This document shows, piece by piece, positions 1 through 64,000 of a DNA stretch of 64,000 bases. The notes beneath the pieces were generated by a model. That model was not told the origin of the DNA. It saw only the letters and a list, made by a program, of their open reading frames with translations, and made no database searches. Source of the stretch: Methylobacterium sp. (lineage in GTDB: Bacteria > Pseudomonadota > Alphaproteobacteria > Rhizobiales > Beijerinckiaceae). The translations under genes were made by a program, and so were the position numbers. How positions within the stretch are numbered: the stretch's first letter is position 1; every line of letters begins with the position of its first letter. Location: the NCBI GenBank assembly GCA_020253445.1, contig JADCBP010000014.1, positions 1 through 64,000 on the forward strand, written 5' to 3'.

Positions 1-524
1 GACGACGCGCGACCAACCGTCATAGCGAAGCTCAAGGCATTTGCCTTGTCTGAGAGCGTCACACGCGACTGATGCCCACATCCAAATCCCTCCGTCCGGC
101 GATTATCGGAGGTTGCATCATGCCCGATTCGGTTGTGGTGCGGGAAGTATATAATCGCCCTTTTTATGGCGACTGCGCAGTGATGCGCCCGGACGATGGT
201 TGAGGCGATCATGTCGGCGGTGGGGTCTCGCTCGACCATCTCCGCCAGGCTCTCCAGCATGAAGTCGAAGGCCCCGACCTCCAGCCAGCGCCGATAACGG
301 CGGAAGACGCTGTTCCATTTGCCATATTCGTCAGGAAGATGCCGCCCTTGCGCGCCGGTGCGCGCCAGCCACATCATGCCTTCGAAGTAGCGGCAGTTGT
401 CCTGCGCTGGCCGACAGCCACGCCCGCGCTCCGCAGGCAGCAAAGGCCCGATGATCGCCCACTCTTCGTCCGAAAGACCAATCCGCTCGCCCAAGGCTTC
501 CTCCAAAATGAAGCCTTGAATCAA
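1..524 (-). pseudogene. IS5-family transposase remnant (N-terminal part)
   Basis: Read on the minus strand from a TTG near 524, the frame gives an IS5-type transposase N-terminus: LGERIGLSDEEWAIIGPLLP, then a DEYGKWNSVFRRYRRW block and an ESLAEMVERDPTADMIAS block down to about position 165. The usual continuation of this family (a GRSRGGFTTKIH-type block carrying the first catalytic Asp) does not follow. The frame stays open to the window edge but the residues no longer resemble a transposase. In many IS5 elements a programmed frameshift lies at this point, and an AAAAA run is present at the break, so a two-ORF element was considered. No other frame restores the DDE domain in positions 1-160. 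It is most likely a truncated, inactive copy. Confidence 0.7.
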
Positions 525-560
525 ACTCCCAATCTCACATCAACCTTTGTCCACGAAGCC

Positions 561-666
561 TGGAGCGGAATCCGATCGGATTGAATGAGACCGTCCGTTC
601 TCATTTCTTGTGATTTCACGCATTTTCTTCGACCAACCGGTATCCACCTGGTCAGAAAATGCTCTA
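561..666. repeat. Palindromic dispersed repeat, copy 1
   Basis: The 106-bp segment starts TGGAGCGGAATCCGATCGG and ends with GCTCTA, so its ends are imperfect inverted repeats (TAGAGC-type). It carries the perfect palindrome TCCGATCGGA and shares its first roughly 65 bp with a second copy at 22481. Its right end supplies the TAG stop codon (664-666, minus strand) of the adjacent enoyl-CoA hydratase gene. Similar intergenic elements are scattered through Rhizobiales genomes. No protein is encoded. Confidence 0.75.
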
Positions 667-1455
667 GCGGCCATGATAGACGGGTTTCCGCTTCCCGGAG
701 AAGGCGCGCAGCCCCTCGACCAGATCCTCGCGGCGGGCGTGGACGGCAAAGACCTCCAGTTCATGGGACAAACCGTCATCCAGGCTGAGATCGGGCATCT
801 TGCGGAGCATGCGCTTCACGTCCCGCAGGGCGAGCGGACTGTAGCCAGCCATGGCGCTGGCCAGGCGCCCGGCTTCTGGCAGCAGCTGATCTGCCGGGAG
901 CACCGTGCTTACAAGCCCTGCTTCTGCCCACCATGAGGCCGGCTTCATCGCTCCGGTGAGAAACAGCTCGGCTGCCTTGTTGATCGGAATCTTGCGCGGC
1001 AGGCGGGCCGCCGCTCCGCCACCGGGCAACACCCCATAGCGCAGATGTCCATCGCCGATTTTCGCGCCCTCCGCCGCCAGAACCACATCACAGCACAGGA
1101 CAAGTTCCAGCCCGCCTGCGACCGTTGTGCCGTTGACGGCCGCGATCACCGGGATGTCCAGCGCCTCCAGCCGTGCGAACAGCCCGCTGATCTCCCGGAC
1201 GAATGCCTCCAGCCGGTCCGGCTCGCCAGCTTCCAGCATGGCGAGGAACTCCTTGAGATCGCCGCCGGCACAGAAGGCCTTGCCGGCCCCGGTCAGCACC
1301 ACGGCCCGGCAGGCCAGGTTGGCCGCGATGGTGTCGAGCGCGCTGGCGAGGGCACGGATCAGCCCGACCGAAAGCGCGTTGAGCTGCTCCGGCCGGTTGA
1401 GTGTGACCCAGGCGATCTCATCGCGAATGTCGCACAGAACAGGGCTCTCTGTCAT
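664..1455 (-). CDS. Enoyl-CoA hydratase/isomerase family protein
   Basis: This 263-residue crotonase-fold protein is the last gene of the large minus-strand operon. The N-terminal NRPEQLNALS block and the oxyanion-hole motif AFCAGGDLKEF (about residues 60-70) are typical. The first catalytic Glu of hydratases is kept (GGLELVLCCD), but the second is replaced (GDGHLRYGVLPGGG where PEI-LG-PG is usual). It may therefore be an isomerase, a thioesterase-like member or a hydratase for an unusual substrate. Its start overlaps the stop of the upstream acyl-CoA synthetase gene by 4 nt (ATGA), so translation is coupled. Its stop codon lies inside a dispersed repeat. The family is certain; the substrate is unknown. 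Confidence 0.9.
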   Translation of the reverse strand: MTESPVLCDIRDEIAWVTLNRPEQLNALSVGLIRALASALDTIAANLACRAVVLTGAGKAFCAGGDLKEFLAMLEAGEPDRLEAFVREISGLFARLEALDIPVIAAVNGTTVAGGLELVLCCDVVLAAEGAKIGDGHLRYGVLPGGGAAARLPRKIPINKAAELFLTGAMKPASWWAEAGLVSTVLPADQLLPEAGRLASAMAGYSPLALRDVKRMLRKMPDLSLDDGLSHELEVFAVHARREDLVEGLRAFSGKRKPVYHGR

Positions 1456-2999
1456 GGCGTTCCCTTCTCGGTCAGCATCTTCTCGGCTTCATGGCGCTGG
1501 ATCTTGCCCGTGGTGCTGCGCGGCAGATCCTCATAGGCCACGAAATGCACTTCGCGCGGGCGTTTGTAGCCGGCGAGCGACGCACGGCAGAGCTGATCGA
1601 CATCCGCCGCATCGAGATCATCGGATTGGCGGGCGATCAGCGCGACCGGGATCTCGCCCCAGTGCGCATCCCTCTTGCGCACGATGACCGCGTCGCGGAT
1701 GCGTGGATCAGCCAGCAGGACGCGCTCGATTTCGGCAGGATAGATGTTCTCACCGCCGGATTTGATCATGTATTTCGCGCGATCGACAAAATCGAACGAG
1801 CCATCCGGGTTCCTGATGAACATGTCACCCATGCGGAAGCGGCCACCGGCAAAATCCTTGCGGTTGGTTTCCTGCGCATCCCAATAACCACTGAACAGGG
1901 TCGGACCACGCACCGCCATCTCGCCGGGTTCGCCATCGGGCACCGCGTTGCCCTCGCTGTCGACCAGCCGGATATCGACCAGCGAATTCGCCCATTTCGA
2001 AATTGGGCCAAGCAGGTCCTCCGTTGACATGCGTCGCGCCGAAGCGGGCGGAAGCCCGGTTTCCGTGGAGCCGAAACTGTTGAGGTAGGGCGTGCCGGAC
2101 AGGGTCGCGAGATCAATCGCGAGGGCGCGCGGCACCAGATCGAGCATGGCGCCAATGATGCGGATGCTCCTTACCCGGATCCCTTCGCTGCGCAGAATCT
2201 CCACCACGGGTTCTATCGAGCCCGGCATCAGCAGGTGCCAGCCCAGTGGATAATCTCGCATGACTTCCACGATTTCGCGCGGCTGGAAGCCATCCACCAC
2301 ATGCACAATGCCGCCGGACATCAGCGTGGCCAGCATCTGGTCGGTTGAGCCCATGTGGAACATCGGCGCCCAGGCGATGAAGCCATCATCCCGCGTGATG
2401 CCAAGATCCATCTGGCCCACGGCCATCCGGGCGATTTCGGCGCGATGGCTGATCAGAGCACCCTTGGGCAGGCCCGTCGTGCCGCTGGTGTAGAGAATGA
2501 TCAACCCGGCCTCGCCACTGATCGCCGGAAGGCTGGCCAGCGGAGTGGCGTTCGCAATGGCATGATCGTGGACGTCCTCGATTGTCCAGCAGGGCAGGTC
2601 AAGCCCGGTTGCAGCAAAAGCCGCCTGGAATCGGGCCGAGGCGATGACCAGTGTCGGGGAAACAAGGCGGATGCAATGATCGAGTTCAGTGGAGGATTGT
2701 CGCCAGTTCTGGCAGGCGACGATCAGACCCAGGCATCCCGCCGCCAGCTGGATCTCGATGTACTCGCTGCGATTCTCCGAGAGCAGCGCAATCCGGTCGC
2801 CTTGTTGCAGGCCGAAATCGCGGAAGACGGTCGCCAGCCGGAGCACGCGCTCGCGCAGCGCGCCATAGGTGCTTTCCCGGCCTTTCTCCCGCAGGGCCAC
2901 GGCCTCTGGATTCATCCGGGCCCGGTGCAAGAACAATTCGCTGACGGTTGTGCCACCCGCCATCGCGGTTTCCGGGAGAGTCATGGTGCCGCTTGTCAT
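1452..2999 (-). CDS. AMP-dependent acyl-CoA synthetase (ligase 1 of the locus)
   Basis: This is a class I adenylate-forming ligase of about 515 residues. The P-loop ILYTSGTTGLPKGALISH, the acyl-adenylate motif LNSFGSTETG, the hinge DRAKYMIKSGGENIYPAEIE and the C-terminal catalytic-Lys motif PRSTTGKIQR are all present, so it should be active. The frame opens upstream at 3089, but the first 30 residues are not conserved-looking and Met at 2999 fits the family N-terminus. It would activate a carboxylic acid to its CoA thioester in the cytosol. It is overlapped by the next gene (hydratase) and follows a PaaK-like gene, consistent with one operon with the ABC importer. The substrate is undetermined. 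Confidence 0.92.
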   Translation of the reverse strand: MTSGTMTLPETAMAGGTTVSELFLHRARMNPEAVALREKGRESTYGALRERVLRLATVFRDFGLQQGDRIALLSENRSEYIEIQLAAGCLGLIVACQNWRQSSTELDHCIRLVSPTLVIASARFQAAFAATGLDLPCWTIEDVHDHAIANATPLASLPAISGEAGLIILYTSGTTGLPKGALISHRAEIARMAVGQMDLGITRDDGFIAWAPMFHMGSTDQMLATLMSGGIVHVVDGFQPREIVEVMRDYPLGWHLLMPGSIEPVVEILRSEGIRVRSIRIIGAMLDLVPRALAIDLATLSGTPYLNSFGSTETGLPPASARRMSTEDLLGPISKWANSLVDIRLVDSEGNAVPDGEPGEMAVRGPTLFSGYWDAQETNRKDFAGGRFRMGDMFIRNPDGSFDFVDRAKYMIKSGGENIYPAEIERVLLADPRIRDAVIVRKRDAHWGEIPVALIARQSDDLDAADVDQLCRASLAGYKRPREVHFVAYEDLPRSTTGKIQRHEAEKMLTEKGTP

Positions 3000-3089
3000 T
3001 CTGCTCTGAACCCTCTCGAACGTCCCGGAGCCCGGTTGGGCGCCGCATTCGCGGCATGATGGCGTCTGGCAGCACCCGTGATCAAGCAC

Positions 3090-4322
3090 TCACAACGGCC
3101 GCCGGTCCTCGATCACCACGCCATCCCGCGGCAGGGTTCCGAGCGCGACCCTCTCCACCATCGCATCGAGCTTGAGGATGGCGCGGCTGGCGGCTGCAAT
3201 GACGGCAAGGTCCGGACCATCGCCCGTCTGTTCCAGCCGCAGCGTGAGCTGATCGCGGTCATTCTCCCGACCGATGACGAGGCGCGCCCGCATCGCACCG
3301 GGCAAGGTGGCCAGGAGCTGGGCCACCTGTTCGGGCCGAACAAACATGCCGCGGACCTTCGCGGTCTGATCTGCCCGGCCCATCCAGCCGCTGATGCGCC
3401 GGTTGGTGCGACCGCAGGGCGAAAGGCCGGGCAGGAAGGCCGAAAGGTCGCCGACAGCCAGGCGGATCAGGGGCTTTGCCGGGTCCAGCACGCTCACCAC
3501 GACTTCACCCACCTCGCCTGGCTCCACCGGCATGCCCGTGCCGGGGCGGACCAACTCCACGATCACGCCTTCATCGATCACCATCCCTTCGCGGGCGCTG
3601 GTTTCATAGGCGATGATGCCGCATTCCGCTGTCGCGTAGGATTGATAGGCATCGATGCCGCGACCCGCCACCCAGGCCTGCAGGTTGGGCGGAAACGCGG
3701 CGCCGGAAACGATGGCGCGTTCGAGCGAGGAGGCGTCCCGCCCTTTTTTATCGGCCGCTTCGAGCAGGATCTTCAGGTAATCCGGCGTGCCGGCATAGAT
3801 GCCGGGGCGATAGGCATCGATGAGATCCAGCTGGGCCTCGGTATTGCCCGGACCGGCTGGAATGACAGCGCAGCCCAGGAGGCGGGCACCGCCGTCAAAG
3901 CACCAGCCGCCGGGCGTGAGATGGTAGGAAAAGGTGTTCTGGACGATCTGGCCGGCGCGGATACCGGCCGCAAACATCGCCCGGGCCGCCCTCGATGGGT
4001 CGACTTCCTGCGATTCCGGCTCGAAAATCGGTCCCGGGGACATCATCAGCCGCTTCCAGCCGCCGAGCGGACCCGGCATCAGGCCGCCGAAAGGGGGCCG
4101 GGCTTTCTGAAGCGCGGGCAGGTCTGATTTGCGCAGGACCGGCAGGTCGGCCAGGGCCGAAAGATGGTCGATCGCCCGGGGCTCCACCGGGCCGAGATGC
4201 TCGCGCCAGCCGGGGATGGTCATGGCCGTGGCCAGGCATTCTCTCAGTCCTGCCAGCTGATCGGCCAGCCTTTTGGCGGGGTCACGCGTTTCGAGCGCAT
4301 CGAAGAAGGCCTGACCGGTCAT
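3090..4322 (-). CDS. Phenylacetate-CoA ligase-like (PaaK-related) protein
   Basis: This 410-residue protein has PaaK-family architecture: a YRPGIYAGTPDYLKILLEAA segment, the adenylate-binding-like block AIVSGAAFPPNLQAW, SYATAECG, and a C-terminal GRADQTAKVRGMFVRPEQV segment corresponding to the mini-domain of PaaK. The usual Gly/Ser/Thr-rich P-loop (SSGTTGKP) is replaced by MMSPGPIFEPES around residues 83-94, so ATP handling may differ from classical ligases. It overlaps livF by 4 nt. Working with the importer, it probably acts on the imported acid or an intermediate. Family assignment is good, but catalytic activity is uncertain because of the P-loop. Confidence 0.8.
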   Translation of the reverse strand: MTGQAFFDALETRDPAKRLADQLAGLRECLATAMTIPGWREHLGPVEPRAIDHLSALADLPVLRKSDLPALQKARPPFGGLMPGPLGGWKRLMMSPGPIFEPESQEVDPSRAARAMFAAGIRAGQIVQNTFSYHLTPGGWCFDGGARLLGCAVIPAGPGNTEAQLDLIDAYRPGIYAGTPDYLKILLEAADKKGRDASSLERAIVSGAAFPPNLQAWVAGRGIDAYQSYATAECGIIAYETSAREGMVIDEGVIVELVRPGTGMPVEPGEVGEVVVSVLDPAKPLIRLAVGDLSAFLPGLSPCGRTNRRISGWMGRADQTAKVRGMFVRPEQVAQLLATLPGAMRARLVIGRENDRDQLTLRLEQTGDGPDLAVIAAASRAILKLDAMVERVALGTLPRDGVVIEDRRPL

Positions 4323-5110
4323 GACAGCCAGCGCTTTCGGCGACGATAATGCTTCACCGCGTGATAATCGACGCGCTGATGCCCGCCAAGATAGGCCTCG
4401 ACAACATCGGGGTTGCTGCGCAGCGAGGAGGCATCGCCACTCATCAGGATGCGACCGTTCTCGATGAGATAGCCGGAATGGGCGATTTCGAGGGCGGCCG
4501 TGGCATTTTGCTCCACCAGCAATACTGCCACGCTGCTGGTTTCGTTGATGCGCCGGATGATGTCGAAAATCTCGTCCACGAGGAAGGGCGCCAGACCGAG
4601 CGAAGGCTCATCCAGCATCAGCAGCCGCGGCTTCGTCATGAGGGCCCGGCCGATGGCCAGCATCTGCTGCTCCCCTCCGGAGAGATAGCCCGCCGAGGCA
4701 TTCGCCCGTTCCGCGAGGCGCGGAAAAAGCTGGAACATCTGGTCGATCAATGCGGAAACCTCGCCGCGGCTGCGGTGCATGGTCGCCGCTGCGAGCAGAT
4801 TTTCCCGCGGGGTGAGATGGCCGAAAACCCGCCGCCCCTCGAGGACCTGCACCAAACCCATCCGCACGCGCCTGGGCGGGTCAAGCGCTAGCAGGGATTG
4901 GCCGTCGAACAGGATTTCTCCGCGCGTCACTTCGCCGCGTTCCGGCGCGAGCAAGCCGGAAATGGACTTGAGGACGGTGCTTTTCCCGGCGCCATTGGCC
5001 CCGAGCAAGGTGACGAGGCCACCTTTCGGCACCTCGATTGAGACGCCCTTGACGGCAACGAAGACCCTGTCATAGGCAACTTCGATATTGTTCAGCGTCA
5101 GCAATGACAT
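4319..5110 (-). CDS. livF: Branched-chain-amino-acid-type ABC transporter ATP-binding protein LivF
   Basis: This is a 263-residue ABC ATPase. It has Walker A GANGAGKSTVLKSISGL, the LivF-type signature YLSGGEQQMLAIGRALM, Walker B LLMLDEPSLGLAP and the switch His in LLVEQNA. The frame is open upstream to 5323, but Met at 5110 (MSLLTLNNIEVAYDR) matches the family start and the preceding 200 nt contain the substrate-binding-protein stop and a hairpin. It would pair with LivG (10403-11239) on the cytosolic face of the LivH/LivM permease. Importers of this HAAT family also carry aromatic and other carboxylic acids, which fits the catabolic operon better than an amino acid. Confidence 0.95.
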   Translation of the reverse strand: MSLLTLNNIEVAYDRVFVAVKGVSIEVPKGGLVTLLGANGAGKSTVLKSISGLLAPERGEVTRGEILFDGQSLLALDPPRRVRMGLVQVLEGRRVFGHLTPRENLLAAATMHRSRGEVSALIDQMFQLFPRLAERANASAGYLSGGEQQMLAIGRALMTKPRLLMLDEPSLGLAPFLVDEIFDIIRRINETSSVAVLLVEQNATAALEIAHSGYLIENGRILMSGDASSLRSNPDVVEAYLGGHQRVDYHAVKHYRRRKRWLS

Positions 5111-5155
5111 GGCAATATCCTTTCGCCCCAGCCCGCGGGAGCGCTCCTGGAGGCT

Positions 5156-5181
5156 CCGCCCGGACGAAGTGATCCGGGCGG
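5156..5181 (-). terminator. Intercistronic hairpin between binding-protein gene and livF
   Basis: A perfect 9-bp stem (CCGCCCGGA / TCCGGGCGG) with an 8-nt loop lies just after the substrate-binding-protein stop codon. No T run follows on the minus strand, so it is more likely an mRNA-stabilising or partial-termination hairpin that keeps binding-protein mRNA more abundant than the downstream genes than a full terminator. Confidence 0.6.
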
Positions 5182-5211
5182 ACAGGCTTGGCCTTCTCTC
5201 GGACCGGCAGC

Positions 5212-6477
5212 TTACTTTCCGCTCTTCTTGAACTCCGCCGAATACTTGCGGATTTCGTCCCAGACCACGTCCTGGTTCGCGGAGAACCAACCGGTGACCG
5301 GCACGAACTTGCTGCCATCCCATTGCGCCACGCGGCCCATGCCCCCACCCTGATGGTCTTCCGGGGTGATGGTGGTTGGCGGCAGCAGGCCTTCGGCCGT
5401 GAAGTCCTTGATGGACCGCAGCCCGGCATTGAGCCAGGGGCCCGTGACTGGGCCATTCGGCGACTTCTGGGCGGCGAGGCGGACGCCCTCTGCCATGAGA
5501 GACGCCATTTGCACCCCATAATTGTAGTAGCCTGTCCCGACCTTGGCTTCCGGGCCGGCACCTTTGCCCTTGGCGACCACTTCGGCGAGGATGTCCTTGA
5601 TCACCTTGGGCTCGCGACCGCCGATGCAGGGCTCGATCTTCATCACGCCCTTGGTTGCTGCACGGCCGACAACATCCATATCCGATTCCGAGAGCCAGAC
5701 GCTGGATGAGACCCGGTCCATCGGCAGGCCGTTGCGGATCGCTTCGGAAAGGGCCACGGTCTGGCCAACCGCCGCGCCCCAGAACACGGTGAAATCGGGC
5801 CGCGACCGGCGCACTTGCGGCCAGATCGCGGATTGGTCATTGCCGGGTGGCGTGTAGGGGAAGGCACTGAGGGTGAAGCCCTCGCGCTTGGCCAGCACTT
5901 CGAGGATCGGCAACGGCTCCTTGCCGAAGGGCGTGTCGATGTGCACGAAGGCCAGTCTCTTGCCCTGCAGAGAGCCTTTTTCCAGTGTCTTGAAATGCTC
6001 GACGATCAGACCGGCCTGCGTCCAGTAATTGATCGAAAGCGGCAGCACATAGGGGAAGACCGATCCATCCGCCGCATCCGACCGGCCGGAATAAGCCGTG
6101 ATGAGGTTGATCTTGTCCTCCAGCACACGCGGTACGAGTGCCCGGGCCACCGGGGTCGAGAGCGGATCGATCATCACCGCGCCCTCGCGCTTGCCGCGCT
6201 CATAGGCCTCGATGGCGCGCGGCAGGTCATTGGCATGGTCAGAAACGTCGATCACGATCTTGTATCCGCCGACACCACCGCGCTCGTTCAGCAGGGTGAA
6301 GTAATCCCGCTGGCCCTGGCTGTATTCCGAGGTTACAAACGTGTAGATGCGCGTAAAGTCCATCGGCGCGGAAATCCGCACCACCCTTTCCTGGGCAAAG
6401 GCCCCGGTCGTGCTGATGGACGGCGCCGCAATCCCGGCGGCCGCACTGGCCACGAAACTCCGTCTGGTCATTTTCAT
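5212..6477 (-). CDS. ABC transporter substrate-binding protein (HAAT/LivK-like, Tat-type signal)
   Basis: This is a 421-residue periplasmic binding protein. The N-terminus MKMTRRSFVASAAAGIAAPS has the twin-arginine motif and an alanine-rich core ending near AFAQE, so export by Tat is likely. The mature part is a type I periplasmic-binding (Peripla_BP_6) fold, with RISAPMDFTRIYTFVTSEYS at its start and PLSTPVARALVPRVLE inside. The start at 6477 is set by a strong ribosome site, GGAGGAG, 6 nt upstream; an open frame continues to 6504 without such a site. It lies directly downstream of livM and upstream of livF and should deliver the imported acid to the permease. The ligand cannot be read from sequence. 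Confidence 0.92.
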   Translation of the reverse strand: MKMTRRSFVASAAAGIAAPSISTTGAFAQERVVRISAPMDFTRIYTFVTSEYSQGQRDYFTLLNERGGVGGYKIVIDVSDHANDLPRAIEAYERGKREGAVMIDPLSTPVARALVPRVLEDKINLITAYSGRSDAADGSVFPYVLPLSINYWTQAGLIVEHFKTLEKGSLQGKRLAFVHIDTPFGKEPLPILEVLAKREGFTLSAFPYTPPGNDQSAIWPQVRRSRPDFTVFWGAAVGQTVALSEAIRNGLPMDRVSSSVWLSESDMDVVGRAATKGVMKIEPCIGGREPKVIKDILAEVVAKGKGAGPEAKVGTGYYNYGVQMASLMAEGVRLAAQKSPNGPVTGPWLNAGLRSIKDFTAEGLLPPTTITPEDHQGGGMGRVAQWDGSKFVPVTGWFSANQDVVWDEIRKYSAEFKKSGK

Positions 6478-6507
6478 AGGCGTCTCCTCCTTTGTTGCGG
6501 CCAATCC

Positions 6508-7581
6508 CTATCGTTGCGCATGTCGGAAGGGCCACACGAGCAGATAGGTCCGGACGTTCGAATAAATCTTGGCAAGCCCGTAAGGCTCGTAGAGCAGGAA
6601 GCCGATCACCAGCGCGCCATAGGCCATGAGAGGCAGATGGGCGCGCAGGTCGATCGGCAGGGAAAGGCCAAAGGTGCTCAGGGCATCGCCCAGCGCGTTG
6701 TTGATCACGATGGGCGCAAAAAGCACCAGCGCCGCGCCGAAGAATGGTCCGACCACGCTGCCCAGGCCGCCAACAATCACCATGGCAAGGATCTGGATCG
6801 ACAGATCGAGATGGAACTGGTCCGGTGAGATGGCACGGAGATAGCAGATGGCGAGCACCGAGCCGACCACGCCGCCGATGAATGACGACACCCAGAAGGC
6901 CAGCAGTTTGTATCGCAGGGTTGAGACCCCGAGGATCTCGGCGGCGTAATCCTTTTCGCGCACGGCGGCCAGGGCGCGGCCGAAACTGGTGCGGCGGACA
7001 TTGAGCATGAAAAGGGTAACGGCCGCACAGACCGCCAGCGCGAAATAGTACGTCTCGCGTTCACCGGCCAGCGAGATGCCGAGGAAGCGGACCGGCGGGG
7101 CCTGCAGGGTGGCCAGGGCGCCACCGGAAATAGCGGGGGTCTGGGCGATGACGAAGTCAACGATCGATTGCATCGCCAGGGTCGCCATGGCGAGGTAGAT
7201 GCCTTTGACCCGCAAGGCGGCGGCGCCAAATATGATGCCGATGGAAGCGCTGATCAGCCCGCCGGCGATCATCGCCAGTTCAAGCGGGGCACCGAAGCGC
7301 ACGAGATGCACCGAGCCATAGGCACCCATCGCCATCACGGCGCCATAACCAAGATGAACCTGACCGGCGCCGCCCATCAGCAGGTTCAGCCCCAGCGCGG
7401 CCGAAGACCAGATGAGCCAGGGCAGAAGATACCCGGTGACATAGAGCCGGTCGAAAAGGAAAGGCGCGGCGAGCAGGATGCCCATCACCGTAAGAATGAG
7501 GAAGCGGTCGAAACCAAGCGGGAACAGCTGCCGTTCGTCCTGATAGCGCGTATGGCGGATGCCGGAACGACGGTAGAACAT
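6508..7581 (-). CDS. livM: Branched-chain-type ABC transporter permease LivM
   Basis: This 357-residue inner-membrane permease begins with a hydrophilic N-terminal stretch, followed by many hydrophobic segments starting with ILTVMGILLAAPFLF. The family signatures GLNLLMGGAGQVHLGYGAVMA and the EAA-like loop GRALAAVREKDYAAEILGVS with IVGGLGSVVGPFFGA are present. It is translated immediately after livH (gap of 3 nt between 7585 and 7581) and followed closely by the binding-protein gene. It would form the membrane channel with LivH. Its long charged N-terminus (about 25 residues) is common in this subgroup. Confidence 0.95.
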   Translation of the reverse strand: MFYRRSGIRHTRYQDERQLFPLGFDRFLILTVMGILLAAPFLFDRLYVTGYLLPWLIWSSAALGLNLLMGGAGQVHLGYGAVMAMGAYGSVHLVRFGAPLELAMIAGGLISASIGIIFGAAALRVKGIYLAMATLAMQSIVDFVIAQTPAISGGALATLQAPPVRFLGISLAGERETYYFALAVCAAVTLFMLNVRRTSFGRALAAVREKDYAAEILGVSTLRYKLLAFWVSSFIGGVVGSVLAICYLRAISPDQFHLDLSIQILAMVIVGGLGSVVGPFFGAALVLFAPIVINNALGDALSTFGLSLPIDLRAHLPLMAYGALVIGFLLYEPYGLAKIYSNVRTYLLVWPFRHAQR

Positions 7582-7584
7582 GGG

Positions 7585-8475
7585 TTACACTCTCTCGATA
7601 TGCGCTTCGCCGAAAAGGCCATGAGGCTTGACCAGCAGGGTGACCAGAATGATGACGGAAGCCACGACATCGCGCGTGCCGCCACCGACCAGCGGATCGA
7701 TCAGCCCGGTGGCCAGGCTTTCGGCGACGCCGACAATCACGCCCGCAATCAGCACGCCGCGGATGGAATCGAGGCCGCCGAGAATGGCGATGGCGAGGCC
7801 CTTGATCAGAAGCAGCGAGAGTGACCAATCCACGCCCTGTGTCGCACCCCAGAGGATGCCGGCGGCGGTGGCGGCCATCGCGGCCATGCCCCATGCCACA
7901 GCGATGGCGCGTTCGACGCGGATTCCAACAGACCACGAGGCTGTCTGATCATCCGCCACCGCGCGCATCACCACGCCTTGTCGGGAGCCGAAGAACCAGA
8001 TCGAGAGCAGGATGAGCACCATCGCAATCAAGCCGCCTGTCAGGGTAGCGCGGTTCAACAGGATGTCCCCGATGAAGAGCGGGGCCTGTGGAATGCCGAG
8101 ATCCAGTCTCTTCACCGCTGCACCGAAGACGCCCGGCAACAGGCCGCGCAGGAAGATCTCGAGGCCCAGGGTCAGCATGATGATCATCAGCACCGGGTGG
8201 CCGATCATCCGCCGCAGGGCCATCCGCTCGATCACCAGGCCGAAGCCGAACATCACCGCCATGGCAATCGGGGCGATGACCAGAACCGGAACGGCCATCA
8301 ACGTGGCAAGCGCCCACGCGACATAGCCGGCCGTCATGGCGATTGCGCCCTGGGCGAGATTGACAATGCCGGAGGTCTTGTAGATCAGCACCAGACCGAG
8401 CGAGATCAACGAATACATCATTCCGATGAAAACGCCGTTGATCGCCAGTTCGAGGATCAGAATCCAGTCGATCAT
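7585..8475 (-). CDS. livH: Branched-chain-type ABC transporter permease LivH
   Basis: This is a 296-residue hydrophobic permease. The N-terminal LNGVFIGMMYSLISLGLVLI-type segment (here INGVFIGMMYSLISLGLVLI), the KTSGIVNLAQGAIAMTAGY motif and the C-terminal AILGGLDSIRGVLIAGVIVG are the LivH hallmarks. The start codon overlaps the stop of the upstream long-chain-type acyl-CoA synthetase gene by 4 nt. It forms the LivHM permease heterodimer in the inner membrane. The ligase gene between livG and livH suggests that import and CoA activation are co-expressed. Confidence 0.95.
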   Translation of the reverse strand: MIDWILILELAINGVFIGMMYSLISLGLVLIYKTSGIVNLAQGAIAMTAGYVAWALATLMAVPVLVIAPIAMAVMFGFGLVIERMALRRMIGHPVLMIIMLTLGLEIFLRGLLPGVFGAAVKRLDLGIPQAPLFIGDILLNRATLTGGLIAMVLILLSIWFFGSRQGVVMRAVADDQTASWSVGIRVERAIAVAWGMAAMAATAAGILWGATQGVDWSLSLLLIKGLAIAILGGLDSIRGVLIAGVIVGVAESLATGLIDPLVGGGTRDVVASVIILVTLLVKPHGLFGEAHIERV

Positions 8476-10406
8476 GACCGCACCTCGCTGATGGTGAGCG
8501 TCCGGATGATTTCACCCTTCCCGCCGTTCTCATAGGTGATGATGGCGCGGAACGTGCATTCGCGCGCCGGACCGTAGAGCGCGTCGATCAGGCTCGCATA
8601 ATGGCTCTCGATCACGTTGCGCCGGAGCTTCCGGGTGCGGGTGATTTCACCGTCATCCGCATCGAAATCTTTGTGAAGATTGACGAATCGGCGAATCTTG
8701 AGGCCGTCCGGCTGGATCTCGTTGACATGATCGACCACCGATCCGATCAGGGCCTGCACCTCTGCCTTCTGGGAGAGGTCGGCATAGGATGTGTAGGAGA
8801 CCGCCCGTTCCTCCGCCCAGTGACCCACAGCGTCGAAATCAATGCAGATGATGGCTGTCAGCTGGTCCCGCCCTGCGCCGAACACGGCGACATTGCGGAT
8901 GTACTGGCTGAATTTCAGGCGGTTCTCGATGAAGTTGGGAATGTAGCGCTCGCCCGCCGCCGTGCGGACCACCTCGCTGACGCGGCCGAGCACGACCAGA
9001 TCGCCATCCGGCTCGATCCTGCCGGCATCGCCGGTATGCAGCCAGCCATCGACCAGTGACTTCGCCGTGCTTTCCGGGTCGTCGAAATAGCCGGTGAAGA
9101 CCGAGGGTGACCGGACGAGGATTTCGCCATCCTCGTTCAGCTTGACCTCGACACCCTGCATCGGCCGGCCCACCGTATGCAGCTTCACATCGCCTTCCCG
9201 CTGGGCGGCGGTCAGCGCACAGGTCTCGGTCTGGCCGTAGAACTGCTTGAGCCTGACGCCGAGCGCTCGGAAGAAAATGAATGTATCCTCACCCAGCGCC
9301 TCGCCTCCGGTATAGGCGCGGTCGCATCGCGCAAGGCCAATCCAGTCTCGCAGCGGGGCGCGGATGACGATATCGCCGATCCAGTCGATCAGCCGTTCCG
9401 CCAGGTTCGGGCTGTGACCAGCGAGGCGCTTCTTTTCCAGCGCCACGGCGCGCGGCATGAAAATGTCGAACAGCTTCCGCTTGAGTGGGGTCGAATCCTG
9501 CATCCCGACCTGGATCCGCGTCAGCATCTGGTCCCAGGCGCGCGGCGCGGCGAGGTAGAATGTCGGGGAGGCCTGCCTGAGGTCATGCAGCACGGTCTCC
9601 TGCCGCTCGGGAATGTTGGTGATGCAGGTCATGACAACGGCGGCCGAGACGATGAAGGCAAAATCTCCAACCCAGGCCATCGGGAGATAGGCGAATAGCT
9701 CGTCATGACGCTGGAAATAGCCGCTGGCTGCGGCATTCAGCACCCCCCGGGTCGCGTTCTGGTGCGTCAGTGGAATGCCCTTTGGCACGCCCGTGGTGCC
9801 CGATGAATGCAGCAGCACCGCGTAATCGCCAGGCTGGGCGGCGTTCAGCAGCCGCGCGATCAGACCGGGTTCCGCCGCGAGGCGCTTCCGGCCGGTCTCG
9901 ATGAGCATGTCGAGCGAAACCAGCCCGTTGCCTGGATAGCCGCGCAGGCCGCGATCGTCATCAAAGGCGATGACCTCGGGACGACCCGTGGCCTCATGCA
10001 GTTCGATCAGCTTGTCGACCTGCTCCTGATCCTCGGCGATCGCGACCTTTGGCGCGCCGTGACGGGTTGCGGCGATCAGCTCCTCCAGCGGCACATCGGG
10101 ATAGGCCGGGGAAGGGACCGCACGCAGCATCATCGCTGCGAACATCGAGTAATAGAGCCGCGGGCGGTTGTCGCCGATCAGCGTCATCACGTCGCCAGGC
10201 TCGAGGCCGATGCTCTCCAGCCCGGCGGCGATGGCCATCGTCTCGTCCAGCACTTCGGCCCAGCTCTGCTCCTGCCATATGCCGTATCGGCGCTCGCGGA
10301 AGGCGATGCGGCCGCCATAGGTCACGGCATTGCGATGCAGGGCGGCAATCAGTGTTGCGGGTTCGCCATCGGGTGCCTTGGCCCAGGGGAGGGACGCGAA
10401 GCTCAT
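8472..10406 (-). CDS. Long-chain-type AMP-dependent acyl-CoA synthetase (ligase 2)
   Basis: This 644-residue adenylate-forming enzyme resembles FadD15/long-chain acyl-CoA synthetases. It has the P-loop LLHSSGTTGVPKGIPLTHQN, LKQFYGQTE as the acyl-adenylate motif, WLHTGDAGRIEPDGDLVVLG and a large C-terminal domain with VSEVVRTAAGERYIPNFIE. The Met at 10406 (MSFASLPWAKAPDGEP) is chosen because it overlaps the livG stop by 4 nt and begins the conserved part; the frame is open further up but is then antisense-like to livG. FadD15-type proteins often sit inside Liv-type operons for aromatic or branched acids. The substrate is unknown. Confidence 0.93.
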   Translation of the reverse strand: MSFASLPWAKAPDGEPATLIAALHRNAVTYGGRIAFRERRYGIWQEQSWAEVLDETMAIAAGLESIGLEPGDVMTLIGDNRPRLYYSMFAAMMLRAVPSPAYPDVPLEELIAATRHGAPKVAIAEDQEQVDKLIELHEATGRPEVIAFDDDRGLRGYPGNGLVSLDMLIETGRKRLAAEPGLIARLLNAAQPGDYAVLLHSSGTTGVPKGIPLTHQNATRGVLNAAASGYFQRHDELFAYLPMAWVGDFAFIVSAAVVMTCITNIPERQETVLHDLRQASPTFYLAAPRAWDQMLTRIQVGMQDSTPLKRKLFDIFMPRAVALEKKRLAGHSPNLAERLIDWIGDIVIRAPLRDWIGLARCDRAYTGGEALGEDTFIFFRALGVRLKQFYGQTETCALTAAQREGDVKLHTVGRPMQGVEVKLNEDGEILVRSPSVFTGYFDDPESTAKSLVDGWLHTGDAGRIEPDGDLVVLGRVSEVVRTAAGERYIPNFIENRLKFSQYIRNVAVFGAGRDQLTAIICIDFDAVGHWAEERAVSYTSYADLSQKAEVQALIGSVVDHVNEIQPDGLKIRRFVNLHKDFDADDGEITRTRKLRRNVIESHYASLIDALYGPARECTFRAIITYENGGKGEIIRTLTISEVRS

Positions 10407-11239
10407 GCCGTCGCTCCCCCCGCAGGGCCCGCGCCGGCTTCGTTCATGCCAACCCGGCGGGCCGCGCGCTCGCCGAGATAGGCCTTGATCACCGCCGGTT
10501 CGGCAATCGCCTCGCGTGGCGGGCCCTGCGCGATGATCTCGCCATTGCACAGAACCACCGCCCGGTCGCAGATGGCGGTGACGACGTCCATGTGATGCTC
10601 GATGATCAGGATGGTGACGCCCCGCTCCTCGCGGGCATCCAGGATGAATCGGGCGATGTATTCCTTTTCCTCCTGGTTCATTCCAGCCATCGGCTCGTCC
10701 AGAATGAGGAAACGGGGCTCGGAAACCAGTGCCCGCGCCAGTTCCACGCGTTTCTGCAATCCGAGCGGGATCACCTCGACCGGTTCCTCGCGGATATCCT
10801 GCAACTGCATGAACTCGATGACATCTTCGACAATCCGCCGCTGGGCGATTTCCTCGCGCTGCGCCCACCACCAGTAAAACAGTGTTCCGAGGGCGCTCGG
10901 GTGCATGTGGATGTGCCGGCCGATCAGGATATTGTCGAGCACGGTCATGCCCTTGAACAGGGCAAGATTCTGGAAGGTGCGGGCGACGCCGCGGCGGGCG
11001 ATGCGGTCCGGCTTCATGCCGGTAATGTCATCGCCGAACAACCGCACCCGCCCGGCATTGGGCCGGTAGAAGCCGGTGGCGACATTGACCGTGGTGGTCT
11101 TGCCGGAACCGTTGGGGCCGACCAGACCGAAAATCTCGCCAGGCTGCACACCGAAGGAAATGCCCTTGAGTGCCTTGAGGCCACCAAATGACAGTTCCAA
11201 CCCATCACAAGCCAGGACCGGCACCTGATCACCCTGCAT
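10403..11239 (-). CDS. livG: Branched-chain-type ABC transporter ATP-binding protein LivG
   Basis: This 278-residue ABC ATPase has Walker A GPNGSGKTTTVNVATGFY, the LivG-specific region RIARRGVARTFQNLALFKGM, Walker B FLILDEPMAGMN and the switch IEHHMDVV. The usual ABC signature is atypical (EVIPLGLQKRVELARALV rather than LSGGQ), as is common in LivG relatives. Met at 11239 follows GGAGG in the leader and starts the conserved sequence. It lies 11 nt downstream of the SDR gene and overlaps the following ligase gene. It is the second ATPase of the importer. Confidence 0.94.
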   Translation of the reverse strand: MQGDQVPVLACDGLELSFGGLKALKGISFGVQPGEIFGLVGPNGSGKTTTVNVATGFYRPNAGRVRLFGDDITGMKPDRIARRGVARTFQNLALFKGMTVLDNILIGRHIHMHPSALGTLFYWWWAQREEIAQRRIVEDVIEFMQLQDIREEPVEVIPLGLQKRVELARALVSEPRFLILDEPMAGMNQEEKEYIARFILDAREERGVTILIIEHHMDVVTAICDRAVVLCNGEIIAQGPPREAIAEPAVIKAYLGERAARRVGMNEAGAGPAGGATA

Positions 11240-11250
11240 CCCGGCCTCCT

Positions 11251-12102
11251 TCAGGGCTCTTCGAACCAGGCGGGCCTGCCGCCGGTCCAGGTATCGCCCC
11301 AGATTTGGGCACCGCCGGCCACGTGAAGTATCTCCCCCGTCACATAACCGGCCGCCGGGCCGCCCAGCCAGGCACAGGCCTCCGCAATTTCCCAGGCGGT
11401 GCCGACCCGCATCATCGGGTTTGTTCGGGCATAGGTTGCGACCTGTTCCGGCTTGTAGACCCGCCAGCCCGTTGTTTCGATCGCTCCGGGGGCGATGCAG
11501 TTGATCCGGATGCCCAGGGGGGCCCATTCCACCGCCAGAGTCTGTGACAGGGCGATGACCCCGGCCCGGGCCGCCACCGTGTGCGCGACTCCATGCAGGC
11601 CGCGCGTGACCACCACAATGTTGACGATGCTGCCAGGGCGCTGGCTGTCACGCCAGCCGCGCGCTGCGCGCTGCATCATGAAGAATGTGCCGTTGAGGTT
11701 GGTGTTGACGACAGCATTCCAGCCGCGCGGGCTCATATCGAGCGCGGCCTGCGGGAACTGACCACCGGCGCTGTTGACAAGAATATCGATGCCGCCCTCG
11801 GCTTCCAGCCGGCTGAAGAACCCGTCGACCGCCTCGACCTCGCGGATGTCAACCGCATGGCCCGAAACATCGAGGCCGGCCTCGCGCATCACCGCCACGG
11901 CCCGGTCCAGCTTGGCCTGATCGCGGCCGCTGAGCACGACCCGCGCGCCGAGTCGCCCAAGCAGCCATCCTATGGCACGGCCAATGCCGCCGGCGCCTCC
12001 GGAAACGAGCACCGTGCGGCCGCCAAAGCTCCCTGGCGCATAGATCGTCGTCCGCGTTGCGAGCGTGGCATCATCCTCGCCGAAGAGAGGCGGTTCAGCC
12101 AT
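11251..12102 (-). CDS. Short-chain dehydrogenase/reductase, 2,4-dienoyl-CoA-reductase-like
   Basis: This is a 283-residue Rossmann-fold protein. It has the cofactor motif VSGGAGGIGRAIG (about residues 33-45), NSAGGQFP in place of NNAG, and IRINCIAPGAIETTG. The canonical YxxxK pair is absent: the aligned stretch reads GVAHTVAARAGV, as in the DECR-like SDR branch that also includes reductases of acyclic-terpene (Atu) clusters. It could reduce a dienoyl-CoA or act on a hydroxyacyl intermediate. Its start overlaps the acyl-CoA dehydrogenase stop by 8 nt, so the two are translationally coupled. The precise reaction is not established. Confidence 0.88.
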   Translation of the reverse strand: MAEPPLFGEDDATLATRTTIYAPGSFGGRTVLVSGGAGGIGRAIGWLLGRLGARVVLSGRDQAKLDRAVAVMREAGLDVSGHAVDIREVEAVDGFFSRLEAEGGIDILVNSAGGQFPQAALDMSPRGWNAVVNTNLNGTFFMMQRAARGWRDSQRPGSIVNIVVVTRGLHGVAHTVAARAGVIALSQTLAVEWAPLGIRINCIAPGAIETTGWRVYKPEQVATYARTNPMMRVGTAWEIAEACAWLGGPAAGYVTGEILHVAGGAQIWGDTWTGGRPAWFEEP

Positions 12103-13303
12103 GCCGCTTCATGTCCTTCAGCAATTCGCCGGCGATGATCATCTTGCGCACTTCGGTGGTGCCGGCGCCGATTTCCAGGAGCTTGATGGAACGATAGAGC
12201 CGGTTGATCTCCGACTCCCAGATATAGCCCGAGCCGCCATGGATCTGCATCGCCTTGTCGAGCACGCGGTGGCAAGAATCCGCAGCGTACATCACCGAGG
12301 CCGCCGTCAGGGCATGGATATCGCCCCGGCCGCCGCCGCCGATTTCCAGCGGCGCCGATTCCGCCAGCACGCGGTAGACGAAGGTGCGCTGGGTTTCGAC
12401 CTCGACATAAATGTCGGCCAGCATGGATTGCACCATCTGGAACATGCCGATCGGCTTGCCGAATTGCCGGCGAGCCTGGGCGTACTCGACGCACAGATCG
12501 AGCGCGCGCTCGGAAATACCAAGGCACAAGGCCGCCACGATGGCGCGCTCGAGGTCCAGCCCGCTCATCACCACCGACACGCCGGCATTCTCGGCACCAA
12601 CCAGGTTTTCTGCCGGAACACGGCATTCATCGAAGACAAGCTCGCCGGTGGGCGAGCCGCGATAGCCCATCTTCTCAAGCTTCTGGGCAACGTGGAAACC
12701 GGGGAAATCTTTCTCGACGATGAAAGCGGAGACGCCATGCGCGCCGCGCTCCCGATCCGTCTTGGCATAGACCAGCAGAACATCCGCCACCGGCCCGTTC
12801 GTGATGTAGATCTTGCGACCGTTGAGAACGTAATGATCGCCTTCGCGGCGAGCGGTGGTTGCCATGGAGCCGAGCGCATCCGAACCGGCGCCGGGTTCGG
12901 TCAGACCCAGCGCGCCGACCAGCGCGCCCGAGCACAGGCCGGGCAGGTATTTGCGGCGCTGCGTCTCGTTGCCGTTCCGGTAGATGTTATTCGCGCAGAG
13001 ATTGTCATGCGCCACCACCGACAGCGCCATCGCGTGGTTCCAGCGGGCGAAGGCCTGCGCAACCAGCCCGGCCGATACAAGGTCCATACCCGCCCCGCCA
13101 TAATCCTGCGGGATGGCGACGCCAAGAAAGCCGTTTTCGCCGATCTTGCGGAAGGTTTCGGCCGGCCAGTATTCCTCATTGTCCATCTTCGGCGCGAGGC
13201 CATAAAGTTCCCGGCGAGCAAAATCGTCAGCCAGATCCAGCGTGGCGCGTTGGTCGAGATCCAAATCGAAAGCATGCCCGTTGTGACCGAGCCTTGCGTC
13301 CAT
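12095..13303 (-). CDS. Acyl-CoA dehydrogenase, isovaleryl-CoA dehydrogenase type
   Basis: This 402-residue flavoenzyme is first in the minus-strand operon. It has LTEPGAGSDALGSM and YITNGPVADVLLVYAK as FAD/substrate motifs, and RRQFGKPIGMFQMVQ. The GLDLERAIVAA helix keeps the Glu that is the catalytic base in isovaleryl-CoA dehydrogenases, and the position used by ordinary medium-chain enzymes is Gly (IGAGTTEVRKMIIAGELL). That layout is known for enzymes acting on 3-methyl-branched acyl-CoAs (isovaleryl-, citronellyl-CoA). It would oxidise such a thioester to the 2-enoyl-CoA, passing electrons to ETF. This supports a methyl-branched substrate and complements the carboxylase encoded divergently. 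Confidence 0.93.
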   Translation of the reverse strand: MDARLGHNGHAFDLDLDQRATLDLADDFARRELYGLAPKMDNEEYWPAETFRKIGENGFLGVAIPQDYGGAGMDLVSAGLVAQAFARWNHAMALSVVAHDNLCANNIYRNGNETQRRKYLPGLCSGALVGALGLTEPGAGSDALGSMATTARREGDHYVLNGRKIYITNGPVADVLLVYAKTDRERGAHGVSAFIVEKDFPGFHVAQKLEKMGYRGSPTGELVFDECRVPAENLVGAENAGVSVVMSGLDLERAIVAALCLGISERALDLCVEYAQARRQFGKPIGMFQMVQSMLADIYVEVETQRTFVYRVLAESAPLEIGGGGRGDIHALTAASVMYAADSCHRVLDKAMQIHGGSGYIWESEINRLYRSIKLLEIGAGTTEVRKMIIAGELLKDMKRHG

Positions 13304-13507
13304 GGTCGTGTTCCTCGCTTTAGGTCCGGCTTCGATCCAGACCTGTTATTGAATTCATATCATCAAAGCCATTCCGGCCTGTCAATGCGAATTGCTCAGA
13401 GAAACGTGGCCAAAATCGAGAAAATTCAGCTCGCTGCGGCGCAGCAGAGGATCTGGTTGACAGCCTTCTGAATGAAATTCATTTATTTGTGGATTATGGA
13501 GGATGCC
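13304..13507. promoter_or_regulatory. Divergent promoter region of the two catabolic operons
   Basis: This AT-richer stretch of about 200 bp separates the minus-strand and plus-strand operons. A TTGACA box at 13457-13462 is followed 19 nt later by TTTATT (13482-13487), a plausible sigma-70 promoter for the plus strand. The near-perfect palindrome AATGAAATTCATT (13471-13483) lies between these boxes. A related TGAATTCA palindrome is at 13350-13357, on the side of the acyl-CoA dehydrogenase gene. These are candidate operators for the TetR protein of the locus; that link is inference. Confidence 0.5.
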
Positions 13508-14290
13508 GTGACGGACGATGTGCGGACGCAAAGACGCGGAGCGGCGCTGGAAATCACGATCCATCGCGAGGAACGGCGGAATGCGCTCAATGAAAGGGTG
13601 GCGACCGGCCTGATCTCGGCCCTCGACCAGGCTGAGGCGGATACGGAGATTCGCGCCGTCATTCTGACCGGCGCCGGAACAAGGGCCTTCTGTGCCGGTG
13701 GAGATCTCCAGCCTGCTGCTGATGGTTCGCCCTTCACGCTCGATGTCGCCGATCCGCGCCATTATGTCGCGCGGCTGCTACGCCGGATGGATGCCTGCCG
13801 CCTGCCGCTGGTCGCGCGCGTGAACGGGCATGCTCTGGGCGGAGGGCTCGGGCTCGTTTGCGCCTGCGATCTCGTCGTGGCGGATGAGGCGGCGATGCTG
13901 GGCACGACCGAGGTTCGTGTCGGCCTCTTCCCGATGATGATCCTGCCTTATCTCCTCCGGGTCATGCCGCATCGGCTGATGATGGAATTGTGCCTGACCG
14001 GCGAGTTGATCCGGGCGGGGGACGAGATGGCCCGGCCCATCGTCAATTATGCAGTGCCTGCGGCGGAGCTTGATGCAAAGCTCGATTGGTTGATTGATCG
14101 GGTGGTCGGAAAATCGCCGACCGGGATCCGGCTCGGCAAGCAGGCGCTGGCTCGGATCCGTGAAATGCCCGCCGATCACGCGCTGGAATACGCGCAGTTC
14201 ATGCTCGCCACGCTGGCGCGGACGCAGGATTCAAAGGAAGGTTTTGCCGCCTTCATCGAGAAGCGCCCGCCACACTGGACGGGGCAGTGA
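13508..14290 (+). CDS. Methylglutaconyl-CoA hydratase-like crotonase
   Basis: This 260-residue protein starts at the GTG at 13508, chosen because GGAGG (13498-13502) lies 5 nt upstream. In-frame ATGs at 13472 and 13496 fall in the promoter or on the ribosome site itself. Crotonase motifs are EERRNALNE, AFCAGGDLQP and NGHALGGGLGLVCACDLVVA, followed by TTEVRVGLFPMMILPYLLR. Loss of the first Glu (GLGL) with retention of the second (TEV-VGL-P) is the pattern of AUH, LiuC and AtuE hydratases that hydrate carboxylated branched enoyl-CoAs. It is the first gene of the plus-strand operon and fits directly after the carboxylase step. The exact substrate is unknown. Confidence 0.9.
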   Translation: MTDDVRTQRRGAALEITIHREERRNALNERVATGLISALDQAEADTEIRAVILTGAGTRAFCAGGDLQPAADGSPFTLDVADPRHYVARLLRRMDACRLPLVARVNGHALGGGLGLVCACDLVVADEAAMLGTTEVRVGLFPMMILPYLLRVMPHRLMMELCLTGELIRAGDEMARPIVNYAVPAAELDAKLDWLIDRVVGKSPTGIRLGKQALARIREMPADHALEYAQFMLATLARTQDSKEGFAAFIEKRPPHWTGQ

Positions 14291-14294
14291 ACGC

Positions 14295-16145
14295 ATGGTC
14301 CCGGCCGAGGCGCGCACGATCCGGATTGGCTGCGGAGCCGGCTTCTGGGGTGACAGCCCGGATGGTCCGCGCCAATTGGTCGAGGACGGTGAAATCGATT
14401 ATCTCGTGCTGGATTATCTCGCCGAGATCACCATGTCGATTTTGGCGCGGATGCGCGCCAAGGCCCCAGATCAGGGCTATGCCACCGATTTCGTGACGCA
14501 TGTCATGGCGCCGCTGGCGCGACGGATCGGCGAGAAGCGCATCCGCGTGGTGGCCAATGCCGGGGGAGTCAATCCGCTGGCCTGCCGGGATGCGCTTGCC
14601 CGGGCCTGCGAGGTGGCTGGCGTGCCGCTGAAGATCGCGGTGGTGCTGGGCGATGACCTGACCGACCGCGCGACAAGCCTGGCAGGGGCCGGCCTGCGCG
14701 AAATGTTCACGGGTGCCCCATTTCCCTCCCGGGTCAGCAGCGCCAATGCCTATCTCGGTGCGTTCCCGATCGCCGCCGCCCTGGCAACCGGCGCGGATGT
14801 CGTGATTACCGGGCGATGCGTTGATTCCGCACTGGTTCTCGGGCCGTTGATTCATGAATTCGGCTGGTCTGAAACCGATTTCGACCAACTCTCTGCCGGC
14901 AGCCTGGCCGGGCATATTCTCGAATGCGGTGCCCAGGCAACCGGCGGCATCACCACGGACTGGCGCGCGGTCGAGGCGGGCTGGGACGACATGGCGTTCC
15001 CAATCGCGGATTGCGCCTCCGATGGATCATTCATTGTCAGCCGCGCGCCCGGGCATGGTGGCCGGGTGACGCCGGAAACCGTCGCGGAGCAGATCGTTTA
15101 CGAGGTAGGCGACCCCGGTGCATATCTCCTGCCGGATGTCATCTGTGACTGGCGCGCGGTTCGGCTCGAGGCTGCGGGGCCGGATTTCGTGCGGGTCAGC
15201 GGGGCGCGCGGCACGGCGCCGACGGACCAATACAAGGTGAGCGTGACCTATGCCGATGGCTGGCGGATTTTCACCACCATGATGATTGTCGGGCCGGAGG
15301 CGGCGCTGCGCGCCGAGCGGGTGGGGGAGGCGATTTTTGCCCGGGCGGGGCGGCTGATAACCGCGGCGGGCTTGCCGGCATTTGCCGAGACATCGGTGGA
15401 GATTCTCGGCGCCGAAACAAGCTACGGTGGTCGGGCTCGCGCACGGAATACCCGCGAGGTGGTGCTGAAGCTGGCGGCCCGCCATGCCAACCGCGAGGCG
15501 CTGGAGATTTTTGCGCGGGAAGTTTTCCCGGCGGCCACCGCGATGGCGCAAAGCCTCACCGGGTTTGCCGGTGGCCGGCCCACGCCGCAGCCGGTGATTC
15601 GGCTGTTTTCTTGCCTGATCGACAAGGACGAACTCACCATTCATATCCGAACGCCGGATGGCGGCGATCAGGTGGTGCCGGTCCCGCGGTTCGGGGCCGC
15701 GCCGCCGGTCCATGCCGCGCCGCCCGCGCCTCGGGGGGCGCTGCCGGGCGTCAACGCCATGGTCCCGTTGATCGCGCTGGCGCATGGGCGCAGCGGCGAC
15801 AAGGGCGACATCGCCAATATCGGAATCATGGCCCGAAAACCGGAATTCTGGCCGATCCTTCATGCGGAACTGACCGCCGAGCGGGTGCGGGAAACGCTGG
15901 CGCATTATGTACTCGGCGCCGTCGAGCGGTTCGAATGGCCCGGGCTGTTGGGGTTCAACTTCGTGCTGCATGAAGCCCTGGGCGGTGGTGGCATCGCCTC
16001 GCTGCGGCATGATCCGCAAGGCAAGGCGCTGGCCCAGGTTCTGATGGATATCCCGGTCGCCGTGCCAGAAGGCTGGTGCGCGCCCGGCGGATTGCTGCCC
16101 GGCAGGGCAATTCCAGCCGAGAAGGGGGAGGCCACCACATCATGA
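14295..16145 (+). CDS. atuA: AtuA-family (DUF1446) acyclic-terpene-utilisation protein
   Basis: This 616-residue protein starts at ATG 14295, 4 nt after the preceding stop. The N-terminal two-thirds is the DUF1446/AtuA domain: RIGCGAGFWGDSPDGPRQLV, DYLAEITMSIL, VVANAGGVNP and VVITGRCVDSALVLGPLIHE. The C-terminal part (about residues 490-600) is the AtuA-like ferredoxin-fold domain with the LAHGRSGDKGDIANIG signature. AtuA is required for citronellol/geraniol breakdown in Pseudomonas and co-occurs with acyl-CoA carboxylases, but its biochemical role is not established in my knowledge. Here it sits directly before the carboxylase genes and overlaps the next start by ATGA. It suggests a terpenoid-like or other branched acid pathway. 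Confidence 0.88.
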   Translation: MVPAEARTIRIGCGAGFWGDSPDGPRQLVEDGEIDYLVLDYLAEITMSILARMRAKAPDQGYATDFVTHVMAPLARRIGEKRIRVVANAGGVNPLACRDALARACEVAGVPLKIAVVLGDDLTDRATSLAGAGLREMFTGAPFPSRVSSANAYLGAFPIAAALATGADVVITGRCVDSALVLGPLIHEFGWSETDFDQLSAGSLAGHILECGAQATGGITTDWRAVEAGWDDMAFPIADCASDGSFIVSRAPGHGGRVTPETVAEQIVYEVGDPGAYLLPDVICDWRAVRLEAAGPDFVRVSGARGTAPTDQYKVSVTYADGWRIFTTMMIVGPEAALRAERVGEAIFARAGRLITAAGLPAFAETSVEILGAETSYGGRARARNTREVVLKLAARHANREALEIFAREVFPAATAMAQSLTGFAGGRPTPQPVIRLFSCLIDKDELTIHIRTPDGGDQVVPVPRFGAAPPVHAAPPAPRGALPGVNAMVPLIALAHGRSGDKGDIANIGIMARKPEFWPILHAELTAERVRETLAHYVLGAVERFEWPGLLGFNFVLHEALGGGGIASLRHDPQGKALAQVLMDIPVAVPEGWCAPGGLLPGRAIPAEKGEATTS

Positions 16146-17626
16146 ACAACCCGGCCTTTTCGAAAGTCTTGATCGCCAATCGCGGCGAGATTGCCTGCCG
16201 GGTGATCCGAACGCTGGATGCGATGGGCATCGCTTCGGCGGCGGTTCACCATCCGGCGGAAGCCGCGGCCCGGCATGTCCGGATGGCCGGCGAGGCAGTG
16301 GCGATCCATGGCGACACCCCGGTTGCTGCCTATCTCGACGGGGCGCAAATCATTGCCGCAGCCAAAGCCACGGGTGCAGAGGCGATCCATCCTGGCTATG
16401 GCTTTCTGTCTGAAAATGCGGGTTTCGCGCAGGCTGTCATCGAGGCCGGGTTGACTTTCATCGGTCCGGACCACGCGACCATCGCGCTGATGGGCGACAA
16501 GATTTCCGCCCGCACCTTCGCCGCCGCGATTGGCGTGCCGGTGGCGCCTTCGGTCTTGCCGACGGAGGATCTCGCGGATTTCACGGCCCGGGCGGGGAAG
16601 ATCGGTTTTCCGCTGCTCATCAAGGCGGCGGCGGGTGGTGGCGGCAAGGGCATGATCATTGTCCGCCATGCGGATGAGCTTCAGGCCGCGGCGACGCGGG
16701 CTGCCAGTGAGGCGCTGCGCTATTTCCGGGATGGCCGGATTTATGCGGAGACTTATGTTGACGCCCCGCGCCATATCGAGGTGCAGGTGCTGGGCGATGG
16801 CGAGGGTGGCGTGATCCACCTCCATGAGCGCGAATGCTCGGTGCAGCGCCGTTTCCAGAAGATCATCGAGGAAGCGCCGGCACCTGACCTTCCGCCATCC
16901 CTGCGGGAGGAGATTTGCGCCGCTGCGTTGCGCATTGCCATGGCGGCGCGCTATCGCAATGCCGGCACGGTGGAGTTCATCCTGGGCGCGGATGGCCGGT
17001 TCTTTTTCCTGGAGATGAATACCCGGCTGCAGGTCGAGCATCCGGTGACCGAGATGATCACCGGGATCGATCTCGTCCGGGCGCAGATCGAGATTGCGGC
17101 CGGTGCCGCTCTGCCGGCGGCCCTGCCGGCCCCGCGCATTTCCGGCCATGCCATCGAATGCCGGATCTGCGCGGAAGACCCGGCCCGGGACTTCCTGCCG
17201 GAATCGGGGCGGATCGGCCGGCTCGCTTTCCCGACCGCGCCCTGGCTGCGATTCGAGCATGGCCTGACCGAGGGGCAGGCGATCACCGCGGATTTCGACC
17301 CGATGCTGGCCAAGCTGGTGTCGCATGGGCCAGATCGTGAGACGGCGATCAACCGCATGATCGAGGCCTTGAAGCAACTCACCCTGCTCGGGGTGACCAC
17401 CAATATCGATTATCTGATCCGCGTGCTGGATCACCCCGCTTTCCGGGCCGGAGATCTTCATACCGGCTTTGTCAGCGCGCATGGCGCGGCCCTGGCCTTG
17501 CCGCCAACGGGCCGGCAGGCACGGGACCATGCCGCCATTCTCGCCGCGCTGGGATGCCGGGAATTCGCCGAACTCGTCTTCGCCACGCCCGAGCCCTATG
17601 CCAGCATGGGCTTCTGGAGGAATTGA
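16142..17626 (+). CDS. Stand-alone biotin carboxylase subunit of an acyl-CoA carboxylase
   Basis: This 494-residue protein is a complete biotin carboxylase: LIANRGEIACRVIRT at the start, GFLSENAGFAQAV, the ATP-grasp glycine-rich loop KAAAGGGGKGM, HIEVQVLGDG, ERECSVQRRFQKIIEEAPAP and the catalytic stretch EMNTRLQVEHPVTEM. It ends shortly after the biotin-carboxylase C-domain, with no carrier domain. In methylcrotonyl- and geranyl-CoA carboxylases the alpha subunit (about 650 residues) normally fuses both; here the biotin carrier is the next gene, 4 nt downstream. It overlaps the atuA-like gene by ATGA. It carboxylates the carrier biotin using ATP and bicarbonate. Confidence 0.93.
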   Translation: MNNPAFSKVLIANRGEIACRVIRTLDAMGIASAAVHHPAEAAARHVRMAGEAVAIHGDTPVAAYLDGAQIIAAAKATGAEAIHPGYGFLSENAGFAQAVIEAGLTFIGPDHATIALMGDKISARTFAAAIGVPVAPSVLPTEDLADFTARAGKIGFPLLIKAAAGGGGKGMIIVRHADELQAAATRAASEALRYFRDGRIYAETYVDAPRHIEVQVLGDGEGGVIHLHERECSVQRRFQKIIEEAPAPDLPPSLREEICAAALRIAMAARYRNAGTVEFILGADGRFFFLEMNTRLQVEHPVTEMITGIDLVRAQIEIAAGAALPAALPAPRISGHAIECRICAEDPARDFLPESGRIGRLAFPTAPWLRFEHGLTEGQAITADFDPMLAKLVSHGPDRETAINRMIEALKQLTLLGVTTNIDYLIRVLDHPAFRAGDLHTGFVSAHGAALALPPTGRQARDHAAILAALGCREFAELVFATPEPYASMGFWRN

Positions 17627-17630
17627 CGTG

Positions 17631-18119
17631 ATGCCCTTTACGCTCCTCCTCGATGGCGAGCCCTGCGAGATCGAGATCCTGGCCCGGCAGCCGCGGCTTC
17701 TGCTGGCGGTCAATGGCCGGACCTATCTGGTCGAGCCCAAGGCTGGCGATGGCATGGTGCGGATCGATGGCGAAACGGTTGCCTTTGCCCGCGCCGAGAT
17801 CGGCGAGACGCAGTTCTTGCGGATTGCCGGGCGCACCCATGTGGCGCAGCTGGCGCGCCAGGGTGGCGCCGGGGGCGGCGGGGGCAGCGGTGTCAATGCC
17901 GTGAAGGCGCCGATGCCGGGCCTCGTCATCCGGGTCCACAAGCAGGCGGGGGAAGCGGTGGTGCGGGGGGAAGCCGTGATCACCATCGAAAGCATGAAGC
18001 TGCAGATGGCCCTGAACGCGCCGCGGGATGGCGTGATCGCCACGCTGCTGGCGGAGGAGGGCGGCAGCTTCGACAAGGATGCCGTGCTGGCGCTGCTGGT
18101 CAGCCTCGAGGGGGAATGA
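17631..18119 (+). CDS. Biotin carboxyl carrier protein, separate subunit
   Basis: This 162-residue protein starts at ATG 17631, with a CTGGAGG ribosome site at 17614-17620; a GTG at 17628 is a possible alternative. The first 80 residues match the small domain that links biotin carboxylase and carrier in methylcrotonyl-CoA carboxylase-type alpha subunits. A GGAGGGGGSG hinge follows, then a biotinyl domain (PMPGLVIRVHKQAGEAV) with the biotinylation motif ESMKLQM, Lys near residue 124. Serine replaces the usual Ala in EAMKM. It shuttles carboxyl-biotin between the enzymes encoded on either side. Its stop overlaps the carboxyltransferase start (ATGA). Confidence 0.92.
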   Translation: MPFTLLLDGEPCEIEILARQPRLLLAVNGRTYLVEPKAGDGMVRIDGETVAFARAEIGETQFLRIAGRTHVAQLARQGGAGGGGGSGVNAVKAPMPGLVIRVHKQAGEAVVRGEAVITIESMKLQMALNAPRDGVIATLLAEEGGSFDKDAVLALLVSLEGE

Positions 18120-19729
18120 CGATGGATCGCCTGCAATCGACGATCAGCGTTTCCAGCGAGGCCTTCCGCCGCCATGACGCCCATAACCGACGATTGGTGG
18201 CGGAATTACGCGCCAGGCAGGAGGCCGCGCGGCATCAGCGCCCGGCACGCGATCTCGAGCGGCTGGCCCGGCAGAAAAAGATGCCGGCCCGGCAGCGGAT
18301 CGAAAAGCTGCTTGATCCCGGCACGCCTTTTCTCGAACTCTCCACCCTTGCCGCCAACATGGCCTATGGCGGCGAGGCCCCTTCGGCCAGTTCGATTGTC
18401 GGCATCGGCGTGGTGGCTGGTCGTGAGGTCATGATCCGCGCCGATGACCCGACGGTGAAGGGCGGTGCCTGGTATCCGCTGACGATGAAGAAGATTGTCC
18501 GCGCGCTGGATATCGCGATGGAGAATCGCCTGCCGGTGATTCATCTGTGCGATTCTGCGGGAGGTTTCCTGCCGCTGCAATCCGAATTGTTCCCGGACAA
18601 ATACGTTGGCGGGCGGATTTTCCGAAATCAGTCCTTGTTGTCGAAAATGGGCGTCAAGCAGCTGGCGCTGGTTTTCGGGCATTGCACGGCTGGCGGCGCC
18701 TATATTCCCGGCCTTTCGGATTACAGCGTCATTGTCCGGGGCAGTGGCGCAGTGTTCCTGGGCGGGCCGCCGCTGGTCAAGGCGGCAACCGGCGAGGAAG
18801 TGACGGTCGAAGAACTCGGCGGTGCAGAGATGCATACCAGTGTTTCCGGCACGTGCGACTGGCCGGCCGATAATGAGGAACATGCCATTGCCCTCGGCCG
18901 CGAGATCGTCGCGCAATGGGACCGCCCGAAGAAATGGGAGGCGCAATGGCAGGCGCCTGAGCCGCCCCTCCATGATCCGACGGAACTCTACGGAATCATT
19001 CCGGACGACATCAAGACCAGCTTCGACATGCGCGAGGTGATTGCCCGGATTGTCGATGGCAGCCGCTTTCATGAGTACAAGCCGAATTACGGCACCACGC
19101 TGGTTTGCGGCTTCGCCCATATCTGGGGGTTCAAGGTTGGAATACTGGCCAATAACGGCGTGCTTTTCAACGATTCCTCGATCAAGGGCGCACATTTCAT
19201 CGAATTGTGCGACCAGAACAATACGCCGCTGGTCTTCCTCCAGAACATCACGGGTTACATGGTCGGCCGGGAATACGAGCGGCGCGGCATCACCAAGGAT
19301 GGTGCCAAGATGATCATGGCGCAGACCTGCTCGAAAGTGCCGAAATTCACCGTGATGTGCAATGGCTCCTTCGGTGCCGGCAATTACGGCATGTGCGGCC
19401 GCGCCTTTGACGGGCGGTTCCTGTTCACCTGGCCGAATTCGCAGATCGGGGTCATGGGTGGCGAACAGGCGGCGAAGACCCTCGCCGAGGTCAAGATCAA
19501 CCAGATCCGGCGCAATGGTGGCGATGTCGACCCGCAGGAAATCGAGGCGCTGATCAGCCAGACCCGTGCGGCCTATCAGCAGCAGCTCTCGGCCTATTAT
19601 TCCACATCCGAATTGTGGGATGACGGCTTGCTCGACCCTGTCGATACGCGGAATGCGCTCGGCATCGCCATTTCCGTATCCCTCAACGCGCCAATAGGAG
19701 AACCTGGCTATGGCGTCTTCCGGTTCTGA
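18116..19729 (+). CDS. Acyl-CoA carboxylase carboxyltransferase (beta) subunit, methylcrotonyl/geranyl-CoA type
   Basis: This 537-residue carboxyltransferase has the crotonase-like N and C halves: EKLLDPGTPFLELS, DSAGGFLPLQSELFPDK, GHCTAGGAYIPGLSDYSVIV and GGPPLVKAATGEEV in the N half, then NITGYMVGREYERRGITKDG, GSFGAGNYGMCGRAF and WPNSQIGVMGGEQAA in the C half. These blocks are those of MCC-beta/AtuC proteins rather than propionyl-CoA carboxylase. It transfers CO2 from biotin to the gamma carbon of a 3-methyl-2-enoyl-CoA. Its 3' end overlaps the next gene by 20 nt. Whether the substrate is 3-methylcrotonyl-, geranyl- or another CoA cannot be decided by eye. Confidence 0.93.
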   Translation: MTMDRLQSTISVSSEAFRRHDAHNRRLVAELRARQEAARHQRPARDLERLARQKKMPARQRIEKLLDPGTPFLELSTLAANMAYGGEAPSASSIVGIGVVAGREVMIRADDPTVKGGAWYPLTMKKIVRALDIAMENRLPVIHLCDSAGGFLPLQSELFPDKYVGGRIFRNQSLLSKMGVKQLALVFGHCTAGGAYIPGLSDYSVIVRGSGAVFLGGPPLVKAATGEEVTVEELGGAEMHTSVSGTCDWPADNEEHAIALGREIVAQWDRPKKWEAQWQAPEPPLHDPTELYGIIPDDIKTSFDMREVIARIVDGSRFHEYKPNYGTTLVCGFAHIWGFKVGILANNGVLFNDSSIKGAHFIELCDQNNTPLVFLQNITGYMVGREYERRGITKDGAKMIMAQTCSKVPKFTVMCNGSFGAGNYGMCGRAFDGRFLFTWPNSQIGVMGGEQAAKTLAEVKINQIRRNGGDVDPQEIEALISQTRAAYQQQLSAYYSTSELWDDGLLDPVDTRNALGIAISVSLNAPIGEPGYGVFRF

Positions 19730-20318
19730 CCCAATCCGCTACTGGTTCGATTTTGCCTCGCCCTATGCCTATTTCGCGGTGCCCGGCCTGCAGGAGATCG
19801 CGCGGCGGCATGGCCGCCGGATCGAATACCGGCCCCTGCTGCTCTTCGCGGTTTTCCGGGCGCATGGCATCGCTGCGCCGCTCGAGATTCCCGCCCGAAA
19901 GCGCTATTTCTTCAAGGATATGGCACGGTCCGCCGCCTTTGCCGGCCTGCCACTGGCCGAGCCGGTCAAGATACCCTTCGCGTCCCATCTTGCGGCACGC
20001 CTGTTCTACGGCCTGGCTGCCGAACAGCCAAACCTTGCCGAAGCCTATGTCCAGGCGGTGCTGAGCCGGTTTTTCGGCCAGGGCGAGGACATCGCCTCCG
20101 TGCCAGCCTTGCAGGCGGTTCTGGGCGGCTTGGGAGTCGATCCCGCGCGGGCGGAGGCCCTGATCGCGGCCGGGCGAGACCGATTGTCGGCCTCGGTCGA
20201 GGAGGCGGTGGCCGAAGGGGTGATCGGTTCGCCCTATACGGTGGTGGATGGCGAAGGCTATTTCGGCGCCGACAGGCTGCCGCAGATCGCATGGCGCCTC
20301 GCCCGCGCGGAGAAATGA
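19710..20318 (+). CDS. 2-hydroxychromene-2-carboxylate isomerase-like (kappa-class GST/DsbA family) protein
   Basis: This 202-residue thioredoxin-fold protein has the HCCA-isomerase N-terminus YWFDFASPYAYFAVPGL (the Ser in the SPY motif binds glutathione), the helical insert, and the C-terminal GVIGSPYTVVDGEGYFGADR with cis-Pro region and GxDR ending. HCCA isomerases act on polycyclic-aromatic intermediates, but relatives occur widely in CoA-thioester catabolic operons with unknown roles, possibly glutathione-dependent isomerisation. It overlaps the carboxyltransferase gene by 20 nt and the thiolase gene by ATGA, so it is clearly part of the operon. Confidence 0.88.
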   Translation: MASSGSDPIRYWFDFASPYAYFAVPGLQEIARRHGRRIEYRPLLLFAVFRAHGIAAPLEIPARKRYFFKDMARSAAFAGLPLAEPVKIPFASHLAARLFYGLAAEQPNLAEAYVQAVLSRFFGQGEDIASVPALQAVLGGLGVDPARAEALIAAGRDRLSASVEEAVAEGVIGSPYTVVDGEGYFGADRLPQIAWRLARAEK

Positions 20319-21490
20319 CGATGGATGTGTTTGTTCTCGGAGCGGTGCGCTCCGCGATTGGCGGTTTCGGGGGCGGGCTGGCCGGCTTCTCTCCGGCTGC
20401 GCTCGGGGCGGCGGTCGCGAGGGAGGCCATCCGCCGTGCCGGGGTCAGCCCGGATGAGGTGGGCCATGTGGTGATTGGCAATGTCATCCCGACCGGGCCG
20501 GAAGATGCCTATCTTTCCCGTGCGATCGGTCTGGCGGCCGGCATTCCCAGAGAGGTGCCGGCATTGAATGTCAGCCGGCTCTGCGGCAGTGGCGCACAGG
20601 CCCTGGTCTCCGCTGCGCAGGGAATCGCCTTGGGAGATGGAGAGGTCGCGCTCGCCGGGGGCACGGAATGCATGAGTCGCGCGCCGCATTACCTGACTGT
20701 GGCGCGGTTTGGCCAGAAGATGGGCGATGCCGTGCTGGCGGATGGGTTGACCGGCGTGCTGACCGATCCGTTCGGCTCCGGCATCATGGGTGTCACCGCG
20801 GAAAACATAGCCGAACGCTGGGGCCTTAGCCGCGAGATGCAGGATGCCTTCGCGCTGGAAAGCCAGCGCCGGGCCGCCCTTGCTATCGCGAATGGCCACT
20901 TCCGCGACCAGATTCTGCCGCTGGAGACACAGGTTGGACGCAAGACCGTTCTCGTGGAACAGGATGAACATCCCAGGCCGACCACCACGGCGGAACAACT
21001 CGCCAAGCTGCCGACGATCTTCAAGAAGGGCGGCACGGTCACGGCGGGCAACGCCTCCGGCGTCAATGATGGTGCCGCGGCCATCATTCTGGCCTCAGGC
21101 AGGCGAGCCCGTGCGGGCAAGCCTCTTGCGCGGGTTCTCGGTTATGCCCATGCGGGCGTCGATCCCGCGATCATGGGCACGGGGCCGATCCCCGCTGTCC
21201 GGGCGCTGCTGGCCCGGACAGGGCTGAAGGCCGAGGATTTCGACGTCATCGAATCGAACGAGGCCTTCGCCGCACAGGCCCTTTGCGTGAACCGCGAGCT
21301 GGGGCTCGACCCAGCCAAGGTCAACCCGGATGGTGGTGCCATTGCGCTAGGCCATCCGGTCGGAGCGACCGGGGCCATCCTCGTCGTCAAGGCCTTGTCC
21401 TGTCTCCAGCGCACCAACACGCGCAAAGGCCTGATCACGATGTGTATCGGTGGCGGGCAGGGCATCGCCCTGGCGATCGAGCGGGTGTGA
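20315..21490 (+). CDS. Acetyl-CoA acetyltransferase family thiolase
   Basis: This is a 391-residue thiolase. The nucleophile is Cys90 in NVSRLCGSGAQALVSAAQG. The His motif is GGAIALGHPVGATGA and the second Cys lies in MCIGGGQGIALAIERV. NEAFAAQALCVNRELGL is the usual thiolase block. The start ATG at 20315 overlaps the preceding stop (ATGA). It would release acetyl-CoA from a 3-oxoacyl-CoA at the end of the branched-acid pathway. Substrate chain length is not evident. Confidence 0.94.
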   Translation: MTMDVFVLGAVRSAIGGFGGGLAGFSPAALGAAVAREAIRRAGVSPDEVGHVVIGNVIPTGPEDAYLSRAIGLAAGIPREVPALNVSRLCGSGAQALVSAAQGIALGDGEVALAGGTECMSRAPHYLTVARFGQKMGDAVLADGLTGVLTDPFGSGIMGVTAENIAERWGLSREMQDAFALESQRRAALAIANGHFRDQILPLETQVGRKTVLVEQDEHPRPTTTAEQLAKLPTIFKKGGTVTAGNASGVNDGAAAIILASGRRARAGKPLARVLGYAHAGVDPAIMGTGPIPAVRALLARTGLKAEDFDVIESNEAFAAQALCVNRELGLDPAKVNPDGGAIALGHPVGATGAILVVKALSCLQRTNTRKGLITMCIGGGQGIALAIERV

Positions 21491-21544
21491 ATGCCCGCCT
21501 GGGGCCTGCCGGTCCCCGGGTGCTGAAACGGAAGGAGCGACCGG

Positions 21545-22483
21545 ATGAAGACCGCCTTTGGCTGGGACCTTGCGCTGCCGATCATCACGGCGCCGATGTT
21601 CATTGTCTCGGGCCGTGATCTTGTGCTGGAGGCGGTTAATGCCGGCTTTGTCGGCACGTTTCCCGCGCTCAATCTCAGGACCACGGACGAATTCCGCTGC
21701 CGGCTCGAAGAGATCGGGCAGGCGCTGGGCGATCGACCGCCGGAACGGCGGGTCTTCGGGGTGAACCTTGTCGCCCATCATTCCAACCCGCGGCTCGCGG
21801 CGGATCTCGAGGCGGTGGTGGCCGCAAAGGTGCCCCTTGTCATCACCTCACTTGGCGCGGTGAGCGAAATTGCCCGGGCGGTGCAGGGCTATGGCGGCAT
21901 CATCCTGCATGATGTGATCAACCGCCGGCATGCCGAGAAGGCGGCGGAAGCGGGCGTCGATGGCCTTGTGCTGGTCGCTGCCGGCGCGGGTGGTCATGCG
22001 GGGCTGCTGAACCCCTTCGCCTTCATCGCCGAAGTCCGGCAGTTCTTCCGGGGCGCCATTGCGCTGGCCGGCGCTCTATCCACCGGCGCGGATGTTGCCG
22101 CGGCCCTGGCGGCAGGGGCGGATTTCGCCTATATGGGAACGCGCTTTATTGCCACGGCCGAAGCCAATGCCAAGGCGGGTTACCGTGAGATGCTGGCCCG
22201 GAGCGGCACGGATGATGTTGTCTACACCGCTGCAGTCTCCGGGGTGGCTGGCAATTTCCTGGCACCGTCGCTGCGGGCGCATGGGATTGATCCTGCAGCC
22301 CTGACAGCGACGAACAAGCAGGCGATCAAGCTCGATCTCGACCCCAACACGCGGAAATGGGTCGATCTCTGGGCGGCGGGGCAGGGTGTTTCCGCCATTG
22401 CCGATGCGCCGCCCATGGCCGAGTTGGCGCAACGACTGCAGGATGAGTTCGAAGCAGCCCGACGGCGGATCGCGTCGCTTTAG
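21545..22483 (+). CDS. Nitronate monooxygenase-like FMN protein
   Basis: This 312-residue TIM-barrel flavoprotein belongs to the 2-nitropropane dioxygenase/NMO family: PIITAPMFIVSGRDLVLEAV at the start, GVDGLVLVAAGAGGHAG for phosphate binding, GALSTGADVAAALAAGADFAYMGTRF near the FMN phosphate site and SGVAGNFLAPSL. A GGAGCG-type leader (from 21532) precedes the ATG. Such proteins often accompany acyl-CoA degradation genes, where they may be enoyl reductases or detoxify propionate-3-nitronate; the true role is not known. It is the last gene of the plus operon, and its TAG stop is formed by the first bases of a dispersed repeat. Confidence 0.88.
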   Translation: MKTAFGWDLALPIITAPMFIVSGRDLVLEAVNAGFVGTFPALNLRTTDEFRCRLEEIGQALGDRPPERRVFGVNLVAHHSNPRLAADLEAVVAAKVPLVITSLGAVSEIARAVQGYGGIILHDVINRRHAEKAAEAGVDGLVLVAAGAGGHAGLLNPFAFIAEVRQFFRGAIALAGALSTGADVAAALAAGADFAYMGTRFIATAEANAKAGYREMLARSGTDDVVYTAAVSGVAGNFLAPSLRAHGIDPAALTATNKQAIKLDLDPNTRKWVDLWAAGQGVSAIADAPPMAELAQRLQDEFEAARRRIASL

Positions 22484-22588
22484 AGCGGGCTCCGATCGGA
22501 TTGAATCAGACCGCCCGTTCCAATTTCTGATTGTTTCACGCATGTTCCGGCCGAGCGGCTCCCGGTTGACCGCAAGAAAGTGCGACAG
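22481..22588. repeat. Palindromic dispersed repeat, copy 2
   Basis: It begins TAGAGCGGGCTCCGATCGG at the stop codon of the NMO-like gene and shares GATCGGATTGAAT-AGACCG-CCGTTC-(N)-TTTCACGCAT with copy 1 at 561-666, with scattered mismatches. The right part (from about 22550) is more diverged, and the exact right end is uncertain. It carries the TCCGATCGGA palindrome. Confidence 0.7.
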
Positions 22589-22633
22589 GGCAAGAAGGAA
22601 AGAGCGGCCGACCTGCTTGGAAAGTTCTGGCCG

Positions 22634-23425
22634 TTATTCGAATAGGGCAGGGCGCCGGGCGAGGAAGGCGGTAATGCCCTCGCGAAAATCCGCCCCGGCG
22701 GCATGGGCCATGAAGCCGGCCTTTTCCAGATCGAATTGCGCGTCCAACGTCCCGGTCATCGCCGCACGGACGAGCCGCTTGATGCCGGCCTGTGCCTTCC
22801 GGGCGCCGGAGGATAGCTGTTCGGCCAGCGTGAAGGCGCGGTCCATCAGCTGGTCTGGCGGCACCACTTCGTTGACCATGCCGAGCGTCAGGGCCGTTTC
22901 GGCGCTGATGCGCTCGGGCGAGAGCAGGAAGGCCAGCGCCCGTTTGGGGCCGAGCAACTGCGTGACGCTCCAGGAACAGCCACCATCGGGGTTGGTGCCG
23001 ATCTGGGCATAGGCCGATACGAAATGGGCATCCGCCGCGGCAATGCAGAGGTCGGAACCCAAAGCGAGGCTCACCCCGCCCCCGGCCACCGGGCCCTGCA
23101 CGGCAGCGATGACGATCTGATCGCAGACCGCGATCCGCCGCATCGTGCCGTGGAACAGGTCGATGAGGCGGCCTGCCGTCGCGCTGGCATGCTCAAGATC
23201 CGCGGCGAAGGCGGAGAGATCGCCCCCCGCCATGAAGGACCGCCCCTCCCCGGAGAGGATGACGACCCGGATGCCAGCGTCGGCGGTAAGGGCGTCGATT
23301 GCCGCAAGGAGGGCACGGCCCAGCGATTCGTCCAGGGTGTTGAGATTCTTCGGGCGGTTCAGCCGGATATGCCCGATCCGGTCACGACGTTCAACGATGA
23401 CACAGTCTTGATGATGGGCGTTCAT
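22634..23425 (-). CDS. Enoyl-CoA hydratase/isomerase family protein (PaaG/ECI-like)
   Basis: This 263-residue crotonase-fold protein has RLNRPKNLNTLDESLG, RSFMAGGDLSAFAADLE and GPVAGGGVSLALGSDLCIAA, followed by YAQIGTNPDGGCSWSVTQLLG. Both hydratase Glu positions are lost. An Asp is present in the NPDGG loop, as in PaaG-type delta3-delta2 isomerases, so double-bond isomerisation is more likely than hydration. It is transcribed from its own promoter region (23426-23564), just downstream of the tetR gene on the same strand. An isomerase would fit a substrate with pre-existing double bonds. Confidence 0.9.
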   Translation of the reverse strand: MNAHHQDCVIVERRDRIGHIRLNRPKNLNTLDESLGRALLAAIDALTADAGIRVVILSGEGRSFMAGGDLSAFAADLEHASATAGRLIDLFHGTMRRIAVCDQIVIAAVQGPVAGGGVSLALGSDLCIAAADAHFVSAYAQIGTNPDGGCSWSVTQLLGPKRALAFLLSPERISAETALTLGMVNEVVPPDQLMDRAFTLAEQLSSGARKAQAGIKRLVRAAMTGTLDAQFDLEKAGFMAHAAGADFREGITAFLARRPALFE

Positions 23426-23469
23426 TTAGGTTCGTTCCTCATCCAATGCTGCCGGGCCTGAAGATCGCG

Positions 23470-23517
23470 CTTGCAAGAGTGATTGCAAGATTGATTGCAA
23501 GAGTGCTTGCGAGAGAG
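23470..23517. repeat. Four 12-bp tandem repeats upstream of the isomerase gene
   Basis: Units cttgcaagagtg, attgcaagattg, attgcaagagtg and cttgcgagagag follow one another exactly. The core TTGCAA recurs every 12 bp and the first unit holds the palindrome CTTGCAAG. The array lies 45 bp from the start of the downstream isomerase gene, in the intergenic region between it and tetR, so it may be a regulator-binding array. Confidence 0.7.
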
Positions 23518-23549
23518 ACCGCTCTTGAATGAGAAACCACCTCAATGAG

Positions 23550-23558
23550 TGAAATTCA
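23550..23558. promoter_or_regulatory. Putative operator TGAAATTCA
   Basis: The 9-bp palindrome TGAAATTCA at 23550-23558 is identical to the core of the palindrome in the divergent promoter at 13473-13481. It sits between tetR and the isomerase gene it precedes. Reuse of the same motif in two promoters of one locus suggests a common regulator, probably the TetR protein encoded next to it. Confidence 0.4.
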
Positions 23559-23564
23559 ATAATG

Positions 23565-24299
23565 TTATGCAAGGCGCTGGGCGTCGAGAACCGCTTTCAG
23601 CCGGGCTGCGGTCAGTTCCAGTTCCGCCGTCACTGCCTCCAGCCGTCTTGCGAGCTGTGCCTGCTCGCTCTCGACCTTGGGCGTGGCGACGCCCAGCCCG
23701 CTGACCAGGATATCGATGATACCATCCGTCACCGCGGCTGCATCCAGTTCGCCCTCGCGGCGCAGGAAGGCCCAGGCTCGATGTTCAATCGCGCCATAGA
23801 CCAGATCGCGGACCAGGATCGGCGAAAGGCCGGGCCGAAATTCCTGATTGGCGATTGCACGTTTAACGACTTCCATGATCCGGTTGGAATAGGCGCGGTT
23901 CAGGCGAAGGAAGTTGCTCTCGCGGTAGCCGGGCTCGAGACGGATCTCCTGGAGCAGCAGGCGCGCAAGGCCAGGCTCTGACTTGATGGCCATCAAGTGC
24001 TGGTGGATCAGGAACCGGATTTGATTCCATGTGCCCTGCACGGCCGGAAAGTCGGCCTCGTGCCGATCCAGCATGCTGACATACCATTGTTCGACCACCC
24101 GGGTCAGAAGGTCGCGCTTGTTCGCGAAAAACCGGTAGATGCTGCCTTCCACCACGCCAGCGCGATCGGCGATATCGGTGATCAGCGCGTCGTTATAGCC
24201 CTTCTCGTCGAAGATGGCCTTGGCGGCAGCCAGAATGTCGGCAATTCGCTTTTCCGGCGGAAGGCGTCGGACCTGACGACGTGTTTGGACCTTGGACAT
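23565..24299 (-). CDS. TetR/AcrR family transcriptional regulator
   Basis: This 244-residue protein starts at Met 24299 (MSKVQTRRQVRRLPPEKR). The N-terminal TetR helix-turn-helix covers about residues 15-65: ILAAAKAIFDEKGYNDALIT, then DIADRAGVVEGSIYRFFANK. The C-terminal ligand domain is helical and ends in a coiled-coil-like stretch, QAQLARRLEAVTAELELTAA. TetR regulators of related branched-chain acid and terpene clusters repress in the absence of acyl-CoA intermediates; by position this one probably controls the whole locus. The frame is open upstream to 24374, but that part has no HTH relevance. Confidence 0.9.
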   Translation of the reverse strand: MSKVQTRRQVRRLPPEKRIADILAAAKAIFDEKGYNDALITDIADRAGVVEGSIYRFFANKRDLLTRVVEQWYVSMLDRHEADFPAVQGTWNQIRFLIHQHLMAIKSEPGLARLLLQEIRLEPGYRESNFLRLNRAYSNRIMEVVKRAIANQEFRPGLSPILVRDLVYGAIEHRAWAFLRREGELDAAAVTDGIIDILVSGLGVATPKVESEQAQLARRLEAVTAELELTAARLKAVLDAQRLA

Positions 24300-24876
24300 G
24301 GTGCTTCTTGAAATCCTGTGCCGGAATGCCTTGCTCACCACGACTAGCATCATCTCTCCGGCTGATGAACTCAATCATCCCCGGTATGCCACACGCTCCG
24401 AGAGTCCGGTCTTGGCCTGCTGCAGCATTGCTGCGAGCGACCGCTTTGCCGCGCGCGATACTGTCAATTCGGAAAGCGCCAGATCAATCCGGGAATTCTG
24501 AAGGATGACCCGCTCTGCTTGGGGCAGGCAACCGTCCCATGTGATGCTCGCGCCGGCCCTCTGATGCCACCGGTGATCCGGGCATGCTGCCCTCATCGCG
24601 GAAGCCTTTTGCTGGCCATTGTTGCGAGGGGCTCTTGCGCGGCCCTGGAAGCCGTGGCCGGCGCGCCTGCCGGAAACTTCGGGGTCTGTTGGAATTGGAG
24701 CCACAGAGCCCGGACCGAATCGTCGCAGAAAATCGTCGCTATTCAGACATTCGCATTTGCAAAATCTTTACGCAGTTTTCCTAGATTTACAATTTGAGGA
24801 TGCAACCTTGGTTGCCTTCCAGACTTTCTTCTACAGTTTGGGCAACCAGAATAAAATCACGCGTTGTGGAGAGCGG
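24300..24876. other. Intergenic region, no supported gene
   Basis: This 577-bp gap lies between the divergent tetR and chemoreceptor genes. Several short frames exist on both strands, but none has a recognisable domain or a good ribosome site. The last 120 bp (24750-24870) is markedly AT-richer than the surroundings and probably holds the chemoreceptor promoter, though I could not fix a specific box. No terminator or RNA gene was seen. Confidence 0.5.
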
Positions 24877-26619
24877 ATGATGAAGGTTTTCAACGGAGGA
24901 ATTGGTGTCAGGCTCGGCATCGGTTTCGCGTTTGTACTGTTGCTGATGGGTATCCTGACCTATCTGTCGGTCCGCGAGATTAACACTCTCGACAGAAACC
25001 TTCGCCAGATCAATGAAGTGAACAGTGTTCTCCAGCGCTATGCGATCAATTTCCGCGGCAGCGTGCATGATCGCGCCATTGCCATCCGTGATGTCGTCCT
25101 GATTGATGACCCGCGTCAGCGCGAAGTTGAGACGAAACTGATCGACAAGCTCGCCGCGAGCTATGCGCAGAACGAGCAGCTGATGGAGCGCCTCGCCGAG
25201 AAGGTGCGGCTTGGGAGCGAGCCCACGGCCATCCTCGGTCAGATCGCCGCCATTCAGGCCCGCACCAATCCGCTGGTTACCGAGATCATCCGGCTGCGCG
25301 ATTCCGGCAATGCGGCCGGGGCGAAGGATGTTCTCCAGAAGCAGGTCAACCAGCTCTTCGTGGATTGGCTCGCGGCCATCAATCGCTTCATTGATTACAT
25401 GGAGGCGCAGAACCGCAGCATCGGCCAGATGGTCGCGACCAGTGCTGGCGGCTTCCAGCAGGTTGCGGTCATCGCCCTGGGAATTGGTCTGCTTTTCGCG
25501 GTTGCCGCAGCGACGCTGGTCGGGCGCTCCATCATCGTGCCCATCCGCAAGCTGCGCGGCGTGATGCAGGCGCTCGCCGGCGGCGATCAGGATGTGCGGA
25601 TTGAAGCCCTCGACCGGCGCGACGAAATCGGCGAGATGGCCCGCACCGTTTCGGTGTTCCGCGACAATGCCGTTGAGCGATCCCGCCTCGAGGGGCTTGC
25701 GGCCAGCGAAAGAGCGCGCGAGGCGACACGCCAGGCTCGCATCGATGCGCTGATCGTCGAGTTCCGCCAGGTGATGGCACGCTCCCTCTCGAGCGTCACC
25801 GAGAGCACGAAGACGATGGGCAAGACGGCTTCCGAACTGACCGGCCTCGCCATGACTGCGGCTGGACAGGCCAATGCCGCGCGTGGCGCTTCCGAGACAG
25901 CCGCCAACGAGGTCCAGTCCGTCGCGGATGCTGCTCAGACATTGAGCACCTCGATCCGCGACATCTCCTCGCAAGCCAACAACGCCTTCACCGTCGTGGA
26001 GCGGGCGAGCGCGGTGGCGAAGCAGACGAACGACAAGGTTGGCAGCCTTGCTGACGCGGCACAACGCATCGGTGATGTCGTGGTCATGATCCGCTCCATT
26101 GCCGATCAGACCAACCTGCTGGCGCTGAACGCCACCATCGAGGCAGCGCGGGCCGGCGAGGCGGGCAGGGGCTTTGCGGTCGTCGCGACGGAAGTGAAGT
26201 CTCTCGCCAGCCAGACGGCCAGGGCCACCGCCGAAATCGCCGAGCAGATCGCCGCGGTGCAGGCCTCGACCGATGAGAGCGTGCAGGCGATCCGGGACAT
26301 CGCAGGCGCGGTCTCTGAGATCGCGAGCTTCATGAACCTCATCACCCACGCCGTGCGCGAGCAGGACAAGGCAACGAATGATATTTCGCATTCGATCGGG
26401 GTTGCGTCTCAGGGAAGCTCCGAGGCTACTGCAAATGTCAATACCATGGCGGCGGCCATCGAGCAGACATCCATGCAGGCCGGCAATGTGCAGTCTGTAT
26501 CCCATGAACTCAGCTCGGTCGCTGATCAGCTTTCAAAGGCGGTCGAGGAATTCCTGTCGCAGGTGGCAGCCGGGCAGGAGACGATGCAAGATCGAGGAGG
26601 CGCACGCGCCGCCGCCTGA
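24877..26619 (+). CDS. Methyl-accepting chemotaxis protein
   Basis: This 580-residue chemoreceptor starts at ATG 24877 behind GGAGAG. TM1 is about residues 11-31. The periplasmic part (32-195) is helical and resembles a four-helix-bundle sensor, TM2 is about 196-216, and HAMP follows with [20 protein letters not shown]. The cytoplasmic signalling tip reads [20 protein letters not shown] (about residues 410-430), then [15 protein letters not shown]. There is no C-terminal NWETF-type pentapeptide for tethering CheR/CheB. It stands alone, far from the che operon at 54579-60326. The ligand is unknown; proximity to the catabolic locus invites the idea that it senses the same compound, but nothing in the sequence proves it. 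Confidence 0.95.
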
Positions 26620-26685
26620 TCGGCACCCGCTTTGGGTGTTCCAGGGCAAGCCCGAGGTGAAACGCCGGAAGCACGTCTGGATGGA

Positions 26686-26979
26686 TCATTTCGATTCGAA
26701 AGGAGCGATCGCTGCCTCCGGAAAATCCCGAAGGTCTGCGATCGCGATCACCACGCAAAGACCGTCGATTGCGGCAGCGAGAATCTGACTGTTGAGCGTC
26801 TCCCCTGAAATGGGACGCGGAAGGAAGCCAGGGTCTGATCTCTGCCGGTCTCCATCGAAGAGAAGATCTGAATATCGCAACACTGGAACCGCGCTGCCGC
26901 CTTCAAGGGGCTTGTCGCCCCTGAAGCGCTGCGGGGCGAGCGGACTGACGCGCAGCTCGCCACGGCCGATGGCCTCCAC
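26686..26979 (-). CDS. Small hypothetical protein divergent from imuA
   Basis: This 97-residue ORF of unknown function begins with GTG at 26979, preceded by a strong AGAGAGGAG ribosome site 6 nt upstream. It starts about 45 bp from the LexA box at 27025-27039, so it could be a second SOS target. The protein has no motif I recognise; a hydrophobic stretch, LNSQILAAAIDGLCVVIAIA, lies in the C-terminal half. Nothing plausible is encoded on the opposite strand here. The call rests on the ribosome site and position, so it remains tentative. Confidence 0.4.
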   Translation of the reverse strand: MEAIGRGELRVSPLAPQRFRGDKPLEGGSAVPVLRYSDLLFDGDRQRSDPGFLPRPISGETLNSQILAAAIDGLCVVIAIADLRDFPEAAIAPFESK

Positions 26980-26993
26980 CCGATTCTCCTCTC

Positions 26994-27023
26994 TTGACTC
27001 TCGTTCCTGTTGCTCTCTTTACT
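26994..27023 (+). promoter_or_regulatory. Putative imuA promoter
   Basis: A TTGACT box (26994-26999) and a TTTACT box (27018-27023) are 18 bp apart. The LexA box begins 1 bp after the second, so repressor binding would cover the transcription start. This is inference from spacing and resemblance to sigma-70 sites. Confidence 0.45.
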
Positions 27024-27024
27024 A

Positions 27025-27039
27025 GAACAAAATAGGAAC
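27025..27039. promoter_or_regulatory. LexA box (SOS operator), alphaproteobacterial type
   Basis: GAACAAAATAGGAAC is a perfect GAAC-N7-GAAC direct repeat, the reverse complement of the GTTC-N7-GTTC box bound by LexA in alphaproteobacteria. It lies immediately upstream of imuA, the classic SOS target in this class, and also precedes the divergent small ORF at 26686-26979. Confidence 0.85.
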
Positions 27040-27040
27040 A

Positions 27041-27841
27041 TTGCCCGTGCAAGCATACCCGTTTCCCCTGCGACAAGGCTGGTCCGCGCCCTCCGGCGAG
27101 GGGGGGGAAGAAGGAGCGCGCATTGCGAGCCTGCCCACTCTTGCCCGCGGCGCCCTGCATGAATTCTATGCCGCCCGCGCGAGCGATTCGGCGGCCTTGA
27201 GCGGCTGCGCGCTGGCCATCGGGCAGGTTCTCGCGCAGGGGCGCCCCTGCCTCTGGGTGCGGCAGGAGGCCTTCGACCGGGAAGCGGGCCACCCCCATGC
27301 GCCGGGCCTGTGCGAATTCGGGCTCGACCCGGCAAGCCTGATGATCCTGCGCGCGAAGGATGCCAGGGCCGCCCTTCAGGCCGGGCTGGAAGGCGCGCGC
27401 TGCGCAGGCCTCGGCGTGGTTTTCCTCGAACTCTGTGGCGAGGACCCGGCCTATGATCTCACGGCCAGCCGGCGCCTGGCGCTTGCCGCGCGCGCATCCG
27501 GCGTGCCGCTCCTGCTGACGCGAATCGCCGCGAAGGCGCGGCCGAGCGCAGCGGAAACGCGCTGGGAATTGCGCGCCCTGCCCTCCCGCGCGCTGGCGGC
27601 GCAAGCGCCCGGCCTCCCCGCTTTCGAACTCACCCTGCTCCGGGCCCGCAACGGGCGCGAGGGCCTGCACGACCATCTGGAGTGGAATCGCGATGCCCGC
27701 CAATTCCTGTCCCGAACTGCAACCGACCCCCGACCCGCCGAGGCTGCCCTGCCGTCGCTACCTGGCGCTGTGGTTTCCGTTTCTTTCGACCGACCGCGCG
27801 CGCCAGAGCCGGACCTCCTCCCGCGACGGGAGGCCGGCTGA
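27041..27841 (+). CDS. imuA: ImuA, SOS mutasome accessory protein
   Basis: This is a RecA-like/SulA-related protein of up to 266 residues, first gene of the damage-inducible imuA-imuB-dnaE2 cassette. The core ARGALHEFYAA, CALAIGQVLAQGRPCLWVRQ, FGLDPASLMILRAKDARAAL and AARASGVPLLLTR is typical of ImuA in alphaproteobacteria. The Walker A motif of RecA is not conserved, as usual for the family. No ATG is available near the 5' end: TTG 27041 lies 1 nt after the LexA box, and GTG 27047 has an AGGA at better spacing, so the start is uncertain. It works with ImuB to support translesion synthesis by DnaE2. The 3' end overlaps imuB by 149 nt. Confidence 0.88.
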   Translation: MPVQAYPFPLRQGWSAPSGEGGEEGARIASLPTLARGALHEFYAARASDSAALSGCALAIGQVLAQGRPCLWVRQEAFDREAGHPHAPGLCEFGLDPASLMILRAKDARAALQAGLEGARCAGLGVVFLELCGEDPAYDLTASRRLALAARASGVPLLLTRIAAKARPSAAETRWELRALPSRALAAQAPGLPAFELTLLRARNGREGLHDHLEWNRDARQFLSRTATDPRPAEAALPSLPGAVVSVSFDRPRAPEPDLLPRREAG

Positions 27842-29303
27842 GCGCCCCTTCGCGCTGGTTGAGAAGGATCGCGGCGCGCTGCGCATCTCGGCCATCGACG
27901 CCATCGCGCTTCGTGCCGGGCTCGGCACCGGCATGGCGCTGGCGGAGGCGCGCGCGATCTGGCCCAACCTTGAGACGGAGGAGGCCGCACCGGAGGAGGA
28001 TGCGCGCTTCCTGAAGCGCGCCAGCGAGGTCTGCGAGATGTTCACCCCTCTGGTGGCGATCGAGGGCCGGGATGGCCTGGCGCTGGATATCACCGGCTGC
28101 GTGCATCTCTTCGGTGGGGAGAGCGAGATGCTGCTCCGCGCGCGCCGCCGCCTGCGCAGCCTGGGGCTCACCACCTTCGGGGCCATTGCCTCCACGCCCC
28201 ATGCGGCCCGGGCCTTCGCGCGCTACCGGCGCAACACAGTCGCTGCGACGGGCGAGGATGAGACGCTGGCGCGCGCCCTGCCGATTGCCGCGCTCGATCA
28301 GGATCAGGCGACGACCATCGCGCTGGGCCGGGCGGGATTTCGCACCCTCGGCGATCTCGCGGATCGGCCATCGCACATCCTCTCCGCGCGGTTCGGGGAG
28401 GACCTCGTCGCGCGGCTTCACCGCATCCTCGGCCGCGAGGATATCCGCATCACACCCCTGCGCGCCCCCCCTCTGCTGATGGCCGAGCGGCATTTCCCCG
28501 AGCCGATGACCCAGATGGAGCATCTGCTCACGGTTCTGGCGCGCCTGATGGGCGATATCGCAAACCGGCTCGAGGCGCGCGGCGAAGGCGGGCGCGCCTT
28601 CGAGCTCACGCTCTTCCGGGCGGATGGCGCGGTGCGTCGCATCGGCATCGAAACCGCGAGCGGCACCCGCGAGGCGGCGAGCCTCGTGCGGCTCGCGCGG
28701 CTGAAGATGGAGATGCTGGCTGATCCGGTCGATCCTGGCTTCGGCTTCGATGCCCTGCGCCTCATGGTCCTGCGTTCGGAGCCGCTCCATGAGGCGCAAG
28801 CGAGCCTTGCGGAGGGCGCAAAGCCGGAGGACGAGGCCCGCGCGCTGGCCGATCTCGTGAACCGGCTCGTGGTGCGGTTCGGGCGCGAGAATCTGCGGCG
28901 CTTCGTGTTGCGCGACACGCATGATCCCGCGCTCGCGGGCGGCATGGCGGCCTTTCTCTCGGCGAGCCCTGCCATGGCATGGGCCGTGCCGGAAGCCGGC
29001 CAGCCGCCCGCGCGGCCGCTGACGCTTTTCGCCAATCCGCAGCCCATCGAGGTGCTGGCCGAGGTGCCGGACAGCCCGCCCCTGCGCTTTCGCTGGCGGC
29101 GCATGCTGCATGAAGTGACGCGCGCGGAAGGGCCGGAACGCATCGCCCCGGAATGGTGGCGCGAGACCTCGCCCGCCCCCGCCACGCGCGATTACTACCG
29201 CATCGAGGATCAGGCCGGGCACCGGTTCTGGATCTTTCGCGAGGGGCTTTACGAGGATCGGAACAGCCAGCCGCGCTGGTTTCTGCATGGATTGTTTCCA
29301 TGA
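27693..29303 (+). CDS. imuB: ImuB, catalytically inactive Y-family polymerase-like protein
   Basis: This 536-residue protein has the Y-family fold: LALWFPFLSTDRAR at the N-terminus, SAIDAIALRAGLGTGMALAE, GLALDITGCVHLFGGE, the helix-hairpin-helix ALGRAGFRTLGDLADRP, and a little-finger-like C-terminal half ending RFWIFREGLYEDRN-PRWFLHGLF. The acidic residues used for catalysis by DinB are not conserved, in line with ImuB being a scaffold that links DnaE2 to the beta clamp. The start ATG lies inside imuA (149-nt overlap) and I see no convincing later start. The TGA stop overlaps the dnaE2 start (ATGA). Confidence 0.93.
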   Translation: MPANSCPELQPTPDPPRLPCRRYLALWFPFLSTDRARQSRTSSRDGRPAERPFALVEKDRGALRISAIDAIALRAGLGTGMALAEARAIWPNLETEEAAPEEDARFLKRASEVCEMFTPLVAIEGRDGLALDITGCVHLFGGESEMLLRARRRLRSLGLTTFGAIASTPHAARAFARYRRNTVAATGEDETLARALPIAALDQDQATTIALGRAGFRTLGDLADRPSHILSARFGEDLVARLHRILGREDIRITPLRAPPLLMAERHFPEPMTQMEHLLTVLARLMGDIANRLEARGEGGRAFELTLFRADGAVRRIGIETASGTREAASLVRLARLKMEMLADPVDPGFGFDALRLMVLRSEPLHEAQASLAEGAKPEDEARALADLVNRLVVRFGRENLRRFVLRDTHDPALAGGMAAFLSASPAMAWAVPEAGQPPARPLTLFANPQPIEVLAEVPDSPPLRFRWRRMLHEVTRAEGPERIAPEWWRETSPAPATRDYYRIEDQAGHRFWIFREGLYEDRNSQPRWFLHGLFP

Positions 29304-32300
29304 GAAAACAATTCTCCGCCCTTTTTGGCGAACTGGTCTCGGCCACGAATTTCTCCTTCCTGCGCGGGGCGTCGCCAGCAGAGAATCTCGTCCTCACGAG
29401 CCTGCTTCTCGGGCATGAGGGGCTCGGCATTGCAGACCGCAACACGGTGGCGGGCGTGGTGCGCGCCTGGAATGCGCTGAAGGAATTGCGCGAGGGTGGC
29501 GTGCTTGCGCCGATCAGGCAGCGTGAGGGCTCCGGCCCCGGCGAATATCGCTTCGAGGATCGCAGCCCTCCACCGGAGGAAGCGGAAGCCCTGCGCGCTT
29601 GGGTTCAGGCCCGCACGAAAAGCTTCCGCCTCGTCACCGGCACGCGGCTGGCCTTCGCGGATGGCACGCCGGATATCGTGGTTTACCCGGAAAATCGCAC
29701 CGGCTGGGGGCGACTCTGCCGTTTGCTGACGATCGGCAACCGTCGCGCGAAGAAGGGCGAATGCCACCTTACGCTCGACGATCTTCTCGCCGATGCGCGC
29801 GATCTGCTGCTGATTCTGATGCCCAGCCGCGACCGGCGGAACCTCGCGAATCTGCTGTCCCGCCTCGGGGAGGCAGCACCCGGCGCGCTCTGGCTCGGCG
29901 CCAGCATGCCGCGCCGGGGCGATGATCGTCGCAAGCTCGCGGAGCTGAATTCCATCGGCGCGGCGCATCGCATCCCGCTTCTGGCCACGAATGACGTGCT
30001 CTATGCCGAGCCGGGCCAGCGCGATCTTCAGGATATCCTCACCTGCATCCGCGAGGGGCGGACGCTCGAGAATGCCGGCCGCCTGCTGGAGATGAATGCC
30101 GAGCGGCATCTGAAGCCGCCTTCGGAAATGGCACGCCTCTTCGCGGACCATCCGGACGCTCTGGCAGAAACACGGCATATTCTCGCCCGCGTGGATTTCG
30201 ATCTCGGCGAACTGAAATACGAATACCCGGATGAACCCGTGCCGCCGGGCCGGGATGCGCAGGGCTGGCTGGAGGAACTGACATGGCGCCATGCCGCCAT
30301 GCGCTATCCGGATGGTTTGCCGGCGAAGGTCGAGAAGCTGCTGCAAGCCGAGCTCGCCCTCATCCGCAAACTGAAATATGCCCGCTATTTCCTCACCATC
30401 CACGACATCGTGCGCGTGGCGAACGACAAGGGCATTCTCTGCCAGGGGCGGGGCTCGGCGGCGAATTCCGCCGTCTGCTATGTGCTGGGAATCACTGCGG
30501 TGGACCCGGCCGAGCACAATGTGCTCTTCGCGCGCTTCATCTCCGAGGAGCGCCGCGAACCCCCGGATATCGACGTCGATTTCGAGCATGAGCGGCGCGA
30601 GGAGATCATCCAGCATATCTACCGGCGCTATGGCCGCGAGCGCGCGGGGCTTGCCGCGACCGTCATCCATTACCGGCCGAAAAGCGCGATCCGCGAGGTG
30701 GGCAGGGTCCTGGGTCTCTCGGAGGATGTGACGGCCGCGCTTTCCGGCACGCAATGGGGAAGCTGGGGTTCGGATATCACCCGCAACCAGGTGAAACAGG
30801 CGGGGCTCGACCCGGATAATCCGTGGATCGCGCGCGCCGTGGGCTTCGCGAAGCGCCTCATCGGCTTTCCGCGTCACCTCTCGCAGCATGTCGGCGGCTT
30901 CGTTCTGACGCGCTCACGGCTGGATGAACTCGTGCCCATCGGCAATGCGGCGATGCCGGACCGCACCTTCATCGAATGGGACAAGGACGATATTGATGCG
31001 CTGGGCCTGATGAAGGTCGATGTGCTGGCCTTGGGGATGCTCACCTGCATCCGCAAGGCTCTGGAATTGCTGAAGGATCACGCTGGCGTCGAGATGGGCC
31101 TCGCCGATGTGCCGCAAGGTGACACGGCGACCTATGACATGCTCTGCCGCGGGGATTCGGTGGGTGTCTTCCAGGTGGAAAGCCGGGCGCAGATCAACAT
31201 GCTGCCACGGCTGAAGCCGCGCGAATTCTACGATCTCGTGATCCAGGTGGCGATCGTCCGCCCCGGCCCCATCCAGGGCAACATGGTTCACCCCTATCTG
31301 CGTCGGCGCAGCGGTGCGGAAGCCGTCATCTTCCCCTCGCCCGCGCCGGAGCACGGCCCGCCGGATGAACTCCATGCCGTGCTCGGCAAGACGAAGGGCG
31401 TGCCGCTCTTCCAGGAACAGGCGATGCAGCTTGCGATGGTGGCCGCAAAATTCTCCGATGTGGAGGCGAACCAGCTGCGCCGCGCGATGGCGACGTTCCG
31501 CAATGTCGGCACCATCGGCCGCTTCGAGAGCCTGATGGTCGAACGCATGGTGGCGCGCGGCTATGATCGCGAATTCGCACAGAACTGCTTCGGACAGATC
31601 AAGGGTTTTGGCTCCTATGGCTTCCCGGAGAGCCATGCCGCAAGCTTCGCCAAGCTTGTCTACATCTCCTCCTGGATCAAGTGCCACCACCCCGCGATCT
31701 TCGCGGCGGCCTTGCTGAATGCGCAGCCCATGGGCTTCTACGCGCCCGCGCAAATCGTGCGCTGCGCCCGCGAGCACGGCGTGGAGGTGCGTCCCGTGGA
31801 TGTGAACCATTCCTTCTGGGACAACACATTGGAACGCGATGCGAAGGGCAGCCTCGCCTTGCGCCTCGGCTTCCGGCAGGCCGAGGGAATCCATGAGCTG
31901 GAGGCGAAACGGCTGGTGGTCGCACGGCGCGAGGGCTTCCGAAGCATGGAAGCGCTTTCCACCCGCGCGCGGCTCTATGGTCGCCCGTTGCGCGCGCTCG
32001 CGGATGCCGATGCCTTCCGCTCCATCGGGCTTGACCGGCGCGGTGCGCTCTGGGAGGTGCGCCGCCTGCCGGAGGACGATCCCTTGCCGCTTTTCGCGAG
32101 TGCCGAGGCGCCTGAACTGGGCCTTGAGGCCGAAGCAAACCTGCCCGAAATGAGCCTGGGCGAGCATGTCGCGACCGATTACCAGACGCTCCGCCTTTCC
32201 CTGAAATCACACCCCATGGCGGTTCTGCGCCCACTCTTCCGGCGCGAGGGCGTGTGCTCGGCGGCAGAAGCCGCGAGCCGAGCCGATGGGCGCTTCACGC

Positions 32301-32746
32301 GCATGGCAGGGCTTGTGCTCGTGCGACAGCGGCCCGGCAAGGGCAATGCCATCTTCATCACGCTGGAAGACGAAACAGGTGTCACCAATTGCGTGCTCTG
32401 GGCGCGACAATTCGAGGCCCTGCGACGCCCTGTAATGTCCGCGCGGCTGATGCTCGTGGAGGGGCGCGTGCAGAAAAGCCCGGAAGGCGTGGTGCATCTC
32501 ATGGCCACCAACGTGATCGACCGCTCCGGCATGCTCGATCATCTGTGGGAGGCAGGCACAACCGGCATCGGTCTCACGAAATCGCTGCTGGCGCCGGCCG
32601 ATGACGGATCAACCCTCGGCGCACCCGGCAATGCGCGCGATAAGCGCCACAGCCCGATTCCGCCGCCGCTGCATCTGGCGCCGCCCCCGCGGCACAGACA
32701 CCCGCGCGATGCGCGAATCCTGCCGAAAAGCCGGGATTTCCATTGA
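29300..32746 (+). CDS. dnaE2: Error-prone DNA polymerase DnaE2 (ImuC)
   Basis: This C-family polymerase of 1148 residues is the catalytic member of the SOS mutasome. It has an N-terminal PHP-like domain (LVSATNFSFLRGASPAENLV), the active site PPDIDVDFEHERREEIIQHI and the GRGSAANSAVCYVLGI segment. The thumb/finger blocks are SQHVGGFVLTRSRLDELVP and VIQVAIVRPGPIQGNMVHPY, with the polymerase/DNA contact FGSYGFPESHAASFAKLVY. A C-terminal OB domain (GLVLVRQRPGKGNAIFITLE) and the family ending HPRDARILPKSRDFH follow. Start ATG 29300 overlaps imuB by 4 nt; the frame is open earlier but has no family similarity there. It performs mutagenic translesion synthesis. Confidence 0.96.
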   Translation: MRKQFSALFGELVSATNFSFLRGASPAENLVLTSLLLGHEGLGIADRNTVAGVVRAWNALKELREGGVLAPIRQREGSGPGEYRFEDRSPPPEEAEALRAWVQARTKSFRLVTGTRLAFADGTPDIVVYPENRTGWGRLCRLLTIGNRRAKKGECHLTLDDLLADARDLLLILMPSRDRRNLANLLSRLGEAAPGALWLGASMPRRGDDRRKLAELNSIGAAHRIPLLATNDVLYAEPGQRDLQDILTCIREGRTLENAGRLLEMNAERHLKPPSEMARLFADHPDALAETRHILARVDFDLGELKYEYPDEPVPPGRDAQGWLEELTWRHAAMRYPDGLPAKVEKLLQAELALIRKLKYARYFLTIHDIVRVANDKGILCQGRGSAANSAVCYVLGITAVDPAEHNVLFARFISEERREPPDIDVDFEHERREEIIQHIYRRYGRERAGLAATVIHYRPKSAIREVGRVLGLSEDVTAALSGTQWGSWGSDITRNQVKQAGLDPDNPWIARAVGFAKRLIGFPRHLSQHVGGFVLTRSRLDELVPIGNAAMPDRTFIEWDKDDIDALGLMKVDVLALGMLTCIRKALELLKDHAGVEMGLADVPQGDTATYDMLCRGDSVGVFQVESRAQINMLPRLKPREFYDLVIQVAIVRPGPIQGNMVHPYLRRRSGAEAVIFPSPAPEHGPPDELHAVLGKTKGVPLFQEQAMQLAMVAAKFSDVEANQLRRAMATFRNVGTIGRFESLMVERMVARGYDREFAQNCFGQIKGFGSYGFPESHAASFAKLVYISSWIKCHHPAIFAAALLNAQPMGFYAPAQIVRCAREHGVEVRPVDVNHSFWDNTLERDAKGSLALRLGFRQAEGIHELEAKRLVVARREGFRSMEALSTRARLYGRPLRALADADAFRSIGLDRRGALWEVRRLPEDDPLPLFASAEAPELGLEAEANLPEMSLGEHVATDYQTLRLSLKSHPMAVLRPLFRREGVCSAAEAASRADGRFTRMAGLVLVRQRPGKGNAIFITLEDETGVTNCVLWARQFEALRRPVMSARLMLVEGRVQKSPEGVVHLMATNVIDRSGMLDHLWEAGTTGIGLTKSLLAPADDGSTLGAPGNARDKRHSPIPPPLHLAPPPRHRHPRDARILPKSRDFH

Positions 32747-32755
32747 GAATGCGGC

Positions 32756-34387
32756 TCAGCCCTGCCGCAGGCGGAAGCGCTGGATCTTGCCGGTCTGCGT
32801 CTTCGGCAATTGCGCCGTGAACACCACCGACCGGGGATATTTGAACGGCGCAATGGTCGCCTTCACATGCTCCTGCAGAAGCTTGATCGTGTCGGCATCC
32901 CCGGCGATCCCGGCGACCAGCACCACATGGGCTTCCACGATCTGCCCGCGTTCCTCATCCGGCACGCCGATCACCGCGCATTCCTGCACATGGGGATGGG
33001 CGAGAAGCGCTGCCTCCACCTCCGGACCGGCGATGTTATACCCGGCGGAAATGATCATGTCGTCGGAACGTGCGGCGAAATGAAAATAACCGTGCTCGTC
33101 CTGCCAAAAGGAATCGCCCGTCACATTCCAGCCCTCGCGCACAAAGTTCTTTTGCCGACTATCGGAAAGGTAACGACAGCCGGTTGGCCCGCGCACCGCA
33201 AGACGACCGACCTGCCCCATCGGCACCTCCCTCATCGACTCATCGACAATGCGCGCCTCATAGCCCGTCACCGGCTTCCCCGTGCAGGCGGGATGCGAAT
33301 CTCCGAACCGATTGGAGATGAAGATGTGCAACATCTCGGTCGCACCAATGCCGTCGAGCATCGGTTTGCCGGTCTTGCGCATCCATTCCTCGTAGACCGG
33401 CGCAGGCAGGGTTTCACCCGCGGAAACCGCCGCACGCAGCGAGGAAAGATCCGCCCCCTCATCCATGGCGCGCAGCATCACGCGATAAGCGGTGGGTGCG
33501 GTGAAGCACACCGTTGCCTTGTAGGTCTGGATGATTTCGACCATGTTCAGCGGCGTCGCGCTTTCGAGAAGCGTTGCCGTCGCGCCGAAGCGCAGCGGAA
33601 AGATCGCCAGCCCGCCGAGGCCGAAGGTGAAAGCCAGCGGAGGCGAGCCGACAAACACATCCTCCGGCGTTACCTTCAGCACTTCCTTCGCATAACCATC
33701 GGCAATGATGAGCAGATCCCGGTGGAAATGCATCGTTGCCTTGGGTTCGCCCGTCGTGCCGGAGGTAAACCCGAGAAGCGCCACATCATCGCGGCCCGTC
33801 TTCACCGCCTCGAAGCGCACGGGCTTGCGCAGCGCCGCACGATCAAGCTCGGCATCATGGTTCGCGGTGCCGTCAAAGCCGATCACATGCGAAAGCGTGA
33901 CGCTGGTCTTTGCCGCCGCCACGAGGTCATCCATCAGCCGCGTATCGCAAAGCGCAAGGCTGACTTTCGCCTTGTCGATGATCTGGGTGAGTTCGCCCGC
34001 CCGCAGCATCGGCATGGTGTTCACGACCACCGCGCCGGCCTTGGTGGCGGCAAGCCAGCAGGCGACCATGGCCGGGTTGTTGGCGGAGCGGATCAGCACC
34101 CGGTTGCCCGGCTTCAGGCCATAATCCTCAACCAGCGCATGGGCGATCCGGTTGGTCCAGTCCGAGAGTTCCTTGTAGGTGCGCTGGCGCCCGTTGCCGA
34201 TGAGCGCGGTATGATCACCAAAGCCGCGCTCCACCATGCGATCCGTGAGTTCCACCGCGGCATTCAGCCATGCGGGGTAGTCAAACCCGTCAAGCCGGAT
34301 TTCCGGCCATTGTTCGAATGGCGGGAGGTTGTCGCGGGCGAAAGTGTCGACATGGCCACTGGGCCCGAGGATGATCGTCTCTGGCAT
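32756..34387 (-). CDS. abmG: 2-aminobenzoate-CoA ligase (benzoate-CoA ligase family)
   Basis: This 543-residue adenylate-forming ligase is last in a seven-gene minus-strand operon. The P-loop is LLGFTSGTTGEPKATMHFHR, the adenylate motif is LDGIGATEMLHIFISN as in benzoate- and aminobenzoate-CoA ligases, the hinge is RSDDMIISAGYNIAGPEVE and the catalytic Lys lies in PKTQTGKIQRFRLR. Met at 34387 (MPETIILGPSGHVDTF) is the family start. Because the operon also encodes the bifunctional monooxygenase/reductase, it most likely activates anthranilate to 2-aminobenzoyl-CoA. A salicylate or benzoate preference cannot be excluded from sequence alone. Confidence 0.88.
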   Translation of the reverse strand: MPETIILGPSGHVDTFARDNLPPFEQWPEIRLDGFDYPAWLNAAVELTDRMVERGFGDHTALIGNGRQRTYKELSDWTNRIAHALVEDYGLKPGNRVLIRSANNPAMVACWLAATKAGAVVVNTMPMLRAGELTQIIDKAKVSLALCDTRLMDDLVAAAKTSVTLSHVIGFDGTANHDAELDRAALRKPVRFEAVKTGRDDVALLGFTSGTTGEPKATMHFHRDLLIIADGYAKEVLKVTPEDVFVGSPPLAFTFGLGGLAIFPLRFGATATLLESATPLNMVEIIQTYKATVCFTAPTAYRVMLRAMDEGADLSSLRAAVSAGETLPAPVYEEWMRKTGKPMLDGIGATEMLHIFISNRFGDSHPACTGKPVTGYEARIVDESMREVPMGQVGRLAVRGPTGCRYLSDSRQKNFVREGWNVTGDSFWQDEHGYFHFAARSDDMIISAGYNIAGPEVEAALLAHPHVQECAVIGVPDEERGQIVEAHVVLVAGIAGDADTIKLLQEHVKATIAPFKYPRSVVFTAQLPKTQTGKIQRFRLRQG

Positions 34388-34398
34388 GGCCTTGCTCC

Positions 34399-34818
34399 TC
34401 AGCACTCGGGAAGGACCGCCGTGGCCTCGATCTCGACCTTGGCGCGGTCCTCCAACAGCGCCACCACCTGCACGAGCGCCATCGCGGGGAAATGCCTTCC
34501 GACATGCGCGCGATAGGCCCGTCCGATCTGCGGGAGGCTGGCGAGATACTCGTGCTTGTCCGTGACATACCAGGTGAGCCGCACCAGATGCTCGGGCCGC
34601 GCGCCGGCCTCCGCCAGAACCGCGACAATGTTCTTCAGCGTCTGCTCCACCTGGCCGGCGAAATCATCTGTCTCGAATTCCTGATCCGCATTCCAGCCGA
34701 CAAGGCCGCCAAGAAAGACCATCCGGCCCTTCGCGATTATCCCGTTCGCATAGCCCTTAGCCGGCTTCCAGTTTCGCGGATGAAGAACCTCGTGTGGAAA
34801 TGTCTCATTGATCTGCAT
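34399..34818 (-). CDS. RidA/YjgF family protein
   Basis: This 139-residue protein of the RidA (enamine/imine deaminase) fold starts at ATG 34818, overlapping the acyl-CoA dehydrogenase stop by 1 nt. Family stretches are IIAKGRMVFLGGLVGWNADQ, DDFAGQVEQTLKNIVAVLAE, HLVRLTWYVTDKHEY and the terminal MALVQVVALLEDRAKVEIEA; the Arg (VRLTWYV) and Glu (VEIEATA) positions of RidA active sites are present. In this pathway the dearomatised product is an enamine, so RidA could hydrolyse it and release ammonia; this is inference. It was read in a frame distinct from its neighbours, with ribosome site AGGGAAA ahead. Confidence 0.88.
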   Translation of the reverse strand: MQINETFPHEVLHPRNWKPAKGYANGIIAKGRMVFLGGLVGWNADQEFETDDFAGQVEQTLKNIVAVLAEAGARPEHLVRLTWYVTDKHEYLASLPQIGRAYRAHVGRHFPAMALVQVVALLEDRAKVEIEATAVLPEC

Positions 34819-35972
34819 CAGAGATTTCCCTTCATCTCGGACAGCATGGCGCGGGCAATCACGACGCGCTGCACGTCGGATGCCCCCTCGTAGATGCGCA
34901 AGGCGCGAATCTCGCGGTAAAGGCTCTCGACGATCGAACCTTTGCGTACGCCATCGCCGCCATGAAGCTGCACGGCGAGATCGATGACACGCTGCGCGGC
35001 TTCCGTCGCGTGGAGCTTCGCCATCGCCGCCTCGCGGGTCACGCGAGCCGCCCCCCGATCCTTTGTCCAAGCAGCGCGATAGACAAGCAAAGCCGCCGCA
35101 TCGATTTCCAGCGCCATGTCGGCGAGGTGCCCCTGCACCATCTGGAGTTCGCTGAGAGGCACACCGCCCATTTTTCGCGCCTGCACCCGCGCCAGAGCTT
35201 CATCCAGCGCCCGGCGGGCGAAGCCCACCGCAGCCGCGCCCACGGTGGAACGGAAGACATCAAGCACCGACATGGCGATCTTGAACCCGTCACCCGGGCT
35301 GCCGATCAGCGCGGATTCCGGGATGACGGCGTTCTCCAGCCGCAGCCAGGCCAGCGGGTGCGGGGCCATCACGTCGATGCGCTCGACCACTTCGAATCCG
35401 GCTGTTGCCGCAGGAACGAGGAAAGCCGAAAGCCCCTTCGCACCCGGTGCTTCGCCCGTTCTGGCAAAGAGCACATAGATGTCGGCGATGCCGCCATTCG
35501 AGATATAGGTCTTCTCGCCATCGATCCGGAAGCCCCCCGGAACGCGCGTGGCCTTCGTCGTGGTATTCGCGACATCCGAGCCGGAGCCCGGCTCCGTCAG
35601 CGCAAAGCCGGCGATGGCACTGCCGGCACGCGTGCGGGAAAGCCATGTCCGCTGTGCCGGTGTGCCGAAAAGGCTCACCGCACCCATTCCGAGACCCTGC
35701 ATCGCGAAAGCGAAATCCGCGAGCCCATCGTGACGCGCGAGCGTTTCGCGGATGAGGCAGAGCGTGCGCACATCCAGTGTTTCGCCGGTTTCAGAACCCG
35801 TCTGCCTAAGCCAGCCCGCTTCACCCAGCTTGCGAACGAGGGCGATGCAGGCCGCATCCACATCGGCGTGGTCCACGGGCAGGCTCGCCGACGCCCAAGC
35901 CTCGAGTTTTCCCGCGAGATCGCGATGGTAATCCTCGAAAAACGGCCAGGCGAGAAAGGAGCGATCGGCCAT
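34818..35972 (-). CDS. Acyl-CoA dehydrogenase
   Basis: This 384-residue flavoprotein has [17 protein letters not shown] and [20 protein letters not shown], an Arg-rich dimer helix and the C-terminal [39 protein letters not shown] carries the Glu that is the catalytic base in medium-chain-type enzymes. It is next to a hydratase and an SDR, as in a beta-oxidation module that would process the ring-cleaved CoA thioester after the monooxygenase step. Oxidation of a cyclohexene/cyclohexane carboxyl-CoA intermediate is another possibility. It overlaps ridA by 1 nt and lies 1 nt after the hydratase gene. Confidence 0.92.
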
Positions 35973-35973
35973 C

Positions 35974-36786
35974 TCAATTGCCCTCGAAGACCGGTTTGTC
36001 CTTCGCCACGAAGGCGCGATAGGCGCGGGCGAAGTCTTCGGTCTGCATGCACAGCGCCTGTGCCTGCGCCTCCGCCTCGATCGCCTGTTCCAGACTCATG
36101 TTCCATTCCTGGTTGAGCTGCGTCTTGGTGATGCCATGCGCGAAAGTCGGGCCTGCCACGAGCTGTTGAGCGAGCATGAGGGCAGCCTCATCGAGCATTT
36201 CCGGCGCATGGAGCGCGTTCCAGAAGCCCCAGCGCTCGCCCTCCTCCGCCCGCATCACGCGGCCGGTATAGAGCAGCTCCGCCGCACGGCCCTGCCCGAT
36301 GATGCGCGGGAGCATGGCGCAGGCGCCCATGTCGCAGCCCGCAAGGCCGACGCGCGTGAAGAGGAAGGCGCATTTCGCTTCCGGCGTCGCAAGGCGCAGG
36401 TCGGAGGCCATGGCGATGATCGCACCCGCGCCCACGCAGATCCCATCCACCGCCGCGATGATCGGCTTGCCGCAGCCGAGCATCGCCTTGACGAGGTCTC
36501 CGGTCATGCGTGTGAAGGCGAGCAGGCCTTTCATGTCCATCGCGACAAGCGGTCCGATGATCTCATGCACATCGCCGCCGGAACAGAAATTCCCGCCATT
36601 CGAGCCGAAGATCACCGCATCGATATCCTCGGCATAGGCGAGCGCCCGGAAGGCATCACGCAACTCGGCATAGCTGTCGAAGGTCAGCGGGTTCTTCCGG
36701 TCCGGGCGGGCGAGGCGGATGGTGGCGATGCGGTCGCTCGCCTCCCAGCGGAAATGCTGCGGCTGAAGGCCGGCCATGCGGGTCAT
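35974..36786 (-). CDS. Enoyl-CoA hydratase family protein
   Basis: This 270-residue crotonase-fold protein has [35 protein letters not shown] (oxyanion hole) and [20 protein letters not shown]. The first hydratase Glu position is Ala (GAGAI), and the second region reads [19 protein letters not shown], so neither Glu is conserved. This subgroup is regularly found in aminobenzoyl-CoA clusters and may open or rehydrate the non-aromatic ring. It is positioned between marR (4-nt overlap) and the acyl-CoA dehydrogenase gene. Confidence 0.9.
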
Positions 36787-37235
36787 GTCTTGTCCTTCGT
36801 CAGGCGCTTGAAGATGCCGTTGAGCGTTTCGAGATCCGATTCGCCGAGTTGCGCGAAGAGCCGGTCGATCTCGGCTTCGTGCCCCGCCGCGATGCGCTCG
36901 AATTCGGCGAGTCCTCGCTCGGTGAGCGACACGGCCACCGTCCGGCGATCCGCACTCGAATGCGCGCGGATGACGAGCCCCTCCCTTTCGAGGCCATCGA
37001 CAATCACGGTCACGTTGCCGCCGGAAACGAGCAGCAGCCGGCCGAGTTCGCTCATGGAGATGCCCTCACGGCGGCGCCAGAGCGCGGCCATCACGTCGAA
37101 GCGGGGCAATGTCGTACCATGCTCCACGCGCAGATATTCGCGCAGACGCCGCTCGCCACTGCGCGTGACGCCGAGCAGGCGGATCCACATCTTGAGCCGG
37201 CGCCTGGAGAGGGATTCGGGCGCGCGCAGATCCAT
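36783..37235 (-). CDS. MarR family transcriptional regulator
   Basis: This 150-residue winged-helix regulator starts at ATG 37235 ([17 protein letters not shown]), overlapping the SDR stop by 1 nt. The recognition region is [20 protein letters not shown], and the wing is [18 protein letters not shown], with the DRR motif of the family. It is embedded in the operon it probably controls. MarR regulators of aromatic-acid CoA pathways commonly respond to the aryl-CoA. A candidate operator lies in the divergent region at 40303-40314. Confidence 0.92.
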
Positions 37236-37972
37236 CAGCCTTCGCCCCCCGCGAGCGAAAGGGCCTGCCCGTTCATGCCCCGCGCATCCGCCGAGCAAAG
37301 CCAGAGCGCGAGGCTGGTGATTTCAGCCGGTTCGATCAGGCGGTTCTGCGGGCTGGTCTTCGTCAATGCGCCGAGCGCTTGGGCCTGGTTCATGCCTGTC
37401 TTCGCTCGGATATGGGCCACCGAACGATCGGTCATCTCGGTGGCCACATAACCGGGGCAGATCGCGTTGACGGTGATTTCGCGCTGCGCGACTTCCAGCG
37501 CCACAGCCTTGGTGAGGCCGACCACGCCGTGCTTCGCCGCCACATAGGGCGCAACATAGGGGTAGCCGCGCAGGCCCGCGATGGAGGCGATGGCGATGAG
37601 CCTTCCCCAGCCCTGCATCTGCTTCAGCCCTTCGCGGAAGGTGAGGAAGGTGCCGGTGAGATTGACGCCCAGCATTGCATGCCATTGCGTAAGGCTGGTT
37701 CTGGCAAAGGGCGCGCTTTCCGCAGCTCCAGCATTGGCGATGACGATATCGCAAGGTCCGGCTTCCATGAAGAGCCGCGAGACGCTTTGCTCGTCGGTCA
37801 CGTCGGCCTGAACAGCATGCGCGCCCGTCTTGCGAGCCACCGCCTCCAGCGCGTCGAGGCGCCGCCCGGCAATGACCACAGCGGCGCCCGCTTCGGCGAA
37901 GCCGCGCGCGAGATCGGCCCCGATGCCCGAGCCGCCGCCGGTGATGAGCGCGCGTTTGCCGGCGAGGTTCAT
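37235..37972 (-). CDS. Short-chain dehydrogenase/reductase (3-hydroxyacyl-CoA dehydrogenase-like)
   Basis: This is a 245-residue classical [18 protein letters not shown] is the NAD(P) motif, [12 protein letters not shown] the NAG motif, IASIAGLRG carries the catalytic Ser, and [18 protein letters not shown] holds the catalytic Yxxx[14 protein letters not shown] closes the fold. ATG 37972 overlaps the bifunctional enzyme stop by 4 nt. In the operon it likely oxidises a 3-hydroxyacyl-CoA from the ring-opened product. The C-terminal [13 protein letters not shown] is the usual ending. Confidence 0.93.
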
Positions 37973-40254
37973 GCGCGGATAGCCTCCTGCGCCTGTTCCC
38001 GAAGCCGCTGAGCCTGATCGCGCCCGGCGAGGTAGGGCAGCGGCCATTCGGTCTGCCGGTCATCGAGCTGGATCGCGGCGTGAAGCGTCCAGTAGGGGTC
38101 CGCGAGATGTGGCCGGGCGAGGCACACCAGATCGGCACGGCCCGCCATCAGGATGGAATTGACCTGATCGGCCTCGGTGATGTTGCCGACCGCCATGGTC
38201 GCGATGCCCGCCTCGTTGCGGATGCGATCCGAGAACGGTGTCTGGAACATGCGGCCATAAACCGGCTTCTGCTCCGGCACGGTCTGCCCGGCGGAAACGT
38301 CGATGATATCCGCGCCCGCTGCGCGGAAGGCCTGGGCGATCTTCACGGCCTCTGCCGGTGTCACGCCCTCCTCGCCCATCCAGTCATGCGCGGAAATGCG
38401 CACCGACATGGGCTTCTCCGCTGGCCACGCGGCTCGCATCGCGTGGAACACTTCGAGGGGATAGCGCATGCGGTTTTCGAGGCTGCCGCCATATTCGTCC
38501 GAGCGGATGTTCGTCTTCGGCGAGAGGAACGAGGCAATGAGATAGCCATGCGCGGCGTGAAGCTCGATCATGTCGAAGCCCGCCCGCGCCGCGCGCTGCG
38601 TCGCCTCGGCGAATTGCGCCGTCACGCGGGCCATATCGGCGCGGTCCATCGCCCTGGGCACAGCGTTTCTCGCCGTCCAGGGAATGGCTGAAGCGGCCAT
38701 GAGCGGCCAGTTGCCAGCCGGCAACGGGTGATCCGCATCCTCCCAGCCCAATTGCGTGGAGCCCTTTCGTCCCGAATGGCCGATCTGGCAGGCGATCTTC
38801 GCGGATGTCTCGGCATGCACGAAATCGACGAGGCGCTTCCATGCTGCCTCGTGTTCCGGCGCGTAGAGGCCGGGGCAGCCCGGCGTGATTCGCCCCTCGG
38901 CCGAAACGCAGGTCATCTCGGTGAAGATCAGCCCCGCGCCGCCCTTCGCACGCTCGGCGTAATGCACGAAATGCCAGTCGGTGGGGCAGCCATCCACGGC
39001 CTTGTATTGCGCCATGGGCGAGACAACGATGCGGTTCTTCAGGCTTACGTCCTTCAGCCGGAAGGGCGCGAAAATCGGCTTGCGACCGGGTTCGCCACCG
39101 GCCTCACGCTGGAACCAATCCTCGGCCTCGCGGAGCCATTCGGGATCGCGCAGGCGCAGGTTCTCGTGGCTGATGCGCTGCGAGCGCGTGAGCAGCGAAT
39201 AGGCGAATTGCAAAGGTGGCATGTCGAGATAACGCTCGACCTCCTCGAACCATTCGAGGCTGTTGCGCGCCGCCGATTGCAGGCGCAGCACTTCGAGCCG
39301 GCGTTCGGCCTGATAGCGCTCGAAGGCGGCGGTCATGTCCGGGTCGGAATGCAGATATTCAGCGAGCGCGATGGCGCTGTCGAAAGCAAGCCGCGAGCCT
39401 GAACCAATCGAAAAATGCCCCGTGGCCGCAGCGTCGCCCATCAGCACGACATTTTCATGATACCATCGCTCGCAGATCACGCGCGGGAAATTCATCCACA
39501 CCGCAGAGCCCCGCAGATGCGCCGCGTTCGACATCAGATCGTGCCCGCCGAGATGGCGCTCGAAGATCTTCCGGCAGGTCTCGACCGTCTCTTCCTTGGA
39601 CATGCCCGCGAAGCCGGTAGCCTCCCAGGTCTGCTGGCTGCATTCCACGATGAAGGTCGCGGTGTTCGCGTCGAACTGGTAGACATGCGCCCATACCCAG
39701 CCATGCTTCGTCTTCTCGAAGATGAAGGTGAAGGCGTCGTCGAATTTCTGGTGCGTGCCGAGCCAGACGAACTTGCAGAGGCGGATGTCGATATCCGGCT
39801 TGAAAACCTCGGCATATTCGTTGCGCACCACCGAGTTGATGCCATCGCAAGCGATCACGAGATCATATTCGCGGCGATATTCCTCCGCCGTTCTGAACTC
39901 CGTCTCGAAGCGCAGTTCGACGCCCAGTTCGCGCGCCCGCTCCTGCAGCAGGATGAGCATCTGCTTGCGGCCGATGCCCGCGAAACCATGCCCGCCGGAT
40001 ACCGTGCGATGCCCGTCATGCACCACCGCGATATCGTCCCAATAGGCGAAATGATCGCGAATGGCCTCGGTGCTCTTGGGGTCGTTCTTCTGCATGCGCG
40101 AGAGCGCGTCATCCGAGAGAACCACGCCCCAGCCGAAGGTGTCGTTGGCGCGGTTGCGCTCCAGCACGACGACCTCATGCGCGGGGTCGCGCAGCTTCAT
40201 CGAGATCGCGAAATAGAGGCCGGCCGGGCCTCCGCCGAGGCAGAGAATGCGCAT
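37969..40254 (-). CDS. abmA: Bifunctional 2-aminobenzoyl-CoA monooxygenase/reductase (FAD monooxygenase fused to OYE-type flavoprotein)
   Basis: This 761-residue fusion is the first gene of the operon. Residues 1 to about 385 form a class A flavin monooxygenase: [20 protein letters not shown] (FAD), [18 protein letters not shown] and [20 protein letters not shown]. Residues of about 400-750 form an old-yellow-enzyme TIM barrel: [55 protein letters not shown] and [20 protein letters not shown]. This architecture is that of anthraniloyl-CoA monooxygenase/reductase and salicylyl-CoA 5-hydroxylase. It would hydroxylate and reduce the CoA-activated ring without ring-cleaving dioxygenases. The neighbouring ligase favours anthranilate. 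Confidence 0.92.
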
Positions 40255-40302
40255 GTCCGTCTCCCCGAGACAAAGCGTATCCGATCACGCTTTTGCAGTT
40301 CT

Positions 40303-40314
40303 TTCAAGTTTGAA
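40303..40314. promoter_or_regulatory. Candidate MarR operator in divergent promoter
   Basis: TTCAAGTTTGAA is a 5-2-5 palindrome between the divergent abmA and formamidase-like genes. The element AGTTTGAA recurs at 40321-40328, in an AT-rich stretch. Such palindromes suit a MarR dimer; assignment to the operon MarR is inference. Confidence 0.4.
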
Positions 40315-40397
40315 ATATCGAGTTTGAAGATTTGTCGCGCCGAGCCCTTGCGATCGTGCCGGGCATCGCGCAACCATGCCCTCGGGGAGAACAGGGG

Positions 40398-41219
40398 ATG
40401 ATCGACTGGACAGACGCCTATAACAATATGGGCCATATCCCCGGCGGGCCGGATTATCCGCCGCGCTGGATGGCCGAGGCTGCGGCGTTCCGTGCGGCGA
40501 TGCTGGCCGCGGGACGCGCGGAACTCGACATCCCCTATGGCGAAAAGCCCCGCAACCGGTTCGATCTTTTCCGCCCGGAAGGCGAGCCGAACGGCCTGCT
40601 GGTTTTCGTGCATGGCGGCTGGTGGATCGCGTTTGAGAAATCCGTCTGGTCACATCTGGCCGAGGGTGCCGTGGCCGCAGGATGGGCGGTCGCCATGCCC
40701 TCCTACACACTGGCACCTGATATGCGCATCGCCGAGATCACCCGCGAGATCGGCCAAGCCATCGAGGCGGCGGCGAAGCATGGTGTCGGCCCGATCCGGC
40801 TCGCCGGGCATTCCGCCGGCGGTCATCTGGTGACGCGCATGGTCTGCCGCGATACGCCGCTTTCCGCAGCGGTTCTGGCGCGTCTCTCCCGCGTCACCTC
40901 GATCAGTGGCCTGCATGATCTGCGCCCGCTGATGAAGATCGCCGCGAACGAGAAACTCCGCATTGATGCCGCAGAAGCGCAAACCGAGAGCCCCGCCTTG
41001 CTCGCCCCCTTGCCCGGCACGCGCGTGGCTTGTGCGGTGGGCGCGGAGGAGCGACCGGAATTCCTGCGCCAGAACGATCTGCTCGCGAATATCTGGTTCG
41101 GGCTGGAGGCGAAAACCTCCAGCCTGCACATCGAGGGGTGCCACCATTTCAACGTGGTCGATGGGATGAGGGATCGCGCTTCCGCGCTGACGCGCCTGAT
41201 ACTGGGCGAAACGGATTAG
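40398..41219 (+). CDS. Alpha/beta hydrolase, kynurenine-formamidase-like
   Basis: This 273-residue alpha/beta hydrolase starts at ATG 40398 after CAGGGG. The oxyanion motif is HGGWW, as in the HGGxW formamidases; the nucleophile is Ser in AGHSAGGHLVTRM, and the catalytic His is probably in EGCHHFNVVDGM. The N-terminal MIDWTDAYNNMGHIPGGP matches the arylformamidase branch rather than general esterases. It would convert N-formylkynurenine to kynurenine, whose cleavage gives anthranilate, the presumed substrate of the divergent operon. No tryptophan dioxygenase or kynureninase is in this window, so the role remains probable rather than shown. Confidence 0.8.
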   Translation: MIDWTDAYNNMGHIPGGPDYPPRWMAEAAAFRAAMLAAGRAELDIPYGEKPRNRFDLFRPEGEPNGLLVFVHGGWWIAFEKSVWSHLAEGAVAAGWAVAMPSYTLAPDMRIAEITREIGQAIEAAAKHGVGPIRLAGHSAGGHLVTRMVCRDTPLSAAVLARLSRVTSISGLHDLRPLMKIAANEKLRIDAAEAQTESPALLAPLPGTRVACAVGAEERPEFLRQNDLLANIWFGLEAKTSSLHIEGCHHFNVVDGMRDRASALTRLILGETD

Positions 41220-41259
41220 GCCTTTCTCTGTTTTCGCATTTTTTCAAGCAAACGGGCGA

Positions 41260-41289
41260 CCACTTCGCTTGAAACCACTTCGCTTGAAA
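41260..41289. repeat. Two tandem 15-bp repeats with inverted arm in convergent spacer
   Basis: CCACTTCGCTTGAAA occurs twice in exact tandem (41260-41274, 41275-41289). Its GCTTGAAA end also pairs with TTTCAAGC at 41242-41249, giving a hairpin beside a T run (41240-41244). The spacer lies between two convergent genes, so it may end transcription from either side. Confidence 0.6.
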
Positions 41290-41293
41290 ATGT

Positions 41294-42160
41294 TCAGCCC
41301 ATCCCGTGCGTTCGGGAATAGGCCGGGCGCTCCGGCTGCTTCCAAGCGGAAACGAACGCATCGGCCGGGCGGAACACCTCGACCTTGAGGGGATGACAGG
41401 GGGCGACATCGCTCGAATGCTCCGACCCGCAATCCCCGCCGGGGCAGGCCGAGAGCGCGCCAAGCAGGTCGATCTCCGCGAAGAACTCGATGAAATCGCC
41501 GGGCCGCACCGGGCTCGCCTTCATGAAATACTGCCCGGTGTCGCGCGTGAAGCCCGTGCACATGAAGACATTGAGCACGTCATGCACATGCATCTCGGCC
41601 TCGCGCACCGGCAGGCCGCTGGCCTTGGACAGGGCGCGCGAGAGGTTCGAATGGCAGCAATAATGGTAATCCCCGCCGCTCAGCAGCCGATGCGTGTAGG
41701 GGTCGCAGCGCGTGCCGATGACATCATGCACGCCGCCGCCATCCGCATCGAAACCATACCAGTCGAGCGTATCGCGGGTGATGGTCGCGAGCGGCCGGAG
41801 GTTCGGAAGATTGCTCCAGAGCCGCATCCCCGTGCTCACATGCGTGCCGTGCAGCGCACGGGTTTTGCCGGAGAAAAAGCGCTCGGTAAGGTCGTTCGCA
41901 TTCCACAGGTTGAGATCGCCGACCTGCGGCCCCTCGATGCTGGTGATGCGGAAGAAATGGGCCGCCGGCACGGTGAAGCTCTTCGCGTCGCGCGGCGGCA
42001 CGATCACCTCTTCCACCTGGGTGAGGCTCGCGCGGGCCTGTTCGAGCCAGGCCATGTCCGGCTCGGGCAAGGTCTCGACCGGATAGCAGATAACGGCCGG
42101 TTTCGCGCGTCGCGCGGCGGCATCGGCAGGGGCGGGAAAGGAGGGCGGGCGACGCATCAT
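41294..42160 (-). CDS. DUF1989 (urea carboxylase-associated) family protein
   Basis: This 288-residue protein has the DUF1989 blocks VPAAHFFRITSIEGPQVGDL, NLWNANDLTERFFSGKT, LHGTHVSTGMRLWSNL, GTRCDPYTHRLLSGGDYHYC and HDVLNVFMCTGFTRDTGQYF. Several conserved His and Cys residues suggest a metal site. In other bacteria relatives sit beside urea carboxylase/allophanate hydrolase genes as UCAP proteins; there are none here. It overlaps the upstream ligase gene by ATGA, so the two are co-translated. Function is unknown; the pairing with a malonyl-CoA-synthetase-like enzyme is the main clue. Confidence 0.85.
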   Translation of the reverse strand: MMRRPPSFPAPADAAARRAKPAVICYPVETLPEPDMAWLEQARASLTQVEEVIVPPRDAKSFTVPAAHFFRITSIEGPQVGDLNLWNANDLTERFFSGKTRALHGTHVSTGMRLWSNLPNLRPLATITRDTLDWYGFDADGGGVHDVIGTRCDPYTHRLLSGGDYHYCCHSNLSRALSKASGLPVREAEMHVHDVLNVFMCTGFTRDTGQYFMKASPVRPGDFIEFFAEIDLLGALSACPGGDCGSEHSSDVAPCHPLKVEVFRPADAFVSAWKQPERPAYSRTHGMG

Positions 42161-43701
42161 CCGGCCTTATAGAGTTCGCGATAGGTATCGCGCAAAACGT
42201 TCTTCTGCACCTTGCCCATGGTGTTGCGCGGCAACTCCTCCACCACCAGAACCCGCTTGGGCTGCTTGAACTTCGCGAGCCGCCCTTCCAGCGCGGAAAG
42301 AATGGCCTTCTCGCTGAGTTCGGCACCCTTCACCGGCACCACCACGGCTGTCACGCCCTCGCCGAAATCCTTGTGCGGCAGGCCGATCACGGCGCTCTCG
42401 CTCACGCCCGGCATGGCATCGATCTCGCCCTCGATTTCCTTCGGGTAGACGTTGTAACCGCCGGTGATGATGAGATCCTTTCCGCGCCCGAGGATATGCA
42501 CATAGCCGCGCGAATCGCACTTGCCGAGATCGCCCGTGATGAAGAACCCATCGGGCCGGAATTCGGCGGCGGTCTTCTCCGGGTTTCGCCAGTAGCCCTT
42601 GAACACGTTCGGGCCCTTGACCTCGATCATGCCGATTTCCCCGGCGGCGAGCGGCGAGCCCGTCTCGGGATCGGTGATGCGCAGCGAAACACCCGGCAGC
42701 GGGAAACCCACCGTGCCGGCAATTCTGGATCCGTTTTCCGCGCCGTCATAGGGGTTGGAGGTGTTCATGTTGGTCTCGGTCATGCCGTAGCGCTCGAGAA
42801 TGGCATGCCCCGTCTTCGCCTCGAAGGCGCGATGCGTCTCGGCCAGCAGGGGCGCGGAACCGGAAATGAACAGCCGCATCTTCGCGGTTGCCTCCTTCGT
42901 GAGGCCGGGATGATCGACAAGGCGGACATAGAAGGTCGGCACGCCCATCATGGTCGTGGCCTTCTGCATCAGCGAAAGCGCCTGCGCGGGGTCGAATCTC
43001 GGCAGGAAATGCATGGAGGCGCCGGAGAACAGGATGACATTTGTGGCCACGAACAGCCCGTGCGTGTGGAAGATCGGCAGCGCGTGGATCAGCACATCCC
43101 GGCTCGTGAAGCGCCAGGTTTCCACCAAGGCGCGGGCATTCGAAGCAAGATTCTCGTGAGAGAGCATCGCCCCCTTGGAGCGCCCCGTCGTGCCGGAGGT
43201 GTAGAGGATCGCCGCGAGGTCATCCGGGCCGCAATCGACATCCGAGAAGGTCGCCGAAGCCGCCAACGCCTTGTCCATCAGCGACCCGGCGGATTTTTCG
43301 ACGCTCTCCCGCTCGCCGAGCGTCTCGAGCTTTGCGCCGGCCTTCGCGGCGGCAGGCCGGAGGGCTTCCGCCTTCGAAGGATCGCAGACAAACAGGGCCG
43401 GCTCGGCATCGCCGAGGAAATACTCGATCTCCGCCGGCGTATAGGCCGTGTTGAGCGGCAGGAAGATCGCCCCGGCCCGCACGCAGGCGAGATAGAGCAT
43501 CAGGGCCTCGATGCTCTTCTCCACCTGCACCGCCACGCGATCGCCTTTCCCCACTCCAAGGCCGGTGATGGCATTCGCGAAGCGGGCGGAAACCGCCAGC
43601 ACATCGGCATAGCTGAAGGTCCGCCCATCCGGCAGATGCGCGAAAGGCGCATTGGCGGCCGGCATCCGCTGGGCAATCTGGTCGAAAAGGTGGTTCTGCA
43701 T
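42157..43701 (-). CDS. matB: Malonyl-CoA synthetase (MatB)-like ligase
   Basis: This is a 514-residue acyl-CoA ligase. P-loop ILYTSGTTGRSKGAMLSHEN, the FHTHGLFVATNVILFSGASM stretch, the adenylate motif LERYGMTETNMNTSNPYDG with Arg nearby, the hinge GRGKDLIITGGYNVYPKEIE and the catalytic Lys in LPRNTMGKVQKNVLR all match the MatB/ACSF3 group. It would turn malonate, or methylmalonate, into the CoA thioester. Malonyl-CoA decarboxylase, usually next to matB, is not present in this window. It is divergent from a Bug-type binding protein and is followed by a DUF1989 gene, so a different dicarboxylate is possible. Confidence 0.85.
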   Translation of the reverse strand: MQNHLFDQIAQRMPAANAPFAHLPDGRTFSYADVLAVSARFANAITGLGVGKGDRVAVQVEKSIEALMLYLACVRAGAIFLPLNTAYTPAEIEYFLGDAEPALFVCDPSKAEALRPAAAKAGAKLETLGERESVEKSAGSLMDKALAASATFSDVDCGPDDLAAILYTSGTTGRSKGAMLSHENLASNARALVETWRFTSRDVLIHALPIFHTHGLFVATNVILFSGASMHFLPRFDPAQALSLMQKATTMMGVPTFYVRLVDHPGLTKEATAKMRLFISGSAPLLAETHRAFEAKTGHAILERYGMTETNMNTSNPYDGAENGSRIAGTVGFPLPGVSLRITDPETGSPLAAGEIGMIEVKGPNVFKGYWRNPEKTAAEFRPDGFFITGDLGKCDSRGYVHILGRGKDLIITGGYNVYPKEIEGEIDAMPGVSESAVIGLPHKDFGEGVTAVVVPVKGAELSEKAILSALEGRLAKFKQPKRVLVVEELPRNTMGKVQKNVLRDTYRELYKAG

Positions 43702-44154
43702 GGTCGGATTCCGGTTCTGTCACGAGACCTGCTTGCGGCGGATGGCGGAAGGGCGCCGTGCGCTGCCTCCTGCACCGAAGCGCAGGCCGTAACAAGCCCA
43801 TGAATGGCAAATTCCTCGTGATTTTCCGTGATGGATGACGGATTGCCGAGATCGTTCACCATCGCGGCACGGGAATGCCGCCACCTCTTCTCGGAGAAAT
43901 CCGCGCGCATGTTCAGCCGTTCCAGCCGCACGGCAGAAGCGCGGGCATCCCTGTCGCCGCCGCCGGGAGGCGCGACCATGTGCGGGGTGCAGGGCGAACG
44001 GTTCTCGAAGCGGATCACAACCCTTGCCGAGCTCAATGGAGCCTGAAACGATCTTGCGCGGCCCGAGGGCCGTAGAAAACCAGCGGCGGAAACGATCCGC
44101 CCTGGAACCACAACAAGAGCCGGCACACAAACAGCCGGCAAAGGGAGGACCACC
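43702..44154. other. Divergent intergenic region, no supported gene
   Basis: This 453-bp gap lies between matB and the Bug-type gene. Short frames on both strands (for example 43828-44046 on the plus strand) show no domain and no good ribosome site. The final segment carries GGGAGGA 5 nt before the downstream ATG. Promoters for both genes should be here but no box was clear. Confidence 0.5.
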
Positions 44155-45162
44155 ATGACAGTTTCGCACAGCAAGACGACCCGTCGCGCCACACTTGCCG
44201 GCCTCGCGCTGGGTCTCGTGGGCGTCCTGGTGCCGCAGGGCGCGCTGGCGCAAGCCTGGCCCGCAGCCCGCCCCATTACCCTGCTCAATCCCTTCCCGGC
44301 CGGCGGCGGCACCGATGCCTTCGCCCGCCCGCTCGCGGCAGTGCTCGACAAGCAGTTGAACCAGCGCGTGATCATCGACAATCGCGGCGGCGCGGGCGGC
44401 ACGCTGGGTGCCGGCCAGGCGGCCAGGATGACACCGGATGGCTACACCTTCTTCGTGGGTGCCGCGCATCACACCATCGCCCCGGCAATCTACCCGAAGC
44501 TTGAATATGACCTCGAGAAGGATTTCGTGCCGATCGCGGTGATCGCGATGCCGCCGCAGGTGGTCTCGCTGTCGCCCAAGGCGCTTCCGAACGTGAAATC
44601 GCTGAAGGATTTCATCGCCCATGCCAAGGCCAATCCGGGCAAGATCAATTTCGGCTCCTCCGGCAATGGCTCCACGCACCATATCGCGGGCGAGATGTTC
44701 AAGATGCTCGCCGGCGTGGATCTCGTGCATGTGCCCTATCGCGGCGCGGGCCCGGCCCTGCAGGATCTCGTTTCCGGCAAGATCGACGTGATGTTCGATG
44801 GCCTCGGTTCCTCCGCGCCGCAGATCCAGGGCGGCAACCTGCTCGGCCTCGCAGTGGCTTCGGAGGCGCGCAATGCAGCGATCCCCGATGTGCCGACCGC
44901 AGAAGAAGCGGGCCTGAAGGGCTATGTGGTCTCCACATGGTATGGCGTCTGGGCCATCAAGGGCACCCCGCCGGATGTCATCGAGAAGATGACGGCCGAA
45001 ATCCGCAAGGCGCTCGCGAGCGACGAGATCAAGACCATCTGGGCCAATAACGGTTCGGCCATTCCCAGCATCTATCGCGATGATTTCGCCAAGTTCATTT
45101 CCTCGGAAATCCAGAAATGGGGCAAGGTCGCGCGCGAAGCGAAAGTGACCGTCAGCAACTGA
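44155..45162 (+). CDS. Bug/TctC-family extracytoplasmic solute-binding protein
   Basis: This 335-residue periplasmic protein has a twin-arginine-containing signal (TTRRATLAGLALGLVGVLVP, cleavage near ALAQA). The mature part has ITLLNPFPAGGGTDAFARPL, VIIDNRGGAGGTLGAGQAAR and LVHVPYRGAGPALQDLVSGK, all hallmarks of the tripartite-tricarboxylate (TctC/Bug) receptor family. No TctA or TctB membrane gene lies nearby, as for most Bug paralogs. A GGGAGGA ribosome site precedes it. Its ligand may be the acid activated by the divergent MatB-like ligase. A perfect hairpin follows the stop codon. Confidence 0.93.
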   Translation: MTVSHSKTTRRATLAGLALGLVGVLVPQGALAQAWPAARPITLLNPFPAGGGTDAFARPLAAVLDKQLNQRVIIDNRGGAGGTLGAGQAARMTPDGYTFFVGAAHHTIAPAIYPKLEYDLEKDFVPIAVIAMPPQVVSLSPKALPNVKSLKDFIAHAKANPGKINFGSSGNGSTHHIAGEMFKMLAGVDLVHVPYRGAGPALQDLVSGKIDVMFDGLGSSAPQIQGGNLLGLAVASEARNAAIPDVPTAEEAGLKGYVVSTWYGVWAIKGTPPDVIEKMTAEIRKALASDEIKTIWANNGSAIPSIYRDDFAKFISSEIQKWGKVAREAKVTVSN

Positions 45163-45171
45163 ATTCCACAA

Positions 45172-45198
45172 GGCCGGGGCACAACGAATGCCCCGGCC
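45172..45198. terminator. Hairpin terminator between convergent genes
   Basis: A perfect 10-bp stem GGCCGGGGCA / TGCCCCGGCC with a 7-nt loop lies 10 bp after the Bug-type stop and 9 bp from the gntR stop on the other strand. There is no T run, but its strength and convergent position suit bidirectional termination. Confidence 0.65.
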
Positions 45199-45206
45199 CT
45201 GAGCCA

Positions 45207-45896
45207 TCAGGTGGCGCGTCCTGGACCCATTGCCCCGAACTGGGCGGCAATGGGTTCTTTTTTGCCAAGAATATGCCTTTCCATCAGCGCTGCGAGCTTC
45301 TCGCCATCGCGTTCGATCATCAGGCGGAGCATCTCCTCATGCTCGTCGATGGCGCGCTGCCATTGCTCCGGCGTCTTGTGCGCCGCGTAGCGGAAGCGCT
45401 GGATGCGGCTTGAGAGCCCGGCATAGAGCTGGGCGAGCGTGGCATTTTTCGCCGCGCGCATCATTGCCTCGTGGATCTGCCGGTTGAGGGTGAAATAGCG
45501 CGCTTCGTCGCGCCTCTCGAAGGCCTCGAGCATGGTCTCATGCAATTCCGCGATATCCGCGATCTCGCTGTCGGTGATGCGCTTTGCGAGGAGACGCGCG
45601 GCGTTTGCCTCGAGCCCCGCGATCACCTCCAGCATCTCGTCGATTTCCGCCTCATTGACGGCGGCGACACGCGCGCCCCGGTTGGGCAGAAGCTCCAGCA
45701 GGCCCTCGGTCGCGAGGATCTTGATCGCCTCGCGCAGAGGCGTGCGCGAAATTCCGAAACGCTCCGCGAGTTCGAGTTCATTCACCCGTGAGTTGGGTTC
45801 CAGTTCGCCCGCGCGGATGAGGTCGCGAATGCGCTCCGCCACCTCATCGTGGAGGTAGCGGCGATGGATACCATCGACGGCCGAAATCCGCGTCAT
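45207..45896 (-). CDS. GntR family regulator, FadR/FCD subfamily
   Basis: This is a 229-residue regulator with an N-terminal winged helix (LHDEVAERIRDLIRAGELEP, then LELAERFGISRTPLREAIKI) and a C-terminal all-helical FCD ligand domain with the metal-site His residues (AELHETMLEAF, IHEAMMRAAKNA, IDEHEEMLRLM). Its start overlaps the stop of the FAD/Fe-S dehydrogenase gene (ATGA), so they form one operon. FCD regulators usually bind small organic acids. An A-rich repeat in the divergent promoter at 48950-48975 is a candidate operator. Confidence 0.93.
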   Translation of the reverse strand: MTRISAVDGIHRRYLHDEVAERIRDLIRAGELEPNSRVNELELAERFGISRTPLREAIKILATEGLLELLPNRGARVAAVNEAEIDEMLEVIAGLEANAARLLAKRITDSEIADIAELHETMLEAFERRDEARYFTLNRQIHEAMMRAAKNATLAQLYAGLSSRIQRFRYAAHKTPEQWQRAIDEHEEMLRLMIERDGEKLAALMERHILGKKEPIAAQFGAMGPGRAT

Positions 45897-48877
45897 GGGC
45901 TTCTCCGCTGCCGCGCGAAAACATTCCCGGGCAAAGTGGTGGCCGGCTCGCGTGAAGACAATGCGTCGTCAACAACAAGAGCCTGATCGAGAACCCGCAC
46001 GACGTGCATGGCTTCGCGGCTCGCGCCGTCTGCGATCTGGTGGCGGCAGGAGGTGCCATCGGCCACGATGAGATCTCCCTGGCCGGCCGCGCGCACGGCC
46101 GGCAAGAGGTTCGCCTCTGCCATCGCGCGGGACAGTGCGAGCGTTTCCGCCTGATAGCCGAAGCTGCCGGCCATGCCGCAGCAACTCGATTCGATCAGCT
46201 TCACCTCCAGGCCCGGCACGGCCCTGAGGCAAGCCTCTACCGCGCTCATGACATCCGCCGCCTTCTGGTGGCAATGGCCGTGGAGATGCGCCACGAGACC
46301 CTGCTGGTCCGCCAGCGGCAGCGTCACGCGACCGCTCGCGAGATCGGCCGCGAGAACCTCCTCGATCAGAAACGCCGCCCTGCCGATGGCCGCCGCATCC
46401 GCGCCCGGCCTCACCGCGCGCAACTCATCTCGCAGGGTCAGCAGGCAGGAAGGTTCAAGCCCGACGATCCGGGCGCCCTTCGCCACAAGGGGCGCATAGG
46501 TGGCAACGAGCCGCTCCATCTCCGCCCGCGCCTCCGCCACCTGTCCCACGGAAAGGAAGGTGCGCCCGCAGCAGGGCGGACGCTTCCCCTCCGCCGGTTC
46601 CGCGCGATGCAGGCGATAGCCCGCTGCCCCGAGCACGCGCATGGCGGATGCGAGATTCTCCGGCTCGAAATTCCGGTTGAACGTGTCGACCAGGATCACG
46701 AGATCGAGCCCATCGCCACGCACATCATCCGGTGTCGAGAAGGCACCATCCTCGCGCCAGGGCTCACGCCATTCCGGAAGCAGGCGTTCAGCGGAGAAAC
46801 CGGTCATGCGTTCCATCAGATGCCGCAGAAGGGGCAGGCGGTTGCGCAGATTGGCGATGCTGCGAAAACGCTGCGCGAGCGGCGCATAACGCGGCAGCCA
46901 GCCCACGAGGCGATCGCGCAAGCCGGGACCATGCCGCGCTGCGTAATGATGCTGGAACTCGATCTTCATCTTGGCCATGTCGACGCCCGTCGGGCATTCG
47001 CGCTGGCAGGCCTTGCAGCCCACGCAGAGGCTCATCGCCTCCTTCATCTCGGGTGAGGTGAAGGCATCGCGTCCCAGTTGTCCGGAAATCGCGAGTCTCA
47101 GGACATTGGCGCGCCCGCGCGTCACATGCGCCTCATCCTCCGTCACGCGGAAGGAGGGGCACATCGCTCCGCCGCTGCGTTTGCGGCAGGTGCCGTTGTT
47201 GTTGCACATCTCCACCGCGCCGGCAAAGCCGCCCCATTCGCTCCAATCGAGCGCGGCTGCCGCGGGAAGCGCAGTGGCATATTCGGAATCGAACCGCATC
47301 AGCCGGCGATCATCCATCCGAAACGGCGCGACGATCTTGCCGGGATTGAGCCGGTTCGCGGGATCGAAGGCGGTCTTCACTTCCGAGAAGGCGAGGCTGA
47401 GCCGCTCGCCAAACATCGGCGCAATGAATTCCGAACGCGAAATGCCATCGCCATGCTCGCCCGAATAGGAGCCCTTGAAGCGCCGCACGAGTTCGGTTGT
47501 CTCCTCGGCGATCGCGCGCATGGCGCGCACGCCCGCTTCCGTCTTCATGTCGAGGATGGGCCGGACATGCAGGCAGCCGACGCTGGCATGAGCATACCAG
47601 GTGCCGCGCGTGCCATGTTTATCGAACAACGCCGTCATGGCATCGGTATAATCCGCGAGATGCTCCAGCGGCACCGCGCAATCCTCGATGAAGGAAACGG
47701 GTTTCCCGTCGCCCTTCATGGACATCATGATGTTGAGGCAAGCCTCGCGCACCTCCCAGACCTGCTTCTGCAAGCCGGCATCGAGCACCTCGACCACCGC
47801 ATCGGGGAAGCCGAGGTCGGCCATGGCTTCATCGAGCCGGCGGAGATTCACCCGCAAAGCATCCGGATCATCGCCCGCGAATTCGGTCAGCAGCAGGCAA
47901 TCCGGCCGCCCCCGGGTGATGCGCGAAAGCGTGCGCACAAAAAGTGGAATATCCGCTCCGAGCGAGAGCACATTCTGATCCACCAGCTCCACGGCCGCCG
48001 GTCCGAGCGCCACGAGGTGCCGCGTCGTCTCCATGGCGGAGCGGAAGCTGGGGAACTGGCAGACACCCATGACGCGATGCTTCGGCAAAGGCGTGAGCTG
48101 CAACTCGATCGCCGTGAAGGCTGCGAGCGTGCCCTCGGACCCTACCAGCAGATGCGCAAGATTGGCATCGGGCAGGAGCAGGCTATCGAGATTGTAGCCG
48201 CCCACGCGACGCTGAACCTTCGGGTAGCGCATCTCGATTTCCGCGCGCTCGCGCTCGGCGAGATTCAGCATGGCATCCGCGAGCGGCTGGTTCGCCATCG
48301 CGGCGCGACGCTCGAAGCGCATCGCGGCACCGTCGGCGAGCAGCGCATCGACCATCGTCACATGATCGACCATCTTGCCAAAGACAAGGCTGCGCGCGCC
48401 GCAGGAATTGTTGCCTGTCATGCCGCCGATGGTGCAGCGCGAGGCGGTGGAGGGCTCCACGGGAAAGAACAGGCCATCGGCCCGCAGGCGCGCGTTGAGA
48501 CGCTCCAGCACCATGCCCGGCTGCACGCGCATGCGTCGGCCTTCAGCATCATAATCGATGACTCCGTTGAAGTGGCGGGAGCAATCGACCACCAGACCCG
48601 GGCCAATGGGCTGGCCGTTCTGCGAGGTGCCGCCGCCGCGGAAGATCACCGGCATCTCATGTTCGCGCGCGACCTCGAGGGTCGCGGAAATATCCAGCGT
48701 CGAGCGCGGAAACACGACGCCCATCGGCATGATCTGGTAGATCGAGGCATCCGTGGCATAGCGGCCGCGCGTGAAGGCGTCGAAGGCGACCTCGCCCTTC
48801 AGCGCCTTGCCGAGGCGCCGCTCCAGCGCGATATTGCGGATGGCGGCCGCGCTCGATCGCCGATCGACAATACCCAT
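45893..48877 (-). CDS. FAD-linked oxidase/Fe-S 2-hydroxyacid dehydrogenase (YdiJ/D-2-hydroxyglutarate dehydrogenase-like)
   Basis: This 994-residue modular flavoprotein starts at ATG 48877, chosen for GGGAGG 5 nt upstream; an in-frame GTG at 48895 has no such site. Residues of about 40-270 form a PCMH FAD domain (VIFRGGGTSQNGQPIGPGLV, GMTGNNSCGARSLV). The FAD-oxidase C-domain follows, with YSGEHGDGISRSEFIAPMFG. Then come CNNNGTCRKRSGGAMCPSFR and the ferredoxin motif CVGCKACQRECPTG, and finally cysteine-rich CCG motifs (PPCCGRTF, ESSCCGMAGSFG). The layout matches D-2-hydroxyglutarate/D-lactate dehydrogenases that pass electrons to quinone. The substrate is probably a D-2-hydroxyacid such as glycolate, lactate or 2-hydroxyglutarate. 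Confidence 0.9.
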   Translation of the reverse strand: MGIVDRRSSAAAIRNIALERRLGKALKGEVAFDAFTRGRYATDASIYQIMPMGVVFPRSTLDISATLEVAREHEMPVIFRGGGTSQNGQPIGPGLVVDCSRHFNGVIDYDAEGRRMRVQPGMVLERLNARLRADGLFFPVEPSTASRCTIGGMTGNNSCGARSLVFGKMVDHVTMVDALLADGAAMRFERRAAMANQPLADAMLNLAERERAEIEMRYPKVQRRVGGYNLDSLLLPDANLAHLLVGSEGTLAAFTAIELQLTPLPKHRVMGVCQFPSFRSAMETTRHLVALGPAAVELVDQNVLSLGADIPLFVRTLSRITRGRPDCLLLTEFAGDDPDALRVNLRRLDEAMADLGFPDAVVEVLDAGLQKQVWEVREACLNIMMSMKGDGKPVSFIEDCAVPLEHLADYTDAMTALFDKHGTRGTWYAHASVGCLHVRPILDMKTEAGVRAMRAIAEETTELVRRFKGSYSGEHGDGISRSEFIAPMFGERLSLAFSEVKTAFDPANRLNPGKIVAPFRMDDRRLMRFDSEYATALPAAAALDWSEWGGFAGAVEMCNNNGTCRKRSGGAMCPSFRVTEDEAHVTRGRANVLRLAISGQLGRDAFTSPEMKEAMSLCVGCKACQRECPTGVDMAKMKIEFQHHYAARHGPGLRDRLVGWLPRYAPLAQRFRSIANLRNRLPLLRHLMERMTGFSAERLLPEWREPWREDGAFSTPDDVRGDGLDLVILVDTFNRNFEPENLASAMRVLGAAGYRLHRAEPAEGKRPPCCGRTFLSVGQVAEARAEMERLVATYAPLVAKGARIVGLEPSCLLTLRDELRAVRPGADAAAIGRAAFLIEEVLAADLASGRVTLPLADQQGLVAHLHGHCHQKAADVMSAVEACLRAVPGLEVKLIESSCCGMAGSFGYQAETLALSRAMAEANLLPAVRAAGQGDLIVADGTSCRHQIADGASREAMHVVRVLDQALVVDDALSSREPATTLPGNVFARQRRSP

Positions 48878-48949
48878 GCCTGCCTCCCGATCCACGTCTC
48901 ACGAAGCCATTGAAAGCGCGGTTGCAGCGCCGGCCCCGCTTGACGATTT

Positions 48950-48975
48950 TTATAATACAAAATACAAAATGACAA
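48950..48975. promoter_or_regulatory. AT-rich promoter/operator with 7-bp AATACAA repeats
   Basis: TATAAT (48951-48956) is followed by two overlapping AATACAA units and an AATGACAA-like third. The stretch lies in the 200-bp divergent gap between the FAD dehydrogenase and aminotransferase genes. It resembles a promoter -10 region with a repeated GntR-type half-site; this is inference. Confidence 0.4.
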
Positions 48976-49076
48976 ACACGGGAAGGCCCGCTCTAAACAG
49001 CTCGGACCGGGAACTGGCGACACAACCAGCAAATGGCTCGCATCCTTCACCAAAAGAAGCCCGGAGATTTCCTGCC

Positions 49077-50243
49077 ATGATCGTAACCGGTCGCCACTTC
49101 CTCCAGATTCCCGGCCCAACCAATACACCGTTACCTGTTCTCGCGGCCATGGCCAAGCCGACCATCGACCATCGTGGACCAGAATTCGGCAAGCTCGGGC
49201 TGGATGTGCTCTCTCGCATCCGTGGCGTCTTCGGCACGAAGAATCCGGTAGTGATTTATCCGGCCTCCGGCACCGGCGCCTGGGAAGCGGCGCTCGTCAA
49301 CACGCTCTCTCCGGGCGACCGCGTGGTGATGTTCGAGACCGGCTGGTTCGCGACCCTCTGGAGCCGCATGGCCAGGCGCCTGGGGATCGAGGCGGAATTC
49401 ATTCCCTCGGACTGGCGAGCCGGCGCGGATGCCGCTGCCATCGAGGCGCGCCTGCGCGACGACAGGAACCACGAGATCAAGGCGGTCTGCGTCGTCCATA
49501 ACGAGACCTCCACGGGCTGCGTCTCGGACATCGCTGCCATCCGGAGGGCGATCGACCATTCGAAGCACCCGGCCCTGCTGATGGTCGATACGATTTCATC
49601 GCTTGCCTCCATCGATTACCGGCATGACGAATGGGGCGTGGATGTCACGGTCGGCGGTTCACAGAAGGGCCTGATGCTGCCCCCCGGCCTGTCCTTCAAC
49701 GCGGTTTCCGACAAGGCATTGAAGGCCTCGAAAGCCGCGCGCTTTGCTCGCTCCTTCTGGGATTGGGAGGAGATGATCGCGATCAATGCGAAAGGCTATT
49801 TCCCCTACACGCCGGCAACAAACCTGCTCCAGGGCCTGAAGGTTGCGCTGGACATGCTGGAGGAGGAAGGCCTGCCGCAGGTCTTCGCCCGGCATGATCG
49901 CGCCGCGGAAGCCACGCGCCGCGCCGTGCGCCACTGGGGCTTCGAGACGGTCTGCGCAAAAGCGTCGGATTATTCGTCATCGCTGACGGCGGTCTTCCTG
50001 CCGGAGGGCCATTCGGCGGATAATCTGCGCAAGATCATTCTCGAGCGCTCGAACATGAGCCTCGGCAACGGCCTCGGCCGCCTGGCGGACCGGGTGTTCC
50101 GGATCGGCCATCTCGGCGATTTCCATGATCTGATGGTGACTGGCACACTCTCGGGCGTGGAGATGGGCCTCGCCGTCGCCGGCATTCCGCACAAGCCCGG
50201 AGGCGTGCAGGCGGCCATGAACTTCCTGCAGGGCAATGCCTGA
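49077..50243 (+). CDS. Serine-glyoxylate / alanine-glyoxylate aminotransferase (class V)
   Basis: This 388-residue PLP enzyme starts at ATG 49077 after CCCGGAG. It has HFLQIPGPTNTPLPVLAAMA, YPASGTGAWEAALVNTLSPG, VVHNETSTGCVSDIAAIR and MVDTISSLASIDYRHDEWGV; the Schiff-base Lys is in TVGGSQKGLMLPPGLSF. The C-terminal GNGLGRLADRVFRIGHLGD is typical of serine-glyoxylate aminotransferases of methylotrophs and rhizobia. It would convert serine and glyoxylate to hydroxypyruvate and glycine. Divergence from a 2-hydroxyacid dehydrogenase operon suggests glyoxylate or related 2-oxoacid metabolism. Alanine or aspartate as amino donor is also possible. Confidence 0.88.
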   Translation: MIVTGRHFLQIPGPTNTPLPVLAAMAKPTIDHRGPEFGKLGLDVLSRIRGVFGTKNPVVIYPASGTGAWEAALVNTLSPGDRVVMFETGWFATLWSRMARRLGIEAEFIPSDWRAGADAAAIEARLRDDRNHEIKAVCVVHNETSTGCVSDIAAIRRAIDHSKHPALLMVDTISSLASIDYRHDEWGVDVTVGGSQKGLMLPPGLSFNAVSDKALKASKAARFARSFWDWEEMIAINAKGYFPYTPATNLLQGLKVALDMLEEEGLPQVFARHDRAAEATRRAVRHWGFETVCAKASDYSSSLTAVFLPEGHSADNLRKIILERSNMSLGNGLGRLADRVFRIGHLGDFHDLMVTGTLSGVEMGLAVAGIPHKPGGVQAAMNFLQGNA

Positions 50244-50408
50244 TTCGAGCGGTCCGCGCGCAGACCAAAGCGGCCTCACAAAAGGGGCCTCGCGGAAAGA
50301 AAATCAACAACGACTGGGTTACCGGAGCACCATTGGGTCCGGTGATCGAAGGCGCCGCAACGGGCGCTCGGGCATGGATCGGGGACCGGTCCAGCCCCCG
50401 AGCAGGAC

Positions 50409-50621
50409 TTATTCGACCGGGCGCAGGCGATCTGCGGCGGTCTTGCCCGTGCGGCGGTCGGTCATCAGCTCGTAGGAGACCTTCTGGCCTTCGTTCAAAG
50501 TAGCGAGCCCCGAACGCTGAACCGCAGTGATATGCACGAAAACATCAGGCCCGCCGGCATCCGGCTGAATAAAGCCATAGCCCTTCTGGGTGTTGAACCA
50601 TTTCACGGTTCCCGTCTGCAT
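50409..50621 (-). CDS. CspA-family cold-shock protein
   Basis: This 70-residue single cold-shock domain starts at ATG 50621, with GGAGAAGGA 6 nt upstream. RNP1 (KGYGFIQP) and RNP2 (VFVHITAV) are intact in [20 protein letters not shown]. The C-terminus [20 protein letters not shown] is like other alphaproteobacterial Csp proteins. It binds single-stranded RNA or DNA as a chaperone. The upstream 200 bp has no gene and may hold a long leader, as in many csp genes. Confidence 0.95.
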
Positions 50622-50770
50622 AGGCTGTCCTTCTCCAGTCAGTTCTCGGAAAAGCCTTCCGGCCAATCCGGGGAATTGAATCAAAGCATCCCCCATGTTC
50701 TGGAAAGCTGCAAGCCCCAAGAATCCTTTTGCTCGCCCCATAGAACGATGAAGTTTCAGGTGAGTTGAGC

Positions 50771-50797
50771 GAAAACAGGATATTTTTCCTGCTTTTC
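50771..50797. terminator. Bidirectional hairpin terminator
   Basis: GAAAACAGGA and TCCTGCTTTTC form a stem with a single bulge around a TATTTT-type loop. A/T tracts flank it on both strands. It follows the stop of the coiled-coil gene (minus strand, 50824) and precedes the csp leader. Confidence 0.6.
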
Positions 50798-50823
50798 ACC
50801 AAGGCCGAGCCCGGCCCGGGGCC

Positions 50824-51558
50824 TCAGCCTGCGCGAAGGCTTGCCTCGCGGCCGGCGATGGAGGCGTCCAGGCTCGCCTCTCCCCGCTTGATGCGGAGCA
50901 GCTTTGTCTCGTTCTCGAGGGTCGCCGCGTGCCGCTCGGCCTCGCGCAAGTTGATCTCGCGCGCCTGCAATTCATGGCGAAGATCGGCGGCGCGACGGCT
51001 CTCTTCCGCCAGGGCCGCGCGCAGGTTCTCGGCCTCGCAGCCGCGTTCCTCAAGGTGAAGCCTACGCTCCTCGGCGAGGTTCAGAGCGGCGTTGTGGCGG
51101 GCCGTGAGCGTGTCGCACTGCAATTGCAGCCCGATGATCGTCGTCTCGGCGAGCTGGCGTGCCTCGCGCAGGTCCGCGAGTTCGGTCTCGAATTTCCGGA
51201 GCTGGTCGCGCAAGGCGGCGAGTTCCACTTCGCGATCGGCAAGGAGGCGCTCGCGCGTGGAGAGATGGGCGAGATGCTCGGCTTCGGCGCGCAACCGATC
51301 CCCGGTTTCGGACCGCGCCGCAACCAGATCCGCTCGCGCCTTCTCCTCGCGGCGGGCGCTCAGCGCCATTTCCACCGCGAAGCGCGCCCGCAGGCGGTCG
51401 CGCTCCGCAGCGATCTCATTGGGGGTGAGCGGGAGATGTTGTTCCAGGGCCCGACGCGCGAGCCGTGTCGCGCGGCGCCAGAATGCCGGCAGGAGCAGCA
51501 GCCAGATGAAGGCCGCAACCAGCATTCCGAGCATCAGGAACAGCAGAGGCTCGATCAT
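50824..51558 (-). CDS. Membrane-anchored coiled-coil protein of unknown function
   Basis: This 244-residue protein has one N-terminal transmembrane helix (about residues 3-25: LLFLMLGMLVAAFIWLLLLP) followed by charged heptad-rich sequence to the end (about 45-235), rich in Ala, Arg, Glu and Leu, which predicts a long coiled coil. NEIAAERDRLRARFAVEMAL just after the anchor is a recognisable start of the coiled region. I do not recognise a named family with confidence; similar proteins occur in Rhizobiales. It could be an envelope scaffold. It lies 50 nt downstream of the DUF1134 gene on the same strand. Confidence 0.75.
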   Translation of the reverse strand: MIEPLLFLMLGMLVAAFIWLLLLPAFWRRATRLARRALEQHLPLTPNEIAAERDRLRARFAVEMALSARREEKARADLVAARSETGDRLRAEAEHLAHLSTRERLLADREVELAALRDQLRKFETELADLREARQLAETTIIGLQLQCDTLTARHNAALNLAEERRLHLEERGCEAENLRAALAEESRRAADLRHELQAREINLREAERHAATLENETKLLRIKRGEASLDASIAGREASLRAG

Positions 51559-51608
51559 GAACTGCGGCGCGCGCCTTCCTGTTCATCGGTTATCGCCGGC
51601 AAGGCGGC

Positions 51609-52250
51609 CTAGAATGGATTCCAGGTCGGCTCTTCGGTGAATTTCAGATAACCGACATTAACCCCAAGCCGGGCTCCGACGCGAGAGCGGATCGGAACGA
51701 CCAGAATCTCCTGTGCGGTGAGCGCCGTCATGCCAAAGCCGCCAACGAAATAAGCTGAACCATCCACGCCGACGAAGCGCGAAAAGATGTCATCCACCCG
51801 TCGGAGTCGGTAGACCAGCATCATGGTGCGCGCGCCCTCGCCACCCCAGTCGAAACCCACCGAGGGCCCCTGCCAGAACACCTTCCGGTCGCCCGCATTG
51901 CGCGTGTAGAGCACGCCCTCGCCATAGCGCAGGCCGCCAAAGAAGGCCCCGGAGGCTTCCTGGCCCAGGATATAGCCGTTCGGCTCGCCCCAGCGGCGCG
52001 TGGCCTCCTCGACCGTGAGTGCCAGCCCGCGCGAGACGGTTCCGAAGAATTTGTGGCCGGCATTCACCACTTCGCGCGGCGCAAAAGTGGGCCGGTCGCC
52101 CTGTCGCGTCGATTGCGCAACGGCTTGATAAGGAAATAGCGCGACAAAAAGAGCAAGGATAGCGGCGAGGAGGCTTGCAGCGGACCGAGCGGTCCGGTGT
52201 CCCTTCGCCCCTTCGAGCCAAAGCAAAGAATTGCCGGAGCCGAGCATCAT
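51609..52250 (-). CDS. DUF1134 family exported protein
   Basis: This protein of about 213 residues has an N-terminal hydrophobic segment (AASLLAAILALFVALFPYQA, cleavage near AVAQS). The mature part is the DUF1134 domain: HKFFGTVSRGLALTVEEATR, EASGAFFGGLRYGEGVLYTR, FWQGPSVGFDWGGEGARTMM and FVGVDGSAYFVGGFGMTALT. The start at 52250 has GAGAGG 6 nt upstream; ATGs at 52256 and 52247 are alternatives. The family is restricted largely to alphaproteobacteria and its function is unknown to me. It is divergent from a YHS-domain gene. Confidence 0.85.
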   Translation of the reverse strand: MMLGSGNSLLWLEGAKGHRTARSAASLLAAILALFVALFPYQAVAQSTRQGDRPTFAPREVVNAGHKFFGTVSRGLALTVEEATRRWGEPNGYILGQEASGAFFGGLRYGEGVLYTRNAGDRKVFWQGPSVGFDWGGEGARTMMLVYRLRRVDDIFSRFVGVDGSAYFVGGFGMTALTAQEILVVPIRSRVGARLGVNVGYLKFTEEPTWNPF

Positions 52251-52329
52251 GATCATCCTCTCTATGTCTTGCCGACGCCTCGAACGGGCAGAACCGCACC
52301 TTAGGACCGCACGCATTCTGCCGCGTCTC

Positions 52330-52830
52330 GTGTTGATACAAGGTTTCCGAAGCGTTTGCGACGTTCTCAAGGCAGTGGCGATCGCCTTCACCATGGCCGG
52401 TCTTTCGAACCTGCCTCTGGCGGCCGAAGGTCTCCGGGTGCAGGAGAAGATCGTCACTGATCCGTGGAACGGGGCGGCCATCGGGGGCTTCGATCCGGTG
52501 GCGTATTTCGTCGAACAAAGGCCGATCCCCGGCTCGCCACAGCATCTCGCGATCCATGCCGGCATCGCCTGGCACTTCAACTCCGAGAGCAACCGCGTGG
52601 CTTTTCTCGAAAGCCCGGAAGCCTACCTGCCGGCCCTCGGAGGCCATGATCCGGTGATGGTCGCCAGTGGCGTTCCGGTGCCGGGCCACCCTCATCTCTT
52701 CGCGATTGTCGAGGGCCGGCTCTTCCTGTTTCGCCGGAGCGAGAACCGGGAGCGTTTCCTGGCGAATGCCAGTTTCCGGCGCGAAGCCGAGCGCCTCTGG
52801 CCAGATATCCAGCGCCAACTTTCACCCTGA
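52330..52830 (+). CDS. YHS-domain-containing exported protein
   Basis: This 166-residue protein (start uncertain) has a signal-like N-terminus, LKAVAIAFTMAGLSNLPLAA, that is complete only if translation begins at the GTG at 52330 or TTG at 52333. An ATG at 52231 would overlap the divergent gene and adds an unlikely Arg-rich leader. The YHS-like core is AIGGFDPVAYFVEQRPIPGS, IAWHFNSESNRVAFLESPEA and PAYLPALGGHD-type residues, followed by a second half, HLFAIVEGRLFLFRRSENRE. YHS domains often bind metals or accompany heavy-metal proteins, but Cys is absent here, so the role is open. Its 3' end overlaps the convergent cysQ-like gene by 9 nt. Confidence 0.75.
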   Translation: MLIQGFRSVCDVLKAVAIAFTMAGLSNLPLAAEGLRVQEKIVTDPWNGAAIGGFDPVAYFVEQRPIPGSPQHLAIHAGIAWHFNSESNRVAFLESPEAYLPALGGHDPVMVASGVPVPGHPHLFAIVEGRLFLFRRSENRERFLANASFRREAERLWPDIQRQLSP

Positions 52831-53610
52831 CCCCGAAGCCGGCAATAGGCCATAGGCCATGAAAGGCGGCGCCACCCAGCCTTCAGCGGTTCGACCATAG
52901 GTGAGCAGGCGACCCTGATCGTCGAGCAATCCGCCACCCGCCGCGCGCAGCAGGGCATCTCCGGCGGCGATATCCCATTGCATCGTGCGCGTGCGACGCG
53001 GGTAGAGATCGGCCTCGCCCGTCAGCAGCTTCACGAATTTCAGCGCCGAGCTCATGCGGATGATCCTGGATGCCCCGCAGCGCGCGAGAATGTCGTCGGT
53101 CTCGGCATTGCCGTGGAAATGGCTGGCAAGCGCCACGGGCTTCTCGCCGGGTGGACGCACGGGCCGCGGAGGCAGCCTCCTGGCCTGGGACAGCGCCCCC
53201 CGCGCCGACCAGAGTTCAGAGGCCCCCCACCAGGTTTCATCCCCGAGCGGCGCGTGCAGAACCCCTGCCGCGGGAATGCCGCGCCGGATGAGAGCGATGC
53301 AGACGCAGAAATCCGCCGTGCCGGCAATGAAAGCCCTCGTCCCGTCGAGCGGGTCGACGAGCAGGAACTCATCGCCGCCCTGAACGCCATGGCTCCGGGG
53401 GTTCTCCTCCGAGATCACCGGCAGCGCCGGGAAGGCCCGCGCCACTTCCTCGAGGATCAGCGCCTCAGAGGCCCGATCCGCTTCCGTGACCGGCGATTGA
53501 TCCCCCTTCAGCACCGGCCGGGGCCGCAAGGGATGAAAACCGGCGAGAACACGCCCCGCCTTGCGGGCAATCTCGGCAAGCGCGGCCGCGAGCGCATCGG
53601 GCGAGTGCAA
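52822..53610 (-). CDS. Inositol monophosphatase family, CysQ-like 3'(2'),5'-bisphosphate nucleotidase
   Basis: This 262-residue Mg-dependent phosphatase has the metal-site motifs of the family: LKGDQSPVTEADRASEALI, ISEENP, VDPLDGTRAFIAGTADF and WDIAAGDALLRAAGG. The DGTRAF variant and overall length match CysQ/bisphosphate nucleotidase and related 3'-phosphatases rather than classical SuhB. It would hydrolyse 3'-phosphoadenosine 5'-phosphate in sulfur metabolism; HisN-type histidinol-phosphatase activity is an alternative. Its tail overlaps the YHS gene from the other strand. It is divergent from chpT. Confidence 0.86.
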   Translation of the reverse strand: MHSPDALAAALAEIARKAGRVLAGFHPLRPRPVLKGDQSPVTEADRASEALILEEVARAFPALPVISEENPRSHGVQGGDEFLLVDPLDGTRAFIAGTADFCVCIALIRRGIPAAGVLHAPLGDETWWGASELWSARGALSQARRLPPRPVRPPGEKPVALASHFHGNAETDDILARCGASRIIRMSSALKFVKLLTGEADLYPRRTRTMQWDIAAGDALLRAAGGGLLDDQGRLLTYGRTAEGWVAPPFMAYGLLPASGSG

Positions 53611-53786
53611 GGCGGTTCCTTCCTCGTTCCAACCCTTCCCGCAAGGCTCGCTTGCCCGTTGGCGAAGGCGCGTGCACCATGTATCACGCGGAAAGACTGG
53701 AATTAGAACGCGGGGGCAAAGCGATTCGCAAGGCCGTGCAGAACGGCCGGTCGCGCTTTTCCGCCGCCGGCCGAGGAAAGCAGAGC

Positions 53787-54440
53787 ATGAACGAAGCGCT
53801 CAAGACCATCGATCTCACCCCGCTCGATCTCGCGGCGCTGCTCTGCAGTCGCGTGTGCCATGACGCGGTTGGCCCGGTGGGTGCCATCGTGAACGGCCTC
53901 GAACTGCTCGATGAAGATGACAGTGCCGAAACGCGCGAGATGGCGCTCGATTTGATCCGCAAGAGCGCGAGGCAGGCCTCCGCCCGCCTGCAATTCGCCC
54001 GCATCGCCTTCGGTGCGGCGGGTTCTGCCGGCTCGACCGTCGATACGGGTTATGCCCAGCAGCTCACCGAGCAGTTCGTGGCGGATGAGAAGGTGAAGCT
54101 CTCCTGGAACACGCCGCGGCTCTATGTGGAAAAGAACCGCGTGAAGCTCCTGATGAACCTCGTGGTCATCGCGCTTTCTTCCATTCCGATCGGTGGCACC
54201 ATCGAGGTGCGGATGGAAGGCGATGCCGAAAACCCCGTGTTTCATGTGGATGCGCGCGGGCCGAAGCCGCGGATCCCGCCGCACCTCATCGAACTGCTGC
54301 AGGGCAAGAGCGAGAGCGGTGCCGTGGATGCGCATGGCTTCCAGCTCTTCTACACCGGCGAAATCGCCCGGGCCTCGGGCATGAAGGTGGATGTCAGCCT
54401 CGAAGACGGGCTCGTGCGCCTTGTCGCCAGCCCGAAATAA
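53787..54440 (+). CDS. chpT: Histidine phosphotransferase ChpT
   Basis: This 217-residue protein resembles ChpT, the phosphotransferase that relays phosphate from CckA to CtrA and CpdR in alphaproteobacteria. The helical hairpin carries His25 in LLCSRVCHDAVGPVGAIVNG, followed by ELLDEDDSAETREMALDLI. The C-terminal half is a degenerate HATPase-like fold (KLLMNLVVIALSSIPIGGTI, VDAHGFQLFYTGEIARASG). ATG 53787 follows a GAGGAAAG site; the frame is open upstream but has no family similarity. It lies 138 bp before cheA and about 6 kb from ctrA, so phosphorelay donor and target genes are neighbours. Confidence 0.9.
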   Translation: MNEALKTIDLTPLDLAALLCSRVCHDAVGPVGAIVNGLELLDEDDSAETREMALDLIRKSARQASARLQFARIAFGAAGSAGSTVDTGYAQQLTEQFVADEKVKLSWNTPRLYVEKNRVKLLMNLVVIALSSIPIGGTIEVRMEGDAENPVFHVDARGPKPRIPPHLIELLQGKSESGAVDAHGFQLFYTGEIARASGMKVDVSLEDGLVRLVASPK

Positions 54441-54578
54441 GGGCGCAGAAACACAACCTGAAGTTTTTTTGCCCGCCCGGCGGGAAGAAAGCCCTGAGCA
54501 CAACCAATCGGTAACCGTTCTCGGGCAGGGTCTGCGGAAGTATCAACGCCCCCAGGGGCTTTCCCGGACCTGCCCGCG

Positions 54579-57326
54579 ATGGATGATCTTCTGCGCGACT
54601 TCGTTGTCGAAACGTCTGAACATCTCGAGACCGTCGACGCCGAGTTGGTGAAATTCGAACGCGATCCGAACAATGGGGCCACCTTGGCCCTGATTTTCCG
54701 GCTCGTTCACACGATCAAAGGCACATGCGGTTTTCTCGGCCTGCCGCGCCTGGAGCGTCTCGCCCACGCGGCGGAGGACGTGATCAGCCAGTTCCGCGAC
54801 GGCAAGCCCGTCACGGCTCCGGCGGTCACGATGATCCTGAAGACCATCGACCGGGTCAAGGGCATCGTCTCCGAGCTGGAGCAATCCGGCAACGAGCCCG
54901 AGGGCGATGACGAGGACCTTATCGCCATTCTGAAGGCGCTGGCGAAGGAAGAGCCGGCAGCCATGGCGCCCGGTGCGGCCGCGCCGGCCATCCCGCAGAA
55001 ATCCTCTGCCCCGCATCTCCCGGTCGACACCACAGGCACATTGGCCTTTCAGGTGCTGGAGCGCCCGCTGAAGGAAGACGAGGTCACCCTCGACGAGCTG
55101 GAGCGCGCCTTCCGGGAAGCGCCGGGCCCAACACCCTTCGAAAGCGTGGAAGTCCCGCCCGTGGCGGAAGCAGCGTCTCAGCCAACCATGGCCGCGTCTC
55201 AGCCATCAAGCGCGGCGCCCGTCGCTTCGGCGGCACGCGCGGACAGCGAAGGCAGCGAGAACGAGTCCCATGCCAATTCGATCTCGAAACAGACCGTTCG
55301 CGTGGCCGTCGGCACGCTCGATCGCCTGATGACCATGGTTTCCGAGCTGGTGCTGACCCGCAACCAGCTGCTGGAAATCGCCCGCCAGCGTGACGATTCC
55401 GAATTCAAGTCACCGCTGCAGCGCCTTTCGCACATCACCGCCGAATTGCAGGACGGGGTGATGCAGACCCGCATGCAGCCGATCGGCACGGCCTGGACCA
55501 AGCTCGCCCGGGTCGTTCGGGACATCTCCGGCGAACTGGGCAAGAAGATCGAACTGATCCAGTCCGGCGCGGAGACCGAAATCGACCGCCAGCTTCTGGA
55601 GATGATCCGCGATCCGCTGCTGCACATGGTGCGCAACGCGGCGGATCACGGCCTTGAAATGCCGGACGAGCGCGTGGCGCTCGGCAAGCCGGCCACCGGC
55701 ACCATCCATCTGCGCGCGGCGCAGGAGAGCGGCTACATCATCTGCGAAGTCTCCGATGATGGTCGCGGCATCGATGTGAACCGCGTCAAGGCCAAGGCAA
55801 TCGCCAACGGCCTCACGACCGAAGCCGACGTGGCCCGGATGACGGAAGAGCAGATCCTGCGCTTCGTGATGGAGCCGGGCTTCTCGACCGCCGCGAAGAT
55901 CACCAACATCTCGGGCCGTGGCGTTGGCCTCGATGTGGTCCGCAGCCATGTGGAGCAGGTCGGCGGCTCGGTTGATCTGCGCTCGCGGCCTGGAAAGGGC
56001 CTCGCGGTCACCATCAAGCTGCCGCTCACCCTCGCCATTGCCTCCGCCCTCATCGTGGAAGCGGCCGGACAGCGTTTCGCCATCCCGCAGATCGCGGTGG
56101 CTGAACTGGTGCGCACGCAGAATGACGGCGATGTCCGCATCGAGAAGCTCAACGGCCAATCCACGCTTCGCCTGCGCCAGCGCCTGCTGCCGGTCGTCGA
56201 TGTCGCGCAGGTTCTCGAACTTCCACTCGAGACGAACGCCGCCGGGCAGGACAATTGCCTCGTCGTCGTCTGCCACGTCGGTGGGTCACGCTTCGGCATC
56301 GTGGTGGATGCGATCCACCAGACCGAGGAAATCGTCGTCAAGCCGATCTCCTCGAAGCTCAGGCACATGTCGGTCTATTCGGGTGCGACCATCCTCGGCG
56401 ACGGTTCGGTGATCCTGATCCTCGAACCGGCCGGCATTGCCCGCAGCATTCTCGATACCGGCTCGCGCGAGAACGTCGCGCAGAACGACAACGATCTTTC
56501 GGCCGACCAGCATGCCAATGGCGAGCGTTCGCTGCTGCTGCTCTTCAAGGCGGGCGGCGTTGGAGGCCTCAAGGCGATTCCGCTCTCCTTCATCGGCCGT
56601 CTGGAGGAATTCGAACGCTCGAAGATCGAGGATGCCGGCGGCAAGGCGGTCACGCAATATCGCGGCAAGCTGATGCCCATCCTCGGCTATGGCGGCATGG
56701 AAGGCCTCGAGCCGGAATCGCGCCAGCCTGTGCTGGTCTTCCACCAGGCAGATCGCGAGATCGGCATGGCGGTGGACGAGATCGTGGACGTCGTCGAAGT
56801 CGCCTTCACGATCGACACGACGCATGCGACGCCGGGCACGGTGGGTGCGGCGATCATCGAGGGCAACGCGGTCGACATCATCGATGTCTCCGAGCTCGTG
56901 GCACCTGAACATGGGCAGCAGCAGGTGGCAGGCCCGGCCGGTGGCCCGGATGTGCTGGTGGTGGAGAGTTCGGAATTCTTCCGCGCCCTCTTCGCGCCGC
57001 TGCTCCAGAATGCCGGCTACACCATCAACGTGGTTCCGAGCCTTGCGGCCGCGCGACATGCCATCGCCAAGGGCAAGCCGGGCGTGATCGTGCTCGATCT
57101 CGACCATCCCGGCGAGGAAGCCTTCACCTTCGTGAAGGAACTGTCGGACGAGCTGGCCCGCCCGCCGGGCGTGGTCGGAGCGGTGACGCGGGGTGGTCCG
57201 CGCGTCATCCAGAAAGCCAAGGGTGCCGGGCTGCATGACCTCGTCGGCAAGTTCGACCGCCAGGGCCTGCTCGCCGCCATCGGCGAAGCCCGGACCGGCA
57301 TGCAGGGTTGGGAGGTCGCGGCATGA
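54579..57326 (+). CDS. cheA: Chemotaxis histidine kinase CheA with second CheW-like domain and C-terminal receiver
   Basis: This 915-residue kinase is longer than usual CheA (about 650-750). The Hpt domain has His44 in RLVHTIKGTCGFLG. An Ala/Pro-rich linker (about 110-225) replaces a clear P2. The dimerisation region has TLDRLMTMVSELVLTRNQLL. HATPase boxes are LHMVRNAADHGLEMP, EVSDDGRGID and SGRGVGLDVVRSHVEQVGGS. A CheW domain (about 485-620) is followed by a second CheW-like region (about 645-775). Residues 790-905 form a receiver with phospho-Asp840 (VIVLDLDHPGE) and Lys (LVGKFDRQG), but the paired acid pocket reads VVESSEF instead of DD. Its stop overlaps cheW (ATGA). Confidence 0.94.
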   Translation: MDDLLRDFVVETSEHLETVDAELVKFERDPNNGATLALIFRLVHTIKGTCGFLGLPRLERLAHAAEDVISQFRDGKPVTAPAVTMILKTIDRVKGIVSELEQSGNEPEGDDEDLIAILKALAKEEPAAMAPGAAAPAIPQKSSAPHLPVDTTGTLAFQVLERPLKEDEVTLDELERAFREAPGPTPFESVEVPPVAEAASQPTMAASQPSSAAPVASAARADSEGSENESHANSISKQTVRVAVGTLDRLMTMVSELVLTRNQLLEIARQRDDSEFKSPLQRLSHITAELQDGVMQTRMQPIGTAWTKLARVVRDISGELGKKIELIQSGAETEIDRQLLEMIRDPLLHMVRNAADHGLEMPDERVALGKPATGTIHLRAAQESGYIICEVSDDGRGIDVNRVKAKAIANGLTTEADVARMTEEQILRFVMEPGFSTAAKITNISGRGVGLDVVRSHVEQVGGSVDLRSRPGKGLAVTIKLPLTLAIASALIVEAAGQRFAIPQIAVAELVRTQNDGDVRIEKLNGQSTLRLRQRLLPVVDVAQVLELPLETNAAGQDNCLVVVCHVGGSRFGIVVDAIHQTEEIVVKPISSKLRHMSVYSGATILGDGSVILILEPAGIARSILDTGSRENVAQNDNDLSADQHANGERSLLLLFKAGGVGGLKAIPLSFIGRLEEFERSKIEDAGGKAVTQYRGKLMPILGYGGMEGLEPESRQPVLVFHQADREIGMAVDEIVDVVEVAFTIDTTHATPGTVGAAIIEGNAVDIIDVSELVAPEHGQQQVAGPAGGPDVLVVESSEFFRALFAPLLQNAGYTINVVPSLAAARHAIAKGKPGVIVLDLDHPGEEAFTFVKELSDELARPPGVVGAVTRGGPRVIQKAKGAGLHDLVGKFDRQGLLAAIGEARTGMQGWEVAA

Positions 57327-57811
57327 TTGGCGAAAACCGGATGCGCAACGACGTCATGATCGATAACGAAACCCAGCTCATCAGCGTCACCATCGAAGGC
57401 CAGATGATCGGCCTGCCGATCACCGCCGTGCGCGATGTCTTCGCCATCACGCGGATGACGCCGGTGCCGCGCGGCGGCCGGGCCGTCGCCGGGCTTGTGA
57501 ACCTGCGCGGGCACATCGTGACGATCCTCGATCTGGGCGCCCTGCTCGGCTCGCGCACGGGCGATCGCCAATCCAAGGGCGGCGATACCATGGCCGTGGG
57601 CGTGGAATGGAACGGCGAGGTCTTCGGCCTTGTCGTCGATGAAATCGGCGACGTGCTGTCTCTGACTTCCGATTCGTCGGAGCCGATGCCGGCGAATATG
57701 GGCCATACATGGGCGCGATACACCCGGCGTGTTCACAAACTCGAGCGGGACCTGCTGATCGAGGTCGATCTGCAGACGCTGCTCGATTCCATGACCCTGC
57801 AAGCCGCCTGA
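57323..57811 (+). CDS. cheW: Chemotaxis coupling protein CheW
   Basis: This 162-residue CheW starts at ATG 57323 overlapping the cheA stop. It has the family stretches LISVTIEGQMIGLPITAVRD, MTPVPRGGRAVAGLVNLRGH, IVTILDLGALLG and the FGLVVDEIGDVLSL segment. It couples chemoreceptors to CheA at the inner membrane. The first 20 residues before TQLISV are a short polar leader typical of CheW. Confidence 0.95.
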   Translation: MIGENRMRNDVMIDNETQLISVTIEGQMIGLPITAVRDVFAITRMTPVPRGGRAVAGLVNLRGHIVTILDLGALLGSRTGDRQSKGGDTMAVGVEWNGEVFGLVVDEIGDVLSLTSDSSEPMPANMGHTWARYTRRVHKLERDLLIEVDLQTLLDSMTLQAA

Positions 57812-57825
57812 ACGGGAGACCTGCA

Positions 57826-58197
57826 ATGACCTATTGCCTCGTGGTGGACGACAGCTCCGTCATCCGCAAAGTCGCGCGACGCATTCTCGAAGGACTCGAT
57901 TTTGAAATCGCCGAGGCAGAAGACGGTCAGCAAGCCGTTCTCGCCTGCACCAATCGCATGCCGGATGCCATCCTGCTCGATTGGAACATGCCGAACATGG
58001 ACGGCTACGAGTTCCTGGTGAAACTCCGCACGATGGAGGGCGGCGCGCACCCGAAAGTGGTGTTCTGCACCACCGAGAACGATGTGGCGCATATCGCCAA
58101 GGCCATGGATTCCGGCGCGGACGAATATGTCATGAAGCCCTTCGACAAGGACATCCTGACCTCGAAATTCACTGAAGTGGGCCTGCTCGCGGCCTGA
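57826..58197 (+). CDS. cheY: Chemotaxis response regulator CheY
   Basis: This 123-residue single-domain receiver has an acidic pair in LVVDDSSVIRKVARRILEGL, phospho-Asp in ILLDWNMPNMDGYEFL, Thr in VVFCTTENDV and the conserved Lys in YVMKPFDKDIL. The ribosome site GGGAG lies 9 nt upstream of ATG 57826, 15 nt after the cheW stop. DWNMPNMDGYEFL is typical of alphaproteobacterial CheY proteins. It would carry phosphate from CheA to the flagellar switch or act as a phosphate sink. Confidence 0.95.
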   Translation: MTYCLVVDDSSVIRKVARRILEGLDFEIAEAEDGQQAVLACTNRMPDAILLDWNMPNMDGYEFLVKLRTMEGGAHPKVVFCTTENDVAHIAKAMDSGADEYVMKPFDKDILTSKFTEVGLLAA

Positions 58198-58248
58198 TTG
58201 CCGCCCGGCCAAATTCTCGCCTTCGCCTTTTTACCCGGAGCCTCACGC

Positions 58249-59487
58249 ATGCTGGCCTTGCCGCAAAGACAGCCGATGGCCATGGCACCGCCTCGCGTTC
58301 GCGTCGCGGTCGTGGACGATTCGGTTGTCGTGCGAGGCCTGCTCTCGCGCTGGCTCTCGGAGACGCCGGCCATCGAGGTCGCCGGAACCTTCCGCTCGGG
58401 TCGTGAGATCATCGAGGCGTTGCCGATGCTCCAGCCGCGGATCATCCTGCTCGATCTCGACATGCCGGATATGGACGGCCTTACCGCCCTGCCGCTGATC
58501 CTGTCGAAATCGCCGGGCACGCGCGTCATCGTGGTCTCCTCGCTCTCGGTGCATGGCGCCGAGATGACGATGCGCTGCCTGATGAAGGGCGCGACCGATT
58601 ACCTGCCGAAGCCCTCCAACCACCGCGAGGTTTCCACCTCGGCGGATTTCCGACAGGCGCTCATCGCCAAGGTGCTGGCCGTGGGCGGCATTCGTGCCGC
58701 GATGCGCCAGCAGCAGGTGCCTCCGACTCCACGCCCGACGCCCGCGCCGGCACCCGCTTCCTCAAGCGCGCTTTTCGCCCGCACCTCCTCCGCCGGTCGT
58801 GTCGTTGCCCGGCCGGCCCCTTCACCCGCTTCGGTGGCGGTGCCGGCTGCGGCTCATCCGGGCCGCGTCTCCGCCGGTGCCCGCCCCCTGGAGAAAACGC
58901 GGCCGAAGGTGATTGTCATCGGCGCATCCACCGGCGGCCCGCAGGCGCTGGTGAGCCTGCTGAGCCACATGCCGCGCGTGGCCAGCCGCATACCGATCGT
59001 CATCGCCCAGCACATGCCGCCGATTTTCGGCGCGATTTTTACGAGCCATCTCAAGCAGCATGTCGGGCTTCCGGCCTGTGAGGCCGCCGAGGGCAAGCCG
59101 CTGAAAGCCGGTGCGATCTACCTCGCGCCCGGCGGTTGCCACACGGTGATCCGCCGCCAGTCGGACGGACAGATGATCCTGACCATGCTGCCCTCGGAAG
59201 CGCGCGGGCCCTGGCGGCCCTCGATTGACCTTCTTTTCGCGAGCGCCGCTGATTGCTTCGGTGCCGATGCGCTGGCCATTGCGCTCACGGGCATGGGCAG
59301 GGACGGAACGAGTGGTGCGCAGGATCTCATCCAGCGCGGCGCCAATGTCATCGTGCAGGACGAGCCATCGAGCGTGGTCTGGGGCATCCCCGGCAGCATC
59401 GCCGAGGCAGGTCTTGCCGCAGCCCAATTGCCGCCCGAGAAGCTCGGGGAACTCGCGCAGTCTCTGGTGGAAGGAAATGCAGCATGA
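58249..59487 (+). CDS. cheB: Chemotaxis protein-glutamate methylesterase CheB
   Basis: This 412-residue protein starts at ATG 58249, which is 8 nt after CCCGGAG; the frame is open up to the cheY stop. The N-terminal receiver has VAVVDDSVVVRGLLSRWL, LLDLDMPDMDGL and DYLPKPSN. A Pro/Ala-rich linker (about residues 150-215) joins it to the methylesterase domain with the catalytic Ser in VIGASTGGPQAL, His in VIAQHMPP and Asp in GMGRDGTSG. It demethylates or deamidates chemoreceptors. Stop and cheR start overlap by ATGA. Confidence 0.95.
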   Translation: MLALPQRQPMAMAPPRVRVAVVDDSVVVRGLLSRWLSETPAIEVAGTFRSGREIIEALPMLQPRIILLDLDMPDMDGLTALPLILSKSPGTRVIVVSSLSVHGAEMTMRCLMKGATDYLPKPSNHREVSTSADFRQALIAKVLAVGGIRAAMRQQQVPPTPRPTPAPAPASSSALFARTSSAGRVVARPAPSPASVAVPAAAHPGRVSAGARPLEKTRPKVIVIGASTGGPQALVSLLSHMPRVASRIPIVIAQHMPPIFGAIFTSHLKQHVGLPACEAAEGKPLKAGAIYLAPGGCHTVIRRQSDGQMILTMLPSEARGPWRPSIDLLFASAADCFGADALAIALTGMGRDGTSGAQDLIQRGANVIVQDEPSSVVWGIPGSIAEAGLAAAQLPPEKLGELAQSLVEGNAA

Positions 59488-60326
59488 GCATCCATGCGAT
59501 CCAGAAGACGATCGAGTTCATCAAGCAGGCGGCCGGTATCGTGCTGACGCCGGAGAAGGCCTATTTCGTGGAGGCCCGCCTCGCGCCGGTTCTGCGCGAG
59601 GAGAATATCGCCGGCCTCGACGATCTCCTGCGCCGGGTCGAGACCGGGGACCGCCGTTTGCAGCAGCGCATCATCGATGCTCTGACGACCAACGAGACCT
59701 TCTTCTTCCGCGACCGCCAGCCCTTCGACCATTTCCGCGATGTCATCATGCCGGAGCTGCATCAGCGCCGCTCGCCGGAAAAGACGATCCGCATCTGGTG
59801 CGCTGCCTGCTCCTCGGGGCAGGAACCGTTTTCGCTCGTGATGCTGCTCGACGAGATGCGCGCGAGGATCGGCAGCCGCCAGGTCGAGATTGTCGCGACC
59901 GACATCTCGGAAGCGATCCTCTCGAAGGCCAAGGCCGGCCTTTTCAACCAGTTCGAAGTGCAGCGCGGCCTCCCCACCAAGCTGCTGCTGCAGTTTTTTC
60001 AGAAGCAGGGCGACAATTGGAAGATCTCCGACGATGTCGTGCGCCGCGTGAGCTTCCAGAGATTCAACCTGATGGATGATCCGCGTCCGCTCGGGACCTT
60101 CGATGCCATCTTCTGTCGAAATGTTCTGATCTATTTCGATCGCCTCACGCGCTCGAAGGTGTTCGACAAGCTCGCAAGCCGGCTTGCGCCGGATGGGTTC
60201 CTGCTGCTGGGCGGTGCGGAATCGACCTTCGGAGTCACCGAGCGCTTCGTGAGCCACGCGAGAGAGCGCATGCTGCTCGTGCCGGCGCCGGTTCAGAAGC
60301 CGGAGCTTCGCATCGCGGGCGCCTGA
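59484..60326 (+). CDS. cheR: Chemotaxis protein methyltransferase CheR
   Basis: This is a 280-residue AdoMet-dependent methyltransferase. The N-terminal helical domain (ALTTNETFFFRDRQPFDHF) precedes the SAM fold with RIWCAACSSGQEPFSLVMLL, IVATDISEAILSKAKAGLF and TFDAIFCRNVLIYFDRLTR. It methylates glutamates of chemoreceptors. It is the last gene of the che operon, followed by a hairpin terminator at 60366-60391. cheD is missing from this operon. Confidence 0.96.
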   Translation: MSIHAIQKTIEFIKQAAGIVLTPEKAYFVEARLAPVLREENIAGLDDLLRRVETGDRRLQQRIIDALTTNETFFFRDRQPFDHFRDVIMPELHQRRSPEKTIRIWCAACSSGQEPFSLVMLLDEMRARIGSRQVEIVATDISEAILSKAKAGLFNQFEVQRGLPTKLLLQFFQKQGDNWKISDDVVRRVSFQRFNLMDDPRPLGTFDAIFCRNVLIYFDRLTRSKVFDKLASRLAPDGFLLLGGAESTFGVTERFVSHARERMLLVPAPVQKPELRIAGA

Positions 60327-60365
60327 CGCCGGCCATCCGCTCGCCATTCAGGGAGCCGGTCAGGG

Positions 60366-60391
60366 AGCCGGGCGGCAAAGCCCGGCTTTTT
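60366..60391 (+). terminator. Rho-independent terminator of the che operon
   Basis: AGCCGGGC and GCCCGGCT form an 8-bp perfect stem with loop GGCAAA, followed by a T run (87-91). It lies about 40 bp after the cheR stop on the plus strand. Confidence 0.85.
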
Positions 60392-60416
60392 CATGTCGGC
60401 CGCCCCGGCCCGCCCA

Positions 60417-60447
60417 ATAAAAAACCCGCCTCGGAGGAAGCGGGTTT
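60417..60447 (-). terminator. Rho-independent terminator of ctrA
   Basis: On the minus strand AAACCCGC and GCGGGTTT form an 8-bp stem followed by TTTTTATT. It starts about 26 nt after the ctrA stop codon and faces the che terminator, so the two operons are insulated. Confidence 0.85.
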
Positions 60448-60472
60448 CGAATTCCTGGAGGATCAGCCGGGA

Positions 60473-61174
60473 TCAGGCGGGGATTTTTTCGTCCGCGTCG
60501 GTGGGCTCGCGCAGAACATAGCCACGGCCCCAGACCGTCTCGATATAGTTGCGGCCGCCCGAGGCATTCGCGAGCTTCTTGCGCAGCTTGCAGATGAACA
60601 CGTCGATGATCTTGAGTTCCGGTTCGTCCATGCCGCCATAGAGATGATTGAGGAACATTTCCTTGGTCAGCGTCGTGCCGCGGCGGAGCGAGAGCAGCTC
60701 CAGCATCTGGTATTCCTTGCCGGTGAGGTGCACGCGGTGCCCGCCGACTTCAACGGTCTTCTGGTCGAGATTGACGATGAGATCGCCCGTCGAGATCACC
60801 GATTGCGCATGGCCCTTGGAGCGTCGAACGATGGCGTGGATGCGCGCCACCAGTTCGTCCTTGTGGAACGGCTTGGTGAGGTAATCATCAGCACCGAAGC
60901 CGAGGCCCTTCACCTTGTCGTCGATGCCCGCCATGCCCGAGAGGATCAGAATCGGAGTCTTGACCTTCGCGACGCGGAGCGAGCGCAGAACCTCATAACC
61001 CGACATATCCGGGAGGTTCAGATCCAGAAGGATGATGTCGTAGTCGTAGAGCTTGCCAAGATCGATCCCTTCCTCGCCGAGATCCGTGAGGTAGACGTTG
61101 AAATTCTCGCTCTTGAGCATCAGCTCGATGCTCTTGGCCGTCGCGCTGTCGTCTTCGATGAGGAGCACGCGCAT
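60473..61174 (-). CDS. ctrA: Cell-cycle master response regulator CtrA
   Basis: This 233-residue OmpR-family regulator is nearly full-length identical in layout to alphaproteobacterial Ctr[21 protein letters not shown], phospho-Asp in [20 protein letters not shown], Lys in [20 protein letters not shown], and a winged-helix domain with [35 protein letters not shown] and [15 protein letters not shown]. The C-terminus ends near EKIPA; in Caulobacter the extreme C-terminus contributes to proteolysis, and alanine is last here too. It controls cell division, motility and DNA replication genes. It lies between che and fliI genes, with chpT about 6 kb away. Confidence 0.96.
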
Positions 61175-61610
61175 GTTTCGAAACCCCAGCTTCCGTCACG
61201 GTTGGCATCCGCCACCGGCGCGCGGAACGGACCGCCACCCGGGAGCGATTAACTTCTCAACAAAGATAAGCCCGAAGAGTTAACAAATGGTAATTCGTTA
61301 AGGCAAGCTTGCCACACGGAGGAACCGATTAATCTAACCTCAGGAGCAATTTATAAAGTTTTGCGCAGCGGCTTATCCTTTTGATTCACCTTCTCAGAAA
61401 TTCTCCCCAAGCGATTCAACAGATTCGCGATTTCGCCTCGGCCGCACACCCATCCGTCAAGATCAGCCCGGGGCAGCGCATCGCCTCCTCCCCAGCCGTT
61501 CAAGGCTTCCGACTGTCGCATATTCCAAAATCATGCGAATCTTGGACGCGAATCACCCCATCAGCGCAACGGGATTGCGGGCCCAGGGGTCCGCGCGCAG
61601 CGGAGCGACA
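61175..61610. promoter_or_regulatory. Divergent ctrA/fliI control region with TTAA half-sites and GANTC sites
   Basis: This 436-bp region is AT-richer than its surroundings. TTAA occurs at 61249, 61280, 61298 and 61329, reminiscent of CtrA half-sites, although no perfect TTAA-N7-TTAA pair is present. GANTC methylation sites (CcrM type) occur at 61383, 61413, 61422, 61537 and 61550. Such a cluster fits cell-cycle control of ctrA and fliI. No gene is supported here. Confidence 0.55.
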
Positions 61611-62939
61611 ATGTCCGGACAGACCCTTCAAGGCCTGATCGACGAGCTGCCCGAACACATGGTCTATGGCCGCGTGGGCGCGGTGCGCGGGCTGACGATC
61701 GAAATCGTCGGCCCCCTTGGCCATATGGAACTGGGCGGGCTCGTCTCCATCGAGACCGACCGCTCCGAGCCGGTGCTCTGCGAGGTGGTGGGCTTCGATT
61801 CAGGCCGCGCGATCGCAATGCCCTTTGCGAATGTGGAGGGCTTGCGCCGGGGCTGCCCCGCGCATGTCGTGAGCCGCCGCGCGGCGATCCGCCCCGATCA
61901 TTCCTGGCGCGGCCGGGTGATGGATGCCTTCGGCCGCCCGATTGATGGCAAGGGCCCGCTGCGGCCGGGCCCACGCCCCTACAATTTCCGGAACGAGCCC
62001 CCGCCCGCGCACAGGCGACAGCGCGTCGGCGCGCCGCTTGATCTGGGCGTGCGCGCGCTCAATGCCTTCCTGACCTGCTGCAGCGGTCAACGCATGGGCA
62101 TCTTCGCCGGCTCGGGCGTGGGCAAATCCGTGCTGCTCTCCATGCTCGCGCGCAATTCCTCGGCCGATGTCTCGGTGGTCGGCCTTGTGGGCGAGCGCGG
62201 CCGCGAGGTGCAGGAATTCCTGCAGGACGATCTCGGCGAGGAAGGCCTCGCGCGCTCGGTGGTCGTGGTCGCGACCTCGGATGAGCCGGCCCTGATGCGC
62301 CGGCAGGCGGCCTATCTCACCATGGCGATTGCCGAGTTCTTCCGCGATGAGCGGATGAACGTGCTCTGCATGATGGATTCCATCACCCGATTTGCCATGG
62401 CGCAGCGGGATATCGGCCTCAATGTCAACGAACCGCCGACGACCAAGGGCTACACGCCAAGCGTTTTCGCCGAATTGCCGCGCCTGCTGGAGCGCGCGGG
62501 GCCGGGCGAGGAAGGGTCGGGCACCATCACCGGCATCTTCACCGTGCTGGTCGACGGCGATGACCACAACGAGCCGGTGGCCGATGCGGTGCGCGGCATT
62601 CTCGACGGGCATATCGTGATGGAGCGCCGGATCGCCGAGCGCGGGCGCTACCCGGCCATCAACGTGCTCAAGAGCGTTTCGCGCACCATGCCGCGCGCGG
62701 CAGACCCGATTTACCTGCCGACCATCGTGAAGGCGCGGAACCTCATGGCCACCTATGCGGATATGGAGGAACTCATCCGCCTCGGCGCCTACCGCAAGGG
62801 AACGACCCCGGAAGTGGACCGCGCGATTGACGCGAATCCGGAACTCGAAGGTTTTCTTTCCCAAGGTAAGGAAGAATCAACCTCCCTCGGCGAAAGCTAT
62901 AGTCGTCTCGCGGATATCGTTAATCGGCTGGGGGAATAG
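61611..62939 (+). CDS. fliI: Flagellum-specific ATPase FliI
   Basis: This 442-residue T3SS-type ATPase starts at ATG 61611, with GGAG 5 nt upstream and a family-like N-terminus; the frame is open from 61533. Walker A is [16 protein letters not shown], Walker B is [18 protein letters not shown], and the conserved [20 protein letters not shown] and SGTITG loop is present. The N-terminal beta-barrel has [17 protein letters not shown]. It energises export of flagellar subunits at the cytosolic base of the motor. A 63-nt gap separates it from fliJ. Its neighbourhood with ctrA is common in Rhizobiales. Confidence 0.96.
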
Positions 62940-63002
62940 CAGCAGGCTTTCTCCCGGTCAGCCCCGGCGTAACTCGGGGCCGGTCAAGGAGTAGTCAGGA
63001 CC

Positions 63003-63422
63003 ATGAAGTCGCGCGATACGTTGATCCGTCTGAAGCGGTTCCACGTCGATGAAAAGCGCCGGCGCGTTTCGCAGATCGAATCGATGATCGCGGATTTCCA
63101 GCGCATGGCAACCGATCTGGACCGGGAAATCGAAGGCGAGGAGCGCAAGGCCGGCTTGTCCGACCCCGCCCATTTTGCCTATCCCACCTATGCGAAAGCC
63201 GCGCGCACCAGGCGCGACAACCTTCTGCAATCGGCGGCCGATCTTCAGGGCCAGCTCGAGGATGCAAAGGCCGCGCTGAGCGAAGCCTTCGAGGAACTCA
63301 AGAAGGTCGAAATCCTCGAGGATCGCGAAAAGGCGACGGAGCGAGCCGAGATGGCGCTGCGTGACCAGATCGAGACCGATCGCATCGCGGCTCGCATGCG
63401 GTTTGCAGCCGGGCGGCTCTGA
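63003..63422 (+). CDS. fliJ: Flagellar export chaperone-like protein FliJ
   Basis: This 139-residue helical protein is predicted to be almost entirely coiled coil: RLKRFHVDEKRRRVSQIESM, then ATDLDREIEGEERKAGL and a C-terminal EDREKATERAEMALRDQIET. Length, composition and position directly after fliI support FliJ. It interacts with FliI and FlhA in flagellar export. The KR-rich N-terminus RDTLIRLKRFHVDEKRRR is shared by alphaproteobacterial FliJ proteins. Confidence 0.88.
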   Translation: MKSRDTLIRLKRFHVDEKRRRVSQIESMIADFQRMATDLDREIEGEERKAGLSDPAHFAYPTYAKAARTRRDNLLQSAADLQGQLEDAKAALSEAFEELKKVEILEDREKATERAEMALRDQIETDRIAARMRFAAGRL

Positions 63423-63425
63423 GCC

Positions 63426-64000
63426 TCAGCGTTCGATGAGCGGAACATGCGCTGCGGCCTCCCTCGGGAGGGTGCCGTCGAGCCGTGGGTCGGGAAAGAA
63501 TTCCAGCGCGTTCGCAAAAGGGTCGAAGCCCATCTTGCGGTAGAAGCCCAGCGCACCCGGTGCATCGAAGTTGCATGTGTGGACCATGAGCGAGCGGGCT
63601 CCGCGCTCGGCGGCACGCGCAAGGGCCATTTCCGCCAGCGCGCGCCCCAAACCCTGGCCGATGAGCCGCTCCAGCAGCCCGAAATAGACCAGCTCCGGTT
63701 CATCTTCGCGGAAATCAAGTTCCACAAGGCCGCAATCACCTTGCCGGTCCACGAGAATCATGGCCTCATGGTCCGCATGCGACAGCAGGCTTGCCAGCGC
63801 GGCATCGTCGAGTTTCAGGCGGCCGAACCACAACCAGTCCTGCCCGATGGCCCGGAAGAGCTGGCGATAGCGGCGGATCTCATCGCCGGAAATCCGCTCC
63901 AGCCGGAAGCCGTCCGGCAACGAGGCGGGTTGCGGAACGTTGCGGAGCGGGTGGCGCAGGAACATCGTGAAGACCGCGAGCCGCCCCGGCGGCAGGAAGT
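63426..64000 (-). CDS. GNAT family N-acetyltransferase, truncated by window edge
   Basis: The visible C-terminal part (191 codons) has GNAT motif A GLLERLIGQGLGRALAEMAL and the C-terminal MVHTCNFDAPGALGFYRKMG. An ATG at 63965 is inside the gene: upstream codons read FLPPGRLAVFTMFLRH, which matches the beta strand of this family (LPPGKIAAVVTYLEM in relatives), so translation starts beyond 64000. The GFYRKMGFDPFANALEFFPD tail is typical of the subgroup. The acyl acceptor is unknown. It is convergent with fliJ, ending 4 nt after the fliJ stop. Confidence 0.88.
   Translation of the reverse strand, partial: FLPPGRLAVFTMFLRHPLRNVPQPASLPDGFRLERISGDEIRRYRQLFRAIGQDWLWFGRLKLDDAALASLLSHADHEAMILVDRQGDCGLVELDFREDEPELVYFGLLERLIGQGLGRALAEMALARAAERGARSLMVHTCNFDAPGALGFYRKMGFDPFANALEFFPDPRLDGTLPREAAAHVPLIER

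Follow-up and report, generated by a model that had tools for sequence, protein, structure and literature searches.

The region between positions 664 and 24299 of the window (the whole 64,000-nucleotide stretch of Methylobacterium sp. DNA analysed) raises the question of which acid it serves. The leucine/isovalerate (Liu) and acyclic terpene (Atu) clusters are its known relatives, and the original prediction was of an undescribed system for a methyl-branched or isoprenoid-like acid.

Gene content of the locus

Pfam and NCBIfam profiles together with a codon-usage gene caller resolved 21 genes, arranged as two divergent operons and a TetR/crotonase pair (Table 1); every protein named in the original prediction is present. 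Genes within the operons mostly overlap or are separated by a few bases, the widest gaps being about 100 bases. The window begins at base 1 of contig C6, so that its left edge is also the edge of the contig.

Table 1 Features of the locus, with positions in the window.
Feature	Position	Strand	Evidence
ECHa, enoyl-CoA hydratase/isomerase family, last in left operon	664..1455	-	PF00378 5.9e-55; gene call
ACS1, AMP-dependent acyl-CoA ligase	1452..2999	-	PF00501 2.2e-56 on longer ORF; TSGTTGLPK loop intact
PaaK-like protein	3090..4322	-	NF041878/TIGR02155 far under cut-off; ATP loop alignment
LivF-type ATPase	4319..5110	-	PRK11614 210.6 bits on longer ORF (below cut-off, 441); gene call
Periplasmic binding protein (Peripla_BP_6), twin-Arg-like N terminus	5212..6477	-	PF13458 1.2e-35 on longer ORF; sequence
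LivM-type permease	6508..7581	-	PF02653 2.2e-35
LivH-type permease	7585..8475	-	PF02653 5.2e-24
FadD11-like AMP-dependent acyl-CoA ligase, inside Liv operon	8472..10406	-	PF00501 2.5e-58 on longer ORF; NF038343 252 bits, under cut-off
LivG-type ATPase	10403..11239	-	PRK11300 231.9 bits on longer ORF (below cut-off, 362); gene call
AtuB-like SDR	11251..12102	-	PF13561 3.2e-47
IVD-type acyl-CoA dehydrogenase	12095..13303	-	Best match 4o5m; tree
Divergent promoter region, two candidate operators	13304..13495		TGAATTCA at 13350; TGAAATTCA at 13473
ECHb, LiuC/AtuE-like hydratase	13472..14290 (start probably 13496)	+	PF00378 1.7e-54; 42 rows aligned
AtuA, predicted C-C lyase	14295..16145	+	PF07287 (7.9e-138) + PF23544
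Biotin carboxylase subunit, apart from carrier	16142..17626	+	PF02786/PF00289/PF02785 on ORF 16076-17626
Biotin carrier protein	17631..18119	+	PF00364 6.5e-15 on longer ORF; biotinyl motif ESMKLQM
Carboxyltransferase (CT)	18116..19729	+	PF01039 6.8e-132; trees; pocket table
DsbA/HCCA-isomerase-like (kappa-GST-like) protein	19710..20318	+	PF01323 4.5e-29
BktB-like 3-ketoacyl-CoA thiolase	20315..21490	+	PRK09051 586.5 bits, above cut-off, on 20291-21490
NMO/FabK-like flavoprotein	21545..22483	+	PF03060 7e-19; 4iql 4.7e-17
ECHc, crotonase fold, isomerase-like	22634..23425	-	NCBIfam oxepin_alt/PaaG-type matches under cut-off
Region between TetR and ECHc, candidate operator	23426..23564		TGAAATTCA at 23550
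TetR-family regulator	23565..24299	-	PF00440 1.5e-13 on longer ORF

The importer has a complete Liv/HAAT part list, with two ATPases, two permeases and a Peripla_BP_6 binding protein. Liv importers take their name from the branched amino acids. LivFGHM and the binding protein are common to the known HAAT/Liv importers and the one described here, which differs in having an acyl-CoA ligase gene inside the operon and in its predicted ligand, a branched acid rather than an amino acid. The claim of three acyl-CoA ligases stands as far as three ligase-like genes are concerned, but the ATP loop of the PaaK-like protein is degenerate (SPGPIFEP) in 6/6 aligned rows, the window counted, and as it lacks the usual Ser/Thr-Gly loop this protein may not be a functioning ligase. 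In the SDR, His/Arg replace the Tyr/Lys pair in all 50 aligned rows.

Carboxyltransferase and dehydrogenase in relation to the Liu and Atu clusters

When set against MCC, GCC and AtuC, the CT falls into a third clade of its own, referred to as class III, which is neither LiuB/MCC nor AtuC/GCC; its place outside the AtuC rows has high support. The clade was recovered in two trees, the first built with the fragment rows L054 and L116 excluded and the second from 80 rows after thinning of near-identical taxa (20 of 29 LiuB loci chosen, 18 entered). AtuC-type and class III sequences join at long branches in both trees, so that the nearest clade is unsure. Among the 38 class III rows (window excluded, AtuA at least 45% identical, stretches of unequal length), 36 keep the 3-residue insertion of MCC and lack the 3-residue deletion of GCC, while part of the insertion is missing from two. 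All 38 have Gly or Ala at the position of the Phe that blocks the MCC pocket (Gly165 in the window, at the MCC-Phe191 position), whereas Phe is found there in 19/19 LiuB rows. The biotin carrier is encoded by a separate gene in 37/37 class III loci, compared with 1/70 other AtuA loci. The sole locus of the latter kind is L055, where the CT position lies off the contig.

The acyl-CoA dehydrogenase is of the isovaleryl-CoA dehydrogenase (IVD) type, as had been proposed. When aligned to 4o5m, 4kto and 1ivh, its GLDxER stretch contains the Glu that we take to be the catalytic residue. In a tree made by a quick method from 76 of 96 rows, the enzyme forms a separate clade outside the LiuA rows, of which there are only two (the genome's own on C13, and L099), and, with high support, outside the AtuD rows.

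These placements bear on whether the locus is a paralogous Liu cluster acting on isovaleryl-CoA and 3-methylcrotonyl-CoA. An IVD-type dehydrogenase, a CT of MCC length with MCC as its best PDB match, a LiuC-like hydratase and an importer of a kind named after branched amino acids would all fit such a cluster. The pocket Phe, however, is replaced by Gly/Ala, AtuA is present and HMG-CoA lyase is absent from the locus, the CT and the dehydrogenase lie outside the LiuB rows and the two LiuA rows, and the neighbouring genes are not those of a leucine cluster. The genome moreover has LiuA-, LiuB- and LiuD-like genes of its own on C13, with C14 carrying an HMG-CoA lyase and a LiuC-like hydratase, and a leucine function for the locus is highly improbable.

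The likeness to the Atu cluster of Pseudomonas includes AtuA, an AtuB-like SDR, a gamma-carboxylase with a Gly/Ala pocket, a hydratase, a dehydrogenase, an acyl-CoA ligase and a TetR regulator; the same core parts occur in the Pseudomonas L114 (AtuA-SDR-CT-ACAD-ECH-BC) and Marinobacter loci. The locus might thus be a true Atu pathway, with citronellate or geranate as natural substrate and sequence differences that are mere divergence, and it shares with GCC a Gly/Ala at the position that determines size, which is consistent with this. Such an identity is unlikely given that the CT and dehydrogenase lie outside the AtuC and AtuD rows, that the GCC deletion is absent from nearly all class III rows, and that AtuF joins the biotin carboxylase to its carrier in a single chain whereas here the two are separate genes. 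The locus also adds the Liv-type importer and the NMO-like, DsbA-like and PaaK-like accessories, and no counterpart of AtuG was identified in it.

The view that this is neither the leucine cluster nor the described Atu cluster was thus upheld. The claim of an undescribed system holds in part: the locus differs from the described clusters, but its core (AtuA, AtuB-like SDR, gamma-carboxylase and hydratase) is Atu-like, so that it counts as a variant, not as a kind of its own. No description of this gene combination was found in the literature searched, which is no proof of novelty as subscription papers and preprints lay outside the search.

Conservation and distribution

The proposed association of AtuA, the split carboxylase and the Liv genes is conserved in the order to which the window belongs. 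With equal flanks of 15 kb on each side of AtuA, LivH/M and the ligase are present in 12/12 class III loci readable over that distance, compared with Liv genes in 1/5 and the ligase in 0/5 comparable AtuA loci of the same order without class III. Two Liv lineages are found among the order-level class III loci. Outside the order the link is rare, with Liv genes in 1/20 class III loci of the named collection (window excluded, AtuA at least 45% identical, unequal stretches) and in 0/17 within equal flanks of 8 kb; the stretches of this collection extend no more than 10 kb either way, about the distance at which many Liv genes of the order begin. In the counts over unequal stretches L040, with no CT on its contig, is scored among the loci without class III.

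Synteny is near-complete in two congeners, while in other families the content is conserved and the order rearranged. Among the 17 order-level class III loci (window excluded, AtuA at least 45% identical, stretches of unequal length), a homologue of ACS1 at least 50% identical occurs in 9, an NMO-like gene in 10 and a DsbA-like gene in 7, and no match to the thiolase was found in congener G004 or on the short G010 contig. The PaaK-like, HCCA-isomerase-like and NMO-like genes are present in one locus, as first described, but these accessories, like the thiolase, accompany it in some relatives only. The varying accessories and the differing gene order are what would be expected of unrelated operons adjacent by chance. 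This explanation is scarcely credible, because the same parts recur together in congeners, in other families and in all 12 loci, with two Liv lineages, which is more than chance; the locus behaves as one system. Of the alternatives tested, a leucine cluster, a true Atu cluster and adjacency by chance were rejected or made less likely.

The accessories are unusual for straight isoprenoid acids, and the same chemistry could act on a cyclic or steroid-type acid with a branch or ring at the beta carbon (a sterol side chain or cyclic terpenoid acid), in which case the ring would be dealt with by the NMO-like, DsbA-like and additional crotonase proteins. In keeping with this, the Solimonas sp. locus L060 has thiolase-like and HMG-CoA-synthase-like genes next to its class III carboxylase. 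As the accessories are not general and none of the 21 genes showed a ring-cleavage oxygenase in the Pfam profiles, a cyclic substrate is quite unlikely.

AtuA and the proposed pathway

The AtuA of the locus shares 51% identity with that of Pseudomonas L114. Its fold matches subunit A of the citramalate lyase CmlAB (PDB 9erq, 9evf), the crystal structure of which contains ADP and pyruvate, at 18% identity. The window protein differs in being fused to a C-terminal PF23544 domain, where citramalate lyase has the DUF4387 subunit B, and in its predicted substrate, a CoA ester. Given the low identity and the exchange of PF23544 for DUF4387, citramalate-lyase-like chemistry is not proven. The C-terminal domain gave no meaningful PDB match, and a literature search for AtuA together with citramalate lyase gave no match. 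On C3 of the window genome a DUF4387 partner lies beside another AtuA-family gene.

Two assignments of the carbon-carbon cut in the Atu route are in dispute: the review PMC4097962 gives the lyase step to LiuE, and PMC4847356 gives it to AtuA. The reported absence of HMG-CoA lyase was correct for the locus, where Pfam profiles gave no HMGL-like match among the 21 genes, but not for the genome, which encodes one on C14 and has a weaker match, barely above cut-off, on C3. Since nearly all AtuA stretches examined lack the enzyme (G040b carries a relative), its absence here is not odd. AtuA might have another role, with the cut made by LiuE, an HMG-CoA lyase encoded outside the locus, or by some other enzyme. 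This is possible though doubtful: P. aeruginosa LiuE is reported to have such activity (title of Chavez-Aviles 2010, as cited in PMC4097962), the window genome has an HMG-CoA lyase, and 14/18 cluster genomes have an HMGL match at 1e-30, many at 35-41% identity, but in four near-complete genomes that carry the cluster no HMG-CoA lyase passes the curated cut-off, and the AtuA fold matches that of a named C-C lyase subunit. In G090, where MCC is canonical, HMG-CoA lyase is likewise missing above the cut-off, so that a missing LiuE may have other causes.

The reading that we favour, at a probability of about two in three, is that the locus, patchy in its distribution, is a catabolic island for the import and breakdown of a 3-methyl-branched carboxylic acid larger than isovalerate, with AtuA as the lyase. 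The Liv-type importer would take up the acid, the embedded FadD11-like ligase and/or ACS1 would form the CoA ester, and the IVD-type dehydrogenase would yield the 3-methyl-2-enoyl-CoA. The methyl group would be carboxylated at the gamma carbon by the split carboxylase (BC, carrier and CT), and hydration by ECHb would give 3-hydroxy-3-alkylglutaryl-CoA, from which AtuA, not HMG-CoA lyase, is predicted to release acetate, leaving a 3-oxoacyl-CoA for the thiolase to cleave. The NMO-like and other crotonase proteins probably act on side-chain double bonds, and so may the SDR, which lacks the usual catalytic pair. We infer these reactions and their order from the genes; of the methyl-branched or isoprenoid acid originally proposed, the separation from the Liu and described Atu routes holds, and the substrate class is deduced from the families of the enzymes and a single residue of the pocket. 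Abscisic acid (ABA), with its 3-methyl-2,4-dienoic chain, is a guess, and among the titles and abstract openings of papers on bacterial ABA breakdown nothing tied it to these genes; acids derived from phytol are a guess of no better standing.

A scan of the promoters for palindromes left only short TGAA(A)TTCA sites, of which those at 13350 and 23550 are intergenic and that at 13473 lies just downstream of the start called for ECHb. The window contains 4 copies of TGAAATTCA where 0.36 would be expected, one of them within the FadD11-like gene and another in a gene some distance away, and TGAATTCA with A/T flanks occurs once, which 19/100 shuffles equal. Sites of the TGAA(A)TTCA type lie between cluster genes in 5/23 other loci scanned. 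The locus is probably self-regulated, with TetR predicted to repress the promoters through these candidate operators.

The locus defines a third gamma-carboxylase clade with a testable pocket rule, and the importer and candidate operator are handles for finding the natural substrate. The citramalate lyase fold match, together with hosts in which nothing passes the curated cut-off for HMG-CoA lyase, makes the LiuE/AtuA dispute directly testable; if the AtuA assignment is right, 'AtuA family protein' annotations could give way to a reaction. More speculatively, the AtuA family may be one of nucleotide-binding C-C lyases, the fused AtuA here cutting 3-hydroxy-3-alkylglutaryl-CoA with ADP/ATP coupling and so recovering part of the ATP spent on methyl-branch carboxylation; class III carboxylase, lyase and importer would then form a route of general use for beta-methyl acids taken up from outside. 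This extension is doubtful.

Gene layout and distribution within the order

Searches with Pfam and NCBIfam profiles, together with a codon-usage gene caller, placed 21 genes between positions 664 and 24299 of the window; contig C6, of which the window is the opening 64 kb, belongs to a genome of 3.28 Mb.

Coordinates and content of the cluster, its palindromic sites and its flanks
Feature	Position	Strand	Content
Left operon	from 13303 downward	-	IVD-type acyl-CoA dehydrogenase, SDR (11251-12102), LivG, FadD11-like ligase, LivH, LivM, binding protein, LivF, PaaK-like protein, acyl-CoA ligase, crotonase
Right operon	from ~13496 upward	+	crotonase, AtuA, biotin carboxylase, biotin carrier, carboxyltransferase, DsbA/HCCA-isomerase-like protein, thiolase, NMO-like protein
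Crotonase and TetR genes	beyond right operon	opposite to right operon	
TGAA(A)TTCA palindromes	13350, 13473		divergent promoter region
TGAA(A)TTCA palindrome	23550		between TetR and crotonase genes
Left window edge	3-524		IS4/5-type transposase fragment
TetR-adjoining gene	24808-26619		methyl-accepting chemotaxis protein
Island flank	27693-32746		ImuB-like and DnaE2-like DNA polymerase genes

The cluster is a single unit with a patchy distribution. AtuA is present in four of the 17 genomes of the genus, the window genome counted, and the congeners G004 and G006 keep the cluster from TetR through the last crotonase, with the thiolase missing in G004. A sample of 397 genomes of the order gave AtuA matches of 1e-140 or better in 21. 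Loci with a carboxyltransferase at least 60% identical to that of the window were defined as class III; of the 17 in the order, 16 contain the FadD11-like ligase as well as both Liv genes, the exception being a contig of 7.8 kb. In order AtuA loci lacking a class III carboxyltransferase, Liv genes were found in 1/11 and the ligase in 0/11. As the stretches differed in length, the recount was limited to loci with at least 15 kb on either side of AtuA, where Liv genes and ligase occur together in 12/12 class III loci and, in the others, in one (Liv) and none (ligase) of five. Two Liv lineages accompany the cluster, one ~70-84% and the other 33-55% identical to the Liv proteins of the window, and two genomes (G105 and G140) carry both. 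A transglutaminase-like protein (PF01841; L154:5481-6131) is encoded between the DsbA-like and thiolase genes in G105, and a similar-sized gene lies 3' of DsbA in G140, G394 and G063.

On the TetR side, the ImuB/DnaE2 flank is common to the window and G004 and is not found in G006. No chemotaxis gene was called in G004 at the position equivalent to that of the window; the protein could sense the same acid as the cluster. The palindrome TGAAATTCA was observed four times in the window versus 0.36 expected, with one copy falling within the FadD11-like gene and another in a distant one, and such sites lie between cluster genes in 5/23 other loci scanned. The palindrome is at most a candidate operator.

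Phylogeny and predicted pocket of the carboxyltransferase

In a 63-row tree the carboxyltransferase of the window falls in a 26-row clade (100/100), where it is apart from the MCC-type rows as well as from an AtuC-type clade, likewise of 26 rows, to which Pseudomonas L114 belongs. An 80-row tree, made by a quick method and including the genome's own LiuB and 18 further LiuB rows from the order, agrees (class III, 35 rows; LiuB, 19; AtuC-like, 20). Both trees carried a long-branch warning at the junction of the AtuC-type and class III clades, so the closeness of these two is unsure and only their separateness is used here. A separate biotin carrier is found in 37/37 class III loci scored versus 1/70 others, that one (L055) having no carboxyltransferase on its contig.

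PMC4673880, on the structure of geranyl-CoA carboxylase (GCC), describes substrate size as set by a Phe in MCC, preceded by a 3-residue insertion, with Gly in its place in GCC. This position was located by aligning the carboxyltransferase to 3u9r, the offset to human numbering being our own reckoning. It is occupied by Gly (18) or Ala (20) in class III rows, where the insertion is kept in 36/38; by Phe in 19/19 LiuB rows; and by Gly (29) or Ala (1) in AtuC-like rows, all 30 of which have a 3-residue deletion. The Gly/Ala pocket predicts that class III enzymes would accept a substrate larger than 3-methylcrotonyl-CoA, with no specific compound named.

The window genome has a second cluster with Liv, FadD11-like and PaaK-like genes (L035; C17:176000-191200), which also holds an MCC-like carboxylase retaining the Phe, a RipC/CitE-like lyase (below cut-off) and a MaoC hydratase (PF19315 match). 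The carboxyltransferase of this cluster, on a long branch, groups with one that adjoins a class III carboxylase in Roseobacters.

Other core enzymes and the probable C-C lyase

The closest PDB entries to the dehydrogenase are isovaleryl-CoA dehydrogenases, whose GLDxER stretch, with the catalytic Glu, is retained. In a quick-method tree of 76 of the 96 rows, with long-branch warnings, it falls in a 31-row clade adjoining, yet outside, the two LiuA rows available. For the first hydratase of the right operon, the two classic crotonase Glu positions were scored: in 42/42 rows (at least 40% identity) the second is Glu and the first Gly (Ala in one row). By eye, the genome's own LiuC-like protein likewise has Gly then Glu. 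The ATP loop of the PaaK-like protein was absent in 6/6 aligned rows.

In the SDR, His and Arg replace the usual Tyr and Lys in 50/50 aligned rows (the window protein and 49 relatives, at least 34% identity), among them the gene after AtuA, the AtuB position, in Pseudomonas, Marinobacter and Alcanivorax. The absent Tyr/Lys pair speaks against the SDR being an ordinary alcohol dehydrogenase. PMC4847356 places AtuB, as citronellol/citronellal dehydrogenase, among enzymes 'characterized or tentatively identified'; the AtuB-type His/Arg pair is at odds with this described alcohol/aldehyde dehydrogenase role.

The window genome encodes HMG-CoA lyase (LiuE) on contig C14, adjoining a LiuC-like gene, and has a second match barely above cut-off on C3; within the AtuA stretches a relative was found in G040b only (E 1e-10). 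The window genome's enzyme has a match at 1e-30 in 14 of 18 cluster genomes, often with 35-41% identity, and none in the other four. When six of the 18, these four and two positives, were scored with the NCBIfam HMG-CoA lyase model, the window genome and G004 were above cut-off and G006, G090, G105 and G140, all 99-100% complete, were below. A missing LiuE does not settle the matter by itself, because G090, a single contig with no HMG-CoA lyase above the NCBIfam cut-off, still encodes the beta subunit of a canonical MCC (79% to LiuB of the window genome). AtuA as the lyase is still the simplest reading.

A CmlA/CmlB-like pair, an AtuA-family protein of 443 aa and a DUF4387 protein of 105 aa, is encoded elsewhere in the genome (L188; C3:1650-11211). 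Beside the pair lie an HMGL-like gene, a class III CoA-transferase and three genes with a TRAP-like appearance in size and N termini; the locus perhaps serves a citramalate- or related-acid pathway.

Loci outside the order

Among the matches listed, 20 of 80 named loci have a class III carboxyltransferase, and one of those 20, from Paracoccus alkenifer (L047), also has Liv genes. None of 17 named class III loci among these matches has Liv within 8 kb of AtuA. Both figures undercount Liv outside the order, since the named-locus stretches span at most 10 kb per side and many order Liv genes begin ~10 kb from AtuA. LivF and LivG follow AtuA in a MAG from the Alphaproteobacteria, on a contig that stops early (L040). 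In Tianweitania sediminis (L041) the neighbourhood of the same core includes a DctP-type gene beside two permease-sized genes, and on a Sulfitobacter alexandrii plasmid it includes an annotated TRAP transporter, the carboxyltransferase there being unclassed; both fit organic acid import.

All 64 cases of AtuA in plasmid records are below 60% identity to the window AtuA. The core gene order is seen on plasmids of S. alexandrii (L228) and Roseibium (L229), hosts sampled from dinoflagellates; downstream of the carboxyltransferase, the latter plasmid has an IS3 transposase and a group II intron. In Solimonas sp. SE-A11 (L060, 4578-8826) the neighbours of a class III carboxylase are two thiolase-like proteins, a small ORF and a protein resembling HMG-CoA synthase (below cut-off).

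Homology gives good support to the chemistry class of the cluster. The cluster is likely to encode a gamma-carboxylation pathway of the Atu-like type whose carboxylase belongs to a third clade, with a dedicated importer coupled to it within this order and AtuA as the likely C-C lyase.
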